NCBI GenBank assembly: GCA_025144245.1
Contig: JALXXC010000011.1
Span: forward strand, 20,988-84,987
Length of the DNA stretch: 64,000 nt
From: Corynebacterium sp. p3-SID1145
Lineage (GTDB): Bacteria > Actinomycetota > Actinomycetes > Mycobacteriales > Mycobacteriaceae
Direction: 5' to 3'
Both the position numbers and the translations under genes were made by a program. Numbering within the stretch: position 1 is the stretch's first letter; the number at the start of each line of letters is the position of its first letter. Of the stretch, positions 1 to 64,000 are shown piece by piece. The notes beneath the pieces are model-generated. The model was not told where the DNA came from. It was given only the letters and a program-made list of their open reading frames with translations, and did no database searches.

Positions 1-258
1 GTGGCCTCCGCCGACGGGCAGAATTTCCACGAGCTGCTCGACGAGCTCGCCAGCGACGGTCTGCCCGTCACCGTCCTCGGATTCCACGAACACGCCAGCT
101 GGGCAGTGACCTCACCGACTATTTCGTTCGTAGACTTGGAGGACATCCCCGGGGTGTTCCGCGAGCCACTGCCGCGCGTCAACCTGGACCAGTTGCCGGA
201 GGAGGGCGCATGGTTGCAGCCCTTCCGCCCATTGTCTGTGCTGCTCAACAAAGGCTAG
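1..258 (+). CDS. C-terminal part of a NYN-domain-like protein (Rv0207c-type), cut by the window edge
   Basis: The reading frame runs in from the left edge and ends at a TAG 30 bases before the MmpL gene, so only the last 85 residues are visible. The visible text resembles the end of the NYN (PIN-like nuclease fold) proteins that sit next to mmpL3 in mycolate-forming actinobacteria: a strand reading LPVTVLGFHEHASWAV followed by an acidic stretch FVDLEDIPGVF and a conserved tail ending PFRPLSVLL. The GTG at base 1 is probably an internal valine, not the start. The position directly upstream of the exporter supports the assignment. The catalytic acidic residues of the domain would lie outside the window, so activity cannot be judged. 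Confidence 0.6.
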   Translation: MASADGQNFHELLDELASDGLPVTVLGFHEHASWAVTSPTISFVDLEDIPGVFREPLPRVNLDQLPEEGAWLQPFRPLSVLLNKG

Positions 259-288
259 AGCGCCAGGAGTCGAAGAAGAGGAGGGCCC

Positions 289-2589
289 GTGTTCTATAAG
301 TGGGGCCAGTTTGCCTACCGCCACCGCCGGATCATTCCGGTGGTGGTCATCGCCATCATTCTGCTCATGCAGGTGCTGTGGGGCTCCAAATTGGGCGACC
401 GGCTCTCCCAGGAGGGCTGGGAAGACCCGGGCGCAGATTCCACCACAGCCGCCGCAGTCGAGGAGGAGGTCTTCGGCCGCGACAACAACGGCGACGTGAT
501 CGTCCTCGTCAGCGGCAACATCAACGACAAGACGGTGATGGCCGAGGCGAACCGGCAGATCACCGCGCTCAAGGAGCAGTACCCGGAGCAGATCGACCAC
601 ATCACCAGCTACTTCGAAAAGCCGAACCCGCAGCTGCGCTCCGCGGACGGCACGAAGGCTTTCGCCGCGATCGGCCTGAAAGGCGACGGGGAGCAGACGC
701 TAAAGGACTACCGCGCCATCGAGGACGCCCTCAACGACATCACATTGCCGGAGGGCGCAGACGTGCAGATCGCTGGCGCCACCGCCATCGCGGACGCGCT
801 TGATCAGGGCATGGCCGACGACATCGCCCGGGCGGAGAAAATCGGCCTGATTTTCGTTGCTGTCATCTTGCTCTTCGTCTTCGGCGGCGTGGTCGCAGCG
901 GCGATGCCGCTGGTGGTAGGCATCTTGTCCATCCTCGGCTCCCTGTCCGCTTTGTCGCTGCTCGCGCAGGTGCAACAGGTCAATGTCTTCTCACAGTCGG
1001 TGATCACGCTGCTGGGCTTGGGCCTGGCCATCGACTACGGCCTGTTCATGGTCTCCCGCTTCCGCGAAGAGTTGGACCAGCGCGGGGATTCCCCGGAAGA
1101 CATCGAGGCGGCTGTCGCGGAGACCACCACCGCAGCGGGAAAGACAGTGTTCTTCTCCGCGCTCATGATCGGTGTGGCTCTCTCAGGTCTGCTGATGTTC
1201 CCGCAGGCCTTCCTCAAATCGGTAGCGTACGGCGCGATCAGCGCAGTGGTGCTCGCGGCGATCATCTCAGTGGCGGTGCTGCCGGCGCTGTTCAGCATGT
1301 TGGGCAGGAACATCGATAAATTCTCGGTGCGCCGCACCAACCGGAAGGCCCGCCGCATTGAGAACACCGTCTGGTACAAGATTCCCGCGTGGGCGATGCG
1401 CCACTCCAAGCCGGTCATCGTCGGAGTTGCGGGCGCCCTGCTGCTGCTCACCCTGCCGATCGTGGGCATCACCTTCGGCGGCATCAACGAGTCCTACCTG
1501 CCGCCGTCCAACGCGGTGCGCCAGGCGCAGGACGATTTCAACGAGACGTTCCCCGCCTACCGCACCGACCCGGTGAAGCTCGTCGTGAAGGGTGCCAACA
1601 ACGACCAGTTCGTGGACATTCTCTGGCAGACCCGCAGCGTGACCGGTTTGGCGTCGCCGATGGAGAAGACCAAGTCCACCCCCGACGGAACATTCGTCAT
1701 GGCGGGCACGCTGGCTGACAGGAACGGCGGAGAAGACGTCGTCAAGCAACTGCGCGCGATCGACGTGCCGGACGGCGTGGAAGTGTACGTCGGCGGCACC
1801 CCGGCGATGGAGGTCGAGTCGATCGAGGCCCTGCTTGAGCGCCTGCCGTGGATGGCTGTGTACATGGTGCTGGCCACGTTCCTGCTGATGGCGGTGCTGT
1901 TCGGCTCGATGATTCTGCCGGTGAAGGCGGTGCTGATGAATATCCTGGGCATCGGCGCCACCCTGGGCTTCCTCACCCTCGTCTTCGTCGACGGGCTGGG
2001 TGCGGGCGTCCTCGGCTTCACCCCGGGCCCGCTCATGAGTCCGGTGCTGGTGCTCATCATCGCGATTCTGTACGGCTTGTCCACGGACTACGAGGTCTTC
2101 CTCGTCTCCCGCATGGTCGAGGCGCGCAACAAGGGCGCGGACACGGACCAGGCGATCAAGTACGGCACGGCGCACACGGGCTCGATCATCACGGCCGCGG
2201 CGCTGATCATGATCGTCGTCGCCGCGGCATTCGCGATGAGCGAGATCGTGATGATGAAGTACATCTCCTACGGCCTCATCATTTCGCTGGCGCTCGACGC
2301 CACGCTGATCCGCCTGCTCCTCGTCCCCGCCATCATGCACGAGCTGCGCGAGGACAACTGGTGGGCGCCGCGTTGGATCAAGCGCACCGCGGAATCGTTC
2401 GGGGAGGGCGGCGACACGAAAAAGCAGCAACAGCAGCAGCTTATCGACGTCCAGTCCCACCCCCGCACCGGCGACATACCCGTCGGGGAGACCGTGCTGG
2501 CGAGCCAGCACGCCCGCTCCGGTGTCTCCGCGGACGAGGACACGCAGCTCATCCCGTTCGACGAGCTGATGCGCCGGCTGAACGGGTAG
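289..2589 (+). CDS. mmpL3: MmpL3-type RND exporter, trehalose monocorynomycolate transporter
   Basis: This 766-residue inner-membrane protein has the two-half architecture of MMPL/RND transporters: TM1 near residues 15-33, a periplasmic loop, a five-helix bundle, a second loop and a second bundle. The proton-relay Asp-Tyr pairs are present in both halves: D249-Y250 in LAIDYGLFMVSRF and D600-Y601 in LSTDYEVFLVSRM. In mycolate bacteria this family exports trehalose monomycolate to the periplasm. The location next to accD3-pks13-fadD32 and the mycolyltransferases fits (CmpL1 is the C. glutamicum equivalent). The start is a GTG preceded by a strong purine-rich site (GAGGAGGG). The C-terminal cytoplasmic tail is short and carries a run of five glutamines near residue 711, unlike the long tail of mycobacterial MmpL3. 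The next gene follows after 10 bases. Confidence 0.88.
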   Translation: MFYKWGQFAYRHRRIIPVVVIAIILLMQVLWGSKLGDRLSQEGWEDPGADSTTAAAVEEEVFGRDNNGDVIVLVSGNINDKTVMAEANRQITALKEQYPEQIDHITSYFEKPNPQLRSADGTKAFAAIGLKGDGEQTLKDYRAIEDALNDITLPEGADVQIAGATAIADALDQGMADDIARAEKIGLIFVAVILLFVFGGVVAAAMPLVVGILSILGSLSALSLLAQVQQVNVFSQSVITLLGLGLAIDYGLFMVSRFREELDQRGDSPEDIEAAVAETTTAAGKTVFFSALMIGVALSGLLMFPQAFLKSVAYGAISAVVLAAIISVAVLPALFSMLGRNIDKFSVRRTNRKARRIENTVWYKIPAWAMRHSKPVIVGVAGALLLLTLPIVGITFGGINESYLPPSNAVRQAQDDFNETFPAYRTDPVKLVVKGANNDQFVDILWQTRSVTGLASPMEKTKSTPDGTFVMAGTLADRNGGEDVVKQLRAIDVPDGVEVYVGGTPAMEVESIEALLERLPWMAVYMVLATFLLMAVLFGSMILPVKAVLMNILGIGATLGFLTLVFVDGLGAGVLGFTPGPLMSPVLVLIIAILYGLSTDYEVFLVSRMVEARNKGADTDQAIKYGTAHTGSIITAAALIMIVVAAAFAMSEIVMMKYISYGLIISLALDATLIRLLLVPAIMHELREDNWWAPRWIKRTAESFGEGGDTKKQQQQQLIDVQSHPRTGDIPVGETVLASQHARSGVSADEDTQLIPFDELMRRLNG

Positions 2590-2599
2590 CCCACGCACC

Positions 2600-3631
2600 A
2601 TGACGAACACCCGCGCGTGGATCCGCTGGCTGGCACCGCTGGTTGTGCTGGCAGTCGTCGCCGTGGCGTTCCGCGACCAGCTGCCGTTTCTGGGTGAGGC
2701 ATTCGCCGCCCTGCGCGCGTCCTCTCCCGCTCCCGTCGCGGCGGCGGTGCTGTGCGCGGTGCTGTCCATTCTGGCGATGGCGGTGGTGATGCGCATCCTG
2801 CTCACCAGCGACGGTGTGCGCGTGAACATGGGCAACGCCAGCGCCATCACCCTGGCCAGCAACGCCTGGTCCACCACAGTTCCGGGCGGGCCGGCGATTT
2901 CCGCGTGGCTGACCTTCAAGGTGCACCGCTCCTGGGGCGCGTCGGTGGGGCTGTGCGGCTGGTTCTTCGTCATTTCCGGTGCGATGTCGACGGTGTGGCT
3001 GGTGGTCATCGGCATCGCCGCCGTCATTTTCCTCGGCGCGCGGCTGTCTGTGTGGGCGCTCGTCGGCTCGCTCATTGTCGCTCTCACCGCGATCGCGGGG
3101 TTGTTCTGGGCGATCTACAACCCGGACATCCTCCGCCGCTGGGTGCGCTACCTGCCGCAGAAGGTACGCGACAAAGCCACCGACTTCGTCGACCAGCTCG
3201 CCGCGATCCGCATGACACCGGGCGCGTTCCTCGCCGCAGCGACGTTCTCCTTGCTCAACCGGCTCATCGACGCCACCACCCTCTACTTCTCCACCGCCGC
3301 CGTCACCGGGACACTTCCCGGCCTCACCGCAGGCCTGAACGAGACGACAGTGCAGGGCGTGGCGCTCGCCTTCATCATGACGAAGCTCGCCGGTGCCGCG
3401 CAGGTGACACCGGGCGGCATCGGCACCGTCGAGCCCGTTGCCACCGCATCACTCGTCGCATCGGGCCTGACGCTTGTCGACGCCACCGCCGCCACCCTCA
3501 TCTACCGCATCATCTCCTTCGCCCTGATCACCGCCATCGGCTGGGTCATCTACCTTGTCGCCTACGCCGAGAAGGGCTTCATGATCGGCCGTGCCGAACA
3601 GGAGGAAGGCACCGAACCCCTGCCAAATTGA
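2600..3631 (+). CDS. YbhN/LPG-synthase-type integral membrane protein (flippase-like)
   Basis: The 343-residue product is mostly hydrophobic with about eight membrane spans and belongs by appearance to the lysylphosphatidylglycerol synthase transmembrane (UPF0104/YbhN) family. Typical features are the SNAWSTTVPGGPAISAWLTF segment near residue 90 and the GAAQVTPGGIGTVEPV segment near residue 270, which resembles the conserved PGGIG motif of the family. Substrate is unknown; homologues next to mmpL3 are thought to act in lipid handling or translocation, and its 10-base distance from the exporter gene suggests co-transcription and translational coupling. No soluble acyltransferase domain is fused to it, so lysyl-lipid synthesis is unlikely. 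Confidence 0.7.
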   Translation: MTNTRAWIRWLAPLVVLAVVAVAFRDQLPFLGEAFAALRASSPAPVAAAVLCAVLSILAMAVVMRILLTSDGVRVNMGNASAITLASNAWSTTVPGGPAISAWLTFKVHRSWGASVGLCGWFFVISGAMSTVWLVVIGIAAVIFLGARLSVWALVGSLIVALTAIAGLFWAIYNPDILRRWVRYLPQKVRDKATDFVDQLAAIRMTPGAFLAAATFSLLNRLIDATTLYFSTAAVTGTLPGLTAGLNETTVQGVALAFIMTKLAGAAQVTPGGIGTVEPVATASLVASGLTLVDATAATLIYRIISFALITAIGWVIYLVAYAEKGFMIGRAEQEEGTEPLPN

Positions 3632-3656
3632 TCAATCAGGTCTAACGTGGCCTTAT

Positions 3657-5114
3657 ATGAACGCATTGGGTCGCAGTGTGGACTGGCAACAAGTGACTCC
3701 GGTGGGGTGGCATGCCCATCACCAAGGCGTCGATAAACTGTTGAGCTCTTTCAACGCCGTGCCGAAGGGGCAGCGCGTGCGGTTAGCGAAGACAACGTCG
3801 AACCTCTTCCGCTCCCGTGCTGGCGGCGAGGCAGGGTTGGATGTGAGTGGACTCGGCGGGGTGATTGAAATCGACCCGGTCGACATGACAGCGGACGTGC
3901 AGGGTATGTGCACCTACGAGGACCTGGTGGACGCGACACTGCCCTTCGGCCTCGCCCCCCTTGTCATCCCGCAGCTGAAAACGATCACCCTCGGCGGTGC
4001 CGTCTCCGGAATGGGCGTGGAATCCACCAGCTTCCGCAACGGCCTGCCGCACGAATCGGTGCTGGAAATGGATGTGCTGGTCGGCACCGGCGAGATCATC
4101 ACCTGCTCACGCGAAGAAAACGTGGAACTATTCCGCGCATTCCCCAATTCCTACGGTTCACTGGGCTACGCGGTGCGACTGAAGATCGAGCTGGAAGAGG
4201 TCGCGGACTTCATCGAGCTCGCCCACGTTCGGTACAGCGACCTCGCCGAATTCCAGGATGGTCTGGCACAGGCCGCAGCCGACCGAACATGGGAAGGCCG
4301 CCCCATTCACGGCCTCGACGCCGTGGCATTTTCCCCCGACGAGCAGTACATCGTGCTCGCCTTCCAGACGGATAAGGCACCAGGGGTGTCCGACTACACC
4401 CGCGACGCGATCTACTACCGCTCCCTGCAACACCCGGCAGGAATTAAACACGACTTCGTGACCATCCGGGATTACATCTGGCGCTGGGACACCGACTGGT
4501 TCTGGTGCTCCCGTGCATTCGCGGCCCAGGAGCCGACGGTGCGCAAGATGTGGCCGCGGCAACTTCGCCGCAGCTCCTTCTACTGGAAGCTTGTTGGGCT
4601 GGACAAGAAATACGACCTGGAATACCGGTTTTTGAAGAAACCGAAGAACCTGCCCCGCACAGAACGCGTCGTGCAGGACATCGAGGTCACCGATGCCCAC
4701 CTCGCAGAATTTCTGCAATGGTTCTTCGACGCCAGCGACATCGAACCGGTGTGGCTGTGCCCGATCCGTCTCCGTGACGGTGTCGACGAACTCGCCGGAC
4801 GTGGTCTACCCCAGTCCGAGCCGTGGCCGCTTTACCCTTTGAAACCGGGCACTACCTGGATCAACGTTGGCTTCTGGTCCGGCGTCCCAGCCGACCACGT
4901 CTCACCGGCGCAGGAGCCGGGTGCCTTCAACAAGATCATTGAGGCGAAGGTCTCCGACCTTGGAGGTCACAAATCCCTCTACTCGGAGGCTTTCTACAGC
5001 CGGACTGAATTCGAGAATCTCTACGGAGGCCGCTTACCGGAACAAATGAAAGACCGGTACGACCCCCAGCGCCGGTTCCCAGGCCTGTACGAGAAGACAG
5101 TGGAAAACGCCTAG
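3657..5114 (+). CDS. tmsA: FAD-dependent oxidoreductase, TmsA/BfaA-type (10-methyl fatty acid reductase)
   Basis: The 485-residue protein is a PCMH-type FAD-binding oxidase of the DHCR24/alkyl-DHAP-synthase-like group. The FAD-binding half shows GTGEIIT, LKTITLGGAVSGMGVEST and SYGSLGYAVRLKIELE, and the aromatic-rich C-terminal half ends with PQRRFPGLYEK. In tms (bfa) systems this flavoenzyme reduces the 10-methylene group made by the partner methyltransferase to a 10-methyl branch on phospholipid oleoyl chains. The next gene is exactly such a methyltransferase, 35 bases downstream. I chose the ATG at 3657 (MNALGRSVDW); an in-frame ATG at 3591 would lie inside the preceding gene and add 22 unlikely residues. 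The ribosome site is weak (AGGT about 15 bases upstream). Function is inferred from family and pairing. Confidence 0.78.
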   Translation: MNALGRSVDWQQVTPVGWHAHHQGVDKLLSSFNAVPKGQRVRLAKTTSNLFRSRAGGEAGLDVSGLGGVIEIDPVDMTADVQGMCTYEDLVDATLPFGLAPLVIPQLKTITLGGAVSGMGVESTSFRNGLPHESVLEMDVLVGTGEIITCSREENVELFRAFPNSYGSLGYAVRLKIELEEVADFIELAHVRYSDLAEFQDGLAQAAADRTWEGRPIHGLDAVAFSPDEQYIVLAFQTDKAPGVSDYTRDAIYYRSLQHPAGIKHDFVTIRDYIWRWDTDWFWCSRAFAAQEPTVRKMWPRQLRRSSFYWKLVGLDKKYDLEYRFLKKPKNLPRTERVVQDIEVTDAHLAEFLQWFFDASDIEPVWLCPIRLRDGVDELAGRGLPQSEPWPLYPLKPGTTWINVGFWSGVPADHVSPAQEPGAFNKIIEAKVSDLGGHKSLYSEAFYSRTEFENLYGGRLPEQMKDRYDPQRRFPGLYEKTVENA

Positions 5115-5149
5115 AGCTACGTCACACCGCACCCTGAGGAGGACACAGC

Positions 5150-6472
5150 ATGATTGCTGGCAACTTGAACAAGAATTTCACGCCCATGACCGTCGCCGAG
5201 ATCGTGGACACGCTCTTTCCCGCCGGCAGCCCGTTCCGCTGGGAGGCCTTCGACGGGTCCGCCACCGGCCCCGAGGACGCTGAGCACACCGTGCGTGTGA
5301 CCAGCCCGGCGGGCCTGTCCTACATCGCTACCGCACCCGGCGACCTAGGGCTCGCGCGCGCCTGGGTCACAGACGGTCTCGTCGTCGAGGGTGAGCATCT
5401 GGCTCACCCATACGGGATCTTCGACCACTTGCGCACCCTGTACGACAACTACTCCCGCCCGGATATCGCCACCGGCCTGCGCATCGCGCGGTCCCTGCGG
5501 TCCATGGGAGCGATTCAGATCCAGCCGGTCCCGGAGGTGGAACAGGCGTCATGGCTGGAACGCCGTCTGCGCCAAGGCCTTTCCCGCCACTCGAAAGAGC
5601 GTGACGCCGATGTCATCTCTTCCCATTATGATGTCGGAAACGATTTCTACGAGCTGTTCCTCGGCGAATCCATGGCGTACACCTGCGCCTACTACCCCGC
5701 CCCGGACGCCAGCCTCGACGAGGCGCAGGAGAATAAGTTCCGGCTCGTATACGAGAAATTGAACCTGCAGCCGGGCGACCGCCATCTGGACATCGGCTGC
5801 GGTTGGGGTTCCATGGTGCGCTACGCTGCGCGGCGCGGCGTGAAATCCCTTGGCGTGACCCTGTCGAAAGAGCAGGCTGATTGGGCGCAGGCGAAGATCG
5901 AGGAAGAGGGACTAGCGGACCTCGCGGAGGTTCGCCACCTCGACTACCGGGACGTGGTCGAGTCTGATTTCGACGCGATCTCCTCTATCGGCCTCCTGGA
6001 ACACATCGGCGTGGACAACTATGCCTCCTACTTCGAATTCCTCGCCGGCAAACTCCGTCCGGGAGGAGTCATGGTCAACCACTGCATCACCTATCCGGAC
6101 AACCACAAGACCAAGAGTGGCGACTTCATCGACCGCTACATCTTCCCCGACGGGGAGCTCACCGGCTCCGGCACCGTGGTCAAGAACATGCAGGACCACG
6201 GCTTCGAAGTCTTCCACGAGGAGAATCTGCGCTTCGACTACATGCGCACCCTGCACGACTGGTGCGAAAATTTGAAGGCCAACTGGGACCGCGCAGTTGA
6301 GCTGGTCGGAGAGAACACCGCCAAACTTTGGGGCATGTACATGGCCGGTTCCGAGTGGGGTTTCGAGCACGATGTGGTCGAGCTGCACCAAGTCGTGGGC
6401 ATCAAGCTCGACGAGAACGGCGCCCGCGCCGGTACCCCCGAGCGGCGCTGGTGGAACGACTCCGTTTTCTAG
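5150..6472 (+). CDS. tmsB: SAM-dependent fatty acid methyltransferase, TmsB/UfaA1-type (CFA synthase family)
   Basis: The 440-residue product is a cyclopropane-fatty-acid-synthase family methyltransferase. The SAM-binding core reads HLDIGCGWGSMVRYAA near residue 210, preceded by the substrate-side SSHYDVGNDFYELFLG and SMAYTCAYY motifs and followed by GLLEHIGVDNY and HCITYPDN. In TmsB/BfaB the enzyme adds a methylene group to C10 of oleate in phospholipids, and the product is then reduced by TmsA. An N-terminal extension of about 130 residues before the CFA core is typical of this group and unlike the shorter mycolate CmaA/MmaA enzymes. The start has an excellent ribosome site (GAGGAGG, 8 bases before ATG). 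The TmsA-like gene is immediately upstream. A true cyclopropane synthase is the main alternative, but pairing with the flavoenzyme argues against it. Confidence 0.82.
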   Translation: MIAGNLNKNFTPMTVAEIVDTLFPAGSPFRWEAFDGSATGPEDAEHTVRVTSPAGLSYIATAPGDLGLARAWVTDGLVVEGEHLAHPYGIFDHLRTLYDNYSRPDIATGLRIARSLRSMGAIQIQPVPEVEQASWLERRLRQGLSRHSKERDADVISSHYDVGNDFYELFLGESMAYTCAYYPAPDASLDEAQENKFRLVYEKLNLQPGDRHLDIGCGWGSMVRYAARRGVKSLGVTLSKEQADWAQAKIEEEGLADLAEVRHLDYRDVVESDFDAISSIGLLEHIGVDNYASYFEFLAGKLRPGGVMVNHCITYPDNHKTKSGDFIDRYIFPDGELTGSGTVVKNMQDHGFEVFHEENLRFDYMRTLHDWCENLKANWDRAVELVGENTAKLWGMYMAGSEWGFEHDVVELHQVVGIKLDENGARAGTPERRWWNDSVF

Positions 6473-6482
6473 AATGGGGCGT

Positions 6483-6845
6483 ATGAAGATCTCCAGGACC
6501 ACCGCCATCGCCATGGACACCCTCGCCATCGCCGTCTTCGCGCTGCTTGCCCGCATCGCGCACCAGACCGACGAGATGCCGTTGAATTTCACCGGCTGGC
6601 TGTCGACGTTGTGGCCGTTCCTGGTCGGTGTGGCACTCGCCTGGGTGATCGTCACGTTCGCCGGGAAGGCGGAGGGTGCGCGCAGCGGGGTGCTCATCTG
6701 GCTGGTAACGGTCGCCACCGGCCTGATCATCTGGGGCATGAAAAATCAGCAGCTGCCGCACTGGTCCTTCATTGTCGTGGCCAGCGTGATGTCGGCGCTG
6801 CTGATGTTGGGGTGGCGCGGCGTTGCGCGCCTGATCAAGCGTTAA
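6483..6845 (+). CDS. DUF3054-like small membrane protein, third gene of the tms-like operon
   Basis: This 120-residue protein has four predicted membrane helices (about residues 9-24, 37-56, 67-85 and 94-113) and matches the look of DUF3054 proteins: a basic N-terminus, IAVFALLARIAHQ, a central GWLSTLWPFLVGVALAW and a polar loop before the third helix. It starts 10 bases after the methyltransferase stop, so it is in the same transcript. Some tms operons have a third gene (tmsC) for a small membrane protein of unknown function, and this may be its counterpart; I did not confirm that by alignment. An ATG at 6474 is in frame 9 bases earlier and is a possible alternative start. Confidence 0.7.
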   Translation: MKISRTTAIAMDTLAIAVFALLARIAHQTDEMPLNFTGWLSTLWPFLVGVALAWVIVTFAGKAEGARSGVLIWLVTVATGLIIWGMKNQQLPHWSFIVVASVMSALLMLGWRGVARLIKR

Positions 6846-6848
6846 CGC

Positions 6849-6959
6849 TTAGAACGGCATTTGGCCGTTGAACGGCATCTGGCCGTTTTGGATCGAGCGG
6901 ACGATCCACACGATGTAGTTGATGAGCTCGGAACCGAGATCCAGAACGCTGCTGAGCAT
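6849..6959 (-). CDS. 36-residue amphipathic peptide with a tandem C-terminal repeat
   Basis: A short minus-strand gene that starts with ATG after a very good ribosome site (AGGAGG, 4 bases spacing) and ends in TAA. The peptide begins MLSSVLDLGSELINYIVWIV, an amphipathic helix, and ends with two exact copies of NGQMPF encoded by an 18-base tandem repeat that differs at one base. It lies 92 bases beyond the end of accD3, behind a perfect 11-bp hairpin. Size, lack of a signal peptide and helix character recall the very small corynebacterial porins (PorA/PorH, about 45-60 residues), but I see no clear sequence match, so a porin or mycolylated surface peptide is only a guess. It converges with the DUF3054-like gene, whose stop is 3 bases away. 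Confidence 0.6.
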   Translation of the reverse strand: MLSSVLDLGSELINYIVWIVRSIQNGQMPFNGQMPF

Positions 6960-6976
6960 GTTTCCTCCTGCGTAGG

Positions 6977-7007
6977 TAGTCGGGGAATTCTGTTTCTTCC
7001 CCGACTA
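6977..7007 (-). terminator. Perfect 11-bp inverted repeat between accD3 and the 36-residue peptide gene
   Basis: The arms TAGTCGGGGAA and TTCCCCGACTA enclose a 9-base loop. On the minus strand the hairpin lies 45 bases after the accD3 stop and 17 bases before the peptide's ATG. There is no T run after it, so it could be an attenuator, an mRNA-stabilising 5' structure for the peptide gene or a weak terminator for the mycolate operon. Confidence 0.6.
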
Positions 7008-7051
7008 TCGCGGCCGGCCCCGGCAGCGTTACACAACCGTTACGGATCCGG

Positions 7052-8605
7052 CTACAGCGGGTGAATATTATGCTTCTTCGGCAGGTCGGCGTCGTACTTG
7101 GTGGACAGCTGGCGTAGCGCGCGGCGCAGCGTCAGGCGCGTCTCCGAGGGCTGGATCATGCCGTCGAGGTAGCCGCGCTCCGTGGCCACGTACGGGGAGG
7201 TCATGTTCTCCTCATAGAAGTCCATGAACATCTTCTTCATCGCGTTGCGCTGCGCCTCGTCCTCGATGGCGGCAAGCTGCTTGCCCTGGATCATCACAGC
7301 CGCCGCGGCGGAGCCCATCACGGCGATCTGCGCGGTGGGCCACGCGAAATTCAGGTCGCCGGAGAGGTTCTTCGAGCCCATCACGGCGTACGCGCCACCG
7401 TAGGCCTTACGGACGATCAGGGAGACCTTCGGCACCGTCGACTGCACCACGGAGAACGCCAGCTTGGCGCCGCGGTGGATAAGACCGACCTTTTCCTGGT
7501 CCACGCCCGGCAGGTAGCCCGGCGTGTCCACCACGAAGATCAGGGGCAGGTTGTACGCGTCGCAGATCTGGATGAAACGCGCGCCCTTGTCGGCGGCGTC
7601 GGCGTCGATGCAGCCGGCGAAGTGCATGGGGTTGTTAGCCACGAAGCCGACGGGTCGGCCGTCGATACGCCCAATGGCGCAGATCAGGTTCGGAGCGTAA
7701 TTCTCCTGGATCTCCAGGATTTCCTCGTCGTCGCCGAGCTGGACCAGAAGGTCCATCATGTCGTAACCGGCGTTGGTGTCGTCCGGCATGAAGCTGTCGA
7801 GTGCGGAATCGTCCAGGTCCTCGTCGGACGGGGTCCACGCCACCGGCGACTCGTCGAATACGCTGGTGGGCAAATGGCCGAGCAGGTCGCGAACGAACTC
7901 GAAGGCCTCCTCCTCGCTCGGGACGGTGACGGAGACGTTGCCGTTCTGTTCCTGCTGCATCGCGCCGCCGAGCTCCGCCGAAGAGACATCCTCGCCGGTA
8001 ACCTCCCGGATGACGGCGGGGCCAGTAACGTACATTTCGGCCTGGCCGTCGACCGCCACAATGAAGTCGGTGGTCACCGGGGCGTACACGGCGCCGCCGG
8101 CGGACTTGCCCAGCATGATGGAGATCTGCGGGGAGCGGCCCGACAGCGGCAGCTGGCGGCGGGCGATCTCCGAGTACATCGCCAACGAGGTCACCGCGTC
8201 CTGGATGCGGGCGCCGCCGGAGTCCTGGATGCCGATGACCGGGCAGCCGACCTTGATCGCCAGCTCCATCACGTCGACCACTTTGCGGCCGAAGGTCACA
8301 CCGACGGAACCGCCGTAGACGGTCTTGTCGTGGGCGTAGATGGCCACCGGCCGGCCGTCGATACGCCCGTAGCCGGTGACCACGCCGTCGGAATAGACCG
8401 CGTCGTCGTCGCCGGGGGTGCGGGCGAGCGCACCGGTTTCGACGAACGACCCTTCATCGAGAAGCGCGTTGATGCGCTGGCGGGGCGTGGTCTGCCCGGC
8501 ATCGTCGCGGCGCTTGCGCGCCCGCTCGGAGCCCGGGTCCTGCGCGCGCTCCAAACGGTCGCGCAGGTCGGCGAGTTTCTCAGCGGTCGTCATCGGCATC
8601 GTCAT
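7052..8605 (-). CDS. accD3: Acyl-CoA carboxylase beta subunit of mycolate synthesis
   Basis: The 517-residue carboxyltransferase has the biotin-dependent carboxylase layout: N-terminal crotonase-like half with TPRQRINALLDEGSFVE and GIQDSGGARIQDAV, and C-terminal half with LPLIFVVDTPGYLPGVDQE and GGAYAVMG. It is the AccD3 (AccD4 in mycobacteria) subunit that, with an AccA3-type biotin subunit encoded elsewhere and a second beta subunit, makes the carboxylated acyl-CoA extender for Pks13. I chose the ATG at 8605, 4 bases after the pks13 stop, because a GAGGTGG site inside the end of pks13 lies 9 bases upstream; ATGs at 8599 and 8593 are also in frame. Order fadD32-pks13-accD3 is the standard corynebacterial arrangement and implies one operon. 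Confidence 0.95.
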   Translation of the reverse strand: MTMPMTTAEKLADLRDRLERAQDPGSERARKRRDDAGQTTPRQRINALLDEGSFVETGALARTPGDDDAVYSDGVVTGYGRIDGRPVAIYAHDKTVYGGSVGVTFGRKVVDVMELAIKVGCPVIGIQDSGGARIQDAVTSLAMYSEIARRQLPLSGRSPQISIMLGKSAGGAVYAPVTTDFIVAVDGQAEMYVTGPAVIREVTGEDVSSAELGGAMQQEQNGNVSVTVPSEEEAFEFVRDLLGHLPTSVFDESPVAWTPSDEDLDDSALDSFMPDDTNAGYDMMDLLVQLGDDEEILEIQENYAPNLICAIGRIDGRPVGFVANNPMHFAGCIDADAADKGARFIQICDAYNLPLIFVVDTPGYLPGVDQEKVGLIHRGAKLAFSVVQSTVPKVSLIVRKAYGGAYAVMGSKNLSGDLNFAWPTAQIAVMGSAAAAVMIQGKQLAAIEDEAQRNAMKKMFMDFYEENMTSPYVATERGYLDGMIQPSETRLTLRRALRQLSTKYDADLPKKHNIHPL

Positions 8606-8609
8606 TGTC

Positions 8610-11600
8610 TTAATCCACCTCGGCGATCCATTCGGCGATGTGCTTGCCCACGATCCCCACCGCGGGTTCATCCACAACTGCCAGGTGGTCGCCCGGCAGC
8701 TGCACGATAGTCAGGTCCTCCACGATAGCGGCCCAGCCACCGTCCGGGTCGATCTCCGCGTAAGCCGGTTCAAGCATGATCGCGCCGTCGTGCATGCGCT
8801 CCGCACGGAAGAGCAACACGGGCAGATCCACGTCGACCCAGTCCTGCATGTCCACCTTGGCCAGGATCTGGTTGTCCACGAAGGACGCTCGCTGGTGCTC
8901 CAGCACACCCGCGGACAAACCGTGCTCGGAAGCGTCGGTGGTGGCCAGGAACTCGGCGAGCATGGTCAGCAGGGCATCCTCGCCGGCGGATTCAAGCAGC
9001 TCGTACGGAACCTCGAAGTCGAGGCCGTAGGTCTCTTTCGCGAATGCGGCGTAGCGCTCCCAGCGCTTCTTCGTCTCCTCCGACGTGTCCGGCGTCGGGT
9101 GGGCCGGCTGCGCGGTATCCAGCAAGGCGATGAATTTCACCGGGATTTCCGCGTCGGTGTCCTTGCGCTGTTGCAGCTGGTGCGCGACCTCGTAAGCCAG
9201 GGCACCGCCGAAGGACCAGCCGGCGAGCACGATCGGCTGGCCTGCGGAAAGGCGCTCGATGTCCGCGAGGTAGGCCGCGGCGCGGTCCGCGAGGCTGCCC
9301 TCGAGGCGCTCCAGGCCGTAGACCGGCACGTTATCCGGCAGGCGACGAGTCAGCGGCTGGTAGACCACGCTGGATCCGCCGGCCGGATGGAACACGAAGA
9401 GGGACGGGGTGGTCTCGTCGGTGCGCTCGCGCAGCACGCGGACGTTGCCGTCCACCGGAGTCTCCAACCCCTCGCGTACCGTGTCGGCCAGAGGCTCAAG
9501 CGTCCCGGCGGAAAGCACATCGTCTGCCGTGACCTCGACACCGGAGCGCTCCGCCAGGTGCGCGGCGATCTGCTCAGCCTGCCCGCGGGCGATCTCCGGC
9601 AGCGGGGAGGTCACACCTGCGGCGGCCTGGCCGGCGTACTTGGCCCAGGCGCCGAAGACCATGCGCTCGGATGCATCGCGCGGGGCGACACCGACGCCGG
9701 CCCCGGCATCCTTCGCCTTCTCCACCGCGTGCGCCGGGTCGCGGTGCGGGTCGTTTTCCGCCATCGGCTGGGCGGCGTCGGCGTTGCCGGCGACGGCTTC
9801 CTCCACCATGGCGATAACGTCGGCGACTGACGCGTCGCGGAGCGCCTGCACCTGCAGCGGCGGGATCAGGAAGTCGTTCTCGACACGGTTCTTGATGCGC
9901 ATACCCATCAGGGAGTCGAGCCCGAGGTCGATCAGCGGAAGTTCGTCGGGCAGGTCATCGACGTCGTAGCCCATAGACTCAGACACGATCGCGCGGAGAC
10001 GCTCCTCAACAGTCTCGGTCGCCGGGTCCCACCGCACGACATCGATGTCGTCGGTGGCGCCGCGGATCAGTTGCTCGCGGGCGGCCTGCACTTCCGGCGC
10101 CGGCTTCGGGGCCTCGGTCACACCGGGCAGGGACGCCTGGCCCATGTCCAGCGTGGAGGCGAAGCCTTCCGCAACGAGGATCGCGCCGTTGTAGACAGTG
10201 ATGGTCAACCCGCCCAAGCCACGGCGGACCATGGTGGTCAGTTCGCCGGCTGCGGGCAGCGGCGCACGCTCCTCGACCGCGACGACGTCGGCCTTCGCAT
10301 CGACCTCGGCGGCGGCGAGCTCCACGATCTGCATCGCGGAGAAGATCTGGTCGGCCGGCGCCGCGTAGACGATCGTGCCGTCCGGCAGGGTCACCTTCGC
10401 GCCGAGCGGGCCGGAGCCGGAGGAGCTCGGGCGCGCGGATGTCCACAGTTCGTTGCGGTGCAGCGGCGTGTGTGGAACGTCGGCGCGGGCACCGTCGCCG
10501 GCAAGCGCGGCGAAGTCCACCGGCATGCCGGAAACGTAGAGCTTGGCGGCGAGATCGAGCAGCGTGCCTGGCTCGCTCTCCTTGCGCTTGAGGGCGAAGA
10601 GCAGCTGGGTGTCGGGCTTGCCCACGGTAAACGCCGTGTTCATCATGCCCATGATCGCCACCGGGTTCGGGGAGATCTCCACCAGGGTCGTGTGGCCCGC
10701 GGCGAGCGCGGCCTCGGTGGCGTCCTGGAACAGCACCGGCTGGCGCGTCATGCGGATCCAGTAGTCCACGTCATGGATCGTCTCGCCAGCACGGTGAGTG
10801 CCGTCGACGGAGCCGAAGTGCGGGATCCGCAGCGGCTTCGGTTCGATGCCTGCGATGTCGCCGGCGAGCTCACCGAGAATCGGGTCGAGCATGCTCGTGT
10901 GGCCCGCGCCGCGGACATTCAGCTTGCGCGCGAACTTGCTCTCCGCCTCGAGAGCCGCGACCAAATAGTCCACGGCCTTTCCGGGGCCGCCCACCGTGGT
11001 CATGCCTGGGCCCGCATAGACGGCGGGCTCGACACCAGCAGCTTCCGGGTGCTTATCGACGAAGCCCTCAAGCTCCTCCCGTGACAACTCCACCACGGCC
11101 ATCGCGCCTTCCTGGTCGGTGCCCTCGACCGTCTTCTCGCCCTCGCCCATCAGGCGGGCGCGGGTGCAGGCGATCAGCATGGCGTCCTCGGCGCTCAAGC
11201 CGCCGGCGGCGTATGCCGCGGCAATCTCTCCCATGGACATGCCCATGGTGGCGGCCGGGGTGATGCCGTAGCTGGCCAGCAGGTCCGTCAGCGCAATCTG
11301 AATGGCGGTGACGGTGACCTGGCCGGTCTCCGTGTCGTAGGTCTGCTCGTCGTCGAGAATGATGTCCAGCATCGACCAGCCGGATTCGAAGTCGACGACC
11401 TTGTCCAGTTCTTGGATTCGGGCGCGGAACGCCGGTGACAGCTCCACCAGCGGCTTGACCATCTTGCGGTGCTGGGAGCCGAAACCGGAGTAGACGAACA
11501 CCGGGCCAGCGGTGGACGGCGTATCCGCCGCCGCCACGCCCTGGGTGACCTTGCCCTCGGCGACGTAGCCGAGGCGCTTGCGCGCTTCCTCCACGGTGGA

Positions 11601-13397
11601 GGCGGTGACCACCGCGCGGGAACGGCCGTGGTTGCGGCCGGCCAGGGTGCGGGCGACGGCGCGCAGGTCGGTGCCATCGGTCAGAGATTCCGCCACAGCG
11701 GCGGCCAGCTCACGGCGGCGCGACGGCAGCAGGCCGGAGACCGGCAGCAGCACCGTGTTCGGGTTGGCCGGATCGACCAGGCCGGCGGACGGCTCGCGGG
11801 CAGGAACGTCGTAATCCGCCGGGTCGAAGTCACTGACCACGATGTGGGCGTTGGTGCCGCCGAAACCGAAGCCGGACACGCCGGCGGTGCGACGGCCGGA
11901 GTACTCGGGCCACTCACGGGGATCCTCGACGACCTCAATCTTCGTCGCGTCGAAGTCGATGAACTTGTTGCCGGTGGTGAAATTCGCCGTCGGAGGAACT
12001 GTGCGGCGGGTCAGGGCCTCGATCACCTTGATCATGGCCACCACGCCGGCGGCGGACTCGGAGTGGCCGATATTTGACTTCGCCGAGCCAAGCAGCAGCG
12101 GATCCGCATCGGCACGCGCCGGACCGAGCACCTGGCCGAGCGCAGTCGCCTCGATCGGGTCGCCGAGGGCAGTGCCGGTGCCGTGCGCCTCCACCAGGTC
12201 CACCGTGGCCGGGTCGATGCCCGCATCGGCGTACGCGCGGCGCAGCACGTCCACCTGGGCCTCCGGGTTGGGGGCGGTGAGACCGTTGGAGTGGCCGTCG
12301 GAATTGGTCGCCGAGCCTTTGATCACGGCGAGGACCTCGTCGCAGTCGGCAACTGCATCCTCGACACGCTTGAGCACGATGAATCCCGCCGCCTCCGCGC
12401 GGACGAAGCCGTCGGCGTCGTCGGAAAACGCGCTGATTTTCCCGGACGGGCTGATCACGCCGAGTTCAGCGAAGGCCGTGGAGATGAACGGGGAGGCGAG
12501 GATATTCACGCCGCCGGCCAGCGCCACGTCGGCTTCGCCGCCGCGCAGCGCGCGCACGGCGTGGTGGACCGATACCAGGGACGACGAGCAGGCCGTGTCC
12601 ACATTCATCGACGGCCCGCGGAAATCGAAAGCGTAGGAAATACGGTTCGGGATCACCGCACTCGACGTGCCGGTCAGCGCGTATGGGTGCGCCGAGGCCG
12701 GGTCGGAGGTGATCAGCATGCCGTAGTCGTTCGAGGACGACCCCACGAACACACCGACGGACTCCCCGCGAAGCTGGTTGGCCGGGATGTGCGCGTCCTC
12801 GAGCGCCTCCCACGCCAGCTCCAGCATGATGCGCTGCTGCGGGTCCATGTTCTCCGCCTCGAGCGGGGACAGGCCGAAGAATTCGTTGTCGAAGGTGCGG
12901 ATGTCGTCCAGGTAGCCGCCCTGGATATTCTGCTCGCGCATCTTTGCAGACATCACCGGGTCCTGCGAGTATTCGGTCCAGCGGCCCTCCGGCAACGGTC
13001 CGGTGACCGACTGGCCGGAGACGAGCAGATCCCAGAATTCGTCGACATTCTGCGCGCCCGGGAAACGGCCGGCGCGGCCGACGATGGCGATGTCGCCGGA
13101 GCCCAGGCCGGCTGTGCGCTGGGCGGGAAAGGCGGGACCGGACGTCGACAAGCGCTGTGCACCGGTTGCTGTCGGAGCGAGCAGGCCGTGCGCGAGTGCT
13201 TCCACCGTCGGGTACTGGTACGCGACCGTCGGGTCGAGCTTGATGTCCAGGAGCCGCTCGAGCTCGCCGGACAGCACGACCACGTCGCGCGAGGAAAGAC
13301 CGAGGTTATCCAGCGGAACAGACGGATCGACAGTGTCAGCCCCCGTCGCATCGGAGATCCACGACTGCAACCAGGTGGTGAGCTCGCTTTCCGTCAT
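8610..13397 (-). CDS. pks13: Polyketide synthase Pks13, corynomycolate condensing enzyme
   Basis: The 1595-residue protein has the ACP-KS-AT-ACP-TE order of Pks13. Visible sites are the N-terminal carrier serine S36 (LGLSSRD), ketosynthase C270 (VDTACSSS) with its two histidines in VEAHGTGT and SNIGHSE, acyltransferase S721 (GMSMGE), C-terminal carrier serine S1162 (LGLDSLMG) and thioesterase S1395 (AGWSFGG). It performs the Claisen condensation of two fatty acyl chains into a beta-keto mycolate precursor and its thioesterase passes the product to trehalose. The N-terminal carrier is loaded by FadD32, encoded upstream, and the extender comes from AccD3, encoded downstream. All key residues are present, so the gene looks functional. 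Confidence 0.97.
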   Translation of the reverse strand: MTESELTTWLQSWISDATGADTVDPSVPLDNLGLSSRDVVVLSGELERLLDIKLDPTVAYQYPTVEALAHGLLAPTATGAQRLSTSGPAFPAQRTAGLGSGDIAIVGRAGRFPGAQNVDEFWDLLVSGQSVTGPLPEGRWTEYSQDPVMSAKMREQNIQGGYLDDIRTFDNEFFGLSPLEAENMDPQQRIMLELAWEALEDAHIPANQLRGESVGVFVGSSSNDYGMLITSDPASAHPYALTGTSSAVIPNRISYAFDFRGPSMNVDTACSSSLVSVHHAVRALRGGEADVALAGGVNILASPFISTAFAELGVISPSGKISAFSDDADGFVRAEAAGFIVLKRVEDAVADCDEVLAVIKGSATNSDGHSNGLTAPNPEAQVDVLRRAYADAGIDPATVDLVEAHGTGTALGDPIEATALGQVLGPARADADPLLLGSAKSNIGHSESAAGVVAMIKVIEALTRRTVPPTANFTTGNKFIDFDATKIEVVEDPREWPEYSGRRTAGVSGFGFGGTNAHIVVSDFDPADYDVPAREPSAGLVDPANPNTVLLPVSGLLPSRRRELAAAVAESLTDGTDLRAVARTLAGRNHGRSRAVVTASTVEEARKRLGYVAEGKVTQGVAAADTPSTAGPVFVYSGFGSQHRKMVKPLVELSPAFRARIQELDKVVDFESGWSMLDIILDDEQTYDTETGQVTVTAIQIALTDLLASYGITPAATMGMSMGEIAAAYAAGGLSAEDAMLIACTRARLMGEGEKTVEGTDQEGAMAVVELSREELEGFVDKHPEAAGVEPAVYAGPGMTTVGGPGKAVDYLVAALEAESKFARKLNVRGAGHTSMLDPILGELAGDIAGIEPKPLRIPHFGSVDGTHRAGETIHDVDYWIRMTRQPVLFQDATEAALAAGHTTLVEISPNPVAIMGMMNTAFTVGKPDTQLLFALKRKESEPGTLLDLAAKLYVSGMPVDFAALAGDGARADVPHTPLHRNELWTSARPSSSGSGPLGAKVTLPDGTIVYAAPADQIFSAMQIVELAAAEVDAKADVVAVEERAPLPAAGELTTMVRRGLGGLTITVYNGAILVAEGFASTLDMGQASLPGVTEAPKPAPEVQAAREQLIRGATDDIDVVRWDPATETVEERLRAIVSESMGYDVDDLPDELPLIDLGLDSLMGMRIKNRVENDFLIPPLQVQALRDASVADVIAMVEEAVAGNADAAQPMAENDPHRDPAHAVEKAKDAGAGVGVAPRDASERMVFGAWAKYAGQAAAGVTSPLPEIARGQAEQIAAHLAERSGVEVTADDVLSAGTLEPLADTVREGLETPVDGNVRVLRERTDETTPSLFVFHPAGGSSVVYQPLTRRLPDNVPVYGLERLEGSLADRAAAYLADIERLSAGQPIVLAGWSFGGALAYEVAHQLQQRKDTDAEIPVKFIALLDTAQPAHPTPDTSEETKKRWERYAAFAKETYGLDFEVPYELLESAGEDALLTMLAEFLATTDASEHGLSAGVLEHQRASFVDNQILAKVDMQDWVDVDLPVLLFRAERMHDGAIMLEPAYAEIDPDGGWAAIVEDLTIVQLPGDHLAVVDEPAVGIVGKHIAEWIAEVD

Positions 13398-13441
13398 GGC
13401 TTAAGCGTCACGCCCCTTCTCTCGTTCTTTCGCTGTAAATT

Positions 13442-13468
13442 CTTACGGCCTACTTATCGGCCTGTAAG
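13442..13468 (-). promoter_or_regulatory. Hairpin in the fadD32-pks13 spacer
   Basis: Arms CTTACGGCC and GGCC-T-GTAAG pair over 9 bp with one bulged base around an 8-base loop, within the 88-base gap between the fadD32 stop and the pks13 start. No T run follows, so it is more likely a processing or stability element that sets the ratio of the two products than a terminator. Confidence 0.4.
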
Positions 13469-13485
13469 TCCCACGCGTTAACGTC

Positions 13486-15261
13486 CTAGTTTTCCCGCAG
13501 GAACTTTGCGCGGTTGACCACGCGGGCAATCTTGCCAGAGCTAGAGCGCGCGATCTCGTTCGGCGCGTAGAAACGCACGATTTCCGGACTGATGCCGTGC
13601 TTGTTCGTCACCGCCGCGCGGATCGCGTCCTCGGCGAGCGCGTCGGAGGCCTCTTCCGCGCCCTCCACGCGTTCCACGAGGAGCACGAGCTTTTCGACAT
13701 CCTCCCCCGGCACCGCGAACGCCGCCACCGAATCCGGGCGGACATGGTCGGACGCCTCCATGACCGTGGCCTCAATATCCTGCGGGTAGTGGTTGCGCCC
13801 GGCGATGACCACCAGGTCCTTCAAACGTCCGGTGATGTAGAGGTGGCCCTGGTGGAAAGCGACGAGATCGCCCGTGGCCAGCCAACCGCCCTCCCCGCGC
13901 AGCGTGTTGCCGAAGGTCTTCTTCGTGTCGTCCTCGCGCCCTTCGTAGCCGGCGGCGACGTTGTCGCCCTGCAGCCACAGCTCGCCGATGGTCCCTTCCT
14001 CGACCTCCTCGTGGGTCTCCGGGTCGACGATGGCGAAGCGCATGTCTGGGACCGGCTGGCCGTTGGAGGCGAAGGGGATTCCGTCCTCGGCCTCCACAAC
14101 GCGGCCGGCGCCGACCTGCTCGCGGTCGAAGGTCTTGAAGAACGGACGCTCGTTAGTCTGCGGAGTGGAGACGATCAGCGTGGCCTCCGCCAGACCGTAC
14201 GACGGACGGAGCACCTGCGGGTCGAGCTTCGACGGGCCGAAAGTCTCCACGAACGCATCCACCGCGGCTTTGGTCACCGGCTCGGAGCCGATGAGGAGCC
14301 CGTCCAGCGCGGAAAGATCGTAGTCACCGGGGTTCTCCGGCGCGGCGTAGCGGGATGCCAAATCCAGCGCGAAGTTGGGTACGACGGTGTAGACGAACGT
14401 CTCGTCGTCGTCCTCGCGACGGTTGATCTGGTCGAGCCAGCGCTTCGGCTGCTGGATGAAGTCGCGCGGCCCCATGAGCTCGAATTCAATGCCCATGATG
14501 GTGACGAAGACGGTGAGAATGATGCCCATGTCGTGGTGCAGCGGCAACCACGTGGACAGTCGCAGCGGCATCTTCAGCTCGACCGCGTCGTAGATCTGCA
14601 GTACATTCGTCAAAATCGCGCGGTGGGTCAGCACCACGCCGGCCGGCAGACGGGTGGAGCCGGAGGTGTACTGCAGAAATGCGACCTCGTCGACAGCGTC
14701 CGATTCCGTCGGCTCCGCCGGCGCGGTCCAGGACTCCGCGAGCGAATCCGGCAGCGCGTCGACGACCAGGATGCGCGGACGCTCCGCGCGCGGCACCTCG
14801 GCGAAGAACTCGCGGACCGCCTTGGCACCGGCGTTGTTGGTCAGCACCGCCGCCGCCTTCGAATCCGCCAGCACCGCGGTGAGCTGCTCGCCGTGACCCG
14901 GCTCATTCGGGTCGTACAGCGGCACAGGCACCTGGCCTGCGTAGATCGCGCCCATGAACGCGAAGAGGTACTCGGGCGAATTCGCCGCCATGATGGCTAC
15001 GCGGTTGCCCGGCTGGCCGGTCTGCTGCAGGCGCGCGGCGACCGCCTTAATGCGGGAGATCACTTCGTCGCGGGTGTAATCCACTGCCACGCCTTCGCGG
15101 TCCTCCGAGAAGTCCCAGTACCGCAGCTGGTGCACCTCGCCGGTGCCCATTTCCTTACTGCCCTGGTAGAGCATCTCGCACAACTGGAACAGGGACAGCT
15201 CCGGCGGCAAGGCGATCTTGTCGTCGTCGTAGAACTGGTACAGCAGCTGTTCGAGATCCAT
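13486..15261 (-). CDS. fadD32: Long-chain fatty acyl-AMP ligase FadD32 type
   Basis: The 591-residue protein is an AMP-dependent adenylating enzyme of the FAAL group. It shows the phosphate-binding loop YTSGSTRLPAGV near residue 210, LPLHHDMGII, the adenine site PSYGLAEATLI and the hinge TGDLVAFHQGHLYITGRLKDL, with the C-terminal GKIARV lysine region. It activates a fatty acid as acyl-AMP and loads it onto the N-terminal carrier domain of Pks13 (the gene is called fadD2 in some corynebacterial annotations). Location directly upstream of pks13 confirms the role. The start ATG follows AAGGAG. Confidence 0.95.
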   Translation of the reverse strand: MDLEQLLYQFYDDDKIALPPELSLFQLCEMLYQGSKEMGTGEVHQLRYWDFSEDREGVAVDYTRDEVISRIKAVAARLQQTGQPGNRVAIMAANSPEYLFAFMGAIYAGQVPVPLYDPNEPGHGEQLTAVLADSKAAAVLTNNAGAKAVREFFAEVPRAERPRILVVDALPDSLAESWTAPAEPTESDAVDEVAFLQYTSGSTRLPAGVVLTHRAILTNVLQIYDAVELKMPLRLSTWLPLHHDMGIILTVFVTIMGIEFELMGPRDFIQQPKRWLDQINRREDDDETFVYTVVPNFALDLASRYAAPENPGDYDLSALDGLLIGSEPVTKAAVDAFVETFGPSKLDPQVLRPSYGLAEATLIVSTPQTNERPFFKTFDREQVGAGRVVEAEDGIPFASNGQPVPDMRFAIVDPETHEEVEEGTIGELWLQGDNVAAGYEGREDDTKKTFGNTLRGEGGWLATGDLVAFHQGHLYITGRLKDLVVIAGRNHYPQDIEATVMEASDHVRPDSVAAFAVPGEDVEKLVLLVERVEGAEEASDALAEDAIRAAVTNKHGISPEIVRFYAPNEIARSSSGKIARVVNRAKFLREN

Positions 15262-15282
15262 GGGGCTCCTTGGTTGTGAAAA

Positions 15283-16215
15283 TTAGTTTTTGTTGTCGAT
15301 AGTTCCGCGAATCCACTCTACGGACCATTCGCTCGCTGTGGTGCCAGGAATCACATTCGGATTTGTCGCGTACATCGCGTGCACGCCGTTCGCTGCGACG
15401 AGTTCACGCGCCCGGCCGAGCGCATCCCCGACATCCTGCGGCGCGTCGCACACCGAATCATCGGGCGCGCAGATCTCCACCGCCCGGTCGTTGAGCGCGC
15501 CGAAGCCACCGTCGCGGGCTCCCCGCATGGTCGCCCCGGGCACAACCGTCTGGACGACACGGTTCAACGGCTGTAGCGCGATCTCCGCGCCGATGCCGCC
15601 CACCGGGTTGCCCGGGTTGATGCCCACGCCGTTTTCGCGGCGTCCGTCAGCGATCATCACTGCCCCGCGCACCTTTTCCGGCGGGATCACGCCGCGCTCG
15701 TTGCCGATGTCGCTGGCGATATCGCCCACGATCACCGCGCCCTGGGAGAACCCCGCGAGCACGAAATCTGTGGACGGGCACGTCTCGTGAATGAAGCGCA
15801 GCTCCGCGTTCAGGCGGCCGGTGCCTTCGTTGCGGGAATCGTCGTAGCTCATCTCCGCGCGGCCGTGCGCCGTCTGGATGTTCTTGAACTGGGCGGTGTA
15901 CGGCAACGTCCAAACTCGGACATGGTTGATGTCGTACTGCTGCTGCAGCGGGTTCGTGATCGACAGCATGAAGCTGTACGGATTCGCCTTCGGCGCGAAC
16001 GGGTCGTCATCCTTCGACGACTCCCACGTGCCCGGGGCAGAGATGACCTCCACCTCTGGGCACCAGTCCGGCTCCGCCGCCTTGGTGGGGCCGGACTCCG
16101 GTTTGAACGGCTGCACCGGGTCTTCGCCCGGGCCGAGCCACTGGGCCGCCCCGAACGCGATGACGCCGAGGACGGCGAGAGCGGCGATGATCGTGAGAAT
16201 TCTGCGGGTGCGCAC
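15283..16215 (-). CDS. Cutinase-like envelope hydrolase (Rv3802c homologue)
   Basis: The 310-residue protein has a single N-terminal membrane anchor or signal (residues 7-26) and an alpha/beta-hydrolase domain of the cutinase family with nucleophile motif GFSQG, preceded by CPSTDFVLA and followed by a GGIGAE loop and a C-terminal HAMYATNPN segment that supplies the histidine. In M. tuberculosis the counterpart Rv3802c is an essential phospholipase/thioesterase located beside fadD32 and linked to mycolate and envelope lipid homeostasis. The start is GTG, placed 10 bases after AAGGAGGG. It lies 21 bases before the fadD32 start on the same strand, so it is likely co-transcribed. Confidence 0.85.
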   Translation of the reverse strand: MRTRRILTIIAALAVLGVIAFGAAQWLGPGEDPVQPFKPESGPTKAAEPDWCPEVEVISAPGTWESSKDDDPFAPKANPYSFMLSITNPLQQQYDINHVRVWTLPYTAQFKNIQTAHGRAEMSYDDSRNEGTGRLNAELRFIHETCPSTDFVLAGFSQGAVIVGDIASDIGNERGVIPPEKVRGAVMIADGRRENGVGINPGNPVGGIGAEIALQPLNRVVQTVVPGATMRGARDGGFGALNDRAVEICAPDDSVCDAPQDVGDALGRARELVAANGVHAMYATNPNVIPGTTASEWSVEWIRGTIDNKN

Positions 16216-16241
16216 GGGCGTGCGGCCCTCCTTCTAGCCTT

Positions 16242-16733
16242 CTAGCAGAGGTTGTCGCGTGCCGCGGATTCGATGAGCTTGGACAGCTCCTCCACCTTCA
16301 ATTGCGTCGCCTGCTGCTCAATGAGCTGGCCGGCCACGGCGTCACGCGTGACGGTACTTCCGCCACAAATCGTACGACCCGTACCTACCAGTTGCTCCTC
16401 ATTTCCCTCGACGTTCACTCCGCCTTGGCGTAGAGCTTCCAGGTACGCCTGGTCTTTCTCCGGACGCATGGGCGCCGCGTCCGGGGTGTTCTCCACCTCG
16501 CTGGCCGCGCCTTCACCGGCAGCCGGGTCGTCGGCGGGAGCTGCCGGCGCCGCCGCTGCCGAGCTGGACTCGGTGGCCGTTTCGGTCCCCGTTGTCTCCG
16601 TAGCCGATTCCGTGGCCGGCGCGGAGCTGGACGGCGTAGCGGTGACATCGTCGCTTTCCACGGTCGCGCCCCCGCACGCGGCGAGACTCAGCCCCGCCGC
16701 GGCGAGCACCGCCGCCATAGCTGTTTTCCGCAT
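16242..16733 (-). CDS. DUF732-like lipoprotein
   Basis: The 163-residue product has a lipoprotein signal with lipobox LAAC at about residue 20, a long Ser/Thr/Ala/Glu-rich linker (about residues 25-80) and a compact C-terminal domain containing GRTICGGS and ending in DNLC, giving the two-cysteine pattern of DUF732 proteins. It is presumably anchored in the membrane and faces the periplasm. I chose ATG 16733 (MRKTAM) with GGAAGAG upstream; a GTG at 16751 directly after the mycolyltransferase stop would add six charged residues ahead of the signal. Its position between a mycolyltransferase and the cutinase-like hydrolase suggests an envelope role, but no activity is known. Confidence 0.7.
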   Translation of the reverse strand: MRKTAMAAVLAAAGLSLAACGGATVESDDVTATPSSSAPATESATETTGTETATESSSAAAAPAAPADDPAAGEGAASEVENTPDAAPMRPEKDQAYLEALRQGGVNVEGNEEQLVGTGRTICGGSTVTRDAVAGQLIEQQATQLKVEELSKLIESAARDNLC

Positions 16734-16751
16734 ACTGTTCAGCTCTTCCAC

Positions 16752-18725
16752 CTAGTTCTTGCTCTCGCGGACCTGGCCGAAGACGAGGTCCAGCGTGCCG
16801 TTCTGGAAGGAGATGGTCTTTCCGCCAGTCGGGATGTCCTTCATGTCCGTGGTCGGCCAGCCGAACTTGCCCTGCTCCCAGCCGTTCTTGCCCCAGTGGT
16901 CGAAGATCTCGCCGTAGTAGATCACGTGCGCACCGGAAGCCGGGGACCAGTAGATGTTGCCGTGCTCGAATTCCTGGAAGAACCCGCCGTTGACCTTCTT
17001 CTCGTTGCCGGTCGGGAAGCCGAGGTCGGAGCGGGCGCCGCCCAACTCGCCGTACTTCGCGCCGATGGCGCCGTAGACCATGAAGTGGTCGGTCTTGCCG
17101 TCCTTCTCCGGGTTGCGGGAAAGGTAGCCCTTCTCGAACTTCTGCACGTAGCCGCCGCCGGCCGCCTGCGCCTCCTGCACCGGGTAGCCGAGCGGGCCGC
17201 GCTCGTAGCCGGAAGCGCCCCACGCCGCGAACATGTCGCCCGGGATCGCCTGGGCCCCGGTGTTCGGGGTCCAGTAGACGGAGCCGTGCTCGAAGTGGAC
17301 GTAGCGTCCCTTTCCGTCCGGGGTCTTCAGCTCGCCCGTCTTCGGGAAGCCGAGCCAGCCAGCCGGGCCGCCCAGCTCGTTGTACTTAGCCAGGATGGCA
17401 CCGAACACGATCTGCGCGCCGGTCCCCGGGGACCAGAATGCGGTGCCGCCGCGGAATTCCTCAGCCTTGCCCTTGCCGCCGGCGACGTCGTATTCGTTGG
17501 TCACGCAGCTGCCGATGACACCGCTCTTGGTGGCCTCAGCGATCGCACCGACCGGGGTGCAGTCGGCGCCGCGGTCCGCTTGGGAGACCTCGAGGGCATC
17601 CGCGATGTGCGGCCACGCCTGGGTCATCTCGAACTGCCAGTAGTCCCACGCGTGGACACCGGACGGGCGGTAGCGGGTGATGATGGGCACGCCCGCCTGC
17701 TTGGCGTAGCGCTCGAAGGTCTGGGAGGACATGCGGGAGATGACCTCCAGGCCCACACCGGCCGGAACTGCCGGGCCGGTGGCCACGGAACCGGGCTTGC
17801 CGTAGTCGTCCTGGCCAGAGCCGGCGGAAACGTAGACGGTCTTGCCCTTGAGGTTCTCGATTCCCAGCTTCGGGTCGTGGTCAATCCAGTCCTGGGAGCC
17901 CAGCGGACCCCACATCGCCTCCGAGTCGTAGCCGCCAGCGTCCTTCTGTGCGGCCTTGATGGCCAGCGGCATACCGGAGGTGGTGGTGTCCAAGTAGCCG
18001 GAGAAAGAACCCACGAAGTTGAACAGGTGCGGGTTGCGCTCCGCCAAGTTGACTGCGGCGGTGCCACCCATGGACAGGCCGACGACAGCGCGCTTCCCGT
18101 TGGAGCGGTATTTCTCGTTCAGCAGCGGGACGAGCTCCTTGGTCAGGAAGGTCTCCCACTTGTAGTTCTTGCCATTGTTCGGCTTCTGCCAGTCCGAGTA
18201 GAAGGAGGACTCGCCGCCCACCGGCATGATCACGTTGACGTTCTTGTCCGCGTAGAACTGCTCGATGTTGGTCTCGATGGTCCAGCCGCTCTCGTCGTCA
18301 CGCGCGCGCAGACCGTCAAGCGCCCACACCTCAGGGAACTTGGCCTGCGGGTTGGAGTGCCAGTCGCGCGCCAGCAGGATCTGCACCTGGATCGGCTGCT
18401 CCGGCATCGACGGAGAGTTGATGAACACAGCGACGCGGCGTTGCGTCAGCCACTCGATGCGGTCCACGGACACGCCTTCCGGCAGGCCCGAGATCTGCGG
18501 GTGCTCATCGACCTCGATCGGGGTGCGCGGCGGCGGATCGGACGGACGCAGACCGTCAGAGATGCCGCGGCCAGAGGACAGGGAGCTGGACAAACCAGAA
18601 GAGCTGTTCTGCGCGACAGCCGGCACGACGGCTACCCCGACAGCGAGTGCTGTGGGAACTGCGGCGACTGCGAGCAACTGGCCCTTGGTGACCTTGCGGG
18701 GAGAACGTCGGGGTGAAAAGCGCAT
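16752..18725 (-). CDS. cop1: Trehalose mycolyltransferase with C-terminal LGFP repeats (Cop1/PS1 type)
   Basis: The 657-residue secreted enzyme has a signal peptide ending near VPAVAQ (residues 34-39), an antigen-85 esterase domain with nucleophile S218 in GLSMGG and the histidine in GVHAWDYW, and then about five LGFP-type repeats (from about residue 420 to 650), each with a core such as [10 protein letters not shown] or GPLGYPV followed by a FEHGSVYW-type strand. The enzyme transfers corynomycoloyl groups from trehalose monomycolate to arabinogalactan or another trehalose, and LGFP repeats are thought to fix it to the cell wall. This is the largest mycolyltransferase type, PS1/CspI. The 5' untranslated region contains two hairpins, which may help a high-level transcript. 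Confidence 0.92.
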
Positions 18726-18764
18726 GTTAGAGCCTTTGGTTAGTTGACGGTACAGCGGACTAAC

Positions 18765-18798
18765 GGGCGCTCCGCCCTGGGGGTTCCCCTCCCCCAGG
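18765..18798 (-). promoter_or_regulatory. GC-rich double hairpin in the cop1 leader
   Basis: An 8-bp perfect stem (CCTGGGGG with CCCCCAGG, loop of 7, bases 18776-18798) is followed on the transcript by a second small hairpin GGGCG-CTC-CGCCC. Both lie between the likely promoter and the cop1 start at 18725. No T run follows, so an mRNA-stabilising or translation-controlling leader is more likely than termination. Confidence 0.5.
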
Positions 18799-18871
18799 CC
18801 GGGCCCGGTCTTCGTGATGAAGTTTAAGTTTCACTTGAGACTTTACAGGACGACACGCCGTGAACACAGAA

Positions 18872-18927
18872 AAACCCTGGGAAACAATGACCTCAATTGT
18901 GTCTGAAGTCACCGTTCACCAGGGTTT
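18872..18927 (-). terminator. Rho-independent terminator of the second mycolyltransferase gene
   Basis: Arms AAACCCTGG and CCAGGGTTT pair over 9 bp, with an inner TGACCTCA/TGAAGTCA pairing (one mismatch) closing the long loop. Read on the minus strand the hairpin begins 14 bases after the gene's stop and ends in a T-rich run (TTTTTC). It separates the two mycolyltransferase transcripts. Confidence 0.7.
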
Positions 18928-18940
18928 CAGGCGCTCACTC

Positions 18941-19954
18941 TTACCAAGCGTTCATGTGCGTGAGCACACGGCCCTTCGTCTTGTTCAGCTGGTAACCGAA
19001 CTGGTCCCAGTTGTGCAGACCCTGCGCCGGATAGTCGGAGGTGACGCGGAGGCCCTGGGCACGGGCCTTCGCCTCCCAGACGCGGCTGGAGATCATTGCG
19101 CCGAACTCGAGCGCTGCGCCGGCTGCCTGGTGCTCCGGCAGGTACTTCGCGTCGGCTGGGCCAGGAACGCCGGAACCGGCGGAGATATAAACATCACTGT
19201 TGCGCAGCCCCTGCATATTCAGGAACGGGTCATTGGCGAAACGGTTCGGGTTGATCATGGAACCGTACATCGCGTTCAGGTTGTAGCCGCCGGCATCCAG
19301 CAGCGCCAGGCGCAGCATCGTCTGCATACCCGGCAACGTGGTGGTCAGGTAGCCGGAGAAGGACAGCACCTGGCGGAACTGGTTCGGGTGCTTCGCGGCC
19401 AGGTTCATCGCGCCGGTGCCGCCCATGGACAGGCCGATGATGGAGTTGTTGTTCGGCGCGACACCGAAGTGCCGCTGTAGGTAGCCCGGCAGCTCACGGG
19501 TCAGGAACGTCTCCCACTTGTAAGGCTTGCCGTCGCCGTACTTCGGGTCGTTCGCCCAGTCGGCGTAGAAGGATGCCTCGCCGCCGATCGGCATGACCAG
19601 TGTGATATTCGAGCCTCCGTACACGGCGGCCGCGTTGACGTCCTTGACCCACGCGTTGGTGCGCTCCGTGGCGCGCAGACCATCGAGGAGGTACAGGCCC
19701 GCGTTGCCGCCGCGTGCGGCCGGAACAATCTGGACCGGGATGTTGCGGCCCATGGCCGGGGAATAAACATCGCATCGCTGAACCCAGTACTTCACCGGGT
19801 CCCAGGTGCAGTGACCCGTCGCATCAGGGCGTAGCCAGCCACGGTTATCTGCTGCCTCCGCGTCACCGGGAGCAGCCATCATGAGCGTCATCGCCGCGGC
19901 GACTGCCACGACGAGAGCGATCAGCGTGCGGCGCACGGAAGAAATCGCGTTCAT
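18941..19954 (-). CDS. cmtB: Trehalose mycolyltransferase, antigen-85 type, short form
   Basis: The 337-residue secreted protein has a signal peptide cleaved after about residue 34 (AEAADNRG), then one antigen-85 esterase domain with nucleophile S176 in GLSMGG, the substrate-loop YLLDGLRATERTNAW and the histidine in GLHNWDQF near the C-terminus. It lacks LGFP repeats. It transfers corynomycolate between trehalose molecules or to the cell wall and complements the larger paralog encoded next to it; the pair cop1-cmt is standard in corynebacteria. It has its own promoter region (see 19955-20053) and its own terminator, so it can be expressed apart from cop1. Confidence 0.92.
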   Translation of the reverse strand: MNAISSVRRTLIALVVAVAAAMTLMMAAPGDAEAADNRGWLRPDATGHCTWDPVKYWVQRCDVYSPAMGRNIPVQIVPAARGGNAGLYLLDGLRATERTNAWVKDVNAAAVYGGSNITLVMPIGGEASFYADWANDPKYGDGKPYKWETFLTRELPGYLQRHFGVAPNNNSIIGLSMGGTGAMNLAAKHPNQFRQVLSFSGYLTTTLPGMQTMLRLALLDAGGYNLNAMYGSMINPNRFANDPFLNMQGLRNSDVYISAGSGVPGPADAKYLPEHQAAGAALEFGAMISSRVWEAKARAQGLRVTSDYPAQGLHNWDQFGYQLNKTKGRVLTHMNAW

Positions 19955-20053
19955 GTGTCCACCAATCAGATAGGTCAGGAATTTTTCGGATTACACACAG
20001 GTGTATCGCAAAGCGTTACGGTGATGTTATCAACGGCTGAATTTTGGTTCCAG
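19955..20053 (-). promoter_or_regulatory. Upstream region of the short mycolyltransferase gene
   Basis: The 99-base gap plus about 15 bases beyond contains, on the minus strand, TTGATAACA, then CCGTAACG and the ribosome site GGTGGA 5 bases before ATG. The TAAC-spacer-TAAC arrangement loosely resembles MtrA-type direct repeats, but this is only a visual resemblance. A promoter must lie here because the upstream gene ends at 20054. Confidence 0.3.
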
Positions 20054-21859
20054 CTATTGAACTGGCCAGGCGATACGCTGACCGGACAAACCTACGTCTT
20101 CACCACCCTCAATGCGCGCGAGGGTCTCGTCGTCGAGGTACACCGCCGGGTCTTCGGCGATCTCCAAGGTCCGCCCTTTTGTTAACGCGAACCTCATGTT
20201 CTCGGCGAACCGGCGGGGACTCATCGGTTCACGGGAGGTGGCCAGCAACTCCGCAATCTCCGGGGTGCGCAGCGCGGCGCGCGCTTCCCGCACTTTCTGC
20301 GCGTCGATGTCGCCCAGCAGCGCCCCAGTGTCCGCAGCCGTGTCGGCGAATTTCCAGTGGCCGGGAAGGTGCTTGTCGTGGCCGATCCGGCCGCCCTCGA
20401 TGCGGGGCTGGCGCGCGGCGAGAGGGGTGGCCAACCCGACGTCGTCGAGCACGCGCATATTCAGATCCGAGTTCGCGCTGACCATGCCCAAGTTGATCAG
20501 GTAGGCCGTAGGTGCGAGGTTCTGCAGGTCCGAGTCCTTGGACACGCGGTCCAGCGGAAGCCAGTCGTAGACGAACGGGTCCTTCTGCTTGAGGATGATC
20601 GCGAGCGCGCCAGAGTTCTCCTCCTCCGCTTGAGCCACGCCGTCTGTCCACCCGTTCATCAGGTCGCTGGTTAAGAAATCCTCGGCGTACCGCGGCGGGT
20701 TGCCGGATTCGCGCAGCAGCACCGCCGTCCAGAATTCGCGCTCGTCGACGATGGTGAGGTTCTCCGGGCCGTCCTCGAAAGGCTCGAAGCCCAAGTCGTG
20801 GCCACGCGCGACAACGATGCCCGCCCACAGAGCCGCCGCCGCGGCGCAGATGCCGCCCACCAGCGTCAGCGGCACCGCGGCGACCGGCAGCAGCATGGCG
20901 AACAACGGCAGGAGCACCATGCGCCCGTGCATGAAGTCGCCGCCCACGCGCACCACGTAGAGCAGGTGCAGCAGCCCGCAGCCGACCGCGACGGCCGCCA
21001 CGAGCTTCTCCCGCGACGACAGGCGCAGCGCCCAGTAGATGCCGAGCGCCGCCGCGACGAGCACCGGAGCCCACAGCGCGTACGGGCTGACCGTGTCCCA
21101 CACGTAGCGCGCACCTGTCCCCCAGTACGCTCCCGATGCCGACTTCGCCACCGCGGTGTGCGGGGTGAGCAGGCCGTAGTAGCCCATGCGGAAGATCTCG
21201 TAGCCCGCCGGCACCGGCAGCGCCGCCGCCAGAATCAGCCCGATCTGCTTCCAGTCGCGCCGGTTGGCCGCCAGCAGGACAATCCCGGTGATGCCGCCGT
21301 ACAGCGCCAGTTCCGGTCGGACCAGCCACGACAGGCCAGCCCAGAACGCCAGCCACAGCTGCGCCCGCCCGTCAGCCGACCACCTGACCAGAAGCGCCCA
21401 CCACACGCCGATCCAGGTCAGGGACAGCCCCCACTCCAGGCCGGAGGTGGCGAAATCCCGCGCAGGCGGCAGTGCCAGATAGATGAGCACACCGAACGGT
21501 GCGACGAGACCCGGGTGCACGCGCTGCCACAGCTTTCCCGACCCCATTGTCGCCGCGACCACGCCGACCACGGTCAAGATGAGCGCCAGCCACATGGCCA
21601 CGTCTTCCAGCCGCATGCCGGGCACCCAGCTGAACGCCACGATGAGGTACTGCCAAAGCGTCGAGGTGTTCGTCTCCACGCGCTCGCCGATATTAAAGAC
21701 AGGCCCGTTGCCCGCCAAAATATTGCGCACGGTGCGCAGGACGATCAGGCCGTCGTCACTGATCCAGCGGCGTGCCCACCCGCCTGAAAATGCGAGTACG
21801 CCCGCTAGCGCTGCCGAAACAAGCAGCGATATGCGGGCGCGTTTTTCCATGCGCGACAT
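20054..21859 (-). CDS. aftB: Terminal arabinofuranosyltransferase, AftB type (Rv3805c homologue)
   Basis: The 601-residue protein has about nine to ten membrane spans in its N-terminal 390 residues and a soluble C-terminal domain of about 210 residues, the layout of GT-C arabinosyltransferases. The first loop contains RWISDDGLIVLRTVRN with the acidic pair typical of GT-C enzymes, and a later loop has VETNTSTLWQY. AftB uses decaprenyl-phospho-arabinose to add the terminal beta-1,2-arabinofuranose residues to which mycolates are attached. Its gene sits next to the DPPR synthase that starts synthesis of its donor lipid. I chose ATG 21859, 1 base after the ubiA stop; ATG 21850 is an alternative. 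Confidence 0.82.
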   Translation of the reverse strand: MSRMEKRARISLLVSAALAGVLAFSGGWARRWISDDGLIVLRTVRNILAGNGPVFNIGERVETNTSTLWQYLIVAFSWVPGMRLEDVAMWLALILTVVGVVAATMGSGKLWQRVHPGLVAPFGVLIYLALPPARDFATSGLEWGLSLTWIGVWWALLVRWSADGRAQLWLAFWAGLSWLVRPELALYGGITGIVLLAANRRDWKQIGLILAAALPVPAGYEIFRMGYYGLLTPHTAVAKSASGAYWGTGARYVWDTVSPYALWAPVLVAAALGIYWALRLSSREKLVAAVAVGCGLLHLLYVVRVGGDFMHGRMVLLPLFAMLLPVAAVPLTLVGGICAAAAALWAGIVVARGHDLGFEPFEDGPENLTIVDEREFWTAVLLRESGNPPRYAEDFLTSDLMNGWTDGVAQAEEENSGALAIILKQKDPFVYDWLPLDRVSKDSDLQNLAPTAYLINLGMVSANSDLNMRVLDDVGLATPLAARQPRIEGGRIGHDKHLPGHWKFADTAADTGALLGDIDAQKVREARAALRTPEIAELLATSREPMSPRRFAENMRFALTKGRTLEIAEDPAVYLDDETLARIEGGEDVGLSGQRIAWPVQ

Positions 21860-21860
21860 A

Positions 21861-22844
21861 TTAGCCCATGGCGGGCGCAACATAGACAGCCATCACGATG
21901 GCGAGGATCCACAGCAGGGCGAGTGCCTGCAGGACGCGGTCCTCGAGCGCGATCTCATCCGGGGCGCCGCCGTTGCCGCTGTCGACTTCTGCGGCGTAGC
22001 GCAGGATGGCGATGATGAACGGCACCATCGAAATTTGGTACCAGAGTCCCTGGCCTTCATCGACGCCGTCGCTAAGCGTGAAGCCCCACAGCGCGTAGGA
22101 CATGACCACCGCCGTTGCGGACAGCGTCCACACGAAACGCAGGTAGGTCTGCGTGTAGCCCTGCAACGACTTGCGGATTTTCGCGCCCGTGCGCTCGGCG
22201 AGCAGCAGCTCCGCGTAGCGCTTGCCGGAGGCCATGAACAGCGATCCGAACGCCGCGACCAGCAGGAACCACTGCGAGAGATCGATTCCAGCCGCGACAC
22301 CGCCGGCCATCGCGCGGAGCATGAAGCCCGAAGAAACCAGCGCAATGTCGATCACCGGGATGTGCTTCCAGCCGAAGCAATAACCCAGCTGCAGCGCGAT
22401 GTACACGCCGACGACCGTCGCCAGCGCCGGACCATCCGTGGCCAGGAACGACAGTCCGATCGCCAGCGCGATGAGCACCACCGACATGACGTACGCCAGG
22501 TTGATCGGCAGCATCCCCGAGGCGATCGGGCGGAAACGCTTCGTGGGGTGCTCACGGTCCGCTTCCACGTCGCGGGCGTCGTTGACCAAGTAGATCGAGG
22601 ACGCGCCGAAGCAGAAGACGACGAATGCGAGTGCGATGTCGATGAAGGTGCGCGAGGTGAACGAATCCGCCCCCGCCGCCAACGGCGCGGCGAGAACGAG
22701 GACGTTCTTGACCCACTGCTTCGGGCGCAGACCCTTGATCATCGCGTCCGGCAGGTTCTTCGGCGGATTCTTTTTCCGGTTGTACTCGACGCCCTCGGTG
22801 TGGGGCTCGGATTTCAGAAACGGCTCGTCTACAGGCTGCGTCAC
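21861..22844 (-). CDS. ubiA: Decaprenyl-phosphate phosphoribosyltransferase (UbiA family)
   Basis: The 327-residue membrane enzyme is a UbiA prenyltransferase-fold protein with nine predicted helices. The first Asp-rich motif reads VNDARDVEADREHPTKRFRP and is followed by IASG, the signature of Rv3806c-type DPPR synthases; the second conserved loop contains FGSLFMASGKRYAE. It transfers ribose-5-phosphate from PRPP to decaprenyl phosphate, the first committed step to decaprenyl-phospho-arabinose. It begins with GTG overlapping the phosphatase stop by 4 bases (GTGA), so translation is coupled with the next enzyme of the pathway. Confidence 0.92.
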   Translation of the reverse strand: MTQPVDEPFLKSEPHTEGVEYNRKKNPPKNLPDAMIKGLRPKQWVKNVLVLAAPLAAGADSFTSRTFIDIALAFVVFCFGASSIYLVNDARDVEADREHPTKRFRPIASGMLPINLAYVMSVVLIALAIGLSFLATDGPALATVVGVYIALQLGYCFGWKHIPVIDIALVSSGFMLRAMAGGVAAGIDLSQWFLLVAAFGSLFMASGKRYAELLLAERTGAKIRKSLQGYTQTYLRFVWTLSATAVVMSYALWGFTLSDGVDEGQGLWYQISMVPFIIAILRYAAEVDSGNGGAPDEIALEDRVLQALALLWILAIVMAVYVAPAMG

Positions 22845-23365
22845 GCTGTTCGCCTCTCAATGTTGATTGCGGCTCGTGCCACCCCGATGCCGAGCAGCGC
22901 GCCGGCCAGGGTGTCCGTGGGGTAGTGCACCCCCAGGACCATGCGGGAGGTCATCATAATTGGGATTCCGGCGTACGGGAGTTTCGACCCAGTGATGTCG
23001 GCCAAGTGGACCATCGCGGCGCTTGTCGACGTCGCGTGCGAGGACGGGAAGCTCATCTTCGACGGGGTTCCCACACCGACCCTCACGCTCGGGTCGTCCG
23101 GGCGACGGCGACGGACAATGCGCTTGAGCACCACCGACGCCGCGTGCGCCGTGAACGCGCCCGCCCCCATGGCGAGCCACTTGCGGCGGCGTCGCTTATC
23201 GACGGCCGCCCCCGCCCCAGCGATCCCCATCCATCCGAGGGCGTGTTCGCCGAAAAAGCTCATGCCGCGTGCCGCGGGCAGGACCCCGGGGGCGTCGAAA
23301 AGCACGCCCTGGAGCTCGTGCAGGATGCGCACCTCCGCGGAGGTCAGGGAGTTGCTATTGCTCAT
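22841..23365 (-). CDS. PAP2-family phosphatase, decaprenylphosphoryl-5-phosphoribose phosphatase
   Basis: The 174-residue protein contains the three PAP2 phosphatase motifs: KRIVRRRRPDD (about residue 88), PSSHATST (about 108) and SRMVLGVHYPTDTLAG (about 142), with hydrophobic helices around them. In the Rv3807c position it removes the 5-phosphate from decaprenylphosphoryl-phosphoribose before epimerisation to the arabinose donor. It overlaps glfT2 upstream by 11 bases and the DPPR synthase downstream by 4 bases, so glfT2-phosphatase-ubiA-aftB form one tightly packed operon. Confidence 0.88.
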   Translation of the reverse strand: MSNSNSLTSAEVRILHELQGVLFDAPGVLPAARGMSFFGEHALGWMGIAGAGAAVDKRRRRKWLAMGAGAFTAHAASVVLKRIVRRRRPDDPSVRVGVGTPSKMSFPSSHATSTSAAMVHLADITGSKLPYAGIPIMMTSRMVLGVHYPTDTLAGALLGIGVARAAINIERRTA

Positions 23366-25340
23366 TGAAGATTTTCTCCCAGTTCTCGTGGCTGGTCAGC
23401 TCTGGCTTGGCTTCGCGGTATGCGCGGGTGAGCTCCCGCCAGCGCTCCTTGATCTGCTTGTGCAGCGCCTTCGTCTCCTCCAGCAAGTCGCTGGCCAGCT
23501 GCTTGTCGCGCTTACGGAAGGCCACGCCCGTGCCGCCGGCGGTGGACACCGTCGCGGAATCGACGCGGGACAGCGTGTACCAGCGCGCCTCCTCGGCCGT
23601 GAGGTTGAGCTGTGGCGCCTCCCAGTGCGCGCGGTCCTCGGCCTTGGTCAGGTGGCGCAGGGACTTGATGGCCCACGGGATCTTCTTAATCTTGGCCAAG
23701 CGCCCACCGATGACATGCGTGGGTACGCCCGGCGCGCCCGTCGGCGCGGGCAGGTCGGACGCGGACTCGATGACCTGAGCGTCGCTGTAGTCCTTGCGGA
23801 TGCCCTGGATGCGCGGCAGCGAGGACTCGAGAATGTCGAAGAGTTGATCCGGGCCAGCGAGGAAGTCCTTCATGGCCTCGATCTGGATCGCCAGCGTCGA
23901 GTACTCCATGCACATGATGTGCTTGTAGCTCGACTTCAGCATGGACTTGAGCAGGCCGTTCGGGTCGCCGTCGTGGTACATCGACGCCACGATGAGGCGG
24001 TTGCGCAGATGGAAGTAGGCCTGCCAGTCGATCGCGTCGTCCTTGTCAGCCCAGGCCATGTGCCAGATGGCGGCGCCCGGCCAGGTGACCGTCGGAAAGC
24101 CCGCCTTCCCTGCGCGCAACGAGTACTCGGTGTCGTCCCACTTGATGAACAACGGCAGCGGCAGCCCCATGCGCTCCGCGACGACGCGCGGGAAGAGGCA
24201 CATCCACCAGCCGTTGAACTCGACGTCGATACGCCTGTGCAATGCGCGCGACGTGGTCTTGCGCGGGTCGAGCTCCTCTTCCTGGGTGCCCACGTACCCG
24301 AGCGGATACTTGGCAAAGTCGTGGTCGTACACCGCGTGCGGCGCCGCGCCCCACATGAAGTCGGCGCGGTTGACCTGCTCGCCGGAGGTGCGCAGCTGGC
24401 TGCGATCCTGCAGGTTGAGCATCTGGCCGCCCACCAGGATCGGGCTCTTCGCATACCGTGCCGCCTGCACCGCGCGCAGAATCGAGTCCGGCTCGATGGC
24501 AATATCGTCGTCCATGTACAAGATGAACGGCGCATCCGTCTGGTGCAGCGCCTCGTACATGATGCGGGAGTAGCCGCCGGATCCGCCTAGGTTGCCCTGA
24601 CTGAAAATCTTCAACCGGCCGCCGAGCTTATCCTCCGCCTCCGCGAAGTCCGGCTCATCCGCCGGGTGCTGGTTGCCCTGGTCCGGCATGAGCACATCCG
24701 TGATTGCCCCCAGGACCAGCGGGTCCTCCGCCAGCGCATGCAGCGCATTGACCGCGTCGCGCGGGCGGTTGAAAGTGGGGATGCCCACGGCGACCTTCTT
24801 CTCTGCAGGCGCGATCGTCGTGCCGTCCGGCAGCGTCTGTTCGCCCGGCGCGCACGGCGCGTACCAGCCAGCATTGCTTATCGACGTCTCCCCCTGCCCC
24901 GTCTCCGTCGTCACATCGAACCAGAGCCAGCCGCCGTCCTCGAAATTGCGCAGCGGCAACGGAATCTCCACCCGCTCATCGGCCGCATCGACGTTGAGCA
25001 CCGAGATGCGGGTGCCGTCGTGCTTTGAGCGGTACACCGAGATCGTCGCCGCGCCTTCCACATCCATGGCCAGCACCACCGTGTCCAGCTGTGACCAGCG
25101 CCGCCAATAGGAGGCGGGGAACGCGTTGAAGTAGGTCTGGAACGAGACCTCTGCGCCTTCCGGCACACTCACACGCGAACGGTCCGGCCAGCTCACACGC
25201 TGTGTGTTCTGCTCCGACTCGATCAGGTAGAGCATTCGCACATCGTGCGGCTCACCCTTCCGGGGCAGCAGAATGCGTTGCAGGACATCGACAGCTTTCA
25301 TGTCATTCACGGCCTCAAGCGTAATAGCTGCCACCGACAT
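23355..25340 (-). CDS. glfT2: Galactofuranosyltransferase GlfT2
   Basis: The 661-residue enzyme has an N-terminal beta-sandwich-like domain (about residues 50-170), a GT-A domain beginning VAVGIPTFNRPRD, the metal-binding motif YMDDDIAIEPDS, the catalytic WDDTEYSLRAG and AIWHMAWADKDD, and a helical C-terminal region. It alternately forms beta-1,5 and beta-1,6 galactofuranose links using UDP-galactofuranose to build the galactan of the cell wall. The donor is made by Glf, encoded about 5 kb away. The chosen ATG at 25340 follows GGGGA; an ATG at 25301 (MKAVDVL) is a possible alternative. Confidence 0.95.
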   Translation of the reverse strand: MSVAAITLEAVNDMKAVDVLQRILLPRKGEPHDVRMLYLIESEQNTQRVSWPDRSRVSVPEGAEVSFQTYFNAFPASYWRRWSQLDTVVLAMDVEGAATISVYRSKHDGTRISVLNVDAADERVEIPLPLRNFEDGGWLWFDVTTETGQGETSISNAGWYAPCAPGEQTLPDGTTIAPAEKKVAVGIPTFNRPRDAVNALHALAEDPLVLGAITDVLMPDQGNQHPADEPDFAEAEDKLGGRLKIFSQGNLGGSGGYSRIMYEALHQTDAPFILYMDDDIAIEPDSILRAVQAARYAKSPILVGGQMLNLQDRSQLRTSGEQVNRADFMWGAAPHAVYDHDFAKYPLGYVGTQEEELDPRKTTSRALHRRIDVEFNGWWMCLFPRVVAERMGLPLPLFIKWDDTEYSLRAGKAGFPTVTWPGAAIWHMAWADKDDAIDWQAYFHLRNRLIVASMYHDGDPNGLLKSMLKSSYKHIMCMEYSTLAIQIEAMKDFLAGPDQLFDILESSLPRIQGIRKDYSDAQVIESASDLPAPTGAPGVPTHVIGGRLAKIKKIPWAIKSLRHLTKAEDRAHWEAPQLNLTAEEARWYTLSRVDSATVSTAGGTGVAFRKRDKQLASDLLEETKALHKQIKERWRELTRAYREAKPELTSHENWEKIFNEQ

Positions 25341-25382
25341 GCCATTCCCCGGCGCGCGGGGCCAGGACCGTAATACACGCTG

Positions 25383-25410
25383 AAAACCGCAGGAACTATG
25401 CAGCGCATAG
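25383..25410 (+). repeat. First copy of a 28-bp repeat carrying a palindrome
   Basis: Copy A of a 28-bp sequence that differs from copy B at one base. Its last 15 bases are a palindrome, CTATGC-AGC-GCATAG. It lies in the 291-base gap between glfT2 and the DUF222/HNH gene, 222 bases before the latter's start. An occurrence of the GCTTATCGACG motif follows 7 bases later. Confidence 0.85.
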
Positions 25411-25480
25411 CGCGCATGCTTATCGACGACACGTGCACCTGATTTCAGCGCCCCTTACCGCTATCACCTCCACCACCCGC

Positions 25481-25508
25481 AAAAGCGCAGGAACTATGCA
25501 GCGCATAG
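25481..25508 (+). repeat. Second copy of the 28-bp palindromic repeat
   Basis: Copy B, 98 bases after copy A and in the same orientation, again ending in CTATGC-AGC-GCATAG. I found no further copy in the window. Two identical palindromes at this spacing upstream of a nuclease-like gene could be operator sites for a dimeric regulator or a small REP-like element. Confidence 0.85.
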
Positions 25509-25631
25509 TGTCCGGCCCATCGTCGAAGGAGTTATCCACAGGACGAAAGGTCCGACCAGGTTCCATGGTTCACCCCGTTTTGTACAGTTCATTCAACCAC
25601 CAAAACAAACCACAAAACGGCAGGTAGATAC

Positions 25632-26867
25632 ATGCGTACTCTCAAATATGATAAAGACGTAATCCTCCTCGTCGACCGAATCCGATATCTCGTGCAGTCG
25701 CTAACTAAGAGCAAGGCTGAGCTGCTCCAACTGATCTACGACTTTGATGTCAATGAATTCGCCAAGACCTTCGGCGCTTCCTCCACTTCGTCCTGGCTCG
25801 TCCGCGAATTCGGCATCGCCTTCTCCACCGCTTACGAATGGCTGCGCGTCGCCAAACAGGCCGTGCATTTCACCTTCCTCATGGACGCATTCCGCGCCGC
25901 TGAGATCGATTACTCCACGGTCCGCCTGCTGCTGAAGTACCTCACCACCGACAACGAGGTTGAACTCGTCGAACTGGCCAAGGAACTCGGCCACGAACAG
26001 ATGAAGAAGTATCTCGCCGGCCACGACGCTAAGGAGCCTAAAGAGGAACAGCCCGAGCGCTACCTGCGCGTCAAGGACCTCCCCAATGGCGACGTGGCCG
26101 TTGAAGGGGTCATGAGCGGGACGGAGGGAAGCTGCTTCAAAGCCGCACTGAAGATCGGAGAAATGGCCTATTACGAGCAGGATCACGCCGAGCAGCAGGC
26201 CGCCGCCGAAGAAACCCGGCCCGCCCGCCAGACGGTGTCCGGCTACGGCTTGCCGATCGGCCGTTCGCTCCTGCAGTCCTTCATGGGCATCGTGAACATG
26301 GTGCGCACCAAGGCGACGAACACGCTGCGCACTCCTGGCGCGCACGTCAACATCGTGCTGAACGCAGACGGCCACGCCTACATGCCGGCGGCGCCGAAGG
26401 TTCCTTCCGCGGCGCTGGCGAACCTCGTCGCCAACGGCCTGAGCCGCCTCAACGTCTGTGATAGCTCCGGACTCATCCTCAACGTCGGCCGCGCACAGCG
26501 TCTCGCCACTGACGCGCAGGTCAACGCGCTGATGACGATGTGGGGCCACCAGTGTGCGATGCCCGGCTGCACGCACACCCGTTTCATTGAAATCCACCAC
26601 ATGAAGGAATGGGCAGACGGTGGAAAGACTGACTTGGACAATCTGATCCCTTTGTGCAGCGCATGCCATTCGCTAGTCACGGACGGCTGGGCACTCATCG
26701 AGCGGCATGGCAAGCAGATCTGCTTCTTCATGGGCGACGGTTCCGCCTATATTTCAGATAACCACTCCATGACGCGGCGCGATGATTCGCTGATCCCCCG
26801 CCCGCCCGTCGAGGACTGGGCGGACACCGATAACTTCGCTGATTCCCGCGAACCAGTAAAGACATAG
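25632..26867 (+). CDS. DUF222-type protein with C-terminal HNH nuclease domain
   Basis: The 411-residue product has an all-helical N-terminal DUF222-like region (about residues 10-250) and a C-terminal HNH/zinc domain with CAMPGC, IEIHHMKEWADGG, TDLDNLIPLCSACH and the following V-TDGW. The catalytic His-His and the two CxxC pairs are intact. Such proteins are numerous in actinobacteria, and their cellular role is unsettled; nicking or homing activity and mobility have been proposed. It splits the usually compact glfT2-glf neighbourhood, and the first codons use more AT-rich codons (GAT, AAA, GTA) than neighbours, both hints of later arrival. A palindromic repeat pair lies upstream and a strong terminator follows 10 bases after the stop. 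Confidence 0.82.
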   Translation: MRTLKYDKDVILLVDRIRYLVQSLTKSKAELLQLIYDFDVNEFAKTFGASSTSSWLVREFGIAFSTAYEWLRVAKQAVHFTFLMDAFRAAEIDYSTVRLLLKYLTTDNEVELVELAKELGHEQMKKYLAGHDAKEPKEEQPERYLRVKDLPNGDVAVEGVMSGTEGSCFKAALKIGEMAYYEQDHAEQQAAAEETRPARQTVSGYGLPIGRSLLQSFMGIVNMVRTKATNTLRTPGAHVNIVLNADGHAYMPAAPKVPSAALANLVANGLSRLNVCDSSGLILNVGRAQRLATDAQVNALMTMWGHQCAMPGCTHTRFIEIHHMKEWADGGKTDLDNLIPLCSACHSLVTDGWALIERHGKQICFFMGDGSAYISDNHSMTRRDDSLIPRPPVEDWADTDNFADSREPVKT

Positions 26868-26877
26868 AGAGCAGAAA

Positions 26878-26908
26878 GCCCCGCACCAGGACACTCCTGG
26901 GGCGGGGC
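26878..26908 (+). terminator. Terminator after the HNH gene
   Basis: Arms GCCCCGCACCAGGA and TCCTGGGGCGGGGC pair over 14 positions with one mismatch around a 3-base loop, beginning 11 bases after the stop of the HNH gene. It lies 15 bases from the stop of the convergent small gene, so it may serve both directions. Confidence 0.75.
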
Positions 26909-26922
26909 AGATTCGGACCGCG

Positions 26923-27156
26923 TTATGCGGCAATCAGGGATCCGGAGACATCACCGGTATCGAGGGTGCCGTCTGCGAAGCGCGCGAGCTTTTCAGCTGC
27001 GTCGCGGCCGGCGAGAACGGGAACCCAATCGGTCACGTCCGCCCGCTGCAGATGCTCGCTCAAGGTGTCGCGGAAGATCGTCTCGACGACGTGTGCGCCG
27101 AGCTCCTCATCGAACCGAGCGTGCAGGTCCTTGGAAATATTGTTGATTGCGATCAT
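26923..27156 (-). CDS. Small protein with a three-helix-bundle-type domain
   Basis: The 77-residue product starts at an ATG with a good ribosome site (AAGGAGG, 5 bases spacing). Its pattern, LHARFDEELGAHVVETIFRD followed by VTDWVPVLAGRDAAEKL, resembles the actinobacterial three-helix bundle dimerization domain with its typical VPVL-x-R-x-A-x-x-L end. That domain occurs alone or ahead of other modules and its role is unknown. The gene is on the opposite strand to its neighbours, facing the HNH gene and backing onto the GT87 gene. A 28-residue in-frame upstream extension to 27240 lacks a ribosome site and is unlikely. Confidence 0.65.
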   Translation of the reverse strand: MIAINNISKDLHARFDEELGAHVVETIFRDTLSEHLQRADVTDWVPVLAGRDAAEKLARFADGTLDTGDVSGSLIAA

Positions 27157-27442
27157 GGCATCCTCCTTTCGTGTTTCTGATTGCCATGAAATTGAAGGTT
27201 GCCCGAGGGGAACCCCGGACAGAGTTTCCGACTTTGCCATTCGTTAACCTGTCGTTAACTTTAACAGATGATGGGTCAACAACAAGCATTGGCCCCTCTA
27301 ACCATTCATAAAACACTTTCAACAGGTACTATAGAATGAATATAAATTAAAGACGCCGATCCGCCAGACGATCGTTTACGCTGTGTTAACTTTACGGGCT
27401 ACACATAAACCCTTCCGTTAACCTTTTGGCCATTTAAGGAGG
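27157..27442. promoter_or_regulatory. AT-rich divergent intergenic region
   Basis: This 286-base gap is clearly more AT-rich than the flanks and separates divergent genes. It holds several GTTAAC palindromes (near 27244, 27253 and 27395) and a TACTATAGAAT stretch near 27327 that could be a -10 element for the rightward gene. No coding frame with a ribosome site was seen. Composition suggests horizontally acquired DNA or an Lsr2-bound segment. Confidence 0.4.
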
Positions 27443-28735
27443 GTGGGTGAAGAGTTTGGCCGTGCTAATCTCCCCGCTGTGCGCACCGATGATTCCAGCC
27501 CCGCCCTCCTCAACAGCCGCGCCCTGGGAAGCCCGGCGCTTCGAGTGGCAGTGCCGCTTCTCTACACGTTGATGGCCTTCGTACTGTTTCGCTCGGCGAT
27601 GATGATCCCGCTAGAGAATCCGGGAACGGACTTCACGCCGATCTGGAACGCGGCAAACAAGTACTTCGCGGGTGAACCGGTCTTCAACTCTGACTACACG
27701 ATCGACATGCCGCACTATCTATACAGTCCGGCAGGAACCGTGCTGATCGCACCCGTGGCGCTGCTTCCCTCCGAGGCTGTGGCCCGAGCAGTGATGGCCT
27801 ACTTGGGAGCGGCATGCATCATCGGCGCGATCGCACTCGCGGCACGGATGGTCTCACCGCGCTGGTTCCATTGTGTTTTTCCGCTGGCGGTGACCTTCTT
27901 CTTTGTCACCCCGGAGCCGGTCCGTTGGACCCTCGCATTGACCAATATCAACGGTTTCATGCTCTTGCTCCTAGTGCTGTTCGTATGGCTCTCGCTACGT
28001 CTGCGGGACAAGCAGGTGGGATGGCTGGGTCACTTCAGCCATCCAGAAGTCTGGGCTGCGGGTATCGCCGCGGGCATTGCGGTGTCGATCAAGCCCCAGT
28101 TCGGTGTGCTGTTCATCGTGTCGCTGGCTTATGCCCAAGTGGCTGTGGTGGTGATCGCGGCACTGGTGGCCATCGCCACGTTCGCGTTCGGCTGGTTCAC
28201 CATCGCTGAACCGGAGCTATTTTTCACCAACCTCGTCCCCTATTTGAGTGAACCCCGCCCGCGCTTCAACAGCTCGATCGGAGGACTCGCGATCGTGCAC
28301 GGCTGGTCCGGCACCACTGAAACCGTCTTGACGGTGCTGACTGTCGCGGGGACGCTCGCCGCGATCGCAGCCATGTGGCGCTGGAAAGACATGGACCCGG
28401 TGATGTTCAGCTTCACCGCGCTCGCCGTGTGCTTCGCCGGCGGCTTTATGGTCAGCGGTTTGATGCAGAACTACTACGCGATCTGGTTCATCCCCTTCGT
28501 GCTCACTGTGTGCCGCCCACGCTCCCCCATGCATTGGCCGGTCACCGTCCTGGCACTGCTCTTCACTGTGGCAAACCCGACATGGCCCGCTACCGGCAAC
28601 GCCACGATCGACGAAATGGTCACGCACATGCCGGGCTTCATGTTCATGGCCCTGCCGTTCATCATCACTGCATGGGGTCTCGCCGGGCGATCATCTGCCC
28701 CGGAGACGCGAAAGCGTCCCGCTCACTCGCGATGA
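27443..28735 (+). CDS. GT87-family (DUF2029) polyprenol-linked glycosyltransferase
   Basis: The 430-residue membrane protein has about ten to eleven helices. After the first helix the loop reads GTDFTPIWNAANKYFAGEPVF, whose Asp is the presumed catalytic residue of the DUF2029/GT-C group, and then HYLYSPAGTVLIAPVALL, a motif shared with AftC- and PimE-like enzymes. These use decaprenyl-phospho-arabinose or -mannose to modify arabinan or lipoglycans; substrate cannot be assigned here. The start is uncertain: a GTG at 27443 sits immediately after AAGGAGG, too close for a normal spacing, and the next in-frame GTG is 27479. Its 3' end overlaps the convergent antiporter gene by 71 bases. Confidence 0.72.
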   Translation: MGEEFGRANLPAVRTDDSSPALLNSRALGSPALRVAVPLLYTLMAFVLFRSAMMIPLENPGTDFTPIWNAANKYFAGEPVFNSDYTIDMPHYLYSPAGTVLIAPVALLPSEAVARAVMAYLGAACIIGAIALAARMVSPRWFHCVFPLAVTFFFVTPEPVRWTLALTNINGFMLLLLVLFVWLSLRLRDKQVGWLGHFSHPEVWAAGIAAGIAVSIKPQFGVLFIVSLAYAQVAVVVIAALVAIATFAFGWFTIAEPELFFTNLVPYLSEPRPRFNSSIGGLAIVHGWSGTTETVLTVLTVAGTLAAIAAMWRWKDMDPVMFSFTALAVCFAGGFMVSGLMQNYYAIWFIPFVLTVCRPRSPMHWPVTVLALLFTVANPTWPATGNATIDEMVTHMPGFMFMALPFIITAWGLAGRSSAPETRKRPAHSR

Positions 28736-30272
28736 CCATCCGGTCGATCTCGTCGAGCACCGCATCCACATCCGCGGGGTTGTAGCGCCGCTCCCGGCGG
28801 GCTTGCTGCATCTCCGCGGTTGCCGCCTCAAGCGCAATGCGTTGCATATCAGCGGCAGCCTGCCGAGCTCGAGCAAACGCTTTTCGACGCTCCTTCGACC
28901 CCTCCGGATCCACATGCCGCTTCTCCGCCATTAGATTCAGCCACTCTTGGACCATGTCATAGGATTCAGGCGCGTACTCGGAGCCATGTTGCTGCACAGC
29001 TTTTCGGGCGGCCACGTACACCCGCCGATTGAGTTCGGCGTTGACCCGGTCGCCTTGCGCGTCAGGTCCAGAGTCTAGGTCGAGTTTGCCCACCAGCCAG
29101 GGCAGAAGTAGACCGGGGATGACCATGGTGAAGGTGAGCACGCTGAGCGCAATGACGGAGAATTCGTGGTGGTACTGGGTTGTTCCGGCGGGAATCGATA
29201 GAACGAGCGCCAAGGTGACCAAGCCACGCATGCCCGCCCAGGTCATGAGCAGCACTTCCTGCAAGCGCAGCGGGGCAACGTCCGTCCGTCTCATCCGTTT
29301 CTTGAACTGGTAGAGCACCCACATGCAGGCGAAACGCACGACGAATGCGACGGCGGAGAGCGCGAATCCGATGAGGATAGCTTCCATGACTTTGGTTCCG
29401 GCAGTGTCAATCGCGTCGCGCACACTCATCCCGATGAGTCCGAAAGCGACACCGGTGAACAGCAATTCCACCGTCTCCCAGAACGACTGACCGGAGAGGC
29501 GGTCCTCGGCGGTGAACGATGCGCGTGATGACATTTCAACCGCGGCGATCACGATTGCGATCACACCCGATGCATGAATTTCCTCGGCGGCGACGAAGAT
29601 TGCGAAGGGAAGCACCCACGTGAAAGCAGTCCGAATGACTGAATCGGGAACGGTGTTGACAAACATTGCCGCCAAACGGCCTACCAATAGCCCGATAATC
29701 ACGGCGGCGGCAGCAGAGTAGAGGAATTTGAGGCACCCTTCGCCGAAATCTACCTCGCCCCCAGCGACGAGGGCAGCGAGCGCCACGTTGAATGCGACGA
29801 TGGAGGCCGCGTCATTGAACAGGCCTTCTGTCTGCAGAGTGCCGGTGATGCGTTTGGGAATGCCCGCAGGCCCCGCCACCGCGTCAACAGCCACTGGGTC
29901 GGGCGGGGCAATCGCCGCCGCTAGAACCATCGCCCCTGCAAGACCAATACCGGGCATAAGCCACATCGCCGTCGCCGTCAATGCCGCGATAGTGAGAAAG
30001 ACCAACACCACCGACATCACAAGCACGACGTGTACTTGAGCGCGGATCATGGCCCAACTCGTGCGACGGGCCAAAGACCACAACAAGGGCGGCAGGAACA
30101 CCGGCAGGATCAGTTCAGTGTCCAAGCTCACCGTCTCGATGCCTGGGATGAACAACACCGGGGCGACCACGATGGTGAGCAGTGCAGACCACGGCAAGCC
30201 CGTCCGCTCACCGATCGCGGCGACAAGCGTGGTGGCAAGGAGGAGACCGATAACGACAAGGAAGATTGTCAC
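28665..30272 (-). CDS. Monovalent cation/H+ antiporter, CPA1 (NhaP/NHE) family
   Basis: The 535-residue protein has about 12 membrane helices in its first 410 residues and a cytoplasmic, charged helical tail. Family motifs include LPPLLWSLARRTSW, IAPPDPVAVDAVAG, the transport-site TEGLFNDAASIVAFNVA with the Asn-Asp pair, and GMRGLVTLALVLSIPA. It exchanges Na+ (or K+) for protons in pH and salt homeostasis. It appears to start at a GTG that lies 6 bases after TACCAT, consistent with a leaderless transcript. Its last 23 codons lie antisense to the end of the GT87 gene, which is unusual in this otherwise non-overlapping region. Confidence 0.85.
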   Translation of the reverse strand: MTIFLVVIGLLLATTLVAAIGERTGLPWSALLTIVVAPVLFIPGIETVSLDTELILPVFLPPLLWSLARRTSWAMIRAQVHVVLVMSVVLVFLTIAALTATAMWLMPGIGLAGAMVLAAAIAPPDPVAVDAVAGPAGIPKRITGTLQTEGLFNDAASIVAFNVALAALVAGGEVDFGEGCLKFLYSAAAAVIIGLLVGRLAAMFVNTVPDSVIRTAFTWVLPFAIFVAAEEIHASGVIAIVIAAVEMSSRASFTAEDRLSGQSFWETVELLFTGVAFGLIGMSVRDAIDTAGTKVMEAILIGFALSAVAFVVRFACMWVLYQFKKRMRRTDVAPLRLQEVLLMTWAGMRGLVTLALVLSIPAGTTQYHHEFSVIALSVLTFTMVIPGLLLPWLVGKLDLDSGPDAQGDRVNAELNRRVYVAARKAVQQHGSEYAPESYDMVQEWLNLMAEKRHVDPEGSKERRKAFARARQAAADMQRIALEAATAEMQQARRERRYNPADVDAVLDEIDRMVIASERDAFASPGQMIARRDPMQ

Positions 30273-30324
30273 GCAGTCATGGTAGCGGAGCGGGCGTGAC
30301 CAAGTCCCCCCGCAGGTTTAGCCC

Positions 30325-31648
<1,324 letters not shown>

Positions 31649-33766
31649 GTGAAACAACGACGTCGGCTGAATCCGTCTTCTGCCAGGAAGACTCCGGTCC
31701 TCGCGGCCGTCACCTCCGTCGCGCTCGTCGCCGCAGGCGCGTTCGGCGGCAACGAGATCCTCAAGACCCAGGACGTGGGCGGAGGCGAGGTGAATGTCAC
31801 CAGTTCCACCGCTTCCTTCGGCGACGGCGAGAACGTGGTCGTCGACGATGCCGCAATCGCCGCCCAAGGCGAGGGCGACGAGAACCGCACGGTGAAGGAA
31901 TTCACCCGCGACGAGGAATTCTCCATCTTCGGCCTCACCTGGACCGGCGAGCGCGACATCGCCGCCTACGTCCGCGCGCAGCGTGCCGACGGCACGTGGT
32001 CGGAGTGGTACCACATGCAGCCAGAACCCGGTCCGGAAGGCTCGGAGATCCAGGGCACCGAGCCGATCTACGTCGAGCCGACGAAGAAGATCCAGGTGTC
32101 CACCGCCAATGTGGATCTCGGGGAGACCAACCTCGACACCGCTGAAACCGTGACTGACCAGGACGCCATCCCGGAGGTTCCGGAAGAGTCCCTGCCCAGC
32201 TCCGATGTCGTCGACGTGCCGAACGTGCCCGACTCTGCCGCCCCGGCATCGATCGGTGACCTGCCGCGCGCACTCCCGTCCAACCTCGGCGATATCGCGC
32301 CGGTGGCCGACGTCGAGGAGCTCGGCGGGGAAGCAAGCGAGGAAGCACCGGCCCCCGCTGGAGCCGGCACCAGCGCCAACGACCTGGAGGCTGTGTTCAT
32401 CGACGGCGGCGAAGGCACGGCCGACGGCGGGATCGCCCCGGCGCAGTCCAACACCAACGGCATGCCGCGCGTCGTGTCCCGCTCCTCGTGGGGTGCCGGA
32501 AGCAGCAGCAACCCGACCTACACCGAGCCGGTGAAGGCGGCGACGGTCCACCACACTGCGGGCTCCAACAACTACTCCGCCGCACAGGCACCGGGCGTGG
32601 TCCGCGGTATCTGGCAGTACCACGCCGTCACCCGCGGCTGGGGCGACATCGGCTACAACGCGCTCGTCGACAAGTACGGGAACATCTACGAAGGTCGCGC
32701 CGGCGGTCTGGACCGCGCCGTGGAGGGCGCGCACGTGGGTGCGTTCAACCAGCACACCTTCGGTGTGTCCATGATGGGCGACTACAGCACGGCCAGCCCG
32801 TCGAACGAGGCGCTCCGCGCCATGGGCGAAATCATCGGCTGGAAGGCCGCGGTGGCCAAGTTCGACCCGAAGGGCAGCTCCTACCTCGAGGCGAACTTCA
32901 ACTTCAGCGGATCCAAGTTCCGCGCAGGCCAGGGCAAGGAATTCCCGAACATCAACGCCCACCGCGACTTCCACTACAACGACTGCCCGGGCGACAACCT
33001 CTACGCACAGATGGACACCATCCGCAACTACGCGAAGAGCAAGTACGACCAGATCAACGGTGGAAACACCTCTGTGTGGCAGCCGTCCACGCCGAAGCAG
33101 GACGACAACACGAATACGGCTGACACGACGGGCACGACTGGCACCACCGGTGACTCGGGCAGGACTGGCACAACCGGCACTGTCGGAAACAACGACGGCA
33201 CAACAACCACGATCAACAACCTGGCCAACACGTCGAGCCAGATCTCCTTCGAGAAGGTGCTTTCCGGCGACCCCGCCGCGATCGCCGCCGCTGCCGGCAC
33301 GGTCGCTGGTGCGCTGCTGCTGGCAGCCGCCTCGAACGGCATGATCCCCTCCCAGGTCGCGCGCATCGCGAACCTTGAGGTTCTGCCAGGCATGACGCTG
33401 AGCAGCATGCGGCCGCTGATCGGCCAGGCAATCAACCTGGTAGGCAGCGACGAAGCCAAGGAGACCTGGGGCAAGCTCGAGCCGACTCTGGGGCAGCTCG
33501 ACGGAGTGCTGCAGGGCGTCGGCGGCGACCAGTACGCCATCTTCGAGAAGGGCATCGCCATCCTCACCGGCGAGGGCGAAGAAATCGTCATGCCGGAGAA
33601 GGTCGCGGATGCCTGGCTGAAGCAGGGCATGGACCTAGGTCCGCTGGGTCGCCCGGTGAAGAGCGATTCCGCCGCGAATAACGGCGACGTCCGTGTCGAG
33701 TTCCAGCGCGGTTCAATCTTCTACACCGCGAACACGGGCAACGTGGACGTCAACGTCGAAAAGTAA
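31649..33766 (+). CDS. Secreted N-acetylmuramoyl-L-alanine amidase, PGRP type (Rv3811-like)
   Basis: The 705-residue protein has a basic N-terminus and signal or anchor (about residues 15-33), an acidic spacer region, a PGRP/amidase-2 domain (about residues 270-450) with zinc ligands in TVHHTAG, NAHRDF and the NDCPGD cysteine, a Thr/Gly-rich linker (TGTTGTTG-like) and a C-terminal part with one LGFP-like unit (LGPLGRPV then FQRGSIFYT). It would cleave the stem peptide from muramic acid or act as a wall-binding protein. The frame is open from 31529, but I chose GTG 31649 because AGGAG lies 8 bases upstream and the signal peptide follows directly. Confidence 0.86.
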   Translation: MKQRRRLNPSSARKTPVLAAVTSVALVAAGAFGGNEILKTQDVGGGEVNVTSSTASFGDGENVVVDDAAIAAQGEGDENRTVKEFTRDEEFSIFGLTWTGERDIAAYVRAQRADGTWSEWYHMQPEPGPEGSEIQGTEPIYVEPTKKIQVSTANVDLGETNLDTAETVTDQDAIPEVPEESLPSSDVVDVPNVPDSAAPASIGDLPRALPSNLGDIAPVADVEELGGEASEEAPAPAGAGTSANDLEAVFIDGGEGTADGGIAPAQSNTNGMPRVVSRSSWGAGSSSNPTYTEPVKAATVHHTAGSNNYSAAQAPGVVRGIWQYHAVTRGWGDIGYNALVDKYGNIYEGRAGGLDRAVEGAHVGAFNQHTFGVSMMGDYSTASPSNEALRAMGEIIGWKAAVAKFDPKGSSYLEANFNFSGSKFRAGQGKEFPNINAHRDFHYNDCPGDNLYAQMDTIRNYAKSKYDQINGGNTSVWQPSTPKQDDNTNTADTTGTTGTTGDSGRTGTTGTVGNNDGTTTTINNLANTSSQISFEKVLSGDPAAIAAAAGTVAGALLLAAASNGMIPSQVARIANLEVLPGMTLSSMRPLIGQAINLVGSDEAKETWGKLEPTLGQLDGVLQGVGGDQYAIFEKGIAILTGEGEEIVMPEKVADAWLKQGMDLGPLGRPVKSDSAANNGDVRVEFQRGSIFYTANTGNVDVNVEK

Positions 33767-33777
33767 AAGAGCGACTA

Positions 33778-35298
33778 CTAGGCGAGGTTGAGGGAGCGCT
33801 CAACCGCTTCCTCCCACCGCGCAATGAGCCGGTCCCGGTCGGGGCCGGCCATTTTGCTTTCCCAGGTGGTTTCGCCGCCGAGGGTCAGCGGCGCGTCGAC
33901 CAGGCCGGCACCGACGCAGGCCGCGCTCGCCGCGCCCATGACGGTTGTCTCCATGTTGTCTGGGCGGACGACATCCGCGCCGAGAACATCGGCCTGCATC
34001 TGCATGAGCAGATCGTTGCCGGTCATGCCGCCGTCGACACGCAAGGCGTCCACGGTGATGCCGGAATCGGCCTCCATGGCGCGAACTACCTCGACGGTCT
34101 GCAGGCAGGTGGCGTCGAGGGCGGCGCGGGCGATGTGGCGGCGGTCGGTGAAACGGGTGATGCCAGTGATCACCCCGCGCGCGTCGGGGCGCCAGCGCGG
34201 CGCGAACAGTCCGGAGAACGCCGGCACGATGACCACTCCTGCGGCGTCGTCGACTTGGGCGGCGAGCTCCTCCGATTCGGCGGCGGAACTGAGGATGCCA
34301 AGTTGGTCGCGCAACCACTGGATCAGCGACCCGCCGACGGCCACGGACCCCTCCAACGCGTAGACCGGCGGCTCCCCCGCCTGCTGGTACGCGACGGTGG
34401 TGAGCAGACCGTGATCGGAGAACTGCGCCTCATCACCGGTATTCAGCAGCATGAACAGCCCGGTGCCGTAGGTCATCTTGGCCTCGCCCTCGCGCAGGCA
34501 GCCCTGGCCGAAGAGCGCGGACTGCTGATCCCCCAGCACGCCCGTGATGGGAACGTCGCGGTTCCCCTTCTTACGGCGCATGGCACCGAAGGAGCCGAAG
34601 CTGGGGCGGATCTCCGGCAGAATCGAGCGCGGAACACCGATCTCTTTGCACAGGTCCTCGTCCCAGTCGAGCGTCTCTAAATCCATGAGCAAGGTGCGTG
34701 ACGCGTTGGTCACATCCGTGACGTGCTGGACGCGACTGCGGGTAGGGAACAGGTCGAGCATGCCGCCCTTCTTCCCGCCGTGCGCACCGCCGGTCAGCTT
34801 CCAGATCAGCCACGTGTCGACGGTGCCGGCGAGCAGCTCGCCCTTCTCCGCACGCTCTCGGGCGTCCTCGACGTTGTCCAGAATCCATGCCCACTTCGGA
34901 CCCGCCGGGTACGAATTGGCAAGCAAGCCGGTCTTGCGCATGTAGCGGTCTTTCCGCGCCCCGTCGGGCCCGAAGTCCTCTGTTCGGGTGTCCTGCCAGC
35001 AAATCGCGTTGTAAATCGGGCGGCCGGTGCGCTTGTCCCAGATCACCGCCGTTTCGCGCTGGTTGGTCAGACCGACGGCGCTGACGTCCTCGAGCTCCAA
35101 GTCGGCGTCGACAAGCGCCTCAGAGAGCGCGCGACGGGTGTTGCGCCAGATCTGCATCGGGTCGTGCTCGACCCAGCCTTCGCGGGGCATGATCTGCTCG
35201 TGCTCGAACTGCGCGGTGCCCACGACATCCCCGTCCGCGGTGGTGATGTAGCAACGGGTAGAGGTGGTGCCTTGGTCGATTGCGGCGATGAACGGCAT
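33778..35298 (-). CDS. glpK: Glycerol kinase
   Basis: The 506-residue FGGY-family kinase begins IAAIDQGTTSTRCYI (phosphate-1 loop) and contains NQRETAVIWDKRTG, ICWQDTRT, the ADP-binding YALEGSVAVGGSLIQWLRD and VDGGMTGNDLLMQMQAD, all diagnostic for GlpK. It phosphorylates glycerol to sn-glycerol-3-phosphate, feeding the acyltransferases encoded nearby and central metabolism. It converges with the amidase gene, with an 11-base gap that holds no obvious terminator. Confidence 0.95.
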   Translation of the reverse strand: MPFIAAIDQGTTSTRCYITTADGDVVGTAQFEHEQIMPREGWVEHDPMQIWRNTRRALSEALVDADLELEDVSAVGLTNQRETAVIWDKRTGRPIYNAICWQDTRTEDFGPDGARKDRYMRKTGLLANSYPAGPKWAWILDNVEDARERAEKGELLAGTVDTWLIWKLTGGAHGGKKGGMLDLFPTRSRVQHVTDVTNASRTLLMDLETLDWDEDLCKEIGVPRSILPEIRPSFGSFGAMRRKKGNRDVPITGVLGDQQSALFGQGCLREGEAKMTYGTGLFMLLNTGDEAQFSDHGLLTTVAYQQAGEPPVYALEGSVAVGGSLIQWLRDQLGILSSAAESEELAAQVDDAAGVVIVPAFSGLFAPRWRPDARGVITGITRFTDRRHIARAALDATCLQTVEVVRAMEADSGITVDALRVDGGMTGNDLLMQMQADVLGADVVRPDNMETTVMGAASAACVGAGLVDAPLTLGGETTWESKMAGPDRDRLIARWEEAVERSLNLA

Positions 35299-35320
35299 GG
35301 GGGCTATTAAACCCTACGGC

Positions 35321-36142
35321 CTAGAACCATTGCTCGATGACTCGTGCGACACCGAAATCATCGTTCGAGGTGGTGGTCAGATCGGCGGCATCGTGCACGA
35401 TCGGGGCGGAATCCGCCATGGCCACGCCGAGACCGGCCCAGGAGAGCATCTCGATGTCGTTGGGCATGTCGCCGAACGCGACCACCTCCGACGGGTCGAC
35501 GCCCATGCCGGCGGCGATGACGGACACACCCGCGGCCTTGTTGATGCCGGGTGCGCTGACCTCGATCAACCCGTCGTTCATCGAATACGTGACGTGCGCG
35601 CGGGCGGGGTCGACGGCGGGGGCGATGACATCGAAAAGCTCGGTGGACGTCATCGCTTTGTGCCGCACGAGAATCTTCGCGGCGGGCACGGACACGAGCT
35701 CGTCCACGGTGACGACGCCGTACCCGATGTCCCACAGATCCGTGCTGTAACCGGAAGTGATGAGGAAGCACTCGTCTTCCGGGTCGAAAGCGGAATCGCC
35801 GACCCGCTCCACACCGAAACCGAATTCGCCGCGGCCTTCGAGTGCATCCGTCGCCGTCCCCGCGATCTCCGCCAGGGTCTCCGGGTCCAGCTCGTGGCGG
35901 TGAAGCACCTCGTCGTGCGAGGGATCGTAGACCACCGCCCCATTCGCGCACACGCACATCGGGGTGAACGGCAGCTGGTCCAACACCGGAGCCAGCCAAC
36001 GGTGCGGGCGCCCCGTGGCCAGCGCGACCTTCGTCCCGCCGCGGACCGCTCGAGCGAGGGTGTCGCGGAGACGCGGGCTCACTCGTCCGTTGCTGTCCAG
36101 CAACGTTCCGTCGATATCGCTCACAATCAGCTTCGGCGCCAA
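35321..36142 (-). CDS. HAD-superfamily phosphatase, Cof type (IIB)
   Basis: The 273-residue cytosolic hydrolase has HAD motif I VSDIDGTLLDSNG at residue 6, motif II LATGRPHRW, a IIB-type cap in the middle, motif III lysine in INKAAGVSVIA and motif IV VAFGDMPNDIEML. Substrates are likely small sugar phosphates or similar; the exact one cannot be read from sequence. It lies 22 bases upstream of glpK and 3 bases after the acyltransferase remnant on the same strand, so it belongs to the serS-to-glpK transcription unit. Confidence 0.88.
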   Translation of the reverse strand: MAPKLIVSDIDGTLLDSNGRVSPRLRDTLARAVRGGTKVALATGRPHRWLAPVLDQLPFTPMCVCANGAVVYDPSHDEVLHRHELDPETLAEIAGTATDALEGRGEFGFGVERVGDSAFDPEDECFLITSGYSTDLWDIGYGVVTVDELVSVPAAKILVRHKAMTSTELFDVIAPAVDPARAHVTYSMNDGLIEVSAPGINKAAGVSVIAAGMGVDPSEVVAFGDMPNDIEMLSWAGLGVAMADSAPIVHDAADLTTTSNDDFGVARVIEQWF

Positions 36143-36145
36143 GGT

Positions 36146-36881
36146 CTACCTCCCATTTTCCAGTTCGGCGTAGCGCACACGGGCGTCGATAAGCAGCTTA
36201 TCGACGTCTCCACTCAACCTCTCCGTCACCTCATCCGCCGTGCCCGCTGTGTCCACCGGTTCACCGACAACGGTGACTACGGGAAGGTGCGCGCGCCCCA
36301 TCTTTTTCCGGCCGCTTTTGACCCAGAAGTGCTGCGTTCCCCCAGGTTGCGGTGGGGATGAGTGGTGCAGCGGAGGCTTGGGCGATGCGTGCCGCACCCG
36401 TCTTGAAGCGGGTCAATTCGAGCGTTTCCGACAGTGTTCCTTCGGGGAAGATGCCGATCAGTTCGCCTTCGCGCAGACGCTTGACCGCCTCGTCGATGCT
36501 GCTTGCCCCCAGCGACCGGTCGACCTCCACGTGGCCGACTGCCCGGGAAATGGGGCCCATGAGCCAGCGGTCGAAGAGCTCCTTTTTCGCCATGTAGCGC
36601 GTGGGACGGCGACCACGCAACAGGCCCGGAAGGGCACCGGAGATGAAGTCGTAGTAGCCGATGTGGTTGCCCGCCACAATCGCCGGACCCTCCGCCGGGA
36701 CGTTCTCGAGACCGTGGACGTAGAAGCGCGCGCCCTGAATGCGCAGCACCGTTGCAACGGTGCTTTTGATCGTCCGGTACATGTACTCGCGCCGCCACCC
36801 GGGCTGGACCGGCGTGACTGGGGCGTCCTCCGGGATGAGGAAGACGTGGCTGTCGGCGCGGTAGCCCTCGGGCGCGGACAT
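36146..36881 (-). pseudogene. PlsC-type lysophospholipid acyltransferase, frameshifted in a run of five G
   Basis: Two frames together encode a protein like its upstream neighbour. The first, starting at ATG 36881 (MSAPEGYRADS), has the acyltransferase motifs GNHIGYYDF, RYMAKKELF and IFPEGTLSET and proceeds to IPTATWG. There the frame changes: the expected continuation TQHFWVKSGRKKMG, then VTVVGEP and LLIDARVRYAEL, is in the frame ending at 36146. One extra base in the C5 run at 36339-36343 (G5 on the coding strand) explains the break; four would restore the frame. The paralog reads IWGSQRLL at the same place. This may be a true null allele, a phase-variable tract or a sequencing error. The ATG overlaps the upstream TGA by one base. 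Confidence 0.85.
36184..36206. repeat. Perfect 23-bp palindrome made of two GCTTATCGACG motifs
   Basis: Two copies of the 11-base motif GCTTATCGACG lie head to head with a single A between them, near the 3' end of the frameshifted acyltransferase gene. The same 11-mer occurs at ten other places in the window. The arms could form a hairpin or bind a dimeric protein. Confidence 0.85.
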
Positions 36882-37732
36882 CAGGAACCGTCCTTGGCTT
36901 TCTTTGCCTCCCGGGCCCTGCGCTTCTCCTCGCGTTCGCGGGCGAGAATCTCGTTGGCCTCGTCGAGCGTGGGTGCGGCGCCACCGAGGGATGCTGGCAT
37001 CCAATCCAGGCCATCTGGGAACGGGCCGAAACGCTCGGCGTATTCCTCACGGTTGGCGGTGAGAAGCTCCTGCATGGCGGCCTTGACGCGCTTGGTGTCG
37101 CGCTCCGGGTCGCCGGTGGTCCTCACCGGTTCGCCGTAGGAGATGATGATCGGGGTTCGGGACCTGCCGAGGTTCTTCTTCAGCCCCTTGGTCAACAGGC
37201 GCTGGGAACCCCAGATCACTGTTGGGATGACGGGCACTCCGGCTTCGTCGGCGATACGCGCCGCACCGGTCTTGAACTCGGCCAGCTCGAAGGAACGCGA
37301 GATCGTGGACTCCGGGAAGATACCCACGAATCCGCCGCTGCGCAGCCACTTCACCGCTTCAGCGATGGAGGCGGCGCCAGCTGCGCGGTCCACCGGGACA
37401 TGCTTCATGCCGCGCATGAGCGCGCCCACGACCTTCATGTCGAAGACCTCTTTCTTCGCCATGAAGCGCACCAGACGGTTGCCGCGCAAGTGCGGGCCGA
37501 TACCGGCGATGATGAAGTCGTAGTAACCGGTGTGGTTGATCACGAACAGGGCTCCGCCGTCCACGGGGACGTTCTCGGCACCGTTGACGTAGAACTGCAG
37601 CCCCTGGGCCTGCATGATCTTCTTGAAGCCGCCGATGATGCCCTGGTAGAACCGCTCTTTCGATTCCACCGGGTGCGGTGCGGGACGCTCGAAATCGTCC
37701 GGGACGTTGAACAGACGGTGGAACCTGCGCAT
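36881..37732 (-). CDS. PlsC-type lysophospholipid acyltransferase
   Basis: The 283-residue enzyme has the catalytic NHTGYYDF (NHx4D) motif, RFMAKKEVFDM, GAASIAEAVKWLR, IFPESTISRS (FPEGT variant with Ser replacing Gly) and VIPTVIWGSQRLL. It acylates lysophosphatidic acid or a related glycolipid intermediate at the membrane. It is the intact copy of a tandem pair, the other being frameshifted, as in the Rv3814c-Rv3816c acyltransferase cluster of M. tuberculosis. The charged C-terminal tail (EKRRAREAKKAK) is about 30 residues longer than the core. It lies 7 bases downstream of serS. Confidence 0.88.
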   Translation of the reverse strand: MRRFHRLFNVPDDFERPAPHPVESKERFYQGIIGGFKKIMQAQGLQFYVNGAENVPVDGGALFVINHTGYYDFIIAGIGPHLRGNRLVRFMAKKEVFDMKVVGALMRGMKHVPVDRAAGAASIAEAVKWLRSGGFVGIFPESTISRSFELAEFKTGAARIADEAGVPVIPTVIWGSQRLLTKGLKKNLGRSRTPIIISYGEPVRTTGDPERDTKRVKAAMQELLTANREEYAERFGPFPDGLDWMPASLGGAAPTLDEANEILAREREEKRRAREAKKAKDGS

Positions 37733-37739
37733 GATGCTT

Positions 37740-39002
37740 CTACCCCTTTTCCGGCGTCAGGATGTCTTTGCCCACCCACGGGCGGAGCGCCTCAGGGACG
37801 ACCACGGAGCCGTCCGCGCGCTGGTTGTTCTCCAAGATGGCCACGAGCCAACGCGTGGTTGCGAGCGTGCCGTTGAGCGTCGCTGCGGTCTGGGTCTTGC
37901 CGTCGGCGTCGCGGTAGCGGGTGCCCAGGCGGCGGCCCTGGAAGGTCGTGCAGTTCGACGTGGAAGTCAGCTCGCGGTAGGTGCCCTGGGACGGAACCCA
38001 CGCCTCCGTGTCGTATTTGCGTGCGGCCGACGAGCCGAGGTCACCGGCGGCGACGTCGATAACGCGGTACGGCACCTCCACGGCAGCGAGCATCTCGCGC
38101 TCGAGGCCGAGGAGCTTCTGGTGCATCTCCTCCGCTTCTTCCGGCTTGCAGTAGGCGAACATCTCGAGCTTGTCGAACTGGTGGACGCGCAGGATACCCT
38201 TCGTGTCCTTGCCGTAGGAGCCGGCCTCGCGGCGGAAGCACGAGGACCAACCGGCATACAGCAGCGGACCGTCAGACAGGTCGATGATCTCGTCCTTGTG
38301 GTAGCCGGCCAGCGCCACCTCGGAGGTGCCCACCAGATACATGTCGTCGCGCTCGAGGTAGTAGATCTCCTCGTCGTGCGCGTCGAGGAAGCCGGTGCCC
38401 GCCATGATCTCGGGGCGCACCAGCACCGGCGGAACGACGACTGTGAAGCCGGCCTCGCGCGCCTTCTGTGCCGCTAGCATCAGCATGCCCAGCTGCATCC
38501 AGGCGCCGTCGCCGACGAGGTAGTAGAAGCGTGCGCCGCCGACTTTCGTGCCGCGCTTCATGTCGATAATGCCGAGGGCATCTCCGAGATCCAGGTGGTC
38601 CTTGACCTCGAAATCGAATTCCGGGACCTCACCGACGTGCTCGAGCACGATGAAATCTTCCTCACCGCCGGCCGGGGCACCTTCCACGACATTCGCGATG
38701 CGGTACTGCAGCGTTTCGACGTTCCCTTCCGCCGCCTTCTGCGCTTCCTCCGCTTCCTTGACCTTCTCCTTCAGCTCGTTGGAACCCTCCAGGAGTGCGG
38801 GGCGGTCTTCGGGAGCGGCCTGTCCGATCTTCTTGCCGAAAGCCTTCTGCTCGCCGCGCAGCTCATCCGCTTTCTGGATACTGGCGCGGCGCTCCTCATC
38901 GGCGGCCAGCAGCTGGTCCACCAGCGCCGGGTCTTCGCCACGGGCCTGCTGGGAGGCGCGGACAACATCAGGGTTTTCACGCAGAAACTTCAGATCGATC
39001 AC
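37740..39002 (-). CDS. serS: Seryl-tRNA synthetase
   Basis: The 420-residue class II synthetase has an N-terminal coiled-coil arm (about residues 30-105), class II motif 2 around [21 protein letters not shown], and motif 3 near [17 protein letters not shown], plus [17 protein letters not shown]. It charges tRNA-Ser. I selected GTG 39002, giving the standard family start (M)[11 protein letters not shown]; a TTG at 39011 would add three residues. Position next to the septum-formation protein matches Rv3834c-Rv3835. Confidence 0.96.
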
Positions 39003-39050
39003 GGCTACCAACCCTACCCCGTGGGATTAGCTCGTGGCCCCACATAAGGC

Positions 39051-40139
39051 ATGATGGAAGGCATGGCTGCACAGAAATCCTCTCTGAGCACATCCGGCCT
39101 GCGCTCCATCCTGGTGGCCACGCTGGCTGGAGCTCTTAGCGTGGGCACCTACGCCGCCTCGACCGGCTACGCCGTCGACGACCAGGCAGGCGGCACCCCG
39201 GCGAACCCCACCCCGCAGACCGGCGCGACCGCGTCGGAGGAGCCCAACCCCTCCTTCACCACCGCCGATAAAGGCACGTGCCTGACGTGGGATGTCTCCC
39301 CGGATGGCTCTGTCACGGGATTCACGGAGACGGACTGCGCCAACGAGCACCGCTTCGAGGTGACCTCCCGCGAGGACCTGAACACCTACCCCACCGCCGA
39401 GTTCGGCCCGGAGGCGGAGGCACCGAACCCGACCCGCCAGGCGCAGTTGCGCGAGGAGCTGTGCCAAACAGCCTCGATCCGCTACCTCAACGGGCGCTAT
39501 GACCCGGCCGGGCGCTACTCCATCGCCCCGATCCTGCCCCCTGCGGACGCATGGGCGGACGGTGACCGCACAATGCTGTGCGGCCTGCAGGAGACCGACA
39601 CCGACGGAACCCCCATCCTCACCACCGGCCACGCCGCCGAGCAGGACCAGGCCCGCGTCGCCAAGCCGGGCACCTGCGAGGCCACCGACGAAGCGAATAA
39701 CTTGCGCGAAGTCGACTGCGCCGAGCCGCACCACATCGAGGTCACCGACGTCGTCGACCTGGCTCCAGTCTTCGCCGACCGGACCCCGTCGCCGGAAGAC
39801 CAGGACAAGCACCTCGGCGCCGTGTGCGCCAAGGCCGCCGAGAATTACCTGGGCAACGAGGAGAACTTGTACCAGTCCACCCTGCAGGTCTACTGGGGCA
39901 CGATCTCCACTCAGGCCTGGGACGGCGGCAGCCGTTCCGTCAACTGCGGCCTAGTTTCCCCGAAGGACGGCAAATTCGCCTCCATCACCGGGTCGGCCAA
40001 GGACGGCCGCGAAGCGCTCAAGGTCGACGGCCAGACCCCGAAGGCCCCGCCGGAGCGCCGCCCGCTGCGCGAGGACCAGAAGCGCCAGCAAGAAGCGCAG
40101 AACGCAGGCGGTAACCCCAGCCCGGCAGCCCAGCCATGA
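39051..40139 (+). CDS. Septum-formation family envelope protein (Rv3835-like)
   Basis: The 362-residue protein has one N-terminal membrane segment (about residues 17-37) and an extracytoplasmic region with two related units. Each contains a GTCLTWD- or GTCEATD-type start, a DCAxPHxxEV motif (CANEHRFEV; CAEPHHIEV) and a paired later cysteine (LCQTA and TMLCGL; VCAKA and VNCGL), as in the Septum_form domain. The C-terminal tail is Pro/Arg/Gln-rich. The function is unknown. The protein is divergent from serS and overlaps the next gene (ATGA). The exact start is uncertain, since ATG 39051, 39054 and 39063 are all in frame and none has a well-spaced ribosome site. Confidence 0.75.
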   Translation: MMEGMAAQKSSLSTSGLRSILVATLAGALSVGTYAASTGYAVDDQAGGTPANPTPQTGATASEEPNPSFTTADKGTCLTWDVSPDGSVTGFTETDCANEHRFEVTSREDLNTYPTAEFGPEAEAPNPTRQAQLREELCQTASIRYLNGRYDPAGRYSIAPILPPADAWADGDRTMLCGLQETDTDGTPILTTGHAAEQDQARVAKPGTCEATDEANNLREVDCAEPHHIEVTDVVDLAPVFADRTPSPEDQDKHLGAVCAKAAENYLGNEENLYQSTLQVYWGTISTQAWDGGSRSVNCGLVSPKDGKFASITGSAKDGREALKVDGQTPKAPPERRPLREDQKRQQEAQNAGGNPSPAAQP

Positions 40140-40486
40140 TGGAGCCGGTCAGCGACGAGGTCTTCGAGGGAATGATCAACGACGCCCTCGACGACATCCC
40201 CGAGGATGTCGCCCGCCACATGACCAACATGGTCGTGCTTGCCCGCCCCCACAACGAGGACAACCCCGAACTCCTCGGCCTCTTCGAGGGTGTGCCGCTG
40301 ACGGAACAGCACTCCAACCACACCGGGTTCCTGCCCGACGCGGTGTTCATCTACAAAGACGCCCTCGAGAACATGTGCGCCGACGTGGACGAACTACGCC
40401 ACGAGGTGAAAGTGACCGTCTTCCACGAGGTCGGCCACTATTTCGGACTCGAGGAGCACGAGCTTCACCACCTGGGCTGGGGCTAG
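40136..40486 (+). CDS. Zincin-like metallopeptidase (DUF1025, Rv3836-like)
   Basis: The 116-residue protein ends with a zinc-protease signature FHEVGHYFGLEEHEL, where the two histidines and Glu of HExxH are intact and a further Glu/His group follows. This compact form without signal peptide is typical of the DUF1025 minimal zincins. No substrate is known. Its ATG overlaps the stop of the septum-formation gene, and its own stop overlaps the convergent phosphatase gene by 4 bases. Confidence 0.85.
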   Translation: MMEPVSDEVFEGMINDALDDIPEDVARHMTNMVVLARPHNEDNPELLGLFEGVPLTEQHSNHTGFLPDAVFIYKDALENMCADVDELRHEVKVTVFHEVGHYFGLEEHELHHLGWG

Positions 40487-41121
40487 CCCGACGCTCCCGG
40501 CAGCGGGTACTCCGCCCAGCGGACCACGCGCCACCGTCCGAAATCCGCGGCGGGGTCGCCCGTCGGGCCCGCGGTGGGATCGACCACCACGTACTGGCAG
40601 TTGGGCAGGTAGCTCGCCTCGGCGAAGTCCGGGTCGATCTCGCAGGCATTCGCGGCGAACGCGCGGATCGCCCCGCCGTGGGACACCGCAACGGTGGTCC
40701 CCTCCTGCGCGGCGTACGGGAGGAGTCCGCCCTTGTAGCGGGAGAGGAAGATGTCGAGGGTGTCGCCGCCGTCGATAAGCGCCTCAAGCTGGCGGCGGTA
40801 GAAACCGCGGAACGCTCCCAGGTACGCCTCGTGCGCTTCGCGCGAATTGTGCATCTCCCAACGGCCAGCGTGGACTTCATGAATGCCATCCACGGCGGGA
40901 ATGTCGCTGAACCGCTCGCCGAAACCGATCTGGGCCGTCTGCTTCGCGCGCGTTGCACGCGAGGAGATCACGCGGTCGACCTCGTAGCTGTCCAGGATCT
41001 CCGCGCCCGCGCTCTTCGCCTGCTCACGCCCCAATTCTGTGAGCTCGGCGCCGGGGAGGACGGTGTCCAGCTTGTGGTCCACGTTCGAGGTGGTCTGGCC
41101 GTGACGCAGCAAGATCAGCAT
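40483..41121 (-). CDS. Histidine phosphatase (phosphoglycerate-mutase-like)
   Basis: The 212-residue protein begins with the phosphohistidine motif ILLRHGQTTSN and has a second catalytic group with VISSRATRAKQTAQ, HEVHAGRWEMH and VAVSHGGAIRAF, so both active-site histidines are present. It probably dephosphorylates a small metabolite; the substrate cannot be named. The ATG at 41121 has GGAAGGAA 6 bases upstream. It overlaps the end of pheA by 7 bases, so the two are co-translated, the same order as Rv3838c-Rv3837c. Confidence 0.9.
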   Translation of the reverse strand: MLILLRHGQTTSNVDHKLDTVLPGAELTELGREQAKSAGAEILDSYEVDRVISSRATRAKQTAQIGFGERFSDIPAVDGIHEVHAGRWEMHNSREAHEAYLGAFRGFYRRQLEALIDGGDTLDIFLSRYKGGLLPYAAQEGTTVAVSHGGAIRAFAANACEIDPDFAEASYLPNCQYVVVDPTAGPTGDPAADFGRWRVVRWAEYPLPGASG

Positions 41122-42041
41122 GATGTTCCTTCCCGGGCCGCGCGGACCCACTGTTCAGCCTGGTCGATACGATCCGGATCGACCATATGCTCCTCGCCCC
41201 CGCCGCCGAACCGCGGCCACGAACCGAGGAACGCGATGGTGGTGGTGCGCAGCCAGAGGGAGCGCAGCGCCTCCGCGACCGGCACGTCGTCGATGTGCCC
41301 GACTAGATCCACGTAGAAGTTGTACGTGTTCGCCTTCTCGCGTGTCGGGCGCGACTCGATGCGGGTGAGATCCACTCCGCGGTAAGCGAATTCCTGCAGC
41401 GCACCCACCAGTGTCCCAGGCTCGTTGGGCAATTGGAAAACCACCGAGGTGCGGTCGTTGCCGGTGCGCTGTGTGGGCACGCCGGCGCGTCCGGCGAGCA
41501 CGAACCGGGTGCGCGCCTCACTCATATCCGCGATCCCCTCCGCATGCACGTCGAGCCCGAACAGGTCCGCGGCCCGGCGCGGGGCGGCCGCGACATCGGC
41601 CTCCCCGTCGGCGACAGCTTTCGCTGCGGCGGCATTCGAGGAGGCCGCCGCGAACGGCACTCCGGGCAAGTTGTCTTCCAGCCACTGGCGGACTTGGCGG
41701 TGGGCGACCGGATGCGTCGAAAAGCGGGTAGCTTCACGCAGCTGGAAACCGGGACGGGTCATGATGGCGAAGCTGATGGGTAACTCCACCTCGCGGTAGA
41801 TCATCATCCCGCCGCCCTCAACGAACGCGTCGGACGTGCTGGTCACCGCGCCGTCCACGGAATTCTCGATCGCCACAACGGCGAACTGCGCACGGCCGTC
41901 ACGCACCGCGTTCAACGCGGCGGACGGCGACTCAACGGGCAACGGCGTGATCTCGCCCGGAATGTGGTCGCGGAACAGCCACAAGGCTTCCTCAGTGAAA
42001 GTCCCGGCAGGCCCCAGGTAGGCAACGCTCGTCGTGCTCAT
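41115..42041 (-). CDS. pheA: Prephenate dehydratase
   Basis: The 308-residue enzyme starts YLGPAGTFTEEALW and contains the dehydratase signatures NSVDGAVTSTSDAF and STHPVAHRQVRQWL, followed by an ACT regulatory domain with NEPGTLVGALQEFAYRGVDLTRIESRP (shown here in parts: NEPGTL, ESRPTR). It converts prephenate to phenylpyruvate for phenylalanine synthesis, with feedback control by phenylalanine through the ACT domain. The frame stays open upstream to 42254, but ATG 42041 with GGGAG close upstream matches the family start. Confidence 0.95.
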   Translation of the reverse strand: MSTTSVAYLGPAGTFTEEALWLFRDHIPGEITPLPVESPSAALNAVRDGRAQFAVVAIENSVDGAVTSTSDAFVEGGGMMIYREVELPISFAIMTRPGFQLREATRFSTHPVAHRQVRQWLEDNLPGVPFAAASSNAAAAKAVADGEADVAAAPRRAADLFGLDVHAEGIADMSEARTRFVLAGRAGVPTQRTGNDRTSVVFQLPNEPGTLVGALQEFAYRGVDLTRIESRPTREKANTYNFYVDLVGHIDDVPVAEALRSLWLRTTTIAFLGSWPRFGGGGEEHMVDPDRIDQAEQWVRAAREGTSC

Positions 42042-42065
42042 GCTCTCCCAGCCTACAGTTGACCC

Positions 42066-42776
42066 ATGACCATCGACCGGCGCCGCCTCACACTCGAGGT
42101 TCTCCTTGTCCTCGCCGTCACTTTTGGCATGTCCGGCGTGCGCGCGGCGCTCAAGCTTATCGACGCCGCCCTGTCCCCCACCCCGCTCAACCAACAGCGC
42201 ACAGTGCTTAACGACGCCACGTCGTCCCTTTCCTGGCTCGACGCCGCATTGCAACTCGCCTCAGCCGCGACCCTGCTGGCCTGGGGCGGCCTGGCCCTGT
42301 ACCTGCTCGGCGCGCATCTGCCCTGGCCCCGCTGGCGCGACTGGGTATGGGGTGCCGGGTTGGCGGCGCTGATCGGCATTCCCGGCCTCGTCCTCTACGT
42401 GATGTCCCTGCAGATGGGGTGGACCAAAGAGGTCGTACCCGCGACCGACGCCGCCAAGGTGCCCCTGCTGCTTCTCTGGTCCGCCGCGAACGCCTTCGCC
42501 GAGGAGACCGTCGTGGTCATGTGGCTTCTCACACGCCTCAAGCAGCTGCGGGTTCCTGTGTGGGGCGCGATCGCCGCCTCCGCCGTCCTGCGCGGCACCT
42601 ACCACCTTTACCAGGGCTTTTCTGCCGGTGCGGGGAATATCGCCATGGGTGTTATCTTCGCCTTCTACTTCCACCGCACCGGGAAAGTCTGGCCGCTCAT
42701 CCTGGCCCACTTCCTCATTGACGCGGTGGCCTACCTCGGTTACCTGTTCCTCGACGTGAGTTGGCTCGGGCTGTGA
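42066..42776 (+). CDS. CPBP-family intramembrane protease
   Basis: The 236-residue membrane protein has about six to seven helices and the Abi/CPBP motifs: AEETVVVMWLLTRL (motif 1, EE pair and later Arg), RGTYHLYQG (motif 2, His) and HFLIDAVAY (motif 3, His and Asp). Such proteins are glutamic-type intramembrane endopeptidases related to CAAX proteases; substrates are unknown. It starts 24 bases from pheA in the divergent direction, so the two share a very short promoter space. It carries one copy of the GCTTATCGACG motif. Confidence 0.88.
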   Translation: MTIDRRRLTLEVLLVLAVTFGMSGVRAALKLIDAALSPTPLNQQRTVLNDATSSLSWLDAALQLASAATLLAWGGLALYLLGAHLPWPRWRDWVWGAGLAALIGIPGLVLYVMSLQMGWTKEVVPATDAAKVPLLLLWSAANAFAEETVVVMWLLTRLKQLRVPVWGAIAASAVLRGTYHLYQGFSAGAGNIAMGVIFAFYFHRTGKVWPLILAHFLIDAVAYLGYLFLDVSWLGL

Positions 42777-42934
42777 ACGGGTCTCCTGCCCCGCGGGTGT
42801 CGCGCGGCTGCCCCTCTACAGTGCGGTGCGGTCACAGTACTGTCCGCCTTCGCCCCGCCCACCACAGACCATAGCCACATATGTTGCACATGTTAATGCT
42901 GTGGCGTGTGGGATCGGCGTTTAAGATGATTTCC
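42777..42934 (+). promoter_or_regulatory. Promoter region of the LCP-protein gene, probably leaderless
   Basis: TAAGAT at 42923-42928 lies 6 to 7 bases before the ATG at 42935. This TANNNT element at that spacing, without a ribosome site, is typical of leaderless transcripts in corynebacteria and mycobacteria. Further upstream the gap is GC-rich with no other gene. Confidence 0.45.
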
Positions 42935-44260
42935 ATGTCGCACACCCCGCACTCCAACGACCCCCGGGACAACCCCGGGGATTTCCTCGTAGGCAAGGAC
43001 GGGAAACCCCTGATCGACAGGTACGGGCGCCCGATCCGGAAGCGCTCGGCAAACCAGCCAGCCCCGAGCCCCCGGCGAGAGACTGAGCGGCCCGTCAGGG
43101 AATCTGGGCGGGGGCCTGTTCGGGAACCCGTCAGGGAGACGGTACGCCCGCGCCAGCAGATGCCTCGGGAGACCAGGTACGAAGCGCCACGGCGTGAGGC
43201 TCAACGCTACGAGCAGCGCCGGACTCCGCTGGCTGACAGGGGAAACGGGGTGCGCCGTGAGGCGCCGCGGCGGGAACGCTGGGAACCGCAGCTGGAACTC
43301 TCGCCCGAGCGGCGCGTGCGCCCTGCACGCCGAGAAACTCCTCGGCGCCCCCGGCCGCGCATTCCGCGCCCCCGCGCCGGCTGCATCCCGACACTGCTGT
43401 CGCTGCTCATCGTCTTCGTGGTCGTCGGCACGCTCTTCGCCGATGCGCGTTTGACCCGGGTGGATGCGTTCCCGGACAACCCGATCGGGAACACCTCCGG
43501 CACGAACTGGCTGATCGTCGGCTCCGACTCGCGCGAGGGACTCACCGAGAAGGACGTCGAGCGCCTGGGCACCGGCGGCGACATAGGCACTGGCCGCACC
43601 GACACGATCATGCTCATGCACATTCCCAACGGCGGGAAGGCGACGCTGCTGTCCATCCCGCGCGACTCCTATGTGGAGATTCCCGGCTACGGCATGGACA
43701 AGATCAACGCCGCCTTCGCCTTCGGCGGACCCAAGCTGCTTGCGGAGACCGTGGAAAATGCCACGCACCTCCACATCGACCACTACGCCGAGGTGGGGAT
43801 GGGCGGACTCGCCAAGATCACGGACGCGGTGGGCGGGGTGCAACTGTGCCCGACCGAGCCCATCGACGACCCGCTAGCCAACCTCAATATCCAGGCGGGC
43901 TGCCAGAAAATGGACGGTCCGACGGCGCTCGGCTACGTGCGCACCCGCGCCACCGCCATGGGCGACCTCGACCGTGTGCAGCGCCAGCGCGAATTCGTCG
44001 GCGCGCTGATGAAGAAAGCCCTGTCGCCGTCCGTGCTGCTCAATCCGTTCCGCCTCATTCCCCTGGTGATGCGCGGCAGCAGCATGTTCATCGTGGGTGA
44101 GGGTGACCACGTGTGGCACCTGGCACGCATGGCATTCGCGCTGCGCGGCGGGGTCAACACGGAAACGGTGCCCATCGGCGACTTCATCGACACAGAGGTC
44201 GGCAGTGTGCTCGTGTGGGATGATGCGGCCGCGGAGCAGCTCTTCGCGGGGATGCGCTAG
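42935..44260 (+). CDS. lcpB: LytR-CpsA-Psr (LCP) family protein, cell-wall polymer ligase
   Basis: The 441-residue protein has a long Arg/Pro-rich cytoplasmic N-terminus (residues 1-145) with repeated REPVRE/RRE units, one membrane helix (about 148-168) and an extracellular LCP domain. The domain shows LIVGSDSREGL, RTDTIMLMHIP, LLSIPRDSYVEIP, KINAAFAFGG and GYVRTRATAMGDLDRVQRQRE, containing the conserved Arg and Asp residues that bind polyprenyl pyrophosphate lipids. In mycolate bacteria LCP proteins ligate arabinogalactan to peptidoglycan. The position downstream of pheA matches LcpB of C. glutamicum. An in-frame ATG at 42926 is an alternative start. Confidence 0.88.
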   Translation: MSHTPHSNDPRDNPGDFLVGKDGKPLIDRYGRPIRKRSANQPAPSPRRETERPVRESGRGPVREPVRETVRPRQQMPRETRYEAPRREAQRYEQRRTPLADRGNGVRREAPRRERWEPQLELSPERRVRPARRETPRRPRPRIPRPRAGCIPTLLSLLIVFVVVGTLFADARLTRVDAFPDNPIGNTSGTNWLIVGSDSREGLTEKDVERLGTGGDIGTGRTDTIMLMHIPNGGKATLLSIPRDSYVEIPGYGMDKINAAFAFGGPKLLAETVENATHLHIDHYAEVGMGGLAKITDAVGGVQLCPTEPIDDPLANLNIQAGCQKMDGPTALGYVRTRATAMGDLDRVQRQREFVGALMKKALSPSVLLNPFRLIPLVMRGSSMFIVGEGDHVWHLARMAFALRGGVNTETVPIGDFIDTEVGSVLVWDDAAAEQLFAGMR

Positions 44261-44280
44261 CTGCTTTCCCGGCCGCCCCG

Positions 44281-45672
44281 CTAGTTGCGCGAGGTTTCAA
44301 TCCCGAGCTCCGGCTCTGGGAGCTTGTGCCGGCCGGTGATGAAGTACAGCGCCACAGTGATCACGCTGAACGCGAGGCCGACGACGAAGGCGACGCGGAA
44401 GTCCGGCAACCACACCATGATGCCGAAGGTGAAGAGGATGAAGGCGATCGCGAAGTACTGGCCGTACGGGTACAGCGGAGTCTTGTAGTCGAGGGCTGCC
44501 ACCTCCTCCGGCGTCATCTGGCGGCGCGAGGCGAGGTGCGCCAGCAGGATCATCAGCCACACGAAAATCGTGGCGAAGGTGGCCAGGGAAGCAATGGTGT
44601 CGAAGATGCGGTCCGGAACGAGCGTGTTGGCGACAACGCCGACCACGAGAACCAGCAGCAAAATCACCGTGGTCATGACCGGCACGTCGCGGATGGTGCG
44701 GGCCATCACGCGCGGTGCGTAGTTCTGTTTGGCCAAGCCGGTGAGCACGCGGCCCGCACCGAAGAGGTCCGCGTTGATGGCGGACAACGCGGCGGTGATG
44801 ACCACGAAGTTCAGTAGACCAGCGGCCCAGTTGACGCCCAGGGTGGAGAAGATCTGCACGAAGGGCGACTCATCGCCGGTGATGGTGCGCCACGGATTGA
44901 TCATCAAGATGACCAGGATGGACAGCACGTAGAACAGCAGGATACGCACAGGGACGGTGTTGACCGCCTTCGGCACAGCCGCTTTCGGGTCGGATGCCTC
45001 GCTGCCCGCCACACCGATGATCTCCGTGCCACCGAATGCGAAGAGCACGAGGATGAAGGAAGCGACCATGCCGGTGAGGCCGTTGGGGAAGAACCCGCCG
45101 TCGTTGACGAGGTTGACCGGGCCCGTGGTCTCCGCCGTGGACAGGCCGAAGACTAAAACGGCGGCACCAGCGAGAATCATGGCGATGACCGCGCCGACTT
45201 TGACCACTGTGAACCAGAATTCCAGCTCGCCGAAGGCCTTCGCACTGGCCACATTGGCGGCGCCGACGACGAGCAAGGCCGCGACGATCCACACCCACCG
45301 TGAGACATCGGGAAACCAAAATCCCATGTAAATGCCAATTGCCGTGAGGTCCGCCAACGCCACGATCACCATTTCGAAGGCGAACATCCAACCGGTCAAG
45401 TATCCGGCGGCGCCGCCCAGGTAAGCGCGGGTGTATTCGGCGAAAGAGCCGGTGACTGGGTGGTGCACCGACATCTCGCCGAGGGCACGGAGGAGGAAGT
45501 ACACCACCGCGCCGCCGAGGAGGTAGACCAGCAGGACTGACGGTCCCGCCGCCTGGATCGCCCCGGCGGAGCCGTAGAACAGGCCGGTGCCGATCGCGGA
45601 TCCGAGTGCGATGAAATTGAGGTGGCGCGTGCTCAATCCACTACGCCCACTACGTGCCGTCCCAGATGCCAT
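44281..45672 (-). CDS. Amino acid permease, APC superfamily (AAT family)
   Basis: The 463-residue transporter has 12 predicted helices. The N-terminus reads RHLNFIALGSAIGTGLFYGS with the GSAIGTG substrate loop, then GEMSVHHPVTGSFAEYTRAY and FGGTEIIGVAGSEASDP, all characteristic of the AAT group (proline, D-alanine/glycine/serine, aromatic or histidine permeases). The exact substrate cannot be decided. It follows lcpB convergently with a 20-base gap and is followed on its own strand side by the DUF5926 gene 14 bases upstream, so these may be co-transcribed. Confidence 0.88.
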   Translation of the reverse strand: MASGTARSGRSGLSTRHLNFIALGSAIGTGLFYGSAGAIQAAGPSVLLVYLLGGAVVYFLLRALGEMSVHHPVTGSFAEYTRAYLGGAAGYLTGWMFAFEMVIVALADLTAIGIYMGFWFPDVSRWVWIVAALLVVGAANVASAKAFGELEFWFTVVKVGAVIAMILAGAAVLVFGLSTAETTGPVNLVNDGGFFPNGLTGMVASFILVLFAFGGTEIIGVAGSEASDPKAAVPKAVNTVPVRILLFYVLSILVILMINPWRTITGDESPFVQIFSTLGVNWAAGLLNFVVITAALSAINADLFGAGRVLTGLAKQNYAPRVMARTIRDVPVMTTVILLLVLVVGVVANTLVPDRIFDTIASLATFATIFVWLMILLAHLASRRQMTPEEVAALDYKTPLYPYGQYFAIAFILFTFGIMVWLPDFRVAFVVGLAFSVITVALYFITGRHKLPEPELGIETSRN

Positions 45673-45686
45673 GACCCCACCGCAGC

Positions 45687-46598
45687 CTAAATGGTGACCT
45701 GGCGCGACTTGATGTTCTCCAGCTGCTTACGTTCATCAGCGTTGAGCTGGGCATCGTTGTCGTACTCAGCGGCGATAGCCTCGTCGACCTTCTTGAGGGC
45801 GTCGCCGTAGGAGTCGGCGGCGACGGCCGGGTCGAGGTCGAAGACCGGGACGAGCAGACCGTGGGTGCGGAAAGCGCCGGCGAATTTGGTGTTCTCTCCG
45901 AGGTTGAGCTCACCGCGGGCGGCGATGCGGGCGAGGGCGTCGAGCATCTTGCGCTCGTCGTCCTCCGGGCGGATCCAGCGAATGTGGGCCTTGCCGCCGC
46001 CGGGGTTGACCCACCAGATGGAGCCCGGCAGGTCGGCATCGACCTCGACGGACGGGATCACCGCGCCGTTCGCGCGTGCCAGCGCCTGCTGGACCTGCGG
46101 GTTGGAGACTGCGGACTCGGTGAACCACCAGTTGAAGTCGTCGTGGGTGGTGATGTCCAGCTCAGCGGACTCGCTGATCAGGGTGTTCAGCTCGGGCTGG
46201 GAGCCGTCGGCGGCGGTGGAGTTCAGCGTCGCGCCCGGTTCGGCCTCGAGCACCCAGCTCAGGGCGTAAGCGAGGTCGCGGTTCGGGTTCTGGGAGTGGG
46301 ACTGGACTTGCAGAGCGACGAAGCGCTCGCCGCCGTCCTCCTCCGGACGGCGCAGGGCGGCTCCCGCACCAGGCAGAACGGTGACGATATTCACCGGGGT
46401 GCCCTTGACATCCACCTTCGCGACGGCGGAGGGAACGAACTCCTGGAGCGCGACCAAATCGGTCTCAGCCTTCAGGCCCTTGTACGGGCGCGGGTCTTTC
46501 TGCAGTGCTTCGCGCTCGGCGGCACGGGCAGCCAGCTTCGCCTGGCGGCGGCTCATGCCCTCGGGCAGGTCTTCCTTCTTGCGGTTCTTCTTGGCCAT
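45687..46598 (-). CDS. DUF5926 family protein
   Basis: The 303-residue cytosolic protein has a Lys/Arg-rich N-terminus (MAKKNRKKEDLPEGMSRRQ) and a conserved core with LVALQEFVPSAVA, NIVTVLPGAGAAL and RDLAYALSWVLEAEPG, which I recognise as the actinobacterial DUF5926 pattern. No function is known; the basic start resembles proteins that touch nucleic acid or ribosomes, but that is a guess. ATG 46598 lies 7 bases after TAGATT and has no ribosome site, again pointing to a leaderless message. An ATG at 46607 is in frame. Confidence 0.72.
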   Translation of the reverse strand: MAKKNRKKEDLPEGMSRRQAKLAARAAEREALQKDPRPYKGLKAETDLVALQEFVPSAVAKVDVKGTPVNIVTVLPGAGAALRRPEEDGGERFVALQVQSHSQNPNRDLAYALSWVLEAEPGATLNSTAADGSQPELNTLISESAELDITTHDDFNWWFTESAVSNPQVQQALARANGAVIPSVEVDADLPGSIWWVNPGGGKAHIRWIRPEDDERKMLDALARIAARGELNLGENTKFAGAFRTHGLLVPVFDLDPAVAADSYGDALKKVDEAIAAEYDNDAQLNADERKQLENIKSRQVTI

Positions 46599-46622
46599 GC
46601 CGACCAATCTACCGTGGTCAGA

Positions 46623-47402
46623 TCAGTTCACAGTGCCTGGGGTGCGGAATGTCTCCACCGCGAGGTGCGGGTTGTCGGTGGCGAAGACATCCACGCCCTT
46701 GTCCCGGCACCAGCGCATGTGCTCGGGCTCGTTGACTGTCCACGTGTACGTCTTCAACCCGCGGTAGCCGAGCAGCTTCGGCATGCCGCGCAGGTGCGCG
46801 AGAGCCGGGCCGACACCGTATGGGCGGGAGAACATCGTGCTCGTCGGGTTCCATTTCTTCTCGCGCAAACGAAACAGGTAGAAAGTCTCCAGTTCCGGGA
46901 CGACGTGGGTGAAAAAGCGCATCGCGGAGTGGGAGAAAGAGATGAGGTGGACGCGGGGATCCTCCTTCATCCCGCGGTACCAGAGGGTGCGCACTGTCTG
47001 CTCGTCCACTTCGGGGCCGAAGCGGGTGGGGTGCTTCGTTTCGATGTAGATGTGCTTGTCGGGGTAGTCCTGCATGAGGTCCAGAAGTTCGTCGAGAAGC
47101 AGGAGCTGCTGCGGGTCGTCCTCGGTGCCGTAATTGAATTGGCGCAGGTCCGCGAAGTCCATCTTGGCGATGCGGCCGGCGCCATCGGAAGTGCGGTTGA
47201 TCAGTGCGTCGTGGTGGACGACGAGACGGCCGTCGCGGGTGAGGCGCACATCGCACTCGATCCCGTGCACGCCGTCCATCTTCAGCGCCTCGTCGAATGC
47301 GCGGAGCGTGGATTCCGGGTGGAGCCCCGACGCGCCACGATGGGCGACGATGAGCGGGTGGGTGCCGGGTACCGAAACCTGGGCGGAGGTGGCGATGGTC
47401 AT
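46623..47402 (-). CDS. glpQ1: Glycerophosphodiester phosphodiesterase
   Basis: The 259-residue protein has the GDPD motifs VAHRGASGLHPEST (residue 20), GIECDVRLTRDGRLVVHHD with the metal-binding Glu and Asp, and KHIYIETKHPTRFG. It hydrolyses glycerophosphodiesters to glycerol-3-phosphate and an alcohol. No signal peptide is present, so it acts in the cytosol. The gene sits at the glpQ1 position between pheA and sodA as in M. tuberculosis, and in C. glutamicum its counterpart responds to phosphate starvation. Confidence 0.92.
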   Translation of the reverse strand: MTIATSAQVSVPGTHPLIVAHRGASGLHPESTLRAFDEALKMDGVHGIECDVRLTRDGRLVVHHDALINRTSDGAGRIAKMDFADLRQFNYGTEDDPQQLLLLDELLDLMQDYPDKHIYIETKHPTRFGPEVDEQTVRTLWYRGMKEDPRVHLISFSHSAMRFFTHVVPELETFYLFRLREKKWNPTSTMFSRPYGVGPALAHLRGMPKLLGYRGLKTYTWTVNEPEHMRWCRDKGVDVFATDNPHLAVETFRTPGTVN

Positions 47403-47600
47403 GCCTGCGAAGTCTCCCCAAAAAGCGCGTGCAACTTAATGCTCGACATTAGGTGCGCGGCGGGGGATCGAAAAGCGCTGGACGAGGAAGATACGCAAGT
47501 ATCACGCGAAAATAACGCTGCGTTCACCTCTCGTTGGTTTAGGGCCGTGCACAGCGGTTCCACCCCACCGCCGCAGCCAATTTTTGCCACAATAGGGCGC
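47403..47600. promoter_or_regulatory. Divergent intergenic region glpQ1 / alpha-beta hydrolase
   Basis: The 198-base gap contains an inverted repeat GATAC-GCAA-GTATC near 47499 and a CACAATAGGGCGC stretch just before the rightward ATG. No small gene with a ribosome site was seen. The inverted repeat is a possible operator, but no regulator is suggested by the sequence. Confidence 0.3.
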
Positions 47601-49535
47601 ATGCTCTTTACGCCGCTCGACCCTTCGTACCGCTCGTTCCGCACGCGCGTAAGCGAAGCGGCGGAGAATATGAAGGACACAGTGACCCGTCTGTGGCCGC
47701 GCCGCACTCATGCGGTCCGCGCCCCGCTCTACGCAGTGGAGTTGCTCGCGGATTTGACGCCTGTCGTGCGCATGTCGGGTTTGCGCAGGCTCCCGGATGA
47801 TTTCGCGGGCGGCATTCTGGGCGCGGAGGTTGCGACGTGGAGCGCGATTTCGCCCTCGCTGCTACCCCACCCGTGGTGGGTGACCACGGCGAATGTGGCG
47901 ATCTGCCAGGCTGCGGGCCACTCGGTGGGCGTGGGCGCGACGAAGGCTTTCGGCATTGTCGCGGACGCGCGGCAGTGGAAGTACCCGCGCGCTTTCCGAC
48001 GCAAGGCGGCGGTCCCCGTGCAGATCGCCATGGGTGCAGTCACGGTGGCCACGTATATCTCAGCTGCTTTACGACGTTCCGAGCACGAGCGTCTCGTCGA
48101 GGACCCCACCCGGCTCGGCCCGCTGCAAACACTGGCGGGAATTGGATTGGGCTCCATCGGTTACGGTGCTCTCCTGCTGGCCGGGGAGGGAATCCAGGTC
48201 ACTGCCGACCGCTTCAATTCCGAGTTGCGCCGCTGGATGCCGCCGTTGGTGTCGTGGCCGCTGGCGATCCTGGGGCTTAGCGCCCTCGGTGCCGTGCTGA
48301 CCGACAAGGTGGTCGTGCGGCAGATCCTCAACACCGCCTACCGCAACGCCGACGAGCTCAACCGCGAATTCCTGCCCGGCGCGAATAAGCCGCGGGAACC
48401 AGAGCGTTCCGGGTCGCCGGACTCGCTCGAGCGGTGGAGGTACCTCGGCCGTCAGGGTCGCGCAGTGGTGGCGGGCGGACCCCGGAAGGCGGATATCGAG
48501 AAGGTGCGCGGCGGCGAGGCCAAGGAACCGATCCGAGTGTTCATCGGGCTGAAGGACCGTAGCCCAGAAGAGCAGGCGCAAATGGTGCTGCACGAGATGG
48601 ACCGCACAGATGCGTGGTCGCGCAGAAACATCGCCGTGCTGTCCTCGGCGGGCACCGGGTGGATCAACGACTTCCACACCTCAGGCTTCGAATTCCTGAA
48701 CCGGGGCGACTGCGCGATCGTGGCCATGCAGTACTCCTTCATGCCGTCGGCGTACTCCTACGCCTCGGACCGCGAGGTGCCTGTGCGCAGCTCCAAGGTT
48801 CTGATTTCCGCGATCAAGGAGCGCCTCGCCGGGATGCCGGAAGACGACCGGCCGCGGCTCTATGTCGGCGGGGAGTCGCTCGGCGCTTACGGCGTCGCCG
48901 ACTCCTTCGAGAGCGTCGAAGCCCTGCTTGACGGCGTCGACGGCGGCGTGTTCACCGGAGCCCCCGGATTCACCAAACGCCATATTGAACTGACCAAGAG
49001 ACGCGACCACGGCACTCCGGAACGTCTCCCGGTCGTCGACGGCGGACGCCACGTGCGCTTCACCGCGCACCCCGACCATTTGGTGAACACCTATGACGGC
49101 AGCGGTTACGAGCAAGATTGGGAATTCCCACGCGCAGTGTTCGCCCAGCACGCCTCCGACCCGGTGGTGTGGTGGGATTGGAAGCTCTTCGTTCGCAAAC
49201 CGGACTGGCTGCGCGAACCGGGCTCGCGCGGGGTGAAAGCACCTGCAGCGCAGCATGTAGATGTGCTGCAGAACATGCGGTGGGTCCCGTTCATCACCGG
49301 CTGGCAGGTCGGCGTGGACCAGTTGACCTCGCAGCAACAGCCGGGCGGCCACGGCCACCAGTACCACGACGAGACCGTCGCCTATTGGAATGCGGTGCTG
49401 GATGCCGGTGCCGGCGACGAAGAAGTCGCGAGGATCTCCGAGTGGATCCATGCGGATTCCACACGCATCCGTGCCACCGCCGCGTCCGCTGCGAAGGAAT
49501 CCGCGCAGAGCACCTTCAACCGGTCCGACACCTAA
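47601..49535 (+). CDS. Membrane-anchored alpha/beta-hydrolase family protein (Rv1069c-like)
   Basis: The 644-residue protein has an N-terminal membrane part with about four helices (residues 45-225) and a C-terminal hydrolase domain that begins near PIRVFIGLKDRSPEEQAQ. The nucleophile elbow is YVGGESLGAYG, with FTGAPGFTKRH and a terminal HGHQYHDETVAYWN segment offering the histidine. This is the two-domain pattern of the actinobacterial alpha/beta-hydrolase proteins with an N-terminal membrane domain. Substrate is unknown, probably a lipid or ester at the inner membrane. The frame is open far upstream (to 45861) only because it runs antisense to glpQ1 and DUF5926; ATG 47601 is the credible start. 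Confidence 0.82.
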   Translation: MLFTPLDPSYRSFRTRVSEAAENMKDTVTRLWPRRTHAVRAPLYAVELLADLTPVVRMSGLRRLPDDFAGGILGAEVATWSAISPSLLPHPWWVTTANVAICQAAGHSVGVGATKAFGIVADARQWKYPRAFRRKAAVPVQIAMGAVTVATYISAALRRSEHERLVEDPTRLGPLQTLAGIGLGSIGYGALLLAGEGIQVTADRFNSELRRWMPPLVSWPLAILGLSALGAVLTDKVVVRQILNTAYRNADELNREFLPGANKPREPERSGSPDSLERWRYLGRQGRAVVAGGPRKADIEKVRGGEAKEPIRVFIGLKDRSPEEQAQMVLHEMDRTDAWSRRNIAVLSSAGTGWINDFHTSGFEFLNRGDCAIVAMQYSFMPSAYSYASDREVPVRSSKVLISAIKERLAGMPEDDRPRLYVGGESLGAYGVADSFESVEALLDGVDGGVFTGAPGFTKRHIELTKRRDHGTPERLPVVDGGRHVRFTAHPDHLVNTYDGSGYEQDWEFPRAVFAQHASDPVVWWDWKLFVRKPDWLREPGSRGVKAPAAQHVDVLQNMRWVPFITGWQVGVDQLTSQQQPGGHGHQYHDETVAYWNAVLDAGAGDEEVARISEWIHADSTRIRATAASAAKESAQSTFNRSDT

Positions 49536-50173
49536 ATCCCGCAGGCCACGCCCGTGGAGTGGATCGGGCAGTAGCCGTGCGGCACCTTGTGCAGGTACTG
49601 CTGGTGCTCGTCCTCGGCCAAGTAGTAGTCAACGCCTACCCGCACCTCGGTGGTGGTGGGGCCGAAGCCGGCGTCGATAAGCGACTGGCCGTAATCGCGC
49701 ACCCAGCCGCGAATGAGCTCGGCCTCGTCCTCGCTGTCGGTGAAGAACGCGGAGCGGTACTGAGTGCCCACGTCGTTTCCCTGGCGAAAGCCCTGCGTCG
49801 GGTCATGCGCCTCGAGCGCGGCGCGGACCAATTCTTTCAGGCTGATTTCATTTGGGTCGTAGACGACCTCGACGAGCTCCACATGGTTCGTCTGGCCGGA
49901 GCACACCTCGCGGTAGGTGGGGTTGGGTGTGACGCCGCCGCCGTAGCCGACCGATGTGGACTCGACTCCGTCCATGTTCCAGTACATTTTCTCCGCTCCC
50001 CAAAAGCAACCGATGCCGATGAGCAGGCGTTTCTGGCCCTCGCGCCACGGGCCGGTGAGCGGTGTGCCCAGCACGGCGTGCGGGCGCGGGTTCGGCAGGA
50101 CCGGTTCACTGCGGCCGGACAGGGCGCGGTCCGGATCGACGAGTTGCGGGGAACGTCCGAAGAAGAATTCCAT
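49532..50173 (-). CDS. msrA: Peptide methionine sulfoxide reductase MsrA
   Basis: The 213-residue enzyme has the catalytic GCFWGAEKMYW motif (residue 51 cysteine region), TSVGYGGG, SGQTNHVELVEVVYDP and a C-terminal HKVPHGYCPIHSTGVACGI with resolving cysteines. It reduces S-methionine sulfoxide in proteins. It is divergent from sodA, another oxidative-defence gene. ATG 50173 (MEFFFGRSPQLVDP) is chosen to match family starts; ATG 50182 is in frame 9 bases earlier. Its stop overlaps the hydrolase stop region by 4 bases. Confidence 0.94.
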   Translation of the reverse strand: MEFFFGRSPQLVDPDRALSGRSEPVLPNPRPHAVLGTPLTGPWREGQKRLLIGIGCFWGAEKMYWNMDGVESTSVGYGGGVTPNPTYREVCSGQTNHVELVEVVYDPNEISLKELVRAALEAHDPTQGFRQGNDVGTQYRSAFFTDSEDEAELIRGWVRDYGQSLIDAGFGPTTTEVRVGVDYYLAEDEHQQYLHKVPHGYCPIHSTGVACGI

Positions 50174-50299
50174 ACTTCCCATAACTACTGCGCTGAGGCG
50201 GAGATTCCCACCGGGCCACGGCCCCGAAGCGCAAACTTCCCTATCATGGGCGGGGTACGGCGCTGAACCAGCGCGAACGAAATAGAAAGGACACAGATC
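50174..50299 (+). promoter_or_regulatory. sodA promoter and leader
   Basis: TATCAT at 50242-50247 is a plausible -10 element. The leader then holds an inverted repeat GCGCTG-AAC-CAGCGC (about 50262-50276) and the ribosome site AGAAAGGA 9 bases before the ATG. The hairpin may stabilise the sodA message. Confidence 0.4.
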
Positions 50300-50902
50300 A
50301 TGGCTGTTTACGAGCTTCCTGACCTTCCCTACGCATACGACGCACTCGAGCCGCACATTTCGGCCGAGATTATGGAGCTGCACCACGACAAGCACCACGC
50401 GACCTACGTCAAGGGCGCGAATGCTGCCCTCGAGGCGCTCGAGGCCGAGCGCAACGGAGAGGCGAACCCGGACAAGCTGCGCGCACTGTCCAAGAACCTG
50501 GCCTTCAACCTGGGCGGCCACACCAACCACTCCATCTTCTGGAAGAACATGAGCCCGAACGGCGGCGGCGAGCCGGCCGGCGAGCTGGCTGAGGCTATTA
50601 ACCGCGACTTCGGCTCCTTCGAGGGCTTCCAGAAGCAGTTCGAGGGTGTCGCCACCTCCCTGCAGGGCTCCGGCTGGGCAGTCCTGGGCTACGACCACAT
50701 CGCTGGTCGCCTGATCATCCAGCAGCTGACCGACCAGCAGGGCAATATCTCCGTGGACTTCACCCCGGTGCTCATGCTGGACATGTGGGAGCACGCTTAC
50801 TACCTGCAGTACAAGAACGTGAAGGCTGATTACGCCAAGGCGTTCTGGAACGTCGTCAACTGGGACGATGTCGCTGAGCGCTTCGCTAAGGCTTCTGCCT
50901 AA
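50300..50902 (+). CDS. sodA: Superoxide dismutase, Fe/Mn type
   Basis: The 200-residue enzyme has the metal ligands in [25 protein letters not shown] and [13 protein letters not shown], the standard Mn/Fe-SOD set, with [10 protein letters not shown] in between. It converts superoxide to hydrogen peroxide and oxygen in the cytosol or at the surface. Codon use is strongly biased to preferred codons and the ribosome site is good, both signs of high expression. A strong terminator follows 20 bases after the stop. Confidence 0.97.
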
Positions 50903-50922
50903 GCGCTCCGCTTGAACGCATC

Positions 50923-50969
50923 AAAGAGGACCGCGCACTGACCCAGAAAACAGTGCGCGGTCCTCTTTT
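50923..50969 (+). terminator. Strong rho-independent terminator after sodA
   Basis: The arms are at least 18 bp long and perfectly complementary (AAAGAGGACCGCGCACTG with its complement) around a 10-base loop, and the second arm ends in TTTT. It is one of the clearest terminators in the window. Confidence 0.93.
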
Positions 50970-51055
50970 CCGCTTCCCCGGGGCTGGAGGAACCCGGAGC
51001 CGGCGGTACCTGATTTTCGCAACGAGATCCGGTAATTCCGGTCCCGAAACTGATC

Positions 51056-51074
51056 ATAGGTTAGGCTCCCCTTA
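51056..51074 (+). promoter_or_regulatory. DtxR-box-like iron operator upstream of the MFS gene
   Basis: The 19-base site ATAGGTTAGGCTCCCCTTA matches the corynebacterial DtxR consensus (TWAGGTTAGSCTAACCTWA) at 16 of 19 positions by my alignment, with the left half nearly perfect. It is 58 bases before the start of the MFS exporter gene and after the sodA terminator, so it should control the exporter in response to iron. Confidence 0.65.
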
Positions 51075-51132
51075 CCGCACAAGGGGGTCCCGCTGTGGCC
51101 CGCGTCACGGCCGCATGCTTGGATGGTTAAGC

Positions 51133-52335
51133 ATGGAGGAACAGACACGGGAAGGAATCCGCAAAGGCACCGCCGAATACCGGCGGGCGAGCACTGCACT
51201 TCTCTTCGCCGGTCTAGCTATCTTCAATTCGCTGTACGCCACGCAGGCCCTCCTGCCCACGCTGACTGATGCGCTGGGCATGACCGAGGGTGAGGCGGCG
51301 CTCACCGTTTCCGCCACCACCGGCGGGTTGGCGCTGTGTGTGGTGCCGGCATCAATCCTCTCCGAGCGCTTCGGGCGGGGCCGGGTGCTGATCATCTCGG
51401 CGCTCCTGGCCACCACACTGGGCTTGTGCCTGCCGCTGGCGCAGACTGGCGGGCAGCTCATCGCCATGCGCTTCGTGCAGGGCTGCCTCATCGCCGGCAC
51501 CCCGGCAGTGGCGATGACATGGATCTCCGAGGAGATCGAAGCGGATGACGCCGCCGGCGCGATGGGTCTCTATATTGCCGGCAACTCCATCGGCGGTTTG
51601 ATCGGCCGCCTGGTTCCGGCATTCATGCTCGAAGTGGCCAGTTGGCGCTGGGCGTTGCTCGGCGGTGCAGTGACGGCCCTGACCTTCGCCGTGATCATGT
51701 GCATGCTCCTTCCCCCGCAGCGCCGCTTCGCGGCGAAGGCTCTCAAACCGGGCAACGAACTCGCGGCGATGCTGCGCCACCTCACCGACTGGCGGCTGGT
51801 CGGTCTGTACGCCACGGCGTTCTTCGGCATGGGCATGTTCGTCTCCGTGTACAACATGTTCGGTTTCCGGGCTGTCGACCACTTTGGCCTGCCTCCGGCC
51901 CTGGCGGGGCTCGTTTACCTGATGTACCTGTCCGGCACGTGGTCGTCGGCACGTGCCGGCGTGTACGTGAAGCAGGCCGGCCGCGGACGCGTGCTGGTCG
52001 TCGCCGCGGGCTTCATGCTGCTCGGTGCCATCACTCTCGTCAGCAGCAACCTGTGGTTCACTCTGGTGGGCCTGCTGCTGTTCACGGCCAGCTTCTTCGC
52101 CATGCATTCGGTGGCCTCCGGCTGGGTCGGCCAAGTGGCCACCCGCGACCGTGCGGAGGCCTCCAGCTCGTACGTGTTTTTCTACTACATCGGCTCCTCG
52201 GCGCTTGGCGCACTGACCGGCTGGCTGTTCCAGTTCACCGGCTGGGCCGGCTTCATCGGCATTGTCGCCGGCTTCCTGGTCGCCCTGGTGTGCATCGCCG
52301 GATGGCTGGCGCTCACTGTGAAGAAGACGCAGTGA
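51133..52335 (+). CDS. MFS exporter, YnfM type, likely DtxR-controlled
   Basis: The 400-residue protein has 12 predicted helices. The first helix reads FAGLAIFNSLYATQALLPTL and the loop after helix 2 has the MFS signature SERFGRGRVL; TWISEEIEADDAAGAMGLYIAGNSIGG follows in the next loops (seen in parts). This is the YnfM/arabinose-polymer-exporter-like group. A near-consensus DtxR site upstream suggests iron-linked expression, so export of a siderophore or of an iron-related metabolite is a possible role. ATG 51133 is chosen; ATG 51115 is in frame and would add six residues. Confidence 0.83.
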   Translation: MEEQTREGIRKGTAEYRRASTALLFAGLAIFNSLYATQALLPTLTDALGMTEGEAALTVSATTGGLALCVVPASILSERFGRGRVLIISALLATTLGLCLPLAQTGGQLIAMRFVQGCLIAGTPAVAMTWISEEIEADDAAGAMGLYIAGNSIGGLIGRLVPAFMLEVASWRWALLGGAVTALTFAVIMCMLLPPQRRFAAKALKPGNELAAMLRHLTDWRLVGLYATAFFGMGMFVSVYNMFGFRAVDHFGLPPALAGLVYLMYLSGTWSSARAGVYVKQAGRGRVLVVAAGFMLLGAITLVSSNLWFTLVGLLLFTASFFAMHSVASGWVGQVATRDRAEASSSYVFFYYIGSSALGALTGWLFQFTGWAGFIGIVAGFLVALVCIAGWLALTVKKTQ

Positions 52336-52392
52336 AAAGGACGCAGTGACAATGTCGCGGCACCAGAGACAGAGCCGGATTCAGCGTAACAA

Positions 52393-53910
52393 TCAGAACT
52401 CGGAAAGCCGAGGGATGCCCGGCGCCCCGGCGCTGAGGAACCGGCGCACGGCGGCGGTGGCGCGGCAGTCGTCGCCGTTGTAGCGGATGAGCATTTCGCG
52501 AGCCTCGGCGCTACCCAGGCGCGCCTCGCGGCGGAGAGCCACGGATCGTTCGCCGTCGACTTCATCGTCGTCCCAGGCAAAGCCCGCGACGGGGGCCACG
52601 ATCTTCAGCCCGAGCCCCTCCGTGCCGACGAGGTGGCGGCGGACGTGGGAGAACACGTCGACCCACTCGTCGGAGGCGATGAAGGCGCGGACTTCTGCCT
52701 CGTCGACGGAATCGAAACGGCGCGCGGATGAGGTGAGCCAGTGGTTCTCCCCGCCCGCGGCATAGCAGTAGGCCCGGAACGACTTGCCCTGCTCGCTGGC
52801 CTGTGCGCGGACTGTCCGCAGCCACGTCCAGAAGGCCAGGAAATTCTCCTCCTCGGCGGGGTTATCCGCCCCGCCGACATCTTCCCAAGTGGCGAAGGCG
52901 CGGTACTGTTTCCCGTCGTAGGCGCCCCACAGGTACGCCCCCTGGTCGAGGTAGGCCTCCATGTCCACGTCCACCTCGACATCGGCGCGCAGATCGGGCG
53001 AGGGCTCGACGTCCGCCCGCGCCACCACCGGAATCCCTTCCCGCCAGGCACGGGCGATCTTGCTGGACTCCCCCAGGTCGGCGTCGATGGTCTCCCCCAC
53101 CGTGGTGATTCCACGCTCGCGCAGGGGGCGGGCCTTCTGGCCGGGAAAGACCAGGGAAATATCGTCCATCGCCCGCAACTCCGGCTCGCACAGCGCCCAG
53201 TAGCGGCAGCTCGCGCACTGCTTCAGCCGCAGTGGACGGGTGGGCGTGGGCTGCGCCAACGCCTCGCGGAGAGCCGGCACATAGCGGTCTCCTTCGCCCA
53301 GGTAGGCGCGTTCGCGGTCCTGGCCGACCACAGCGCCGCGGCCGTAAGCGAGGCCGGCTTCCTCCAGCAGGAGGTGGGCCAGGGCGATGCGGTAGCCGTC
53401 CACAGTGTGATGCCGGGCCTTCGCCTTCGTTTCCAGCGGTTTGCCCAGTCCCAGCCGGCGGGTGGGAATGAACTGCATCCACGACGACTGGCTGGCGCGC
53501 GCGACGCGGTGGTTGGACACGATCACCGGCAAATACATGCCATCTTCCTGGCGGGCGAGAATGTCGATCTCAGCCAGCACCGGCACATCGTCGACCTCAC
53601 CGGTCAAGGCCCCGTCGACGATCAAGGTGGTGCGGTCCTTCATCGCTTTGCGGGTGGCGGTCTCGCGCTCAGCCACCGGCATCGCCGGGTCGATGAAGAG
53701 GCGGGAAAAGGGCTTGCGACGGCCGTCGCCGAGCGCTCTTTGCGTAGGCAGCAACCCGATGGCGGCCGCACGCCCGGCGTCGACCTGCGGCTGGCGCTCC
53801 AGCGCATCCGGAAGCGGCGGAATGTCGGGATGGTTCAGACGTTGGCGGAGCCGGTACCTGCACCCCACGAGGTCGCTCGCCCGCACCAACGAAACGTCGC
53901 CACTTCCCAT
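52393..53910 (-). CDS. TM0106-family RecB-like nuclease
   Basis: The 505-residue protein resembles the TM0106 family: an N-terminal region with ASDLVGCRYRLRQRL, a RecB/Cas4-type segment EVDDVPVLAEIDILAR and PVIVSNHRV, a cysteine group LKQCASCRYWALC, and a C-terminal RNase-H/exonuclease-like half with RADVEVDVDMEAY, LWGAYDG and YNGDDCRAT. Members are thought to be DNA nucleases of unknown pathway; here the RecB lysine position appears as Ser-Asn in VSNH, so activity of that half is uncertain. The gene is alone, convergent with the MFS gene and divergent from the DUF6474 gene. Confidence 0.8.
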   Translation of the reverse strand: MGSGDVSLVRASDLVGCRYRLRQRLNHPDIPPLPDALERQPQVDAGRAAAIGLLPTQRALGDGRRKPFSRLFIDPAMPVAERETATRKAMKDRTTLIVDGALTGEVDDVPVLAEIDILARQEDGMYLPVIVSNHRVARASQSSWMQFIPTRRLGLGKPLETKAKARHHTVDGYRIALAHLLLEEAGLAYGRGAVVGQDRERAYLGEGDRYVPALREALAQPTPTRPLRLKQCASCRYWALCEPELRAMDDISLVFPGQKARPLRERGITTVGETIDADLGESSKIARAWREGIPVVARADVEPSPDLRADVEVDVDMEAYLDQGAYLWGAYDGKQYRAFATWEDVGGADNPAEEENFLAFWTWLRTVRAQASEQGKSFRAYCYAAGGENHWLTSSARRFDSVDEAEVRAFIASDEWVDVFSHVRRHLVGTEGLGLKIVAPVAGFAWDDDEVDGERSVALRREARLGSAEAREMLIRYNGDDCRATAAVRRFLSAGAPGIPRLSEF

Positions 53911-54003
53911 TTCTTTCACCGGGACCAAGCCTAATGGCTCGAGATAGGTAAAGTTGAACGGGACAAACAGCGACAAAGCACGACTAATCCAGGAGTACCG
54001 ACC

Positions 54004-54642
54004 ATGGGACTGTTCGAGACCATCCGCGCTTCCCGCGCAAAGACCAAGGCCGAGATCAAGGCTGCGGAGGCCCGCGCGCGCCAGCTGGCCAAGGACGAGG
54101 CCAAGCACGACAAGCGCACCGCGAAGCTCCTCGATAAGGCGGAGAAGCGGCTGCTGAAGGAAGAGAAGAAGGGCCTGAAGAACAAGCAGAAGCACGAGAA
54201 GCAGCTGGCCAAGACCGAGCTGCAGAAGATCCAGGAGGCCGGCCTGACCAAGAAGAAGGCCAAGCAGTGGGTCGGTGCTTCCCGCATTCTGCTGCCCGTC
54301 CTGATTCCGCTGGCGTACCGCGCGCTGACCGCCTACCAGGAGCGCCAGGTCAACGACCGCGCCCGCGCCGCGGGCCTGACCGCGAACGACATCGCGCGTT
54401 TCTCAAGCCAGGGTGCGGAGCTCAAGGGCCGTGTGCAGACGATCCGCCGCGAGGTCGACGGCAACGACGCGCTGGACAACAAGTTCCGCCGCGATGCCAA
54501 GGTGCGTCTCGACGAGCTGGACGCGGCCGTCAACAACGTCGAGCGGATGAACGACGCCCAGCGTCGCCTGGCGCACGAGACGATCGACCGCGACATCAAC
54601 AAGCTCACCGCCGAAATCCAGGAAAAGACCCTGCGAAAGTAG
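54004..54642 (+). CDS. DUF6474-like coiled-coil protein with a central membrane segment
   Basis: The 212-residue product has a very Lys/Ala/Glu-rich coiled-coil N-terminal half (residues 10-85), a hydrophobic stretch ASRILLPVLIPLAYRALTAY (about 96-115) and a helical C-terminal half with regular charged residues. This is the look of corynebacterial DUF6474 proteins. The function is unknown; a membrane-associated structural role is possible. The start has AGGAG 9 bases upstream. It lies 126 bases before lsr2 on the same strand, but lsr2 seems to have its own promoter. Confidence 0.7.
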   Translation: MGLFETIRASRAKTKAEIKAAEARARQLAKDEAKHDKRTAKLLDKAEKRLLKEEKKGLKNKQKHEKQLAKTELQKIQEAGLTKKKAKQWVGASRILLPVLIPLAYRALTAYQERQVNDRARAAGLTANDIARFSSQGAELKGRVQTIRREVDGNDALDNKFRRDAKVRLDELDAAVNNVERMNDAQRRLAHETIDRDINKLTAEIQEKTLRK

Positions 54643-54768
54643 TTTCCGGCTTCCTCACTCCCGAAATGCACGGCAGTTCCGCACCAGGTTTCGGTCTGAA
54701 GTTTGGACCAGCTAGTATGTTTTTACAAGTAAGTAACATGTGAAACCTTTTCGGGAAAGGGACTCATT
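54643..54768 (+). promoter_or_regulatory. lsr2 promoter region
   Basis: An AT-rich stretch after 54700 contains TTGGAC (about 54701) and TAGTAT/TTTTAC (about 54714-54727) as candidate promoter elements, and the ribosome site GAAAGGGA 6 bases before the ATG. The AT content suggests self-binding by Lsr2. Confidence 0.4.
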
Positions 54769-55083
54769 ATGGCTCGGCGTGAGGTGACCCAGTTTTACGA
54801 CGACCTCGACGGTTCGGCGTTGTCGGAGTCTGAGCACCAGGCAGTTCACTTCAGCTTCAACGGCACCGATTATGTGCTCGACCTCTCCAAGGAGAACGTC
54901 CAGCGATTCCACGAGGCACTCATGCCGTTCATCGCGGCGGCGCGTGAGGTGCCGGCTGATCCGCGGACCCGCGTCGATGCCTCCCAGATCCGCGCGTGGG
55001 CGCGCAAGAAGGGCATGAAGGTGGCTCAGCGCGGGAAGATTCCGTTCGAGGTCATTGACGCTTACCGTCGCGCGAACGCGTAA
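54769..55083 (+). CDS. lsr2: Lsr2-family nucleoid-associated protein
   Basis: The 104-residue protein has the N-terminal dimerisation domain (VTQFYDDLDGSAL, then VHFSFNGTDYVLDLS) and a C-terminal DNA-binding domain with IRAWARKKGMKVAQRGKIP, where RGK replaces the usual RGR minor-groove hook. Lsr2 binds AT-rich DNA and silences foreign genes, the H-NS role in actinobacteria. It probably covers the AT-rich segments in this window, such as 27157-27442. The linker between domains is short, as in corynebacterial members. Confidence 0.92.
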   Translation: MARREVTQFYDDLDGSALSESEHQAVHFSFNGTDYVLDLSKENVQRFHEALMPFIAAAREVPADPRTRVDASQIRAWARKKGMKVAQRGKIPFEVIDAYRRANA

Positions 55084-55107
55084 GTCACGCGTTCCGGCGC
55101 TTCCTTC

Positions 55108-55153
55108 AAGGCGTGCTGTGAATTCCGCACCGAGCGGGTTTACAGCACGCCTT
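55108..55153. terminator. Bidirectional hairpin between lsr2 and the response regulator gene
   Basis: Arms AAGGCGTGCTGT and ACAGCACGCCTT are perfectly complementary over 12 bp around a loop of about 21 bases. The right arm is inside the last codons of the response regulator gene, so the hairpin can end transcripts arriving from both sides. Confidence 0.7.
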
Positions 55154-55778
55154 GTTCGCGCGCCGAGGCCACAGCGGAGGTGCGGGAGCGCACACCGAGC
55201 TTGTCGTAGATGTGCACGAGGTGGGATTTCACGGTCGCTTCGGAGAGCATGAGCTGCTGGCCGATCTCGCGGTTGGAGGAGCCACCGGCGACGAGCTGCA
55301 GGACCTCGAGTTCGCGCGGGGTCAGCGAGGAACGAGGGCTGCGGTCGCGGGTCTGCAGGCGGCTGCGCACCACCGGCGACATCGCCTGATCGCCTTTCGC
55401 TGTTGAGCGCACCGCGGCGAGCAGGTCCGCCGGCGGAGCGTCCTTGAGCAGGTAACCGACAGCGCCCGCCTCGATCGCGCCGAGAATGTCCGCGTCGGTG
55501 TCGTAATTCGTCACCACCAGCACCTTCGGCGGATTCGCCATGGTGGCGCGGATCTGCGCGGTCGCTTCCGCACCAGTGGTCACCCGCGCGCCCTGTGCGC
55601 CGGCACCGAAGCGGAGATCCATGAGGATCACGTCGATTCCGCCTGCTTGAGCTGTCGCAATGGCCCCTTCTGCGGTGGCCACTTCCCCGACGACGATGAT
55701 GTCGTCGGCGGCCTCCAGCACAGAGCGAAGGCCGAGGCGGACGATCTCGTGATCGTCGGCAAGCAAGACGCGAATCAT
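55140..55778 (-). CDS. NarL/LuxR-family response regulator
   Basis: The 212-residue protein has a receiver domain with VLLADDHEIVR, phosphoacceptor Asp in DVILMDLRFG and the later VTNYDTD, VGYLLKDA switch residues, followed by a LuxR-type helix-turn-helix LTPRELEVLQLVAGGSSNREIGQQL. An insertion after the phosphorylation site (GAGAQGARVTTG) lengthens the receiver. It is the partner of the histidine kinase encoded upstream, with a 4-base overlap. Target genes are unknown. Confidence 0.93.
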   Translation of the reverse strand: MIRVLLADDHEIVRLGLRSVLEAADDIIVVGEVATAEGAIATAQAGGIDVILMDLRFGAGAQGARVTTGAEATAQIRATMANPPKVLVVTNYDTDADILGAIEAGAVGYLLKDAPPADLLAAVRSTAKGDQAMSPVVRSRLQTRDRSPRSSLTPRELEVLQLVAGGSSNREIGQQLMLSEATVKSHLVHIYDKLGVRSRTSAVASAREQGVL

Positions 55779-57037
55779 TCTTCCTCCTCAATCTTTCGGT
55801 TGATCCTACCCTCCCCGCCGGCAGGTGCGTCCACCGGCACGGCGACGGACACCGCGGTGGGACCTCCCGGCGCGGATTCGACGATGAACTCACCGCCGAG
55901 CTCCCGCGCGCGTGTCCGCATCGCGTCCAGCCCCAAGTGCCCGAGGCCGACGGGCTTTCCCGGTTGAGCCTCGGCATCGAAGCCACGGCCGTTGTCCACA
56001 ACATCGAGGCGCACCTCGCCGGGGGCGAAGGTCAAGGTCACGCGCGCACGCGAGGCGCCGGAATGCTTGACGACGTTGCCCACCGCCCCCTGCGCGATCC
56101 GCAACAGACCGGCCTCCACCCTCATCGGCAGCTTCTGGGCCGCACCGTCCACCTCGACTTCGATGTCCAACTCTCCCGCCTGGGCGAAAGAGTCGGCGAT
56201 GCGCTGCAACGCCTCCGGCAACGAGGTCTCCGACAGCGGAGCCGGAGTGAGAGCGGCGATCATGGCGCGGGTCTCGGAGAGGTTGTCCGCGGCCGAGTGC
56301 CGCGCCACCTCGATGCGCTCCAGCGGAGCTTTCAGTTCCTCGTCGGACAGGCGGGTCGCCCGCAAATCGCGCTCCGCAGCGTGCAGCAGCATTTGGATGC
56401 TCGACAGGGACTGCGCCACGGTGTCGTGAATCTCGTGGGCGAGACGCTGCCTCTCCTGGGCCACGCCTGCCTCGCGCTCGGAGGCCGCGAGGCGGTCCTG
56501 GGTGCTGACGAGCTCGTCGATAAGCGCCGCGCGTTCCGCGCTCACGCGCACGATGACCTTGAACGCGTACGTGATCATGACGACGACCAGTGCGGAGACA
56601 GCCGGTCCCATGACCCCGCCGAGGGTGAGGCCGTGAGGCACCTGCATGAGCACGGCGATGCTCAGCACAAGGAGCACACCGACTATGCCGATCCAGTTGT
56701 CGGCCGAGCGCATGAACAGGAAGAACAGAGTGAACACCCAGTACACGGCGACCGGGGTGAACATCATCGCCACGATCCACACACCGGTCAGGCCCAGCAG
56801 CCACACGAAGCGCCCGACGGTGTTCCAGTGCGGCATGTTCAGCGCGCCGAAGGAGTAGACGAAGCCGAAAACGACAATGAGCAGGACAAGCACCGCTCCC
56901 TGTTCCAGCGACGCCCCGACGACTCCACCGAAAGAGACCAGCAGCAGGGAGACCGTCAGCAACGCGATGCCCACGTCGAGTGCGCGCGTGCCGGGGGCTT
57001 CGGCCCCGTTGTCCCCCGCCGGTAGCATGGCTGTCAT
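55775..57037 (-). CDS. Sensor histidine kinase, HisKA_3 (NarL-partner) type
   Basis: The 420-residue protein has about six membrane helices in the first 210 residues, a dimerisation and phosphoacceptor segment RQRLAHEIHDTVAQSLSSIQ and a HATPase domain with VGNVVKHSGASRA, VVDNGRGF and GLGHLGLDAMRTRA. It resembles LiaS/DesK-type membrane-stress kinases without a large external sensor. I chose ATG 57037 (MTAMLPAG); ATG 57028 is possible. The start codon overlaps that of the divergent lipoprotein gene, so upstream control sequences of each gene lie within the other. Confidence 0.9.
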   Translation of the reverse strand: MTAMLPAGDNGAEAPGTRALDVGIALLTVSLLLVSFGGVVGASLEQGAVLVLLIVVFGFVYSFGALNMPHWNTVGRFVWLLGLTGVWIVAMMFTPVAVYWVFTLFFLFMRSADNWIGIVGVLLVLSIAVLMQVPHGLTLGGVMGPAVSALVVVMITYAFKVIVRVSAERAALIDELVSTQDRLAASEREAGVAQERQRLAHEIHDTVAQSLSSIQMLLHAAERDLRATRLSDEELKAPLERIEVARHSAADNLSETRAMIAALTPAPLSETSLPEALQRIADSFAQAGELDIEVEVDGAAQKLPMRVEAGLLRIAQGAVGNVVKHSGASRARVTLTFAPGEVRLDVVDNGRGFDAEAQPGKPVGLGHLGLDAMRTRARELGGEFIVESAPGGPTAVSVAVPVDAPAGGEGRINRKIEEEE

Positions 57038-57320
57038 GCAGAAAAGCGTACCCGTCCGCCCACGCACAGCCGCAGGTGCCCTTGCCTGCGCGGTAGCCGT
57101 GAGCGCCCTGACCGGGTGCTCGCCCGCCGCCGAGGAGGAGCCCGGCGCGGCCCCTGCCTCCAGCGCTAGCTCCGGCCCAAACTCCAGCCCCGCTTCCAGC
57201 ACAGACTCCGGCCTACCTGCCGACGCCGCACCGGAGGTGGCACGCGAAGGCATGACGGACTGCCCGTATCTGGACACCCAGTTCGTCGCGGAGCAAGCAA
57301 TAGCGAATCTCTCGCTTTAG
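57036..57320 (+). pseudogene. Truncated lipoprotein, apparent DUF2020 remnant
   Basis: The 94-residue product has a lipoprotein signal with lipobox LTGC, a Ser/Ala/Pro-rich spacer and then GLPADAAPEV and DCPYLDTQFVA, a sequence that I recognise as the beginning of the corynebacterial DUF2020 domain. The frame ends nine residues later with EQAIANLSL and the rest of that domain is absent. The SGNH-hydrolase gene starts only 10 bases further on, so a deletion is likely. A short but complete lipoprotein is the alternative. An ATG at 57027 is in frame three codons earlier. Confidence 0.5.
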
Positions 57321-57330
57321 TATGTGAGGC

Positions 57331-58392
57331 ATGCGCCCCTGCCTCCGTCCACCGTGGAACCGTCTCCACGCCGCCGCTGTCCCGGCTGTGGCGCTGACAG
57401 TGGTGCTCGCACTTGCCGGCTGCGGTTCGCAGGGTGAATCGGAACGCGTCACCGTCGAGGTGCCCACGACCGTCACGGTCACCGCGGACCCCAAGGATTT
57501 GCCGTCGTCTTTCGATCTCTACGTCGCACTCGGCGATTCCTACGCGGCAATGGGCTCGGCCTCCGGCCCTTTCGACGGGCCGGAATTCTGCGCCCGCAGC
57601 ACAGACAACTATCCGCATGAGCTGGCGGAGATCTACCCGGGCATCAACGAAAAACGCGGTTTCGTCGACGCGACATGCCAGGGCGCGACCACCGAGCACA
57701 TCTACAACGAGCGCCACATCGACGATTCCCTGGGCGCCGAAGAAGCCGTCGAGAAAGAAGCATCCAGCCCCTCCGCAACTAGCACCTCCACGACCAGCAG
57801 ACCGGAGAGCGAAAAGCTTGGCGAGAAGCTCAGGGTGCTGGGCGCTCAGATCGACGCGTTGGAGCCGGACACCGACCTGATCACGCTGTCCATCGGCGGC
57901 AACGACATCAGCTTCGGGCCGTGGAGCCGCTGCGTCAGCGGCATGCTCGAGGACCGCGGTGAAGAGGATTGCGACGACGGGCTGTACGAGGAATCCGCCC
58001 GCTCGCTTCTCGACCTCCCCGCGCGTCTCGACGACATCTACCGCCGCATCCACGAGAAAGCGCCCGACGCGACCATCATCACCACCGGCTATATGCCGAT
58101 CGCCTCGCTCCAGGACGAATGCGAGGCCACCGCGGGTCTCCCCAGCGGATCCTTGAACTGGGCCGCCGGGCTGACCGTGACCATGAACGCCATGGTGCGC
58201 GACGCCGCCACCCGCAACGGCGCGCTCTACGTGCTGCCCGCCAACGCGGACTTCCACTCCGTGTGCGCACCAGTGAGCGAACGGTGGACCGACCCCACAG
58301 GCGAGGAGACGAATTCCTTCCCCGCGCACCCCACACCCGCCGGCCAGAAGGCGATGGCGGAGGCGATCGTGGACGTGCTCAAGAAACTCTGA
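57331..58392 (+). CDS. SGNH/GDSL-family esterase lipoprotein
   Basis: The 353-residue protein has a lipoprotein signal with lipobox LAGC, then a SGNH hydrolase domain: block I ALGDSYAAMG with the catalytic serine, block III SIGGNDISFG, and block V HPTPAGQ with the histidine and its Asp partner position replaced by His-Pro context (AHPTPAGQ). Two insertions include a Ser/Thr-rich loop (SSPSATSTSTTS). It is presumed to hydrolyse lipid or acyl esters outside the membrane. Its close distance to the lipoprotein remnant suggests co-transcription. Confidence 0.85.
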   Translation: MRPCLRPPWNRLHAAAVPAVALTVVLALAGCGSQGESERVTVEVPTTVTVTADPKDLPSSFDLYVALGDSYAAMGSASGPFDGPEFCARSTDNYPHELAEIYPGINEKRGFVDATCQGATTEHIYNERHIDDSLGAEEAVEKEASSPSATSTSTTSRPESEKLGEKLRVLGAQIDALEPDTDLITLSIGGNDISFGPWSRCVSGMLEDRGEEDCDDGLYEESARSLLDLPARLDDIYRRIHEKAPDATIITTGYMPIASLQDECEATAGLPSGSLNWAAGLTVTMNAMVRDAATRNGALYVLPANADFHSVCAPVSERWTDPTGEETNSFPAHPTPAGQKAMAEAIVDVLKKL

Positions 58393-58416
58393 CGCCTTCG
58401 CCCACCGAGGGGGTGC

Positions 58417-58569
58417 CTAAACTGCGACATCGTTATAGGGCATCAGCGGTGACAACCACGGGAAAACCACGTCCATCAGCAGGAAAAACACTGCCACCAG
58501 GAGCGCGACGACGATGAGCGTCTTCACCGGCGCCGGTCCGGGCAGCGCGTGCCAGAATGCTCGGTACAT
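58417..58569 (-). CDS. 50-residue single-span membrane protein next to the sortase
   Basis: This short gene, starting ATG and ending TAG, encodes MYRAFWHALPGPAPVKTLIV and continues with a long hydrophobic helix (about residues 16-40) and a short end PLMPYNDVAV. It begins 2 bases after the sortase stop, so the two are co-transcribed. Similar small membrane proteins follow class E sortases in corynebacteria; function is unknown. Confidence 0.7.
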   Translation of the reverse strand: MYRAFWHALPGPAPVKTLIVVALLVAVFFLLMDVVFPWLSPLMPYNDVAV

Positions 58570-58571
58570 GA

Positions 58572-59426
58572 CTATTTCCCCTCTCCGCTCTGCGTTCCAC
58601 CGCCGCCAGTCAGTGCCGGTGGTGGACCGGCCGATTTAACGCGCGCGTCAGTCTGCACGGCGTGAATGATCATGCGCTCCGCGTTGGAGAACTGCGGGTA
58701 GCAGGTCGTCAACGTGATCACGCGGCCCAGCTTATCCTTCTCACCCGCGGCCGCAGCCCCACTTTCAGGTGCTTCAGGCAGCGGCGCGAGCACCGAGGTG
58801 TCGGTCGGCAGCGTGATGTGGCGGCCGAGGACGTGGGCGTAACGGCCGCGCGCGACATCGTTGAGAAGCGGGCCGCGCAAACAGCTTTACGACACCGCCG
58901 TGCGCCTCTCAGCACCCTCCTCCATCGGCAAGACACGGTAGGTGAACCACTGGTTCTGGGCCTCCGCCACAATTGCGTCGCAAACGTTCAGGTGGCCCAA
59001 GTCATTGAACGGCGCTCCCTTACCCACGCGGTGTCCGGCCAGGGCGAAATTCCCCGGCTCATCCGGCATCTGCGAGTCGGTGTAGTGGCCCAGCCCAGCC
59101 AGCAGCGTGTCGTCGTCCGTTCCCTCCAGCACGGCATAGCTGTAGTCTGAGCCGAAAGCGGGAATATAGAGCTGCGCAAATGCCTCGCCCATTCCGGGGA
59201 GGTGCGTGGTACGGGGGTTGCGCCATTCGTCGTCAAGCTGCTGCTGCGCTTCCTGCTGCAATTCACCCGAGGTGATGTTGGTCTAGAATGCCTCGTAAAA
59301 CGCGAAAAGCAGGAGAAGAACACCGAGGGTGATGTAGACTTCGCCGGTCACTTCCCACACGGTGACCGGGGCGCGTTCCGGGTTACCTCGCGCCCCGCGT
59401 TCCGAGATTTCCGCAGTGGAAGACAT
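58572..59426 (-). pseudogene. srtE: Class E sortase interrupted by two in-frame stop codons
   Basis: From ATG 59426 a single frame runs to 58572 (284 codons) and encodes a complete class E sortase: N-terminal segment, membrane helix VYITLGVLLLLFAFYEAF, catalytic His in FALAGHRVGKG, Cys in TLTTCYPQFS and Arg in NAERMI. Two stops interrupt it without any frameshift: TAG at 59283-59285, just after FYEAF where the family usually has Trp (TGG to TAG), and TAA at 58887-58889, between ERRTAVS and SCLRGPLL. Both could arise by single C:G to T:A changes. No other defect is visible, so inactivation looks recent. It normally anchors housekeeping pilus or surface proteins. Confidence 0.85.
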
Positions 59427-59483
59427 GGCATAACATTAACCCACAGTCCGCCGCACACACCTGGAGAGGAGTTCACCGCGCCC

Positions 59484-60677
59484 ATGCTGCTCGAAGCATT
59501 TGTCTGGCCCGTTTCCGCGGTGATGAAAATCTGGCACTGGCTGCTCGCGCAGGTTTTGCACATCGCCCCCGATACCGCATGGGTGCTGTCCATCCTGCTA
59601 CTCGTAGTCACCGTGCGCGGCTTCCTCGTCCCCTTCAATTGGTCCATGTACCGCTCTACTCGCGTGATGCTGATGATGCGGCCCGAGCAGGAAAAGCTCG
59701 AGGAACGCTATGGCCAATCCACTGAGCCCGAAGATGTCATCGCGCACGACAAAGCGCTCAAGAACCTGAACAAGGAATACGGGTATAACCCGATGACGGG
59801 CTGTATCCCGCCGCTCGTGCAGATCCCCTTCATCCTCGGCCTTTACCGCCTGCTCATGTGGATGTCCGTGCCGGAGAACGGACGCACGAATAGCGACATC
59901 GGACTGCTCACCCCGGACGACATCGCCAGCTTCCTGGATGCCTCCTTCATGGGCGTGCCGCTGCCGGCATACGTGTCCATGAGCGCCGAGCAATTCGCCG
60001 CTCTCGGCACCACCAGCGACGATGTGCGCGCGGTGGCCATCCCGCTGCTCATCTGCGCGCTCACCTTCACCACCATCAACACCGTTGTTTCGCAGTTGCG
60101 CACCCGCGTGCACCTGGACTGGAACAAGACGATGTCCCGCACCATGTACCGGTGGCTGTGGTCGCTGGTGGTCGTGGTGCCTGTCATGCTCGGTTTCGTG
60201 GGCATGACTGGTCTTATCCCTGTCGCGTTGCTGATGTACTGGTTCCTGGGGAACCTGTGGACGCTGTCGCAGAGCGTGATCATGTGGATCCTGCTGGCTA
60301 AGAAATACCCGCTGCGCGAGGTGCATAAGGAACAGATCCACAACTCGCGCACAAAAGTCCTGGGCGAGATGCGCGAAGCAAAGCAGACCAAGAAAGCGGC
60401 GAAGCGCTCATGGCGGCGAAAGAAGCTCACCGCGCTGGTCCGCCCCTCCACCATCCCCCAGGTGCGCCGTGAGATCGAGGCCGAGAAGACTGCACTGAAG
60501 GACGAGCGCAAAGAAGCGAAATCCGAGAAGCAGTCGCTGAAGAAAGCCCGCGACAAAGTGCGCTCCGACAACCGCAAGGCGGAGATGGAAAAACGCCTCG
60601 AAGAGCGCAAGAAGAAGAAAAACGAGAAGAAAGGTCAGGTCGAAGACCCGGCCGAGCAGTCAGATCAGATGGAATAA
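59484..60677 (+). CDS. Membrane protein insertase YidC/OxaA-like (second copy)
   Basis: The 397-residue protein has the Oxa1/YidC core: helices near residues 25-45, 110-130, 185-205, 215-240 and 245-270, with GYNPMTGCIPPLVQIPFILGLYRLLM (in parts: YNPMTGC, PLVQIPFI) and MYWFLGNLWTLSQSV. It catalyses insertion of inner-membrane proteins. The C-terminal third (residues 290-397) is extremely basic and coiled (RKEAKSEKQSLKK-type), probably a ribosome-binding tail. The main yidC of actinobacteria lies near rnpA, so this is likely a paralog. The ribosome site GGAGAGGAG is 12 bases upstream. Confidence 0.85.
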   Translation: MLLEAFVWPVSAVMKIWHWLLAQVLHIAPDTAWVLSILLLVVTVRGFLVPFNWSMYRSTRVMLMMRPEQEKLEERYGQSTEPEDVIAHDKALKNLNKEYGYNPMTGCIPPLVQIPFILGLYRLLMWMSVPENGRTNSDIGLLTPDDIASFLDASFMGVPLPAYVSMSAEQFAALGTTSDDVRAVAIPLLICALTFTTINTVVSQLRTRVHLDWNKTMSRTMYRWLWSLVVVVPVMLGFVGMTGLIPVALLMYWFLGNLWTLSQSVIMWILLAKKYPLREVHKEQIHNSRTKVLGEMREAKQTKKAAKRSWRRKKLTALVRPSTIPQVRREIEAEKTALKDERKEAKSEKQSLKKARDKVRSDNRKAEMEKRLEERKKKKNEKKGQVEDPAEQSDQME

Positions 60678-61303
60678 TCCGCCGGCGGGGCGGACAGCAT
60701 CTGCCGCGCCAGCTCCTTGGCCGTGAGCAGAGGCCCCTCATCGCGGCTGATCCGCGCACCGGTCATCCCGCCGTCGAGGAAGATCAGCAGCTGGCTGGCC
60801 TGCGTACCGGACGGGTAGCCGTTCTTCTTGTCCAAAAGCTCCGTTATCGTGGCGTGCATCCAGTCGCGGTGATCAACGCACGCGGCGACGATGTTGCGCT
60901 CCGAATCAGTTTCCGGGCGCGGGTACTCGGTGGCGGCGTTGACGAAGGGGCAGCCGCGGAAATCTTTCGTCGGCTCCTCGTCGATGGCCATGTCGAAAAA
61001 CGCGAGGATTTTCGCGTCCGCGTCAGTCATGGAGGAAGTCCGTTCGGCCCACCGGGCGCGGTACTCGCCGTCGAGGCGCTGCAGGTACGCGATGACGAGG
61101 TTGTCTTTGGAACCGAGCAGCGAGTACAGCGAGGCCTTGGCCACGTCGGCTTCGCGGAGAATTCGGTCGATACCGATGACGCGGATGCCTTCCTCAGTGA
61201 AGAGCTTCGTCGCGGCATCCAGCAGGCGCTGGCGCGGCGCAGGCCTGTTCCGGCGGCGCGACGCCGGCTTCTTCTTCGGGGTGGCGGCGGTGTCCCGGGT
61301 CAC
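60665..61303 (-). CDS. TetR-family transcriptional regulator
   Basis: The 212-residue repressor has a Lys/Arg/Pro-rich start, an N-terminal helix-turn-helix domain with RLLDAATKLFTEEGIRVIGIDRILREADVAK (seen in parts: LFTEEG, ADVAKASLY) and a ligand-binding C-terminal domain with CPFVNAATEYP. I chose GTG 61303, with AAGGAG 7 bases upstream; an ATG at 61339 would need a longer basic extension. The stop overlaps the end of the YidC-like gene by 13 bases. A palindrome in its own promoter suggests autoregulation. Confidence 0.85.
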   Translation of the reverse strand: MTRDTAATPKKKPASRRRNRPAPRQRLLDAATKLFTEEGIRVIGIDRILREADVAKASLYSLLGSKDNLVIAYLQRLDGEYRARWAERTSSMTDADAKILAFFDMAIDEEPTKDFRGCPFVNAATEYPRPETDSERNIVAACVDHRDWMHATITELLDKKNGYPSGTQASQLLIFLDGGMTGARISRDEGPLLTAKELARQMLSAPPADYSI

Positions 61304-61339
61304 CACATCTCTCCTTCCAGAGGTTTTGCACTCCACCAC

Positions 61340-61360
61340 ATAATAGACAAACCGGTTCGT
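61340..61360 (-). promoter_or_regulatory. TetR promoter with overlapping palindromic operator
   Basis: On the minus strand TATTAT (61345-61340) is a candidate -10 box, about 30 bases before the GTG. Directly upstream is a 14-base palindrome ACAAACCGGTTCGT (61347-61360), symmetric except for one base pair. An operator there would block RNA polymerase when the TetR protein binds. Confidence 0.5.
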
Positions 61361-61393
61361 TCACACAACGCCAGCGCATGCCACTGGCGCATG

Positions 61394-61431
61394 AAAAAAC
61401 TCCCGCCCTCCATGAGTGGAAGAAACGGGAG
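61394..61431 (-). terminator. Terminator of the GlsB/YeaQ gene
   Basis: On the minus strand the arms CTCCCG and CGGGAG enclose a 20-base loop that may fold further, followed by six T. It lies 22 bases after the stop of the small stress membrane protein. Confidence 0.7.
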
Positions 61432-61452
61432 CTCTCTATTTAATCCGCGCGC

Positions 61453-61722
61453 TTAGCGGCGGCGGCCTGTGATCATGTTCACGATCCACAGAACGATCAC
61501 TGCGCCGAGGATGCAGGTAAGGAAGCTGAAGATCAGGCCCTTACCCGCCAAGTCGTCGAAGAAGAGGCTTAGTACCCATCCACCGACGAGACCACCGACG
61601 ATACCGCAAGCGATATTGGCGAAGATGCCCATAGAAGCGTCGCGGTTCATGATCATGGACGCGATCCAACCAGCGATGCCGCCGAGGACGATCCAGCCAA
61701 GGAAGCCACCCAAAGAAATCAT
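61453..61722 (-). CDS. GlsB/YeaQ/YmgE-family stress membrane protein
   Basis: The 89-residue protein has three membrane helices with the family signature GGIAGWIASMIMNRD, a GIFANIACGIVGGLVGGWV repeat of Gly-rich helix (in two parts) and a short Arg-rich end. Members are general stress-associated transglycosylase-associated membrane proteins. The ribosome site AAAGAGAGGA is well placed. It sits next to a universal stress protein gene on the same strand, but with a separate terminator. Confidence 0.9.
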   Translation of the reverse strand: MISLGGFLGWIVLGGIAGWIASMIMNRDASMGIFANIACGIVGGLVGGWVLSLFFDDLAGKGLIFSFLTCILGAVIVLWIVNMITGRRR

Positions 61723-61804
61723 TTTGTAGTCCTCTCTTTAAAACTCACTCTTTTTACCCAACCCATTATGCCTGATTAATGTGTCACGCGGAAAAACGAA
61801 CAGA

Positions 61805-61836
61805 CCACGGCTAGATAACATTTCATCTAACCGTGG
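61805..61836 (-). terminator. Terminator of the universal stress protein gene
   Basis: Arms CCACGGCTAGAT and ATCTAACCGTGG pair over 12 positions with one mismatch around an 8-base loop, 22 bases after the stop of the universal stress protein gene. A TTTTT run follows about 15 bases later. Confidence 0.65.
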
Positions 61837-61857
61837 GAGCCGTTTTCATGATCTCGC

Positions 61858-62760
61858 CTACTTCGGCAGGCGCTCCGGGCGGACGACCATCATCGGGCAC
61901 GGAGCCGCCTGCAACAGAGCGCGGGACGTGGAGCCCAGCAGCATGCCCTTGAAGCCGCCGCGGCCGTGGGAACCGGTGATCAGCAACTGAGCGTTCGCCG
62001 CCTGCTCCACCAGAGCACGGACCGGACGGTCGCGGGTGACCACCTTGGTCACCTTCACGTCCGGGAACTTCTCCACCAGCGGCGCGAGCTTCTCATCGAG
62101 CTTCGCCTGCCGCTCCTCCTCGAATTGCTTCCACTGCTCGTCACCGAGGATCGCACCGGCGACAGGATCGTGCACCTGGTTCTCCATGTAGGTGTGCACG
62201 GCTATCAGTTCGGCACCGCGGGCCTTAGCCTCCTCGAATGCGACCTCTGTCGCCTTGACCGAGACATCGGAACCGTCCACACCGACTACCACCGGCCCGT
62301 ACTTCGTCTCGTCAGTAACGGAGTTGTCCTCGCGGACGACAACGACCGGGCAAGCGGCGTGAGCCACAACGGCAGCGGAGACCGATCCCAGCACCATGCC
62401 GGACAGACCGCCGAGGCCGCGCGAACCCATCACGATCATGGTGGCGTCCTTGGACAGGTCCAGGAGCATGTCGATCGGCGAGCCCTCGGCAACCGTGTGG
62501 CCGATCTCCAGGTCCGGGGCGACTTCCTGAGCCACTTCGCGCGCTGCCTCGATCGTCTTCAGGCACTCGTTCTGGAGATCGTCGAAAAGCTCCTGCGGCG
62601 GGACCATGCCCTCGGCGTACAGGAATTGCGGCATCGTGTACGACGACGCCAAGCGCAGCGGAACGCCCCGTTTCTGCGCGGTATTGGCGGCCCAGCGGAC
62701 AGCGTTGTTCGACGCCTCGCCGCCGTCGACAGCGACAATGACCAAGTCTTGGTGGCTCAT
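61858..62760 (-). CDS. Universal stress protein with two Usp domains
   Basis: The 300-residue cytosolic protein has two tandem Usp domains. The first shows IVAVDGGEASNNAVRWA and the ATP-binding VMGSRGLGGLSGMVLGSVSAAV; the second shows VVGVDGSDVSVKA and ITGSHGRGGFKGMLLGSTSRAL. Both thus keep the G-2x-G-9x-G(S/T) motif. Such proteins bind ATP and increase survival under starvation or hypoxia. The next minus-strand gene upstream is the short porin-like peptide at 62860; the spacer of 99 bases includes an AGGTG-GTGGT-CACCT inverted repeat near 62802. Confidence 0.93.
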   Translation of the reverse strand: MSHQDLVIVAVDGGEASNNAVRWAANTAQKRGVPLRLASSYTMPQFLYAEGMVPPQELFDDLQNECLKTIEAAREVAQEVAPDLEIGHTVAEGSPIDMLLDLSKDATMIVMGSRGLGGLSGMVLGSVSAAVVAHAACPVVVVREDNSVTDETKYGPVVVGVDGSDVSVKATEVAFEEAKARGAELIAVHTYMENQVHDPVAGAILGDEQWKQFEEERQAKLDEKLAPLVEKFPDVKVTKVVTRDRPVRALVEQAANAQLLITGSHGRGGFKGMLLGSTSRALLQAAPCPMMVVRPERLPK

Positions 62761-62833
62761 GAGGAAGTGCCTTTCCGTAACCTACGACGTGACGCGCCTA
62801 GAGGTGGTGGTCACCTGACACTTCCATTGTAGC

Positions 62834-62849
62834 CCCGATTACACGGGGT
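62834..62849 (-). terminator. Small hairpin downstream of the 48-residue peptide gene
   Basis: CCCCG and CGGGG pair around a 6-base loop 10 bases after the stop of the peptide gene. There is no long T run, so termination is only possible. Confidence 0.4.
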
Positions 62850-62859
62850 CTGGGAGAGC

Positions 62860-63006
62860 TTAACGCGGGATATCGATCGGGTGCGCGGCCTCAGCGTTCG
62901 CCGGGAACAGCACGGTGTAGATTGCCCAGAAAGCGTCTGCGATCGACTTACCGATCCCGGTGCTGAAGAAATCGGTGAGCTGGGTAACAATTGCGTCAAG
63001 GTTCAT
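62860..63006 (-). CDS. 48-residue amphipathic peptide, PorA/PorH-like
   Basis: A complete short gene with ATG, TAA and an AGGA site 5 bases upstream. The peptide MNLDAIVTQLTDFFSTGIGK continues as an amphipathic helix to about residue 34 (SIADAFWAIYTVL) and ends in PANAEAAHPIDIPR. Length, absence of a signal peptide and helical amphipathy resemble corynebacterial PorA/PorH cell-wall porins, which are O-mycolylated on serine or threonine; no direct match was established. It is divergent from the pseudouridine synthase gene with 19 bases between starts. Confidence 0.6.
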   Translation of the reverse strand: MNLDAIVTQLTDFFSTGIGKSIADAFWAIYTVLFPANAEAAHPIDIPR

Positions 63007-63025
63007 GCGTCCTAAGTTAATACAT

Positions 63026-63976
63026 ATGACTCGATCTCGGAAACGCCGGCGCCAACCGCCCCTACCCCCGCGGGATGGATTGGGGGCCACACGCGCCCGT
63101 GTCCCCGACGGCGAATTCATCACCGCACAGGACTTCATCTGGCACCTCGTCTCATCCCAGCGGCACAGGCACCCGGAGGACGACGAGAATGCCGTGATCG
63201 AAAGGTTCGAGCGCCACGAGGTAGTGCTTAGCGACGCCACCCCGCTCACCCCCGCCGACACCTTGGGCCCGGGCACTGACGTGTATTTCTACCGCCATCC
63301 CGCCCCCGAGGAACGGGTGCCCTACGAGATTTCGACGGTCTACGAGGACGCCAACATCATGGTGGTGAAAAAGCCGCCTTTTTTAGCGACTATGCCGCGG
63401 GCATCCCACATCACCGAAAATGTCACGGTCCGTCTGCGCCGTGCCACCGGCAACGAAGAGCTCACGCCGGCACACCGCCTCGACCGGGTGACCTCAGGTC
63501 TTATTCTGCTCACTAAGCAGGCTGAACTAAGGGGCGCCTACCAGGAACTCTTCGCCCGTCGGCAGGTAGAAAAGATCTACGAAGCAGTCGCACCCGATAT
63601 GGGGCTTCGGGCTCCGCTCGTCTGGGAGCACCACATTGAGAAGAAAGAGGGGATCCTCGCCGCGCGCATTGTCCCCGGCGAAGAACCCAACGCATGCACG
63701 CATGTCGCGGAAATCACGCCTCTAACAGATAGACCGGGCTACGCGCGCTACGTGCTCAAGCCGGTAACAGGACGGACGCATCAGCTCCGAGTGCAAATGC
63801 TTGCCGCCGGCGCACCCATTGTCCACGACCCCGTCTACCCGGTTCTGTTGCCTGCCGAAGCCGAGGACTACTCGCGACCGATGCAGCTCGCCTCAACCGG
63901 GCTCTCCTTCACGGACCCATTGAGCGGAGCACACCGCAGCTTCACGACGGATGGCTGGTCGGGGCTGCCCACATAA
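63026..63976 (+). CDS. RluA-family pseudouridine synthase
   Basis: The 316-residue protein has a basic start (MTRSRKRRRQPP), an S4-like N-terminal region and the RluA catalytic core HRLDRVTSGLILLTK with the nucleophilic aspartate, followed by RQVEKIYEAV and the C-terminal GRTHQLRVQMLAAGAPIVHD. It isomerises uridines in rRNA or tRNA; the exact site cannot be told. ATG 63026 has no ribosome site, but AT-rich TTAATACAT precedes it, consistent with a leaderless start. The gene ends 24 bases before the right edge. Confidence 0.9.
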   Translation: MTRSRKRRRQPPLPPRDGLGATRARVPDGEFITAQDFIWHLVSSQRHRHPEDDENAVIERFERHEVVLSDATPLTPADTLGPGTDVYFYRHPAPEERVPYEISTVYEDANIMVVKKPPFLATMPRASHITENVTVRLRRATGNEELTPAHRLDRVTSGLILLTKQAELRGAYQELFARRQVEKIYEAVAPDMGLRAPLVWEHHIEKKEGILAARIVPGEEPNACTHVAEITPLTDRPGYARYVLKPVTGRTHQLRVQMLAAGAPIVHDPVYPVLLPAEAEDYSRPMQLASTGLSFTDPLSGAHRSFTTDGWSGLPT

Positions 63977-64000
63977 CGCGCTCGAATGCGAAAACCCCCG

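Follow-up and report, generated by a model that had tools for sequence, protein, structure and literature searches.

The window analysed here, a stretch of 64 kb, carries among its genes one for a UDP-galactopyranose mutase, and twelve exact copies of the 11-base word GCTTATCGACG are scattered over it (Table 1). The nearest named locus is that of Corynebacterium sp. Marseille-P3884, with 98% identity in the Glf protein and 85% DNA identity over the region. An earlier note on this DNA had counted seven forward and five reverse copies, all of which were found again. It had placed one copy between genes, whereas three lie between genes as delimited by our own simple hexamer caller. Two of these are the arms of an inverted pair that folds into a 13-bp hairpin (-18 kcal/mol). 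If a single mismatch is tolerated, the count in the window rises to 29 copies, against 1.25 expected (100 dinucleotide shuffles, largest 5).

Table 1. Copies of the word in the 64-kb window: exact copies of GCTTATCGACG, followed by variants of GCTTNNCGACG
Form	Position	Strand	Context
exact	2439..2449	+	gene 289-2589, frame L-I-D
exact	11051..11061	+	gene 8610-13397 (-), V-D-K
exact	23194..23204	+	gene 22841-23365 (-), V-D-K
exact	24876..24886	+	gene 23355-25340 (-), S-I-S
exact	25418..25428	+	between called genes
exact	30497..30507	-	UDP-galactopyranose mutase gene, A-Y-R-R
exact	36184..36194	-	left arm of inverted pair, between called genes
exact	36196..36206	+	right arm of inverted pair, between called genes
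exact	40770..40780	-	L-I-D
exact	42155..42165	+	L-I-D
exact	49672..49682	-	L-I-D
exact	56515..56525	-	L-I-D
variant GA	1737..1747	-	
variant GT	3472..3482	+	
variant GT	13143..13153	-	
variant AG	22067..22077	-	
variant GT	23021..23031	+	
variant TT	23293..23303	-	
variant TC	24090..24100	-	
variant TT	28879..28889	+	
variant GT	35106..35116	-	
variant GG	39656..39666	-	
variant TT	41715..41725	-	
variant AA	42206..42216	+	
variant CT	47090..47100	-	
variant TC	47991..48001	+	
variant TA	48066..48076	+	
variant GC	55754..55764	-	
variant GA	56065..56075	+	
variant GA	59228..59238	-	
variant TT	62580..62590	-	
variant AG	63226..63236	+	
variant CA	63939..63949	+	

The over-representation is real and had even been understated. 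The source assembly (2.37 Mb in 31 contigs; G000 in the genome comparison) contains 494 exact copies, 248 on one strand and 246 on the other, compared with 0 + 1 for the reversed pattern. In a 464-kb sample of this genome, made up of 400 kb of stretches and the window, the 85 exact copies exceed by far the 0.37 expected from an order-3 Markov model and also the 5.1 from an order-5 model, which already takes in part of the motif; the possibility that genome-wide counts would lie near those predicted by codon and oligomer composition was thus not borne out. One-base variants, whose count had been proposed, do occur, but they are tolerated mostly at position 5 (A 85, C 26, G 28, T 26), with no variant above 10 elsewhere, and variation at position 6 goes together with that at position 5. 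Given this tolerance and covariation, we define the element as the gapped word GCTT-NN-CGACG (GCTTNNCGACG), of which GCTTATCGACG is the favoured form. The gapped word has 1310 copies in the genome, against 87 for its control, and 33 in the window.

Within the 464-kb sample the copies are spaced nearly at random along the chromosome, with a coefficient of variation of 0.96 for the exact form and 1.06 for all forms. Twenty-one of the 85 exact copies lie between genes, delimited here and in the relatives by the same hexamer caller, in a sample that is about 10% non-coding; for all forms the figure is 30 of 261, the intergenic enrichment being confined to the AT form. Pairs within 80 bp are rare (one inverted pair of the exact form; five inverted and five direct pairs of all forms). 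A terminator role for the motif was considered and rejected as a general one, given this rarity and the single hairpin pair in the window, after which (36184-36206) no T-run was seen.

How widely is the word distributed? Among 151 Corynebacterium genomes, 105 are at least fourfold enriched for GCTTNNCGACG, with a median of 1090 copies and totals of 56163 forward and 55959 reverse. Seven further genomes use GCTT-NN-CGATG instead (625-1080 copies each), which brings the motif-bearing species to 112. Counted as GCTTNNCGATG, the CGATG dialect reaches 625-1337 copies in eight genomes, against 7-27 for controls; seven of the eight are less than twofold enriched for CGACG, and G167 has both dialects. 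The corresponding 11-base words are GCTTATCGACG and GCTTATCGATG. Many CGACG genomes also carry CGATG in excess of its control, at about one-tenth of the CGACG count (96 against 23 in G000, 159 against 9 in G011). In other families of the same order, each of 24 genomes has 0-5 copies of the 11-mer. The signal is thus genome-wide, as the earlier note had supposed, and genus-wide as well. A related word, CGACGCCAC, occurs at about two to five times its control in eight GCTT-free genomes (G010, G015, G033, G105, G119, G149, G159 and G172) and is also raised in some CGACG genomes; it is possibly a further dialect. A search of G014, G063 and G157 for an enriched word gave no clear one. Word searches covered 60-160 kb of each relative.

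In a tree of TadA proteins, the eight CGATG genomes cluster in a single group, which also includes the CGACG genome G012 (C. aurimucosum) and a genome lacking the motif, and nine genomes without a strong signal lie on the motif-bearing side. Between species, single motif positions turn over: only one of 23 aligned sites was kept in relatives at 73-76% DNA identity, so that the lack of conservation in relatives, named beforehand as counting against a signal, was found in part, at the level of the individual site. Local density also varies in these relatives: GCTTNTCGACG occurs 12, 3, 7, 4 and 1 times per 21 kb in L022 to L026, respectively.

The frequent reading of the word as L-NNC-D, the frame of 149 of the 231 coding copies in the source-genome sample, would be compatible with a by-product of codon usage or of a common peptide (L-x-D, V-x-K). 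The rare leucine codon CTT argues strongly otherwise. It is used at 149 of 199 leucines where it completes the word (G-Leu-NNC-GAC-G) and at 718 of 11863 elsewhere. Its share is 8 of 81 at leucines without a G just before them and 8 of 216 where GAC lacks the following G; only with both flanks completing the motif does CTT make up 75% of leucine codons. The codon context, moreover, follows the dialect: CTT is preferred before GAT-G in CGATG genomes (49 of 61 in G006, 26 of 29 in G118) and before GAC-G in CGACG genomes (29 of 37 in G012, 23 of 27 in G123), and accounts for at most 20% in word contexts in five sampled motif-free genomes. The dialects are not sharply separated: before GAT-G, CTT is raised in G000 (8 of 23) and G029 (4 of 9) as well. 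The synonymous-codon test and its shift with dialect rule out a codon or peptide artefact, to which, considering also the intergenic share of exact copies, we assign a negligible probability. The word is kept at the DNA level, its preferred codon context changing with dialect, in agreement with the earlier view that protein sequence does not explain the copies.

Chi and KOPS-type words are likewise over-represented and short but strand-biased, and recombination or segregation signals, of which the Chi and FtsK-orienting types are polar, were among the roles previously put forward. The word resembles these in being short, over-represented and mostly coding, whereas it shows no strand bias along the sampled stretches. 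Because the two replichores are mirror images, equal forward and reverse totals are by themselves compatible with polarity; relative to local GC skew, however, orientations divide 148:131 (sampled stretches of five genomes), and 20-kb stretches mix both orientations more evenly than chance, with 335 of 570 copies on the majority strand against 357.8 +/- 7.1 expected (eight genomes). The motif has no replication polarity, and its sequence changes between related groups, which leaves a polar signal very improbable.

An alternation of orientation between neighbours was seen only post hoc, on re-checking polarity. Orientation switches at 327 of 550 steps over eight genomes, each of them above one half; individually the counts are significant in G000 (156 of 258) and marginal in G123 (35 of 56), and in one further genome, G027, where the first 100 places of the exact form were used, alternation was absent (50 switches of 96). 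Among pairs less than 2 kb apart, 207 share an orientation and 314 are opposite, a scarcity of same-orientation neighbours likewise noticed post hoc, against 2135 and 2179 at 2-20 kb; convergent pairs are as frequent as divergent ones. This scarcity within about 2 kb suggests a copy that acts chiefly for the DNA to one side of it over that distance. Since word orientation is irrelevant to uptake in H. influenzae, according to the available part of that report (PMC1939737), alternation is no known trait of uptake sequences.

Mobile DNA is poor in the motif, as seen in three plasmids and one island. The plasmids, all from motif-bearing hosts, have one copy where 43.7 are expected (control word, 5 against 3.3 expected), and the longest part of the 464-kb sample without the motif (14.6 kb) contains genes for a Mutator transposase, a ResIII-type protein and an N6/N4-methylase. 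Four phages (5 copies of GCTTNNCGACG in 182.9 kb) and half of pCFAEC45971a (3 copies in 50 kb) were left out of the depletion test because the motif status of their hosts was not established. By plasmid identity, G012 corresponds to C. aurimucosum ATCC 700975 and G163 to C. occultum; for the plasmid of G109, matching records come from two species. Depletion in plasmids and islands would equally fit any slowly accumulating chromosomal motif.

The main alternative to an uptake sequence is a binding site for a chromosome-organising or segregation protein, such as a nucleoid-associated protein or a condensin loader. Such a site could account for the chromosome-wide, near-random spacing and for the depletion in plasmids; a non-palindromic gapped site is typical of sequence-specific proteins, and some form of looping could underlie the alternation, although neither convergent nor divergent pairs predominate. 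The stretches read, on the other hand, show no regional or replichore pattern, a change of dialect at hundreds of sites is difficult to reconcile with an essential cytoplasmic protein, and the nine genomes that lack a strong signal although the TadA tree places them on its motif-bearing side sit poorly with this explanation, which we judge unlikely. Less probable still is maintenance by modification, restriction avoidance, or a bias of mismatch repair or gene conversion. The cyanobacterial HIP1 word, enriched for reasons that are not fully known, offers a precedent, but nine fixed bases around a two-base gap, without palindromy and with dialects, found in several reading frames and at positions that differ between relatives, do not fit it well.

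Does the genus possess a suitable machinery? The source genome contains a comEA-comEC-holA gene group and a Ssd-TadA-TadB-TadC-Flp-TadE-TadF group encoding a Tad/Flp pilus; prepilin peptidase gave only a weak match, and the C-terminal metallo-beta-lactamase domain was not seen in its ComEC. Across the 151 genomes, matches were obtained for ComEC in 151, DprA in 151, TadA in 146, T2SSF in 143 and HHH_3 in 151, the best HHH_3 match in most of the genomes listed being a long, presumably Tex-like frame. As the machinery is present in all or nearly all species, with or without the motif, its co-occurrence with the motif adds nothing. In eight genomes without a strong signal TadA is 55-64% identical to that of G000, as in many motif-bearing ones, and four CGACG-enriched genomes (G013, G080, G101 and G147) have a TadA as divergent as that of the motif-free clade.

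No TadA match was obtained in three genomes enriched at least fourfold (G099, G137 and G143) or in G116 (3.7-fold), nor a T2SSF match in G095, G099 and G143, also at least fourfold enriched. These are not counted against an uptake role because the genomes are in 30-380 contigs, some are incomplete, and in G095 TadA is 120 bases away from the end of its contig; real absence is possible. Column 64 of TadE is D in nine of twelve CGACG rows and E in seven of eight CGATG rows (D in G077), a pattern confounded by descent; G012, the CGACG genome that groups with the CGATG ones, has D. Two of the 291 columns of Flp, TadE and TadF passed the filter, the second lying in a gapped C-terminal tail. Pilus and competence genes also occur in motif-free species.

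In its copy number, orientation, upkeep at the DNA level, dialects, poverty in mobile elements and accompanying competence and pilus genes, the word has the traits of an uptake sequence. GCTT-NN-CGACG, with its preferred form GCTTATCGACG, is therefore probably a DNA uptake sequence of Corynebacterium, the best fitting of the roles suggested in the earlier note, ahead of nucleoid binding. We propose the following model, in which the uptake role, its directional action and the receptor's identity are inferred. DNA bearing the word would be bound by a receptor belonging to the competence machinery, the likeliest candidates being the Tad/Flp minor pilins TadE and TadF, and DNA of the same dialect would be taken up preferentially, handed to ComEA/ComEC and recombined. 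Because tagged alleles would spread better than untagged ones, the word would accumulate chromosome-wide in both orientations, turn over, switch by lineage from CGACG to CGATG, and stay scarce in plasmids and recent islands. The fuller picture, for which we see an even chance, is a tag system with dialects, read by a minor pilin across the mycolic-acid outer membrane, directional over about 2 kb, of independent origin, and acting as a sexual barrier between corynebacteria.

Such uptake tags are, to our knowledge, known only from Neisseriaceae and Pasteurellaceae, so that this one would be the first outside these two Gram-negative families, and one of independent origin in a genus that is Gram-positive and has an outer mycomembrane. 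Most Corynebacterium species would then be, or recently have been, naturally competent. Such an independent case would also bear on why DNA tagging is confined to some of the competent bacteria. If it holds, alternation would be a new trait informing how a tag is read. The word could also be added, as a practical tool, to DNA meant for uptake by laboratory strains, and serve as a marker of foreign DNA in these genomes. In the literature searched, we found no report of natural competence in any Corynebacterium or of such a tag in this genus.

Flp-pilus-dependent transformation has been demonstrated in another actinobacterium, Micrococcus luteus, likewise with TadE/TadF and ComEA/ComEC (PMC4322843). 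Unlike Corynebacterium, M. luteus needs two tad clusters, and the available text of that report never uses the term 'uptake sequence'. The uptake sequence of Pasteurellaceae, a 9-base word with about 1300 copies in H. influenzae (PMC5217627), is tied to transformation (PMC7811141); it differs from the Corynebacterium word in sequence, host group and pilus, and its pairs often form terminators (PMC5217627), which was not seen here. As far as the available part of the latter study goes, its scan for spaced motifs gave only CRISPR-related pairs for three Corynebacterium species and would miss the present word because its 5-mer pairs do not fit.

The uptake sequence of Neisseriaceae is unrelated in sequence and is read by the receptor ComP; the Corynebacterium word, a gapped 4+5 element with alternating neighbour orientation in a Gram-positive mycolic-acid genus, pairs with a Tad/Flp rather than a type IVa pilus in its putative uptake role. 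In Neisseriaceae, too, a short word is present in thousands of copies, with dialects around a fixed core that are consistent with phylogeny (PMC3630211). With its lineage-specific versions across the genus, the Corynebacterium word looks like a self-recognition tag for DNA of its own kind.

All 12 copies of the 11-mer GCTTATCGACG that the earlier note had counted in 64 kb are present, and its claim of over-representation holds: with at most one mismatch, the window contains 29 matches against 1.25 expected from shuffles. Exact copies number 85 in a 464-kb sample, where 0.37 (order-3) or 5.1 (order-5) would be expected, and, across all 2.37 Mb of the genome, 248 + 246 on the two strands, compared with 0 + 1 when the pattern is reversed. 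Here and below, whole genomes were searched for the patterns, sequence context was read in sampled stretches, and genes were called with our own caller. Position 5 is the only one with frequent one-base variants (A 85, C 26, G 28, T 26), and position 6 covaries with it; the element is therefore GCTT-NN-CGACG, with AT preferred in the gap, G rarely before it and C often the second base after it. This gapped word occurs 33 times in the window, 261 times in the sample and 665 + 645 times genome-wide, compared with 39 + 48 for the control pattern. The window also encodes a FadD32-like ligase that scores above a Corynebacterium-specific NCBIfam cut-off, and its closest named loci belong to Corynebacterium too, which places the genome in this genus.

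Could codon use account for the word? In sampled genes of this genome (G000), the rare leucine codon CTT fills 149 of 199 places in the context G|Leu|NNC|GAC|G, compared with 8/81 where the preceding base is not G, 8/216 where a base other than G comes after GAC, and 718/11863 at all other leucines. Composition is ruled out as the cause by this context dependence; something acts on the DNA word itself. The preferred context of CTT also tracks the dialect of the genome. Before NNC|GAC|G it is used in 24/33, 29/37, 23/27 and 3/5 cases in the CGACG genomes G029, G012, G123 and G161, and before NNC|GAT|G in 49/61, 27/34 and 26/29 cases in the CGATG genomes G006, G168 and G118. In motif-free genomes the counts before GAC|G and GAT|G are 0/9 and 0/13 (G010), 1/8 and 1/6 (G015), 1/5 and 1/7 (G033), 2/27 and 0/3 (G157), 1/33 and 0/18 (G063), and 0/0 and 0/3 (G014). 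The split is incomplete, as CTT before GAT|G is raised in the CGACG genomes G000 (8/23) and G029 (4/9); it is not raised in G012 (0/4), G123 (0/7) or G161 (0/5). One possible agent is a nucleoid protein with affinity for the word.

The exact 11-mer ranges from 0 to 439 copies among 36 congeners and from 0 to 5 in 24 genomes from other families of the order. GCTTNNCGACG exceeds its control at least 4-fold in 105 of 151 Corynebacterium genomes, G000 included, 2- to 4-fold in 4 and less than 2-fold in 42. In seven of these 42 the word is GCTTNNCGATG, with 625 to 1080 copies against 7 to 27 for the controls, and G167, the eighth genome with CGATG, has both dialects (1337 CGATG, 352 CGACG); 112 of the 151 are strong for one dialect or the other. 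In many CGACG genomes CGATG also stands above control, at roughly one-tenth of the CGACG count. Preferred gap letters differ by species in named loci of ~21 kb each: C. tapiri favours GCTTCTCGACG (8 copies), for instance, and C. xerosis GCTTTGCGACG (7 copies). In a tree of TadA from 34 genomes (a gene tree, not a species tree), all eight CGATG genomes fall into one group, together with G012, a CGACG genome whose plasmid identifies it as C. aurimucosum ATCC 700975, and with motif-free G014 at the base of the group. The GCTT signal is not strong in 39 genomes; in 29 of them TadA shares no more than 53% identity with the G000 protein, and these 29 may use another word, CGACGCCAC. CGACGCCAC/GGTGGCGTCG is over-represented in G010, G015, G033, G172 and others, where GCTTNNCGACG is absent, and may be a further word of this type.

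In a relative's region at 85% DNA identity to the window, the word is preserved at 9 of 12 aligned sites, compared with 28% of random 9-base windows; in five relatives at 73–76% identity the figure is 1/23, compared with 12–15%. Despite these lost sites the word persists, GCTTNTCGACG occurring 12, 3, 7, 4 and 1 times per 21 kb in the five regions. The AT form is enriched between genes (21/85, with ~10% of the sample non-coding), and all forms together show no enrichment in the 464-kb sample (30/261). Spacing is near random, with a CV of 0.96 for the exact form and 1.06 for all forms. The sample's longest stretch free of the motif measures 14.6 kb, against an expected longest of ~9.8 kb, and holds the lower-GC transposase, ResIII-type and methylase genes tabulated below, adjoined by a glutamine synthetase gene. 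Three plasmids of motif-bearing hosts (pCOCCU and pET44827 whole, and 20.0 of the 20.7 kb of G109:C2) have 1 copy against 43.7 expected at approximate host density, and 5 control matches against 3.3.

Features with coordinates
Feature	Location	Strand or setting	Remarks
Exact close inverted pair	window 36184-36206	between two called genes of the minus strand	sole exact such pair in 464-kb sample
Hairpin at the inverted pair	window 36181-36209		13 bp, -18 kcal/mol, z -3.2, without T-run
Lower-GC motif-free stretch	G000 C1:270719-280801 (L014, L015)		Mutator transposase, ResIII-type, N6/N4-methylase genes
ComEC of G000	L172 8418-9980	-	520 aa, Competence domain only

Both orientations intermix within 20-kb stretches. 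Genome totals are balanced (56163 to 55959), which alone would not exclude polarity, and orientation does not follow GC skew in five genomes (148 to 131). Neighbouring sites tend to alternate, a post hoc observation met while polarity was re-checked, in which pairs are not independent. Across eight genomes, majority-strand sites per stretch sum to 335/570 (357.8 ± 7.1 expected), and orientation switches between neighbours in 327/550 cases, above one half in all eight; the exact form in G000 alternates most strongly (58/82, reached by 2 of 5000 permutations). Pairs less than 2 kb apart are 207 same to 314 opposite (98 to 141 without G000, p 0.003), compared with 2135 to 2179 at 2 to 20 kb, with convergent and divergent pairs equally frequent. 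Gene arrangement would favour the opposite of alternation, because most coding copies (162/231) lie on the gene's own strand. The exact form in G027, among the first 100 places listed, does not alternate (50/96; close pairs 11 to 14). If real, alternation points to redundancy of any like-oriented second copy that lies within ~2 kb, which a directional reading of the word would predict.

Most features of the word are marks of a DNA uptake sequence; uptake itself, competence, direction and a receptor are inferred. Incoming DNA has an outer barrier to cross in Corynebacterium, the outer mycomembrane, much as it does in those Gram-negative families whose DNA is tagged. G000 encodes comEA-comEC-holA, DprA and a single Tad/Flp locus with Ssd, TadA, two T2SSF proteins (TadB, TadC), a DUF4244 Flp pilin and the minor pilins TadE-like (Rv3655c family; match below cut-off) and TadF-like (Rv3654c family). 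Nearly all members of the genus have these genes, whose presence thus does not tell motif-bearing species from motif-free ones. Transformation of Micrococcus luteus depends on genes of the Flp pilus, TadE and TadF among them, and the authors of that study describe tad plus comEA/comEC as frequent in actinobacteria (PMC4322843); our proposal is therefore that one of the Tad minor pilins reads the word. Two of 291 columns passed our filter, one being a TadE column with D in 9/12 CGACG rows and E in 7/8 CGATG rows, a pattern confounded by descent; G012, which uses CGACG although it groups with the CGATG genomes, has D. This column is a weak receptor lead. An uptake sequence with dialects, read by a Tad minor pilin and acting directionally over ~2 kb, seems to us evenly poised between right and wrong.

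Several features of the machinery vary. A metallo-beta-lactamase domain was not detected in the G000 ComEC, and ComEC frames are longer (~650–880 aa) in many motif-free and some motif-bearing species. The best TadB and TadC matches fall on a single frame in five outgroup-side genomes (L247, L248, L249, L256, L187), perhaps a TadBC fusion, and are two genes on the motif-bearing side. Among the genomes listed, TadA alignments cross one in-frame TGA in G164, G085, G019, G018, G174 and G130.

In a search with most subscription journals and all bioRxiv preprints outside its scope, none of the papers among the matches listed describes a word of this kind for Corynebacterium or any other actinobacterium. 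One or other strand of the 11-mer turns up in five papers, all titled on other subjects; an earlier description in unsearched literature is possible. Dialects of the DNA uptake sequence (DUS) of Neisseriaceae behave similarly to the Corynebacterium word (PMC3630211).
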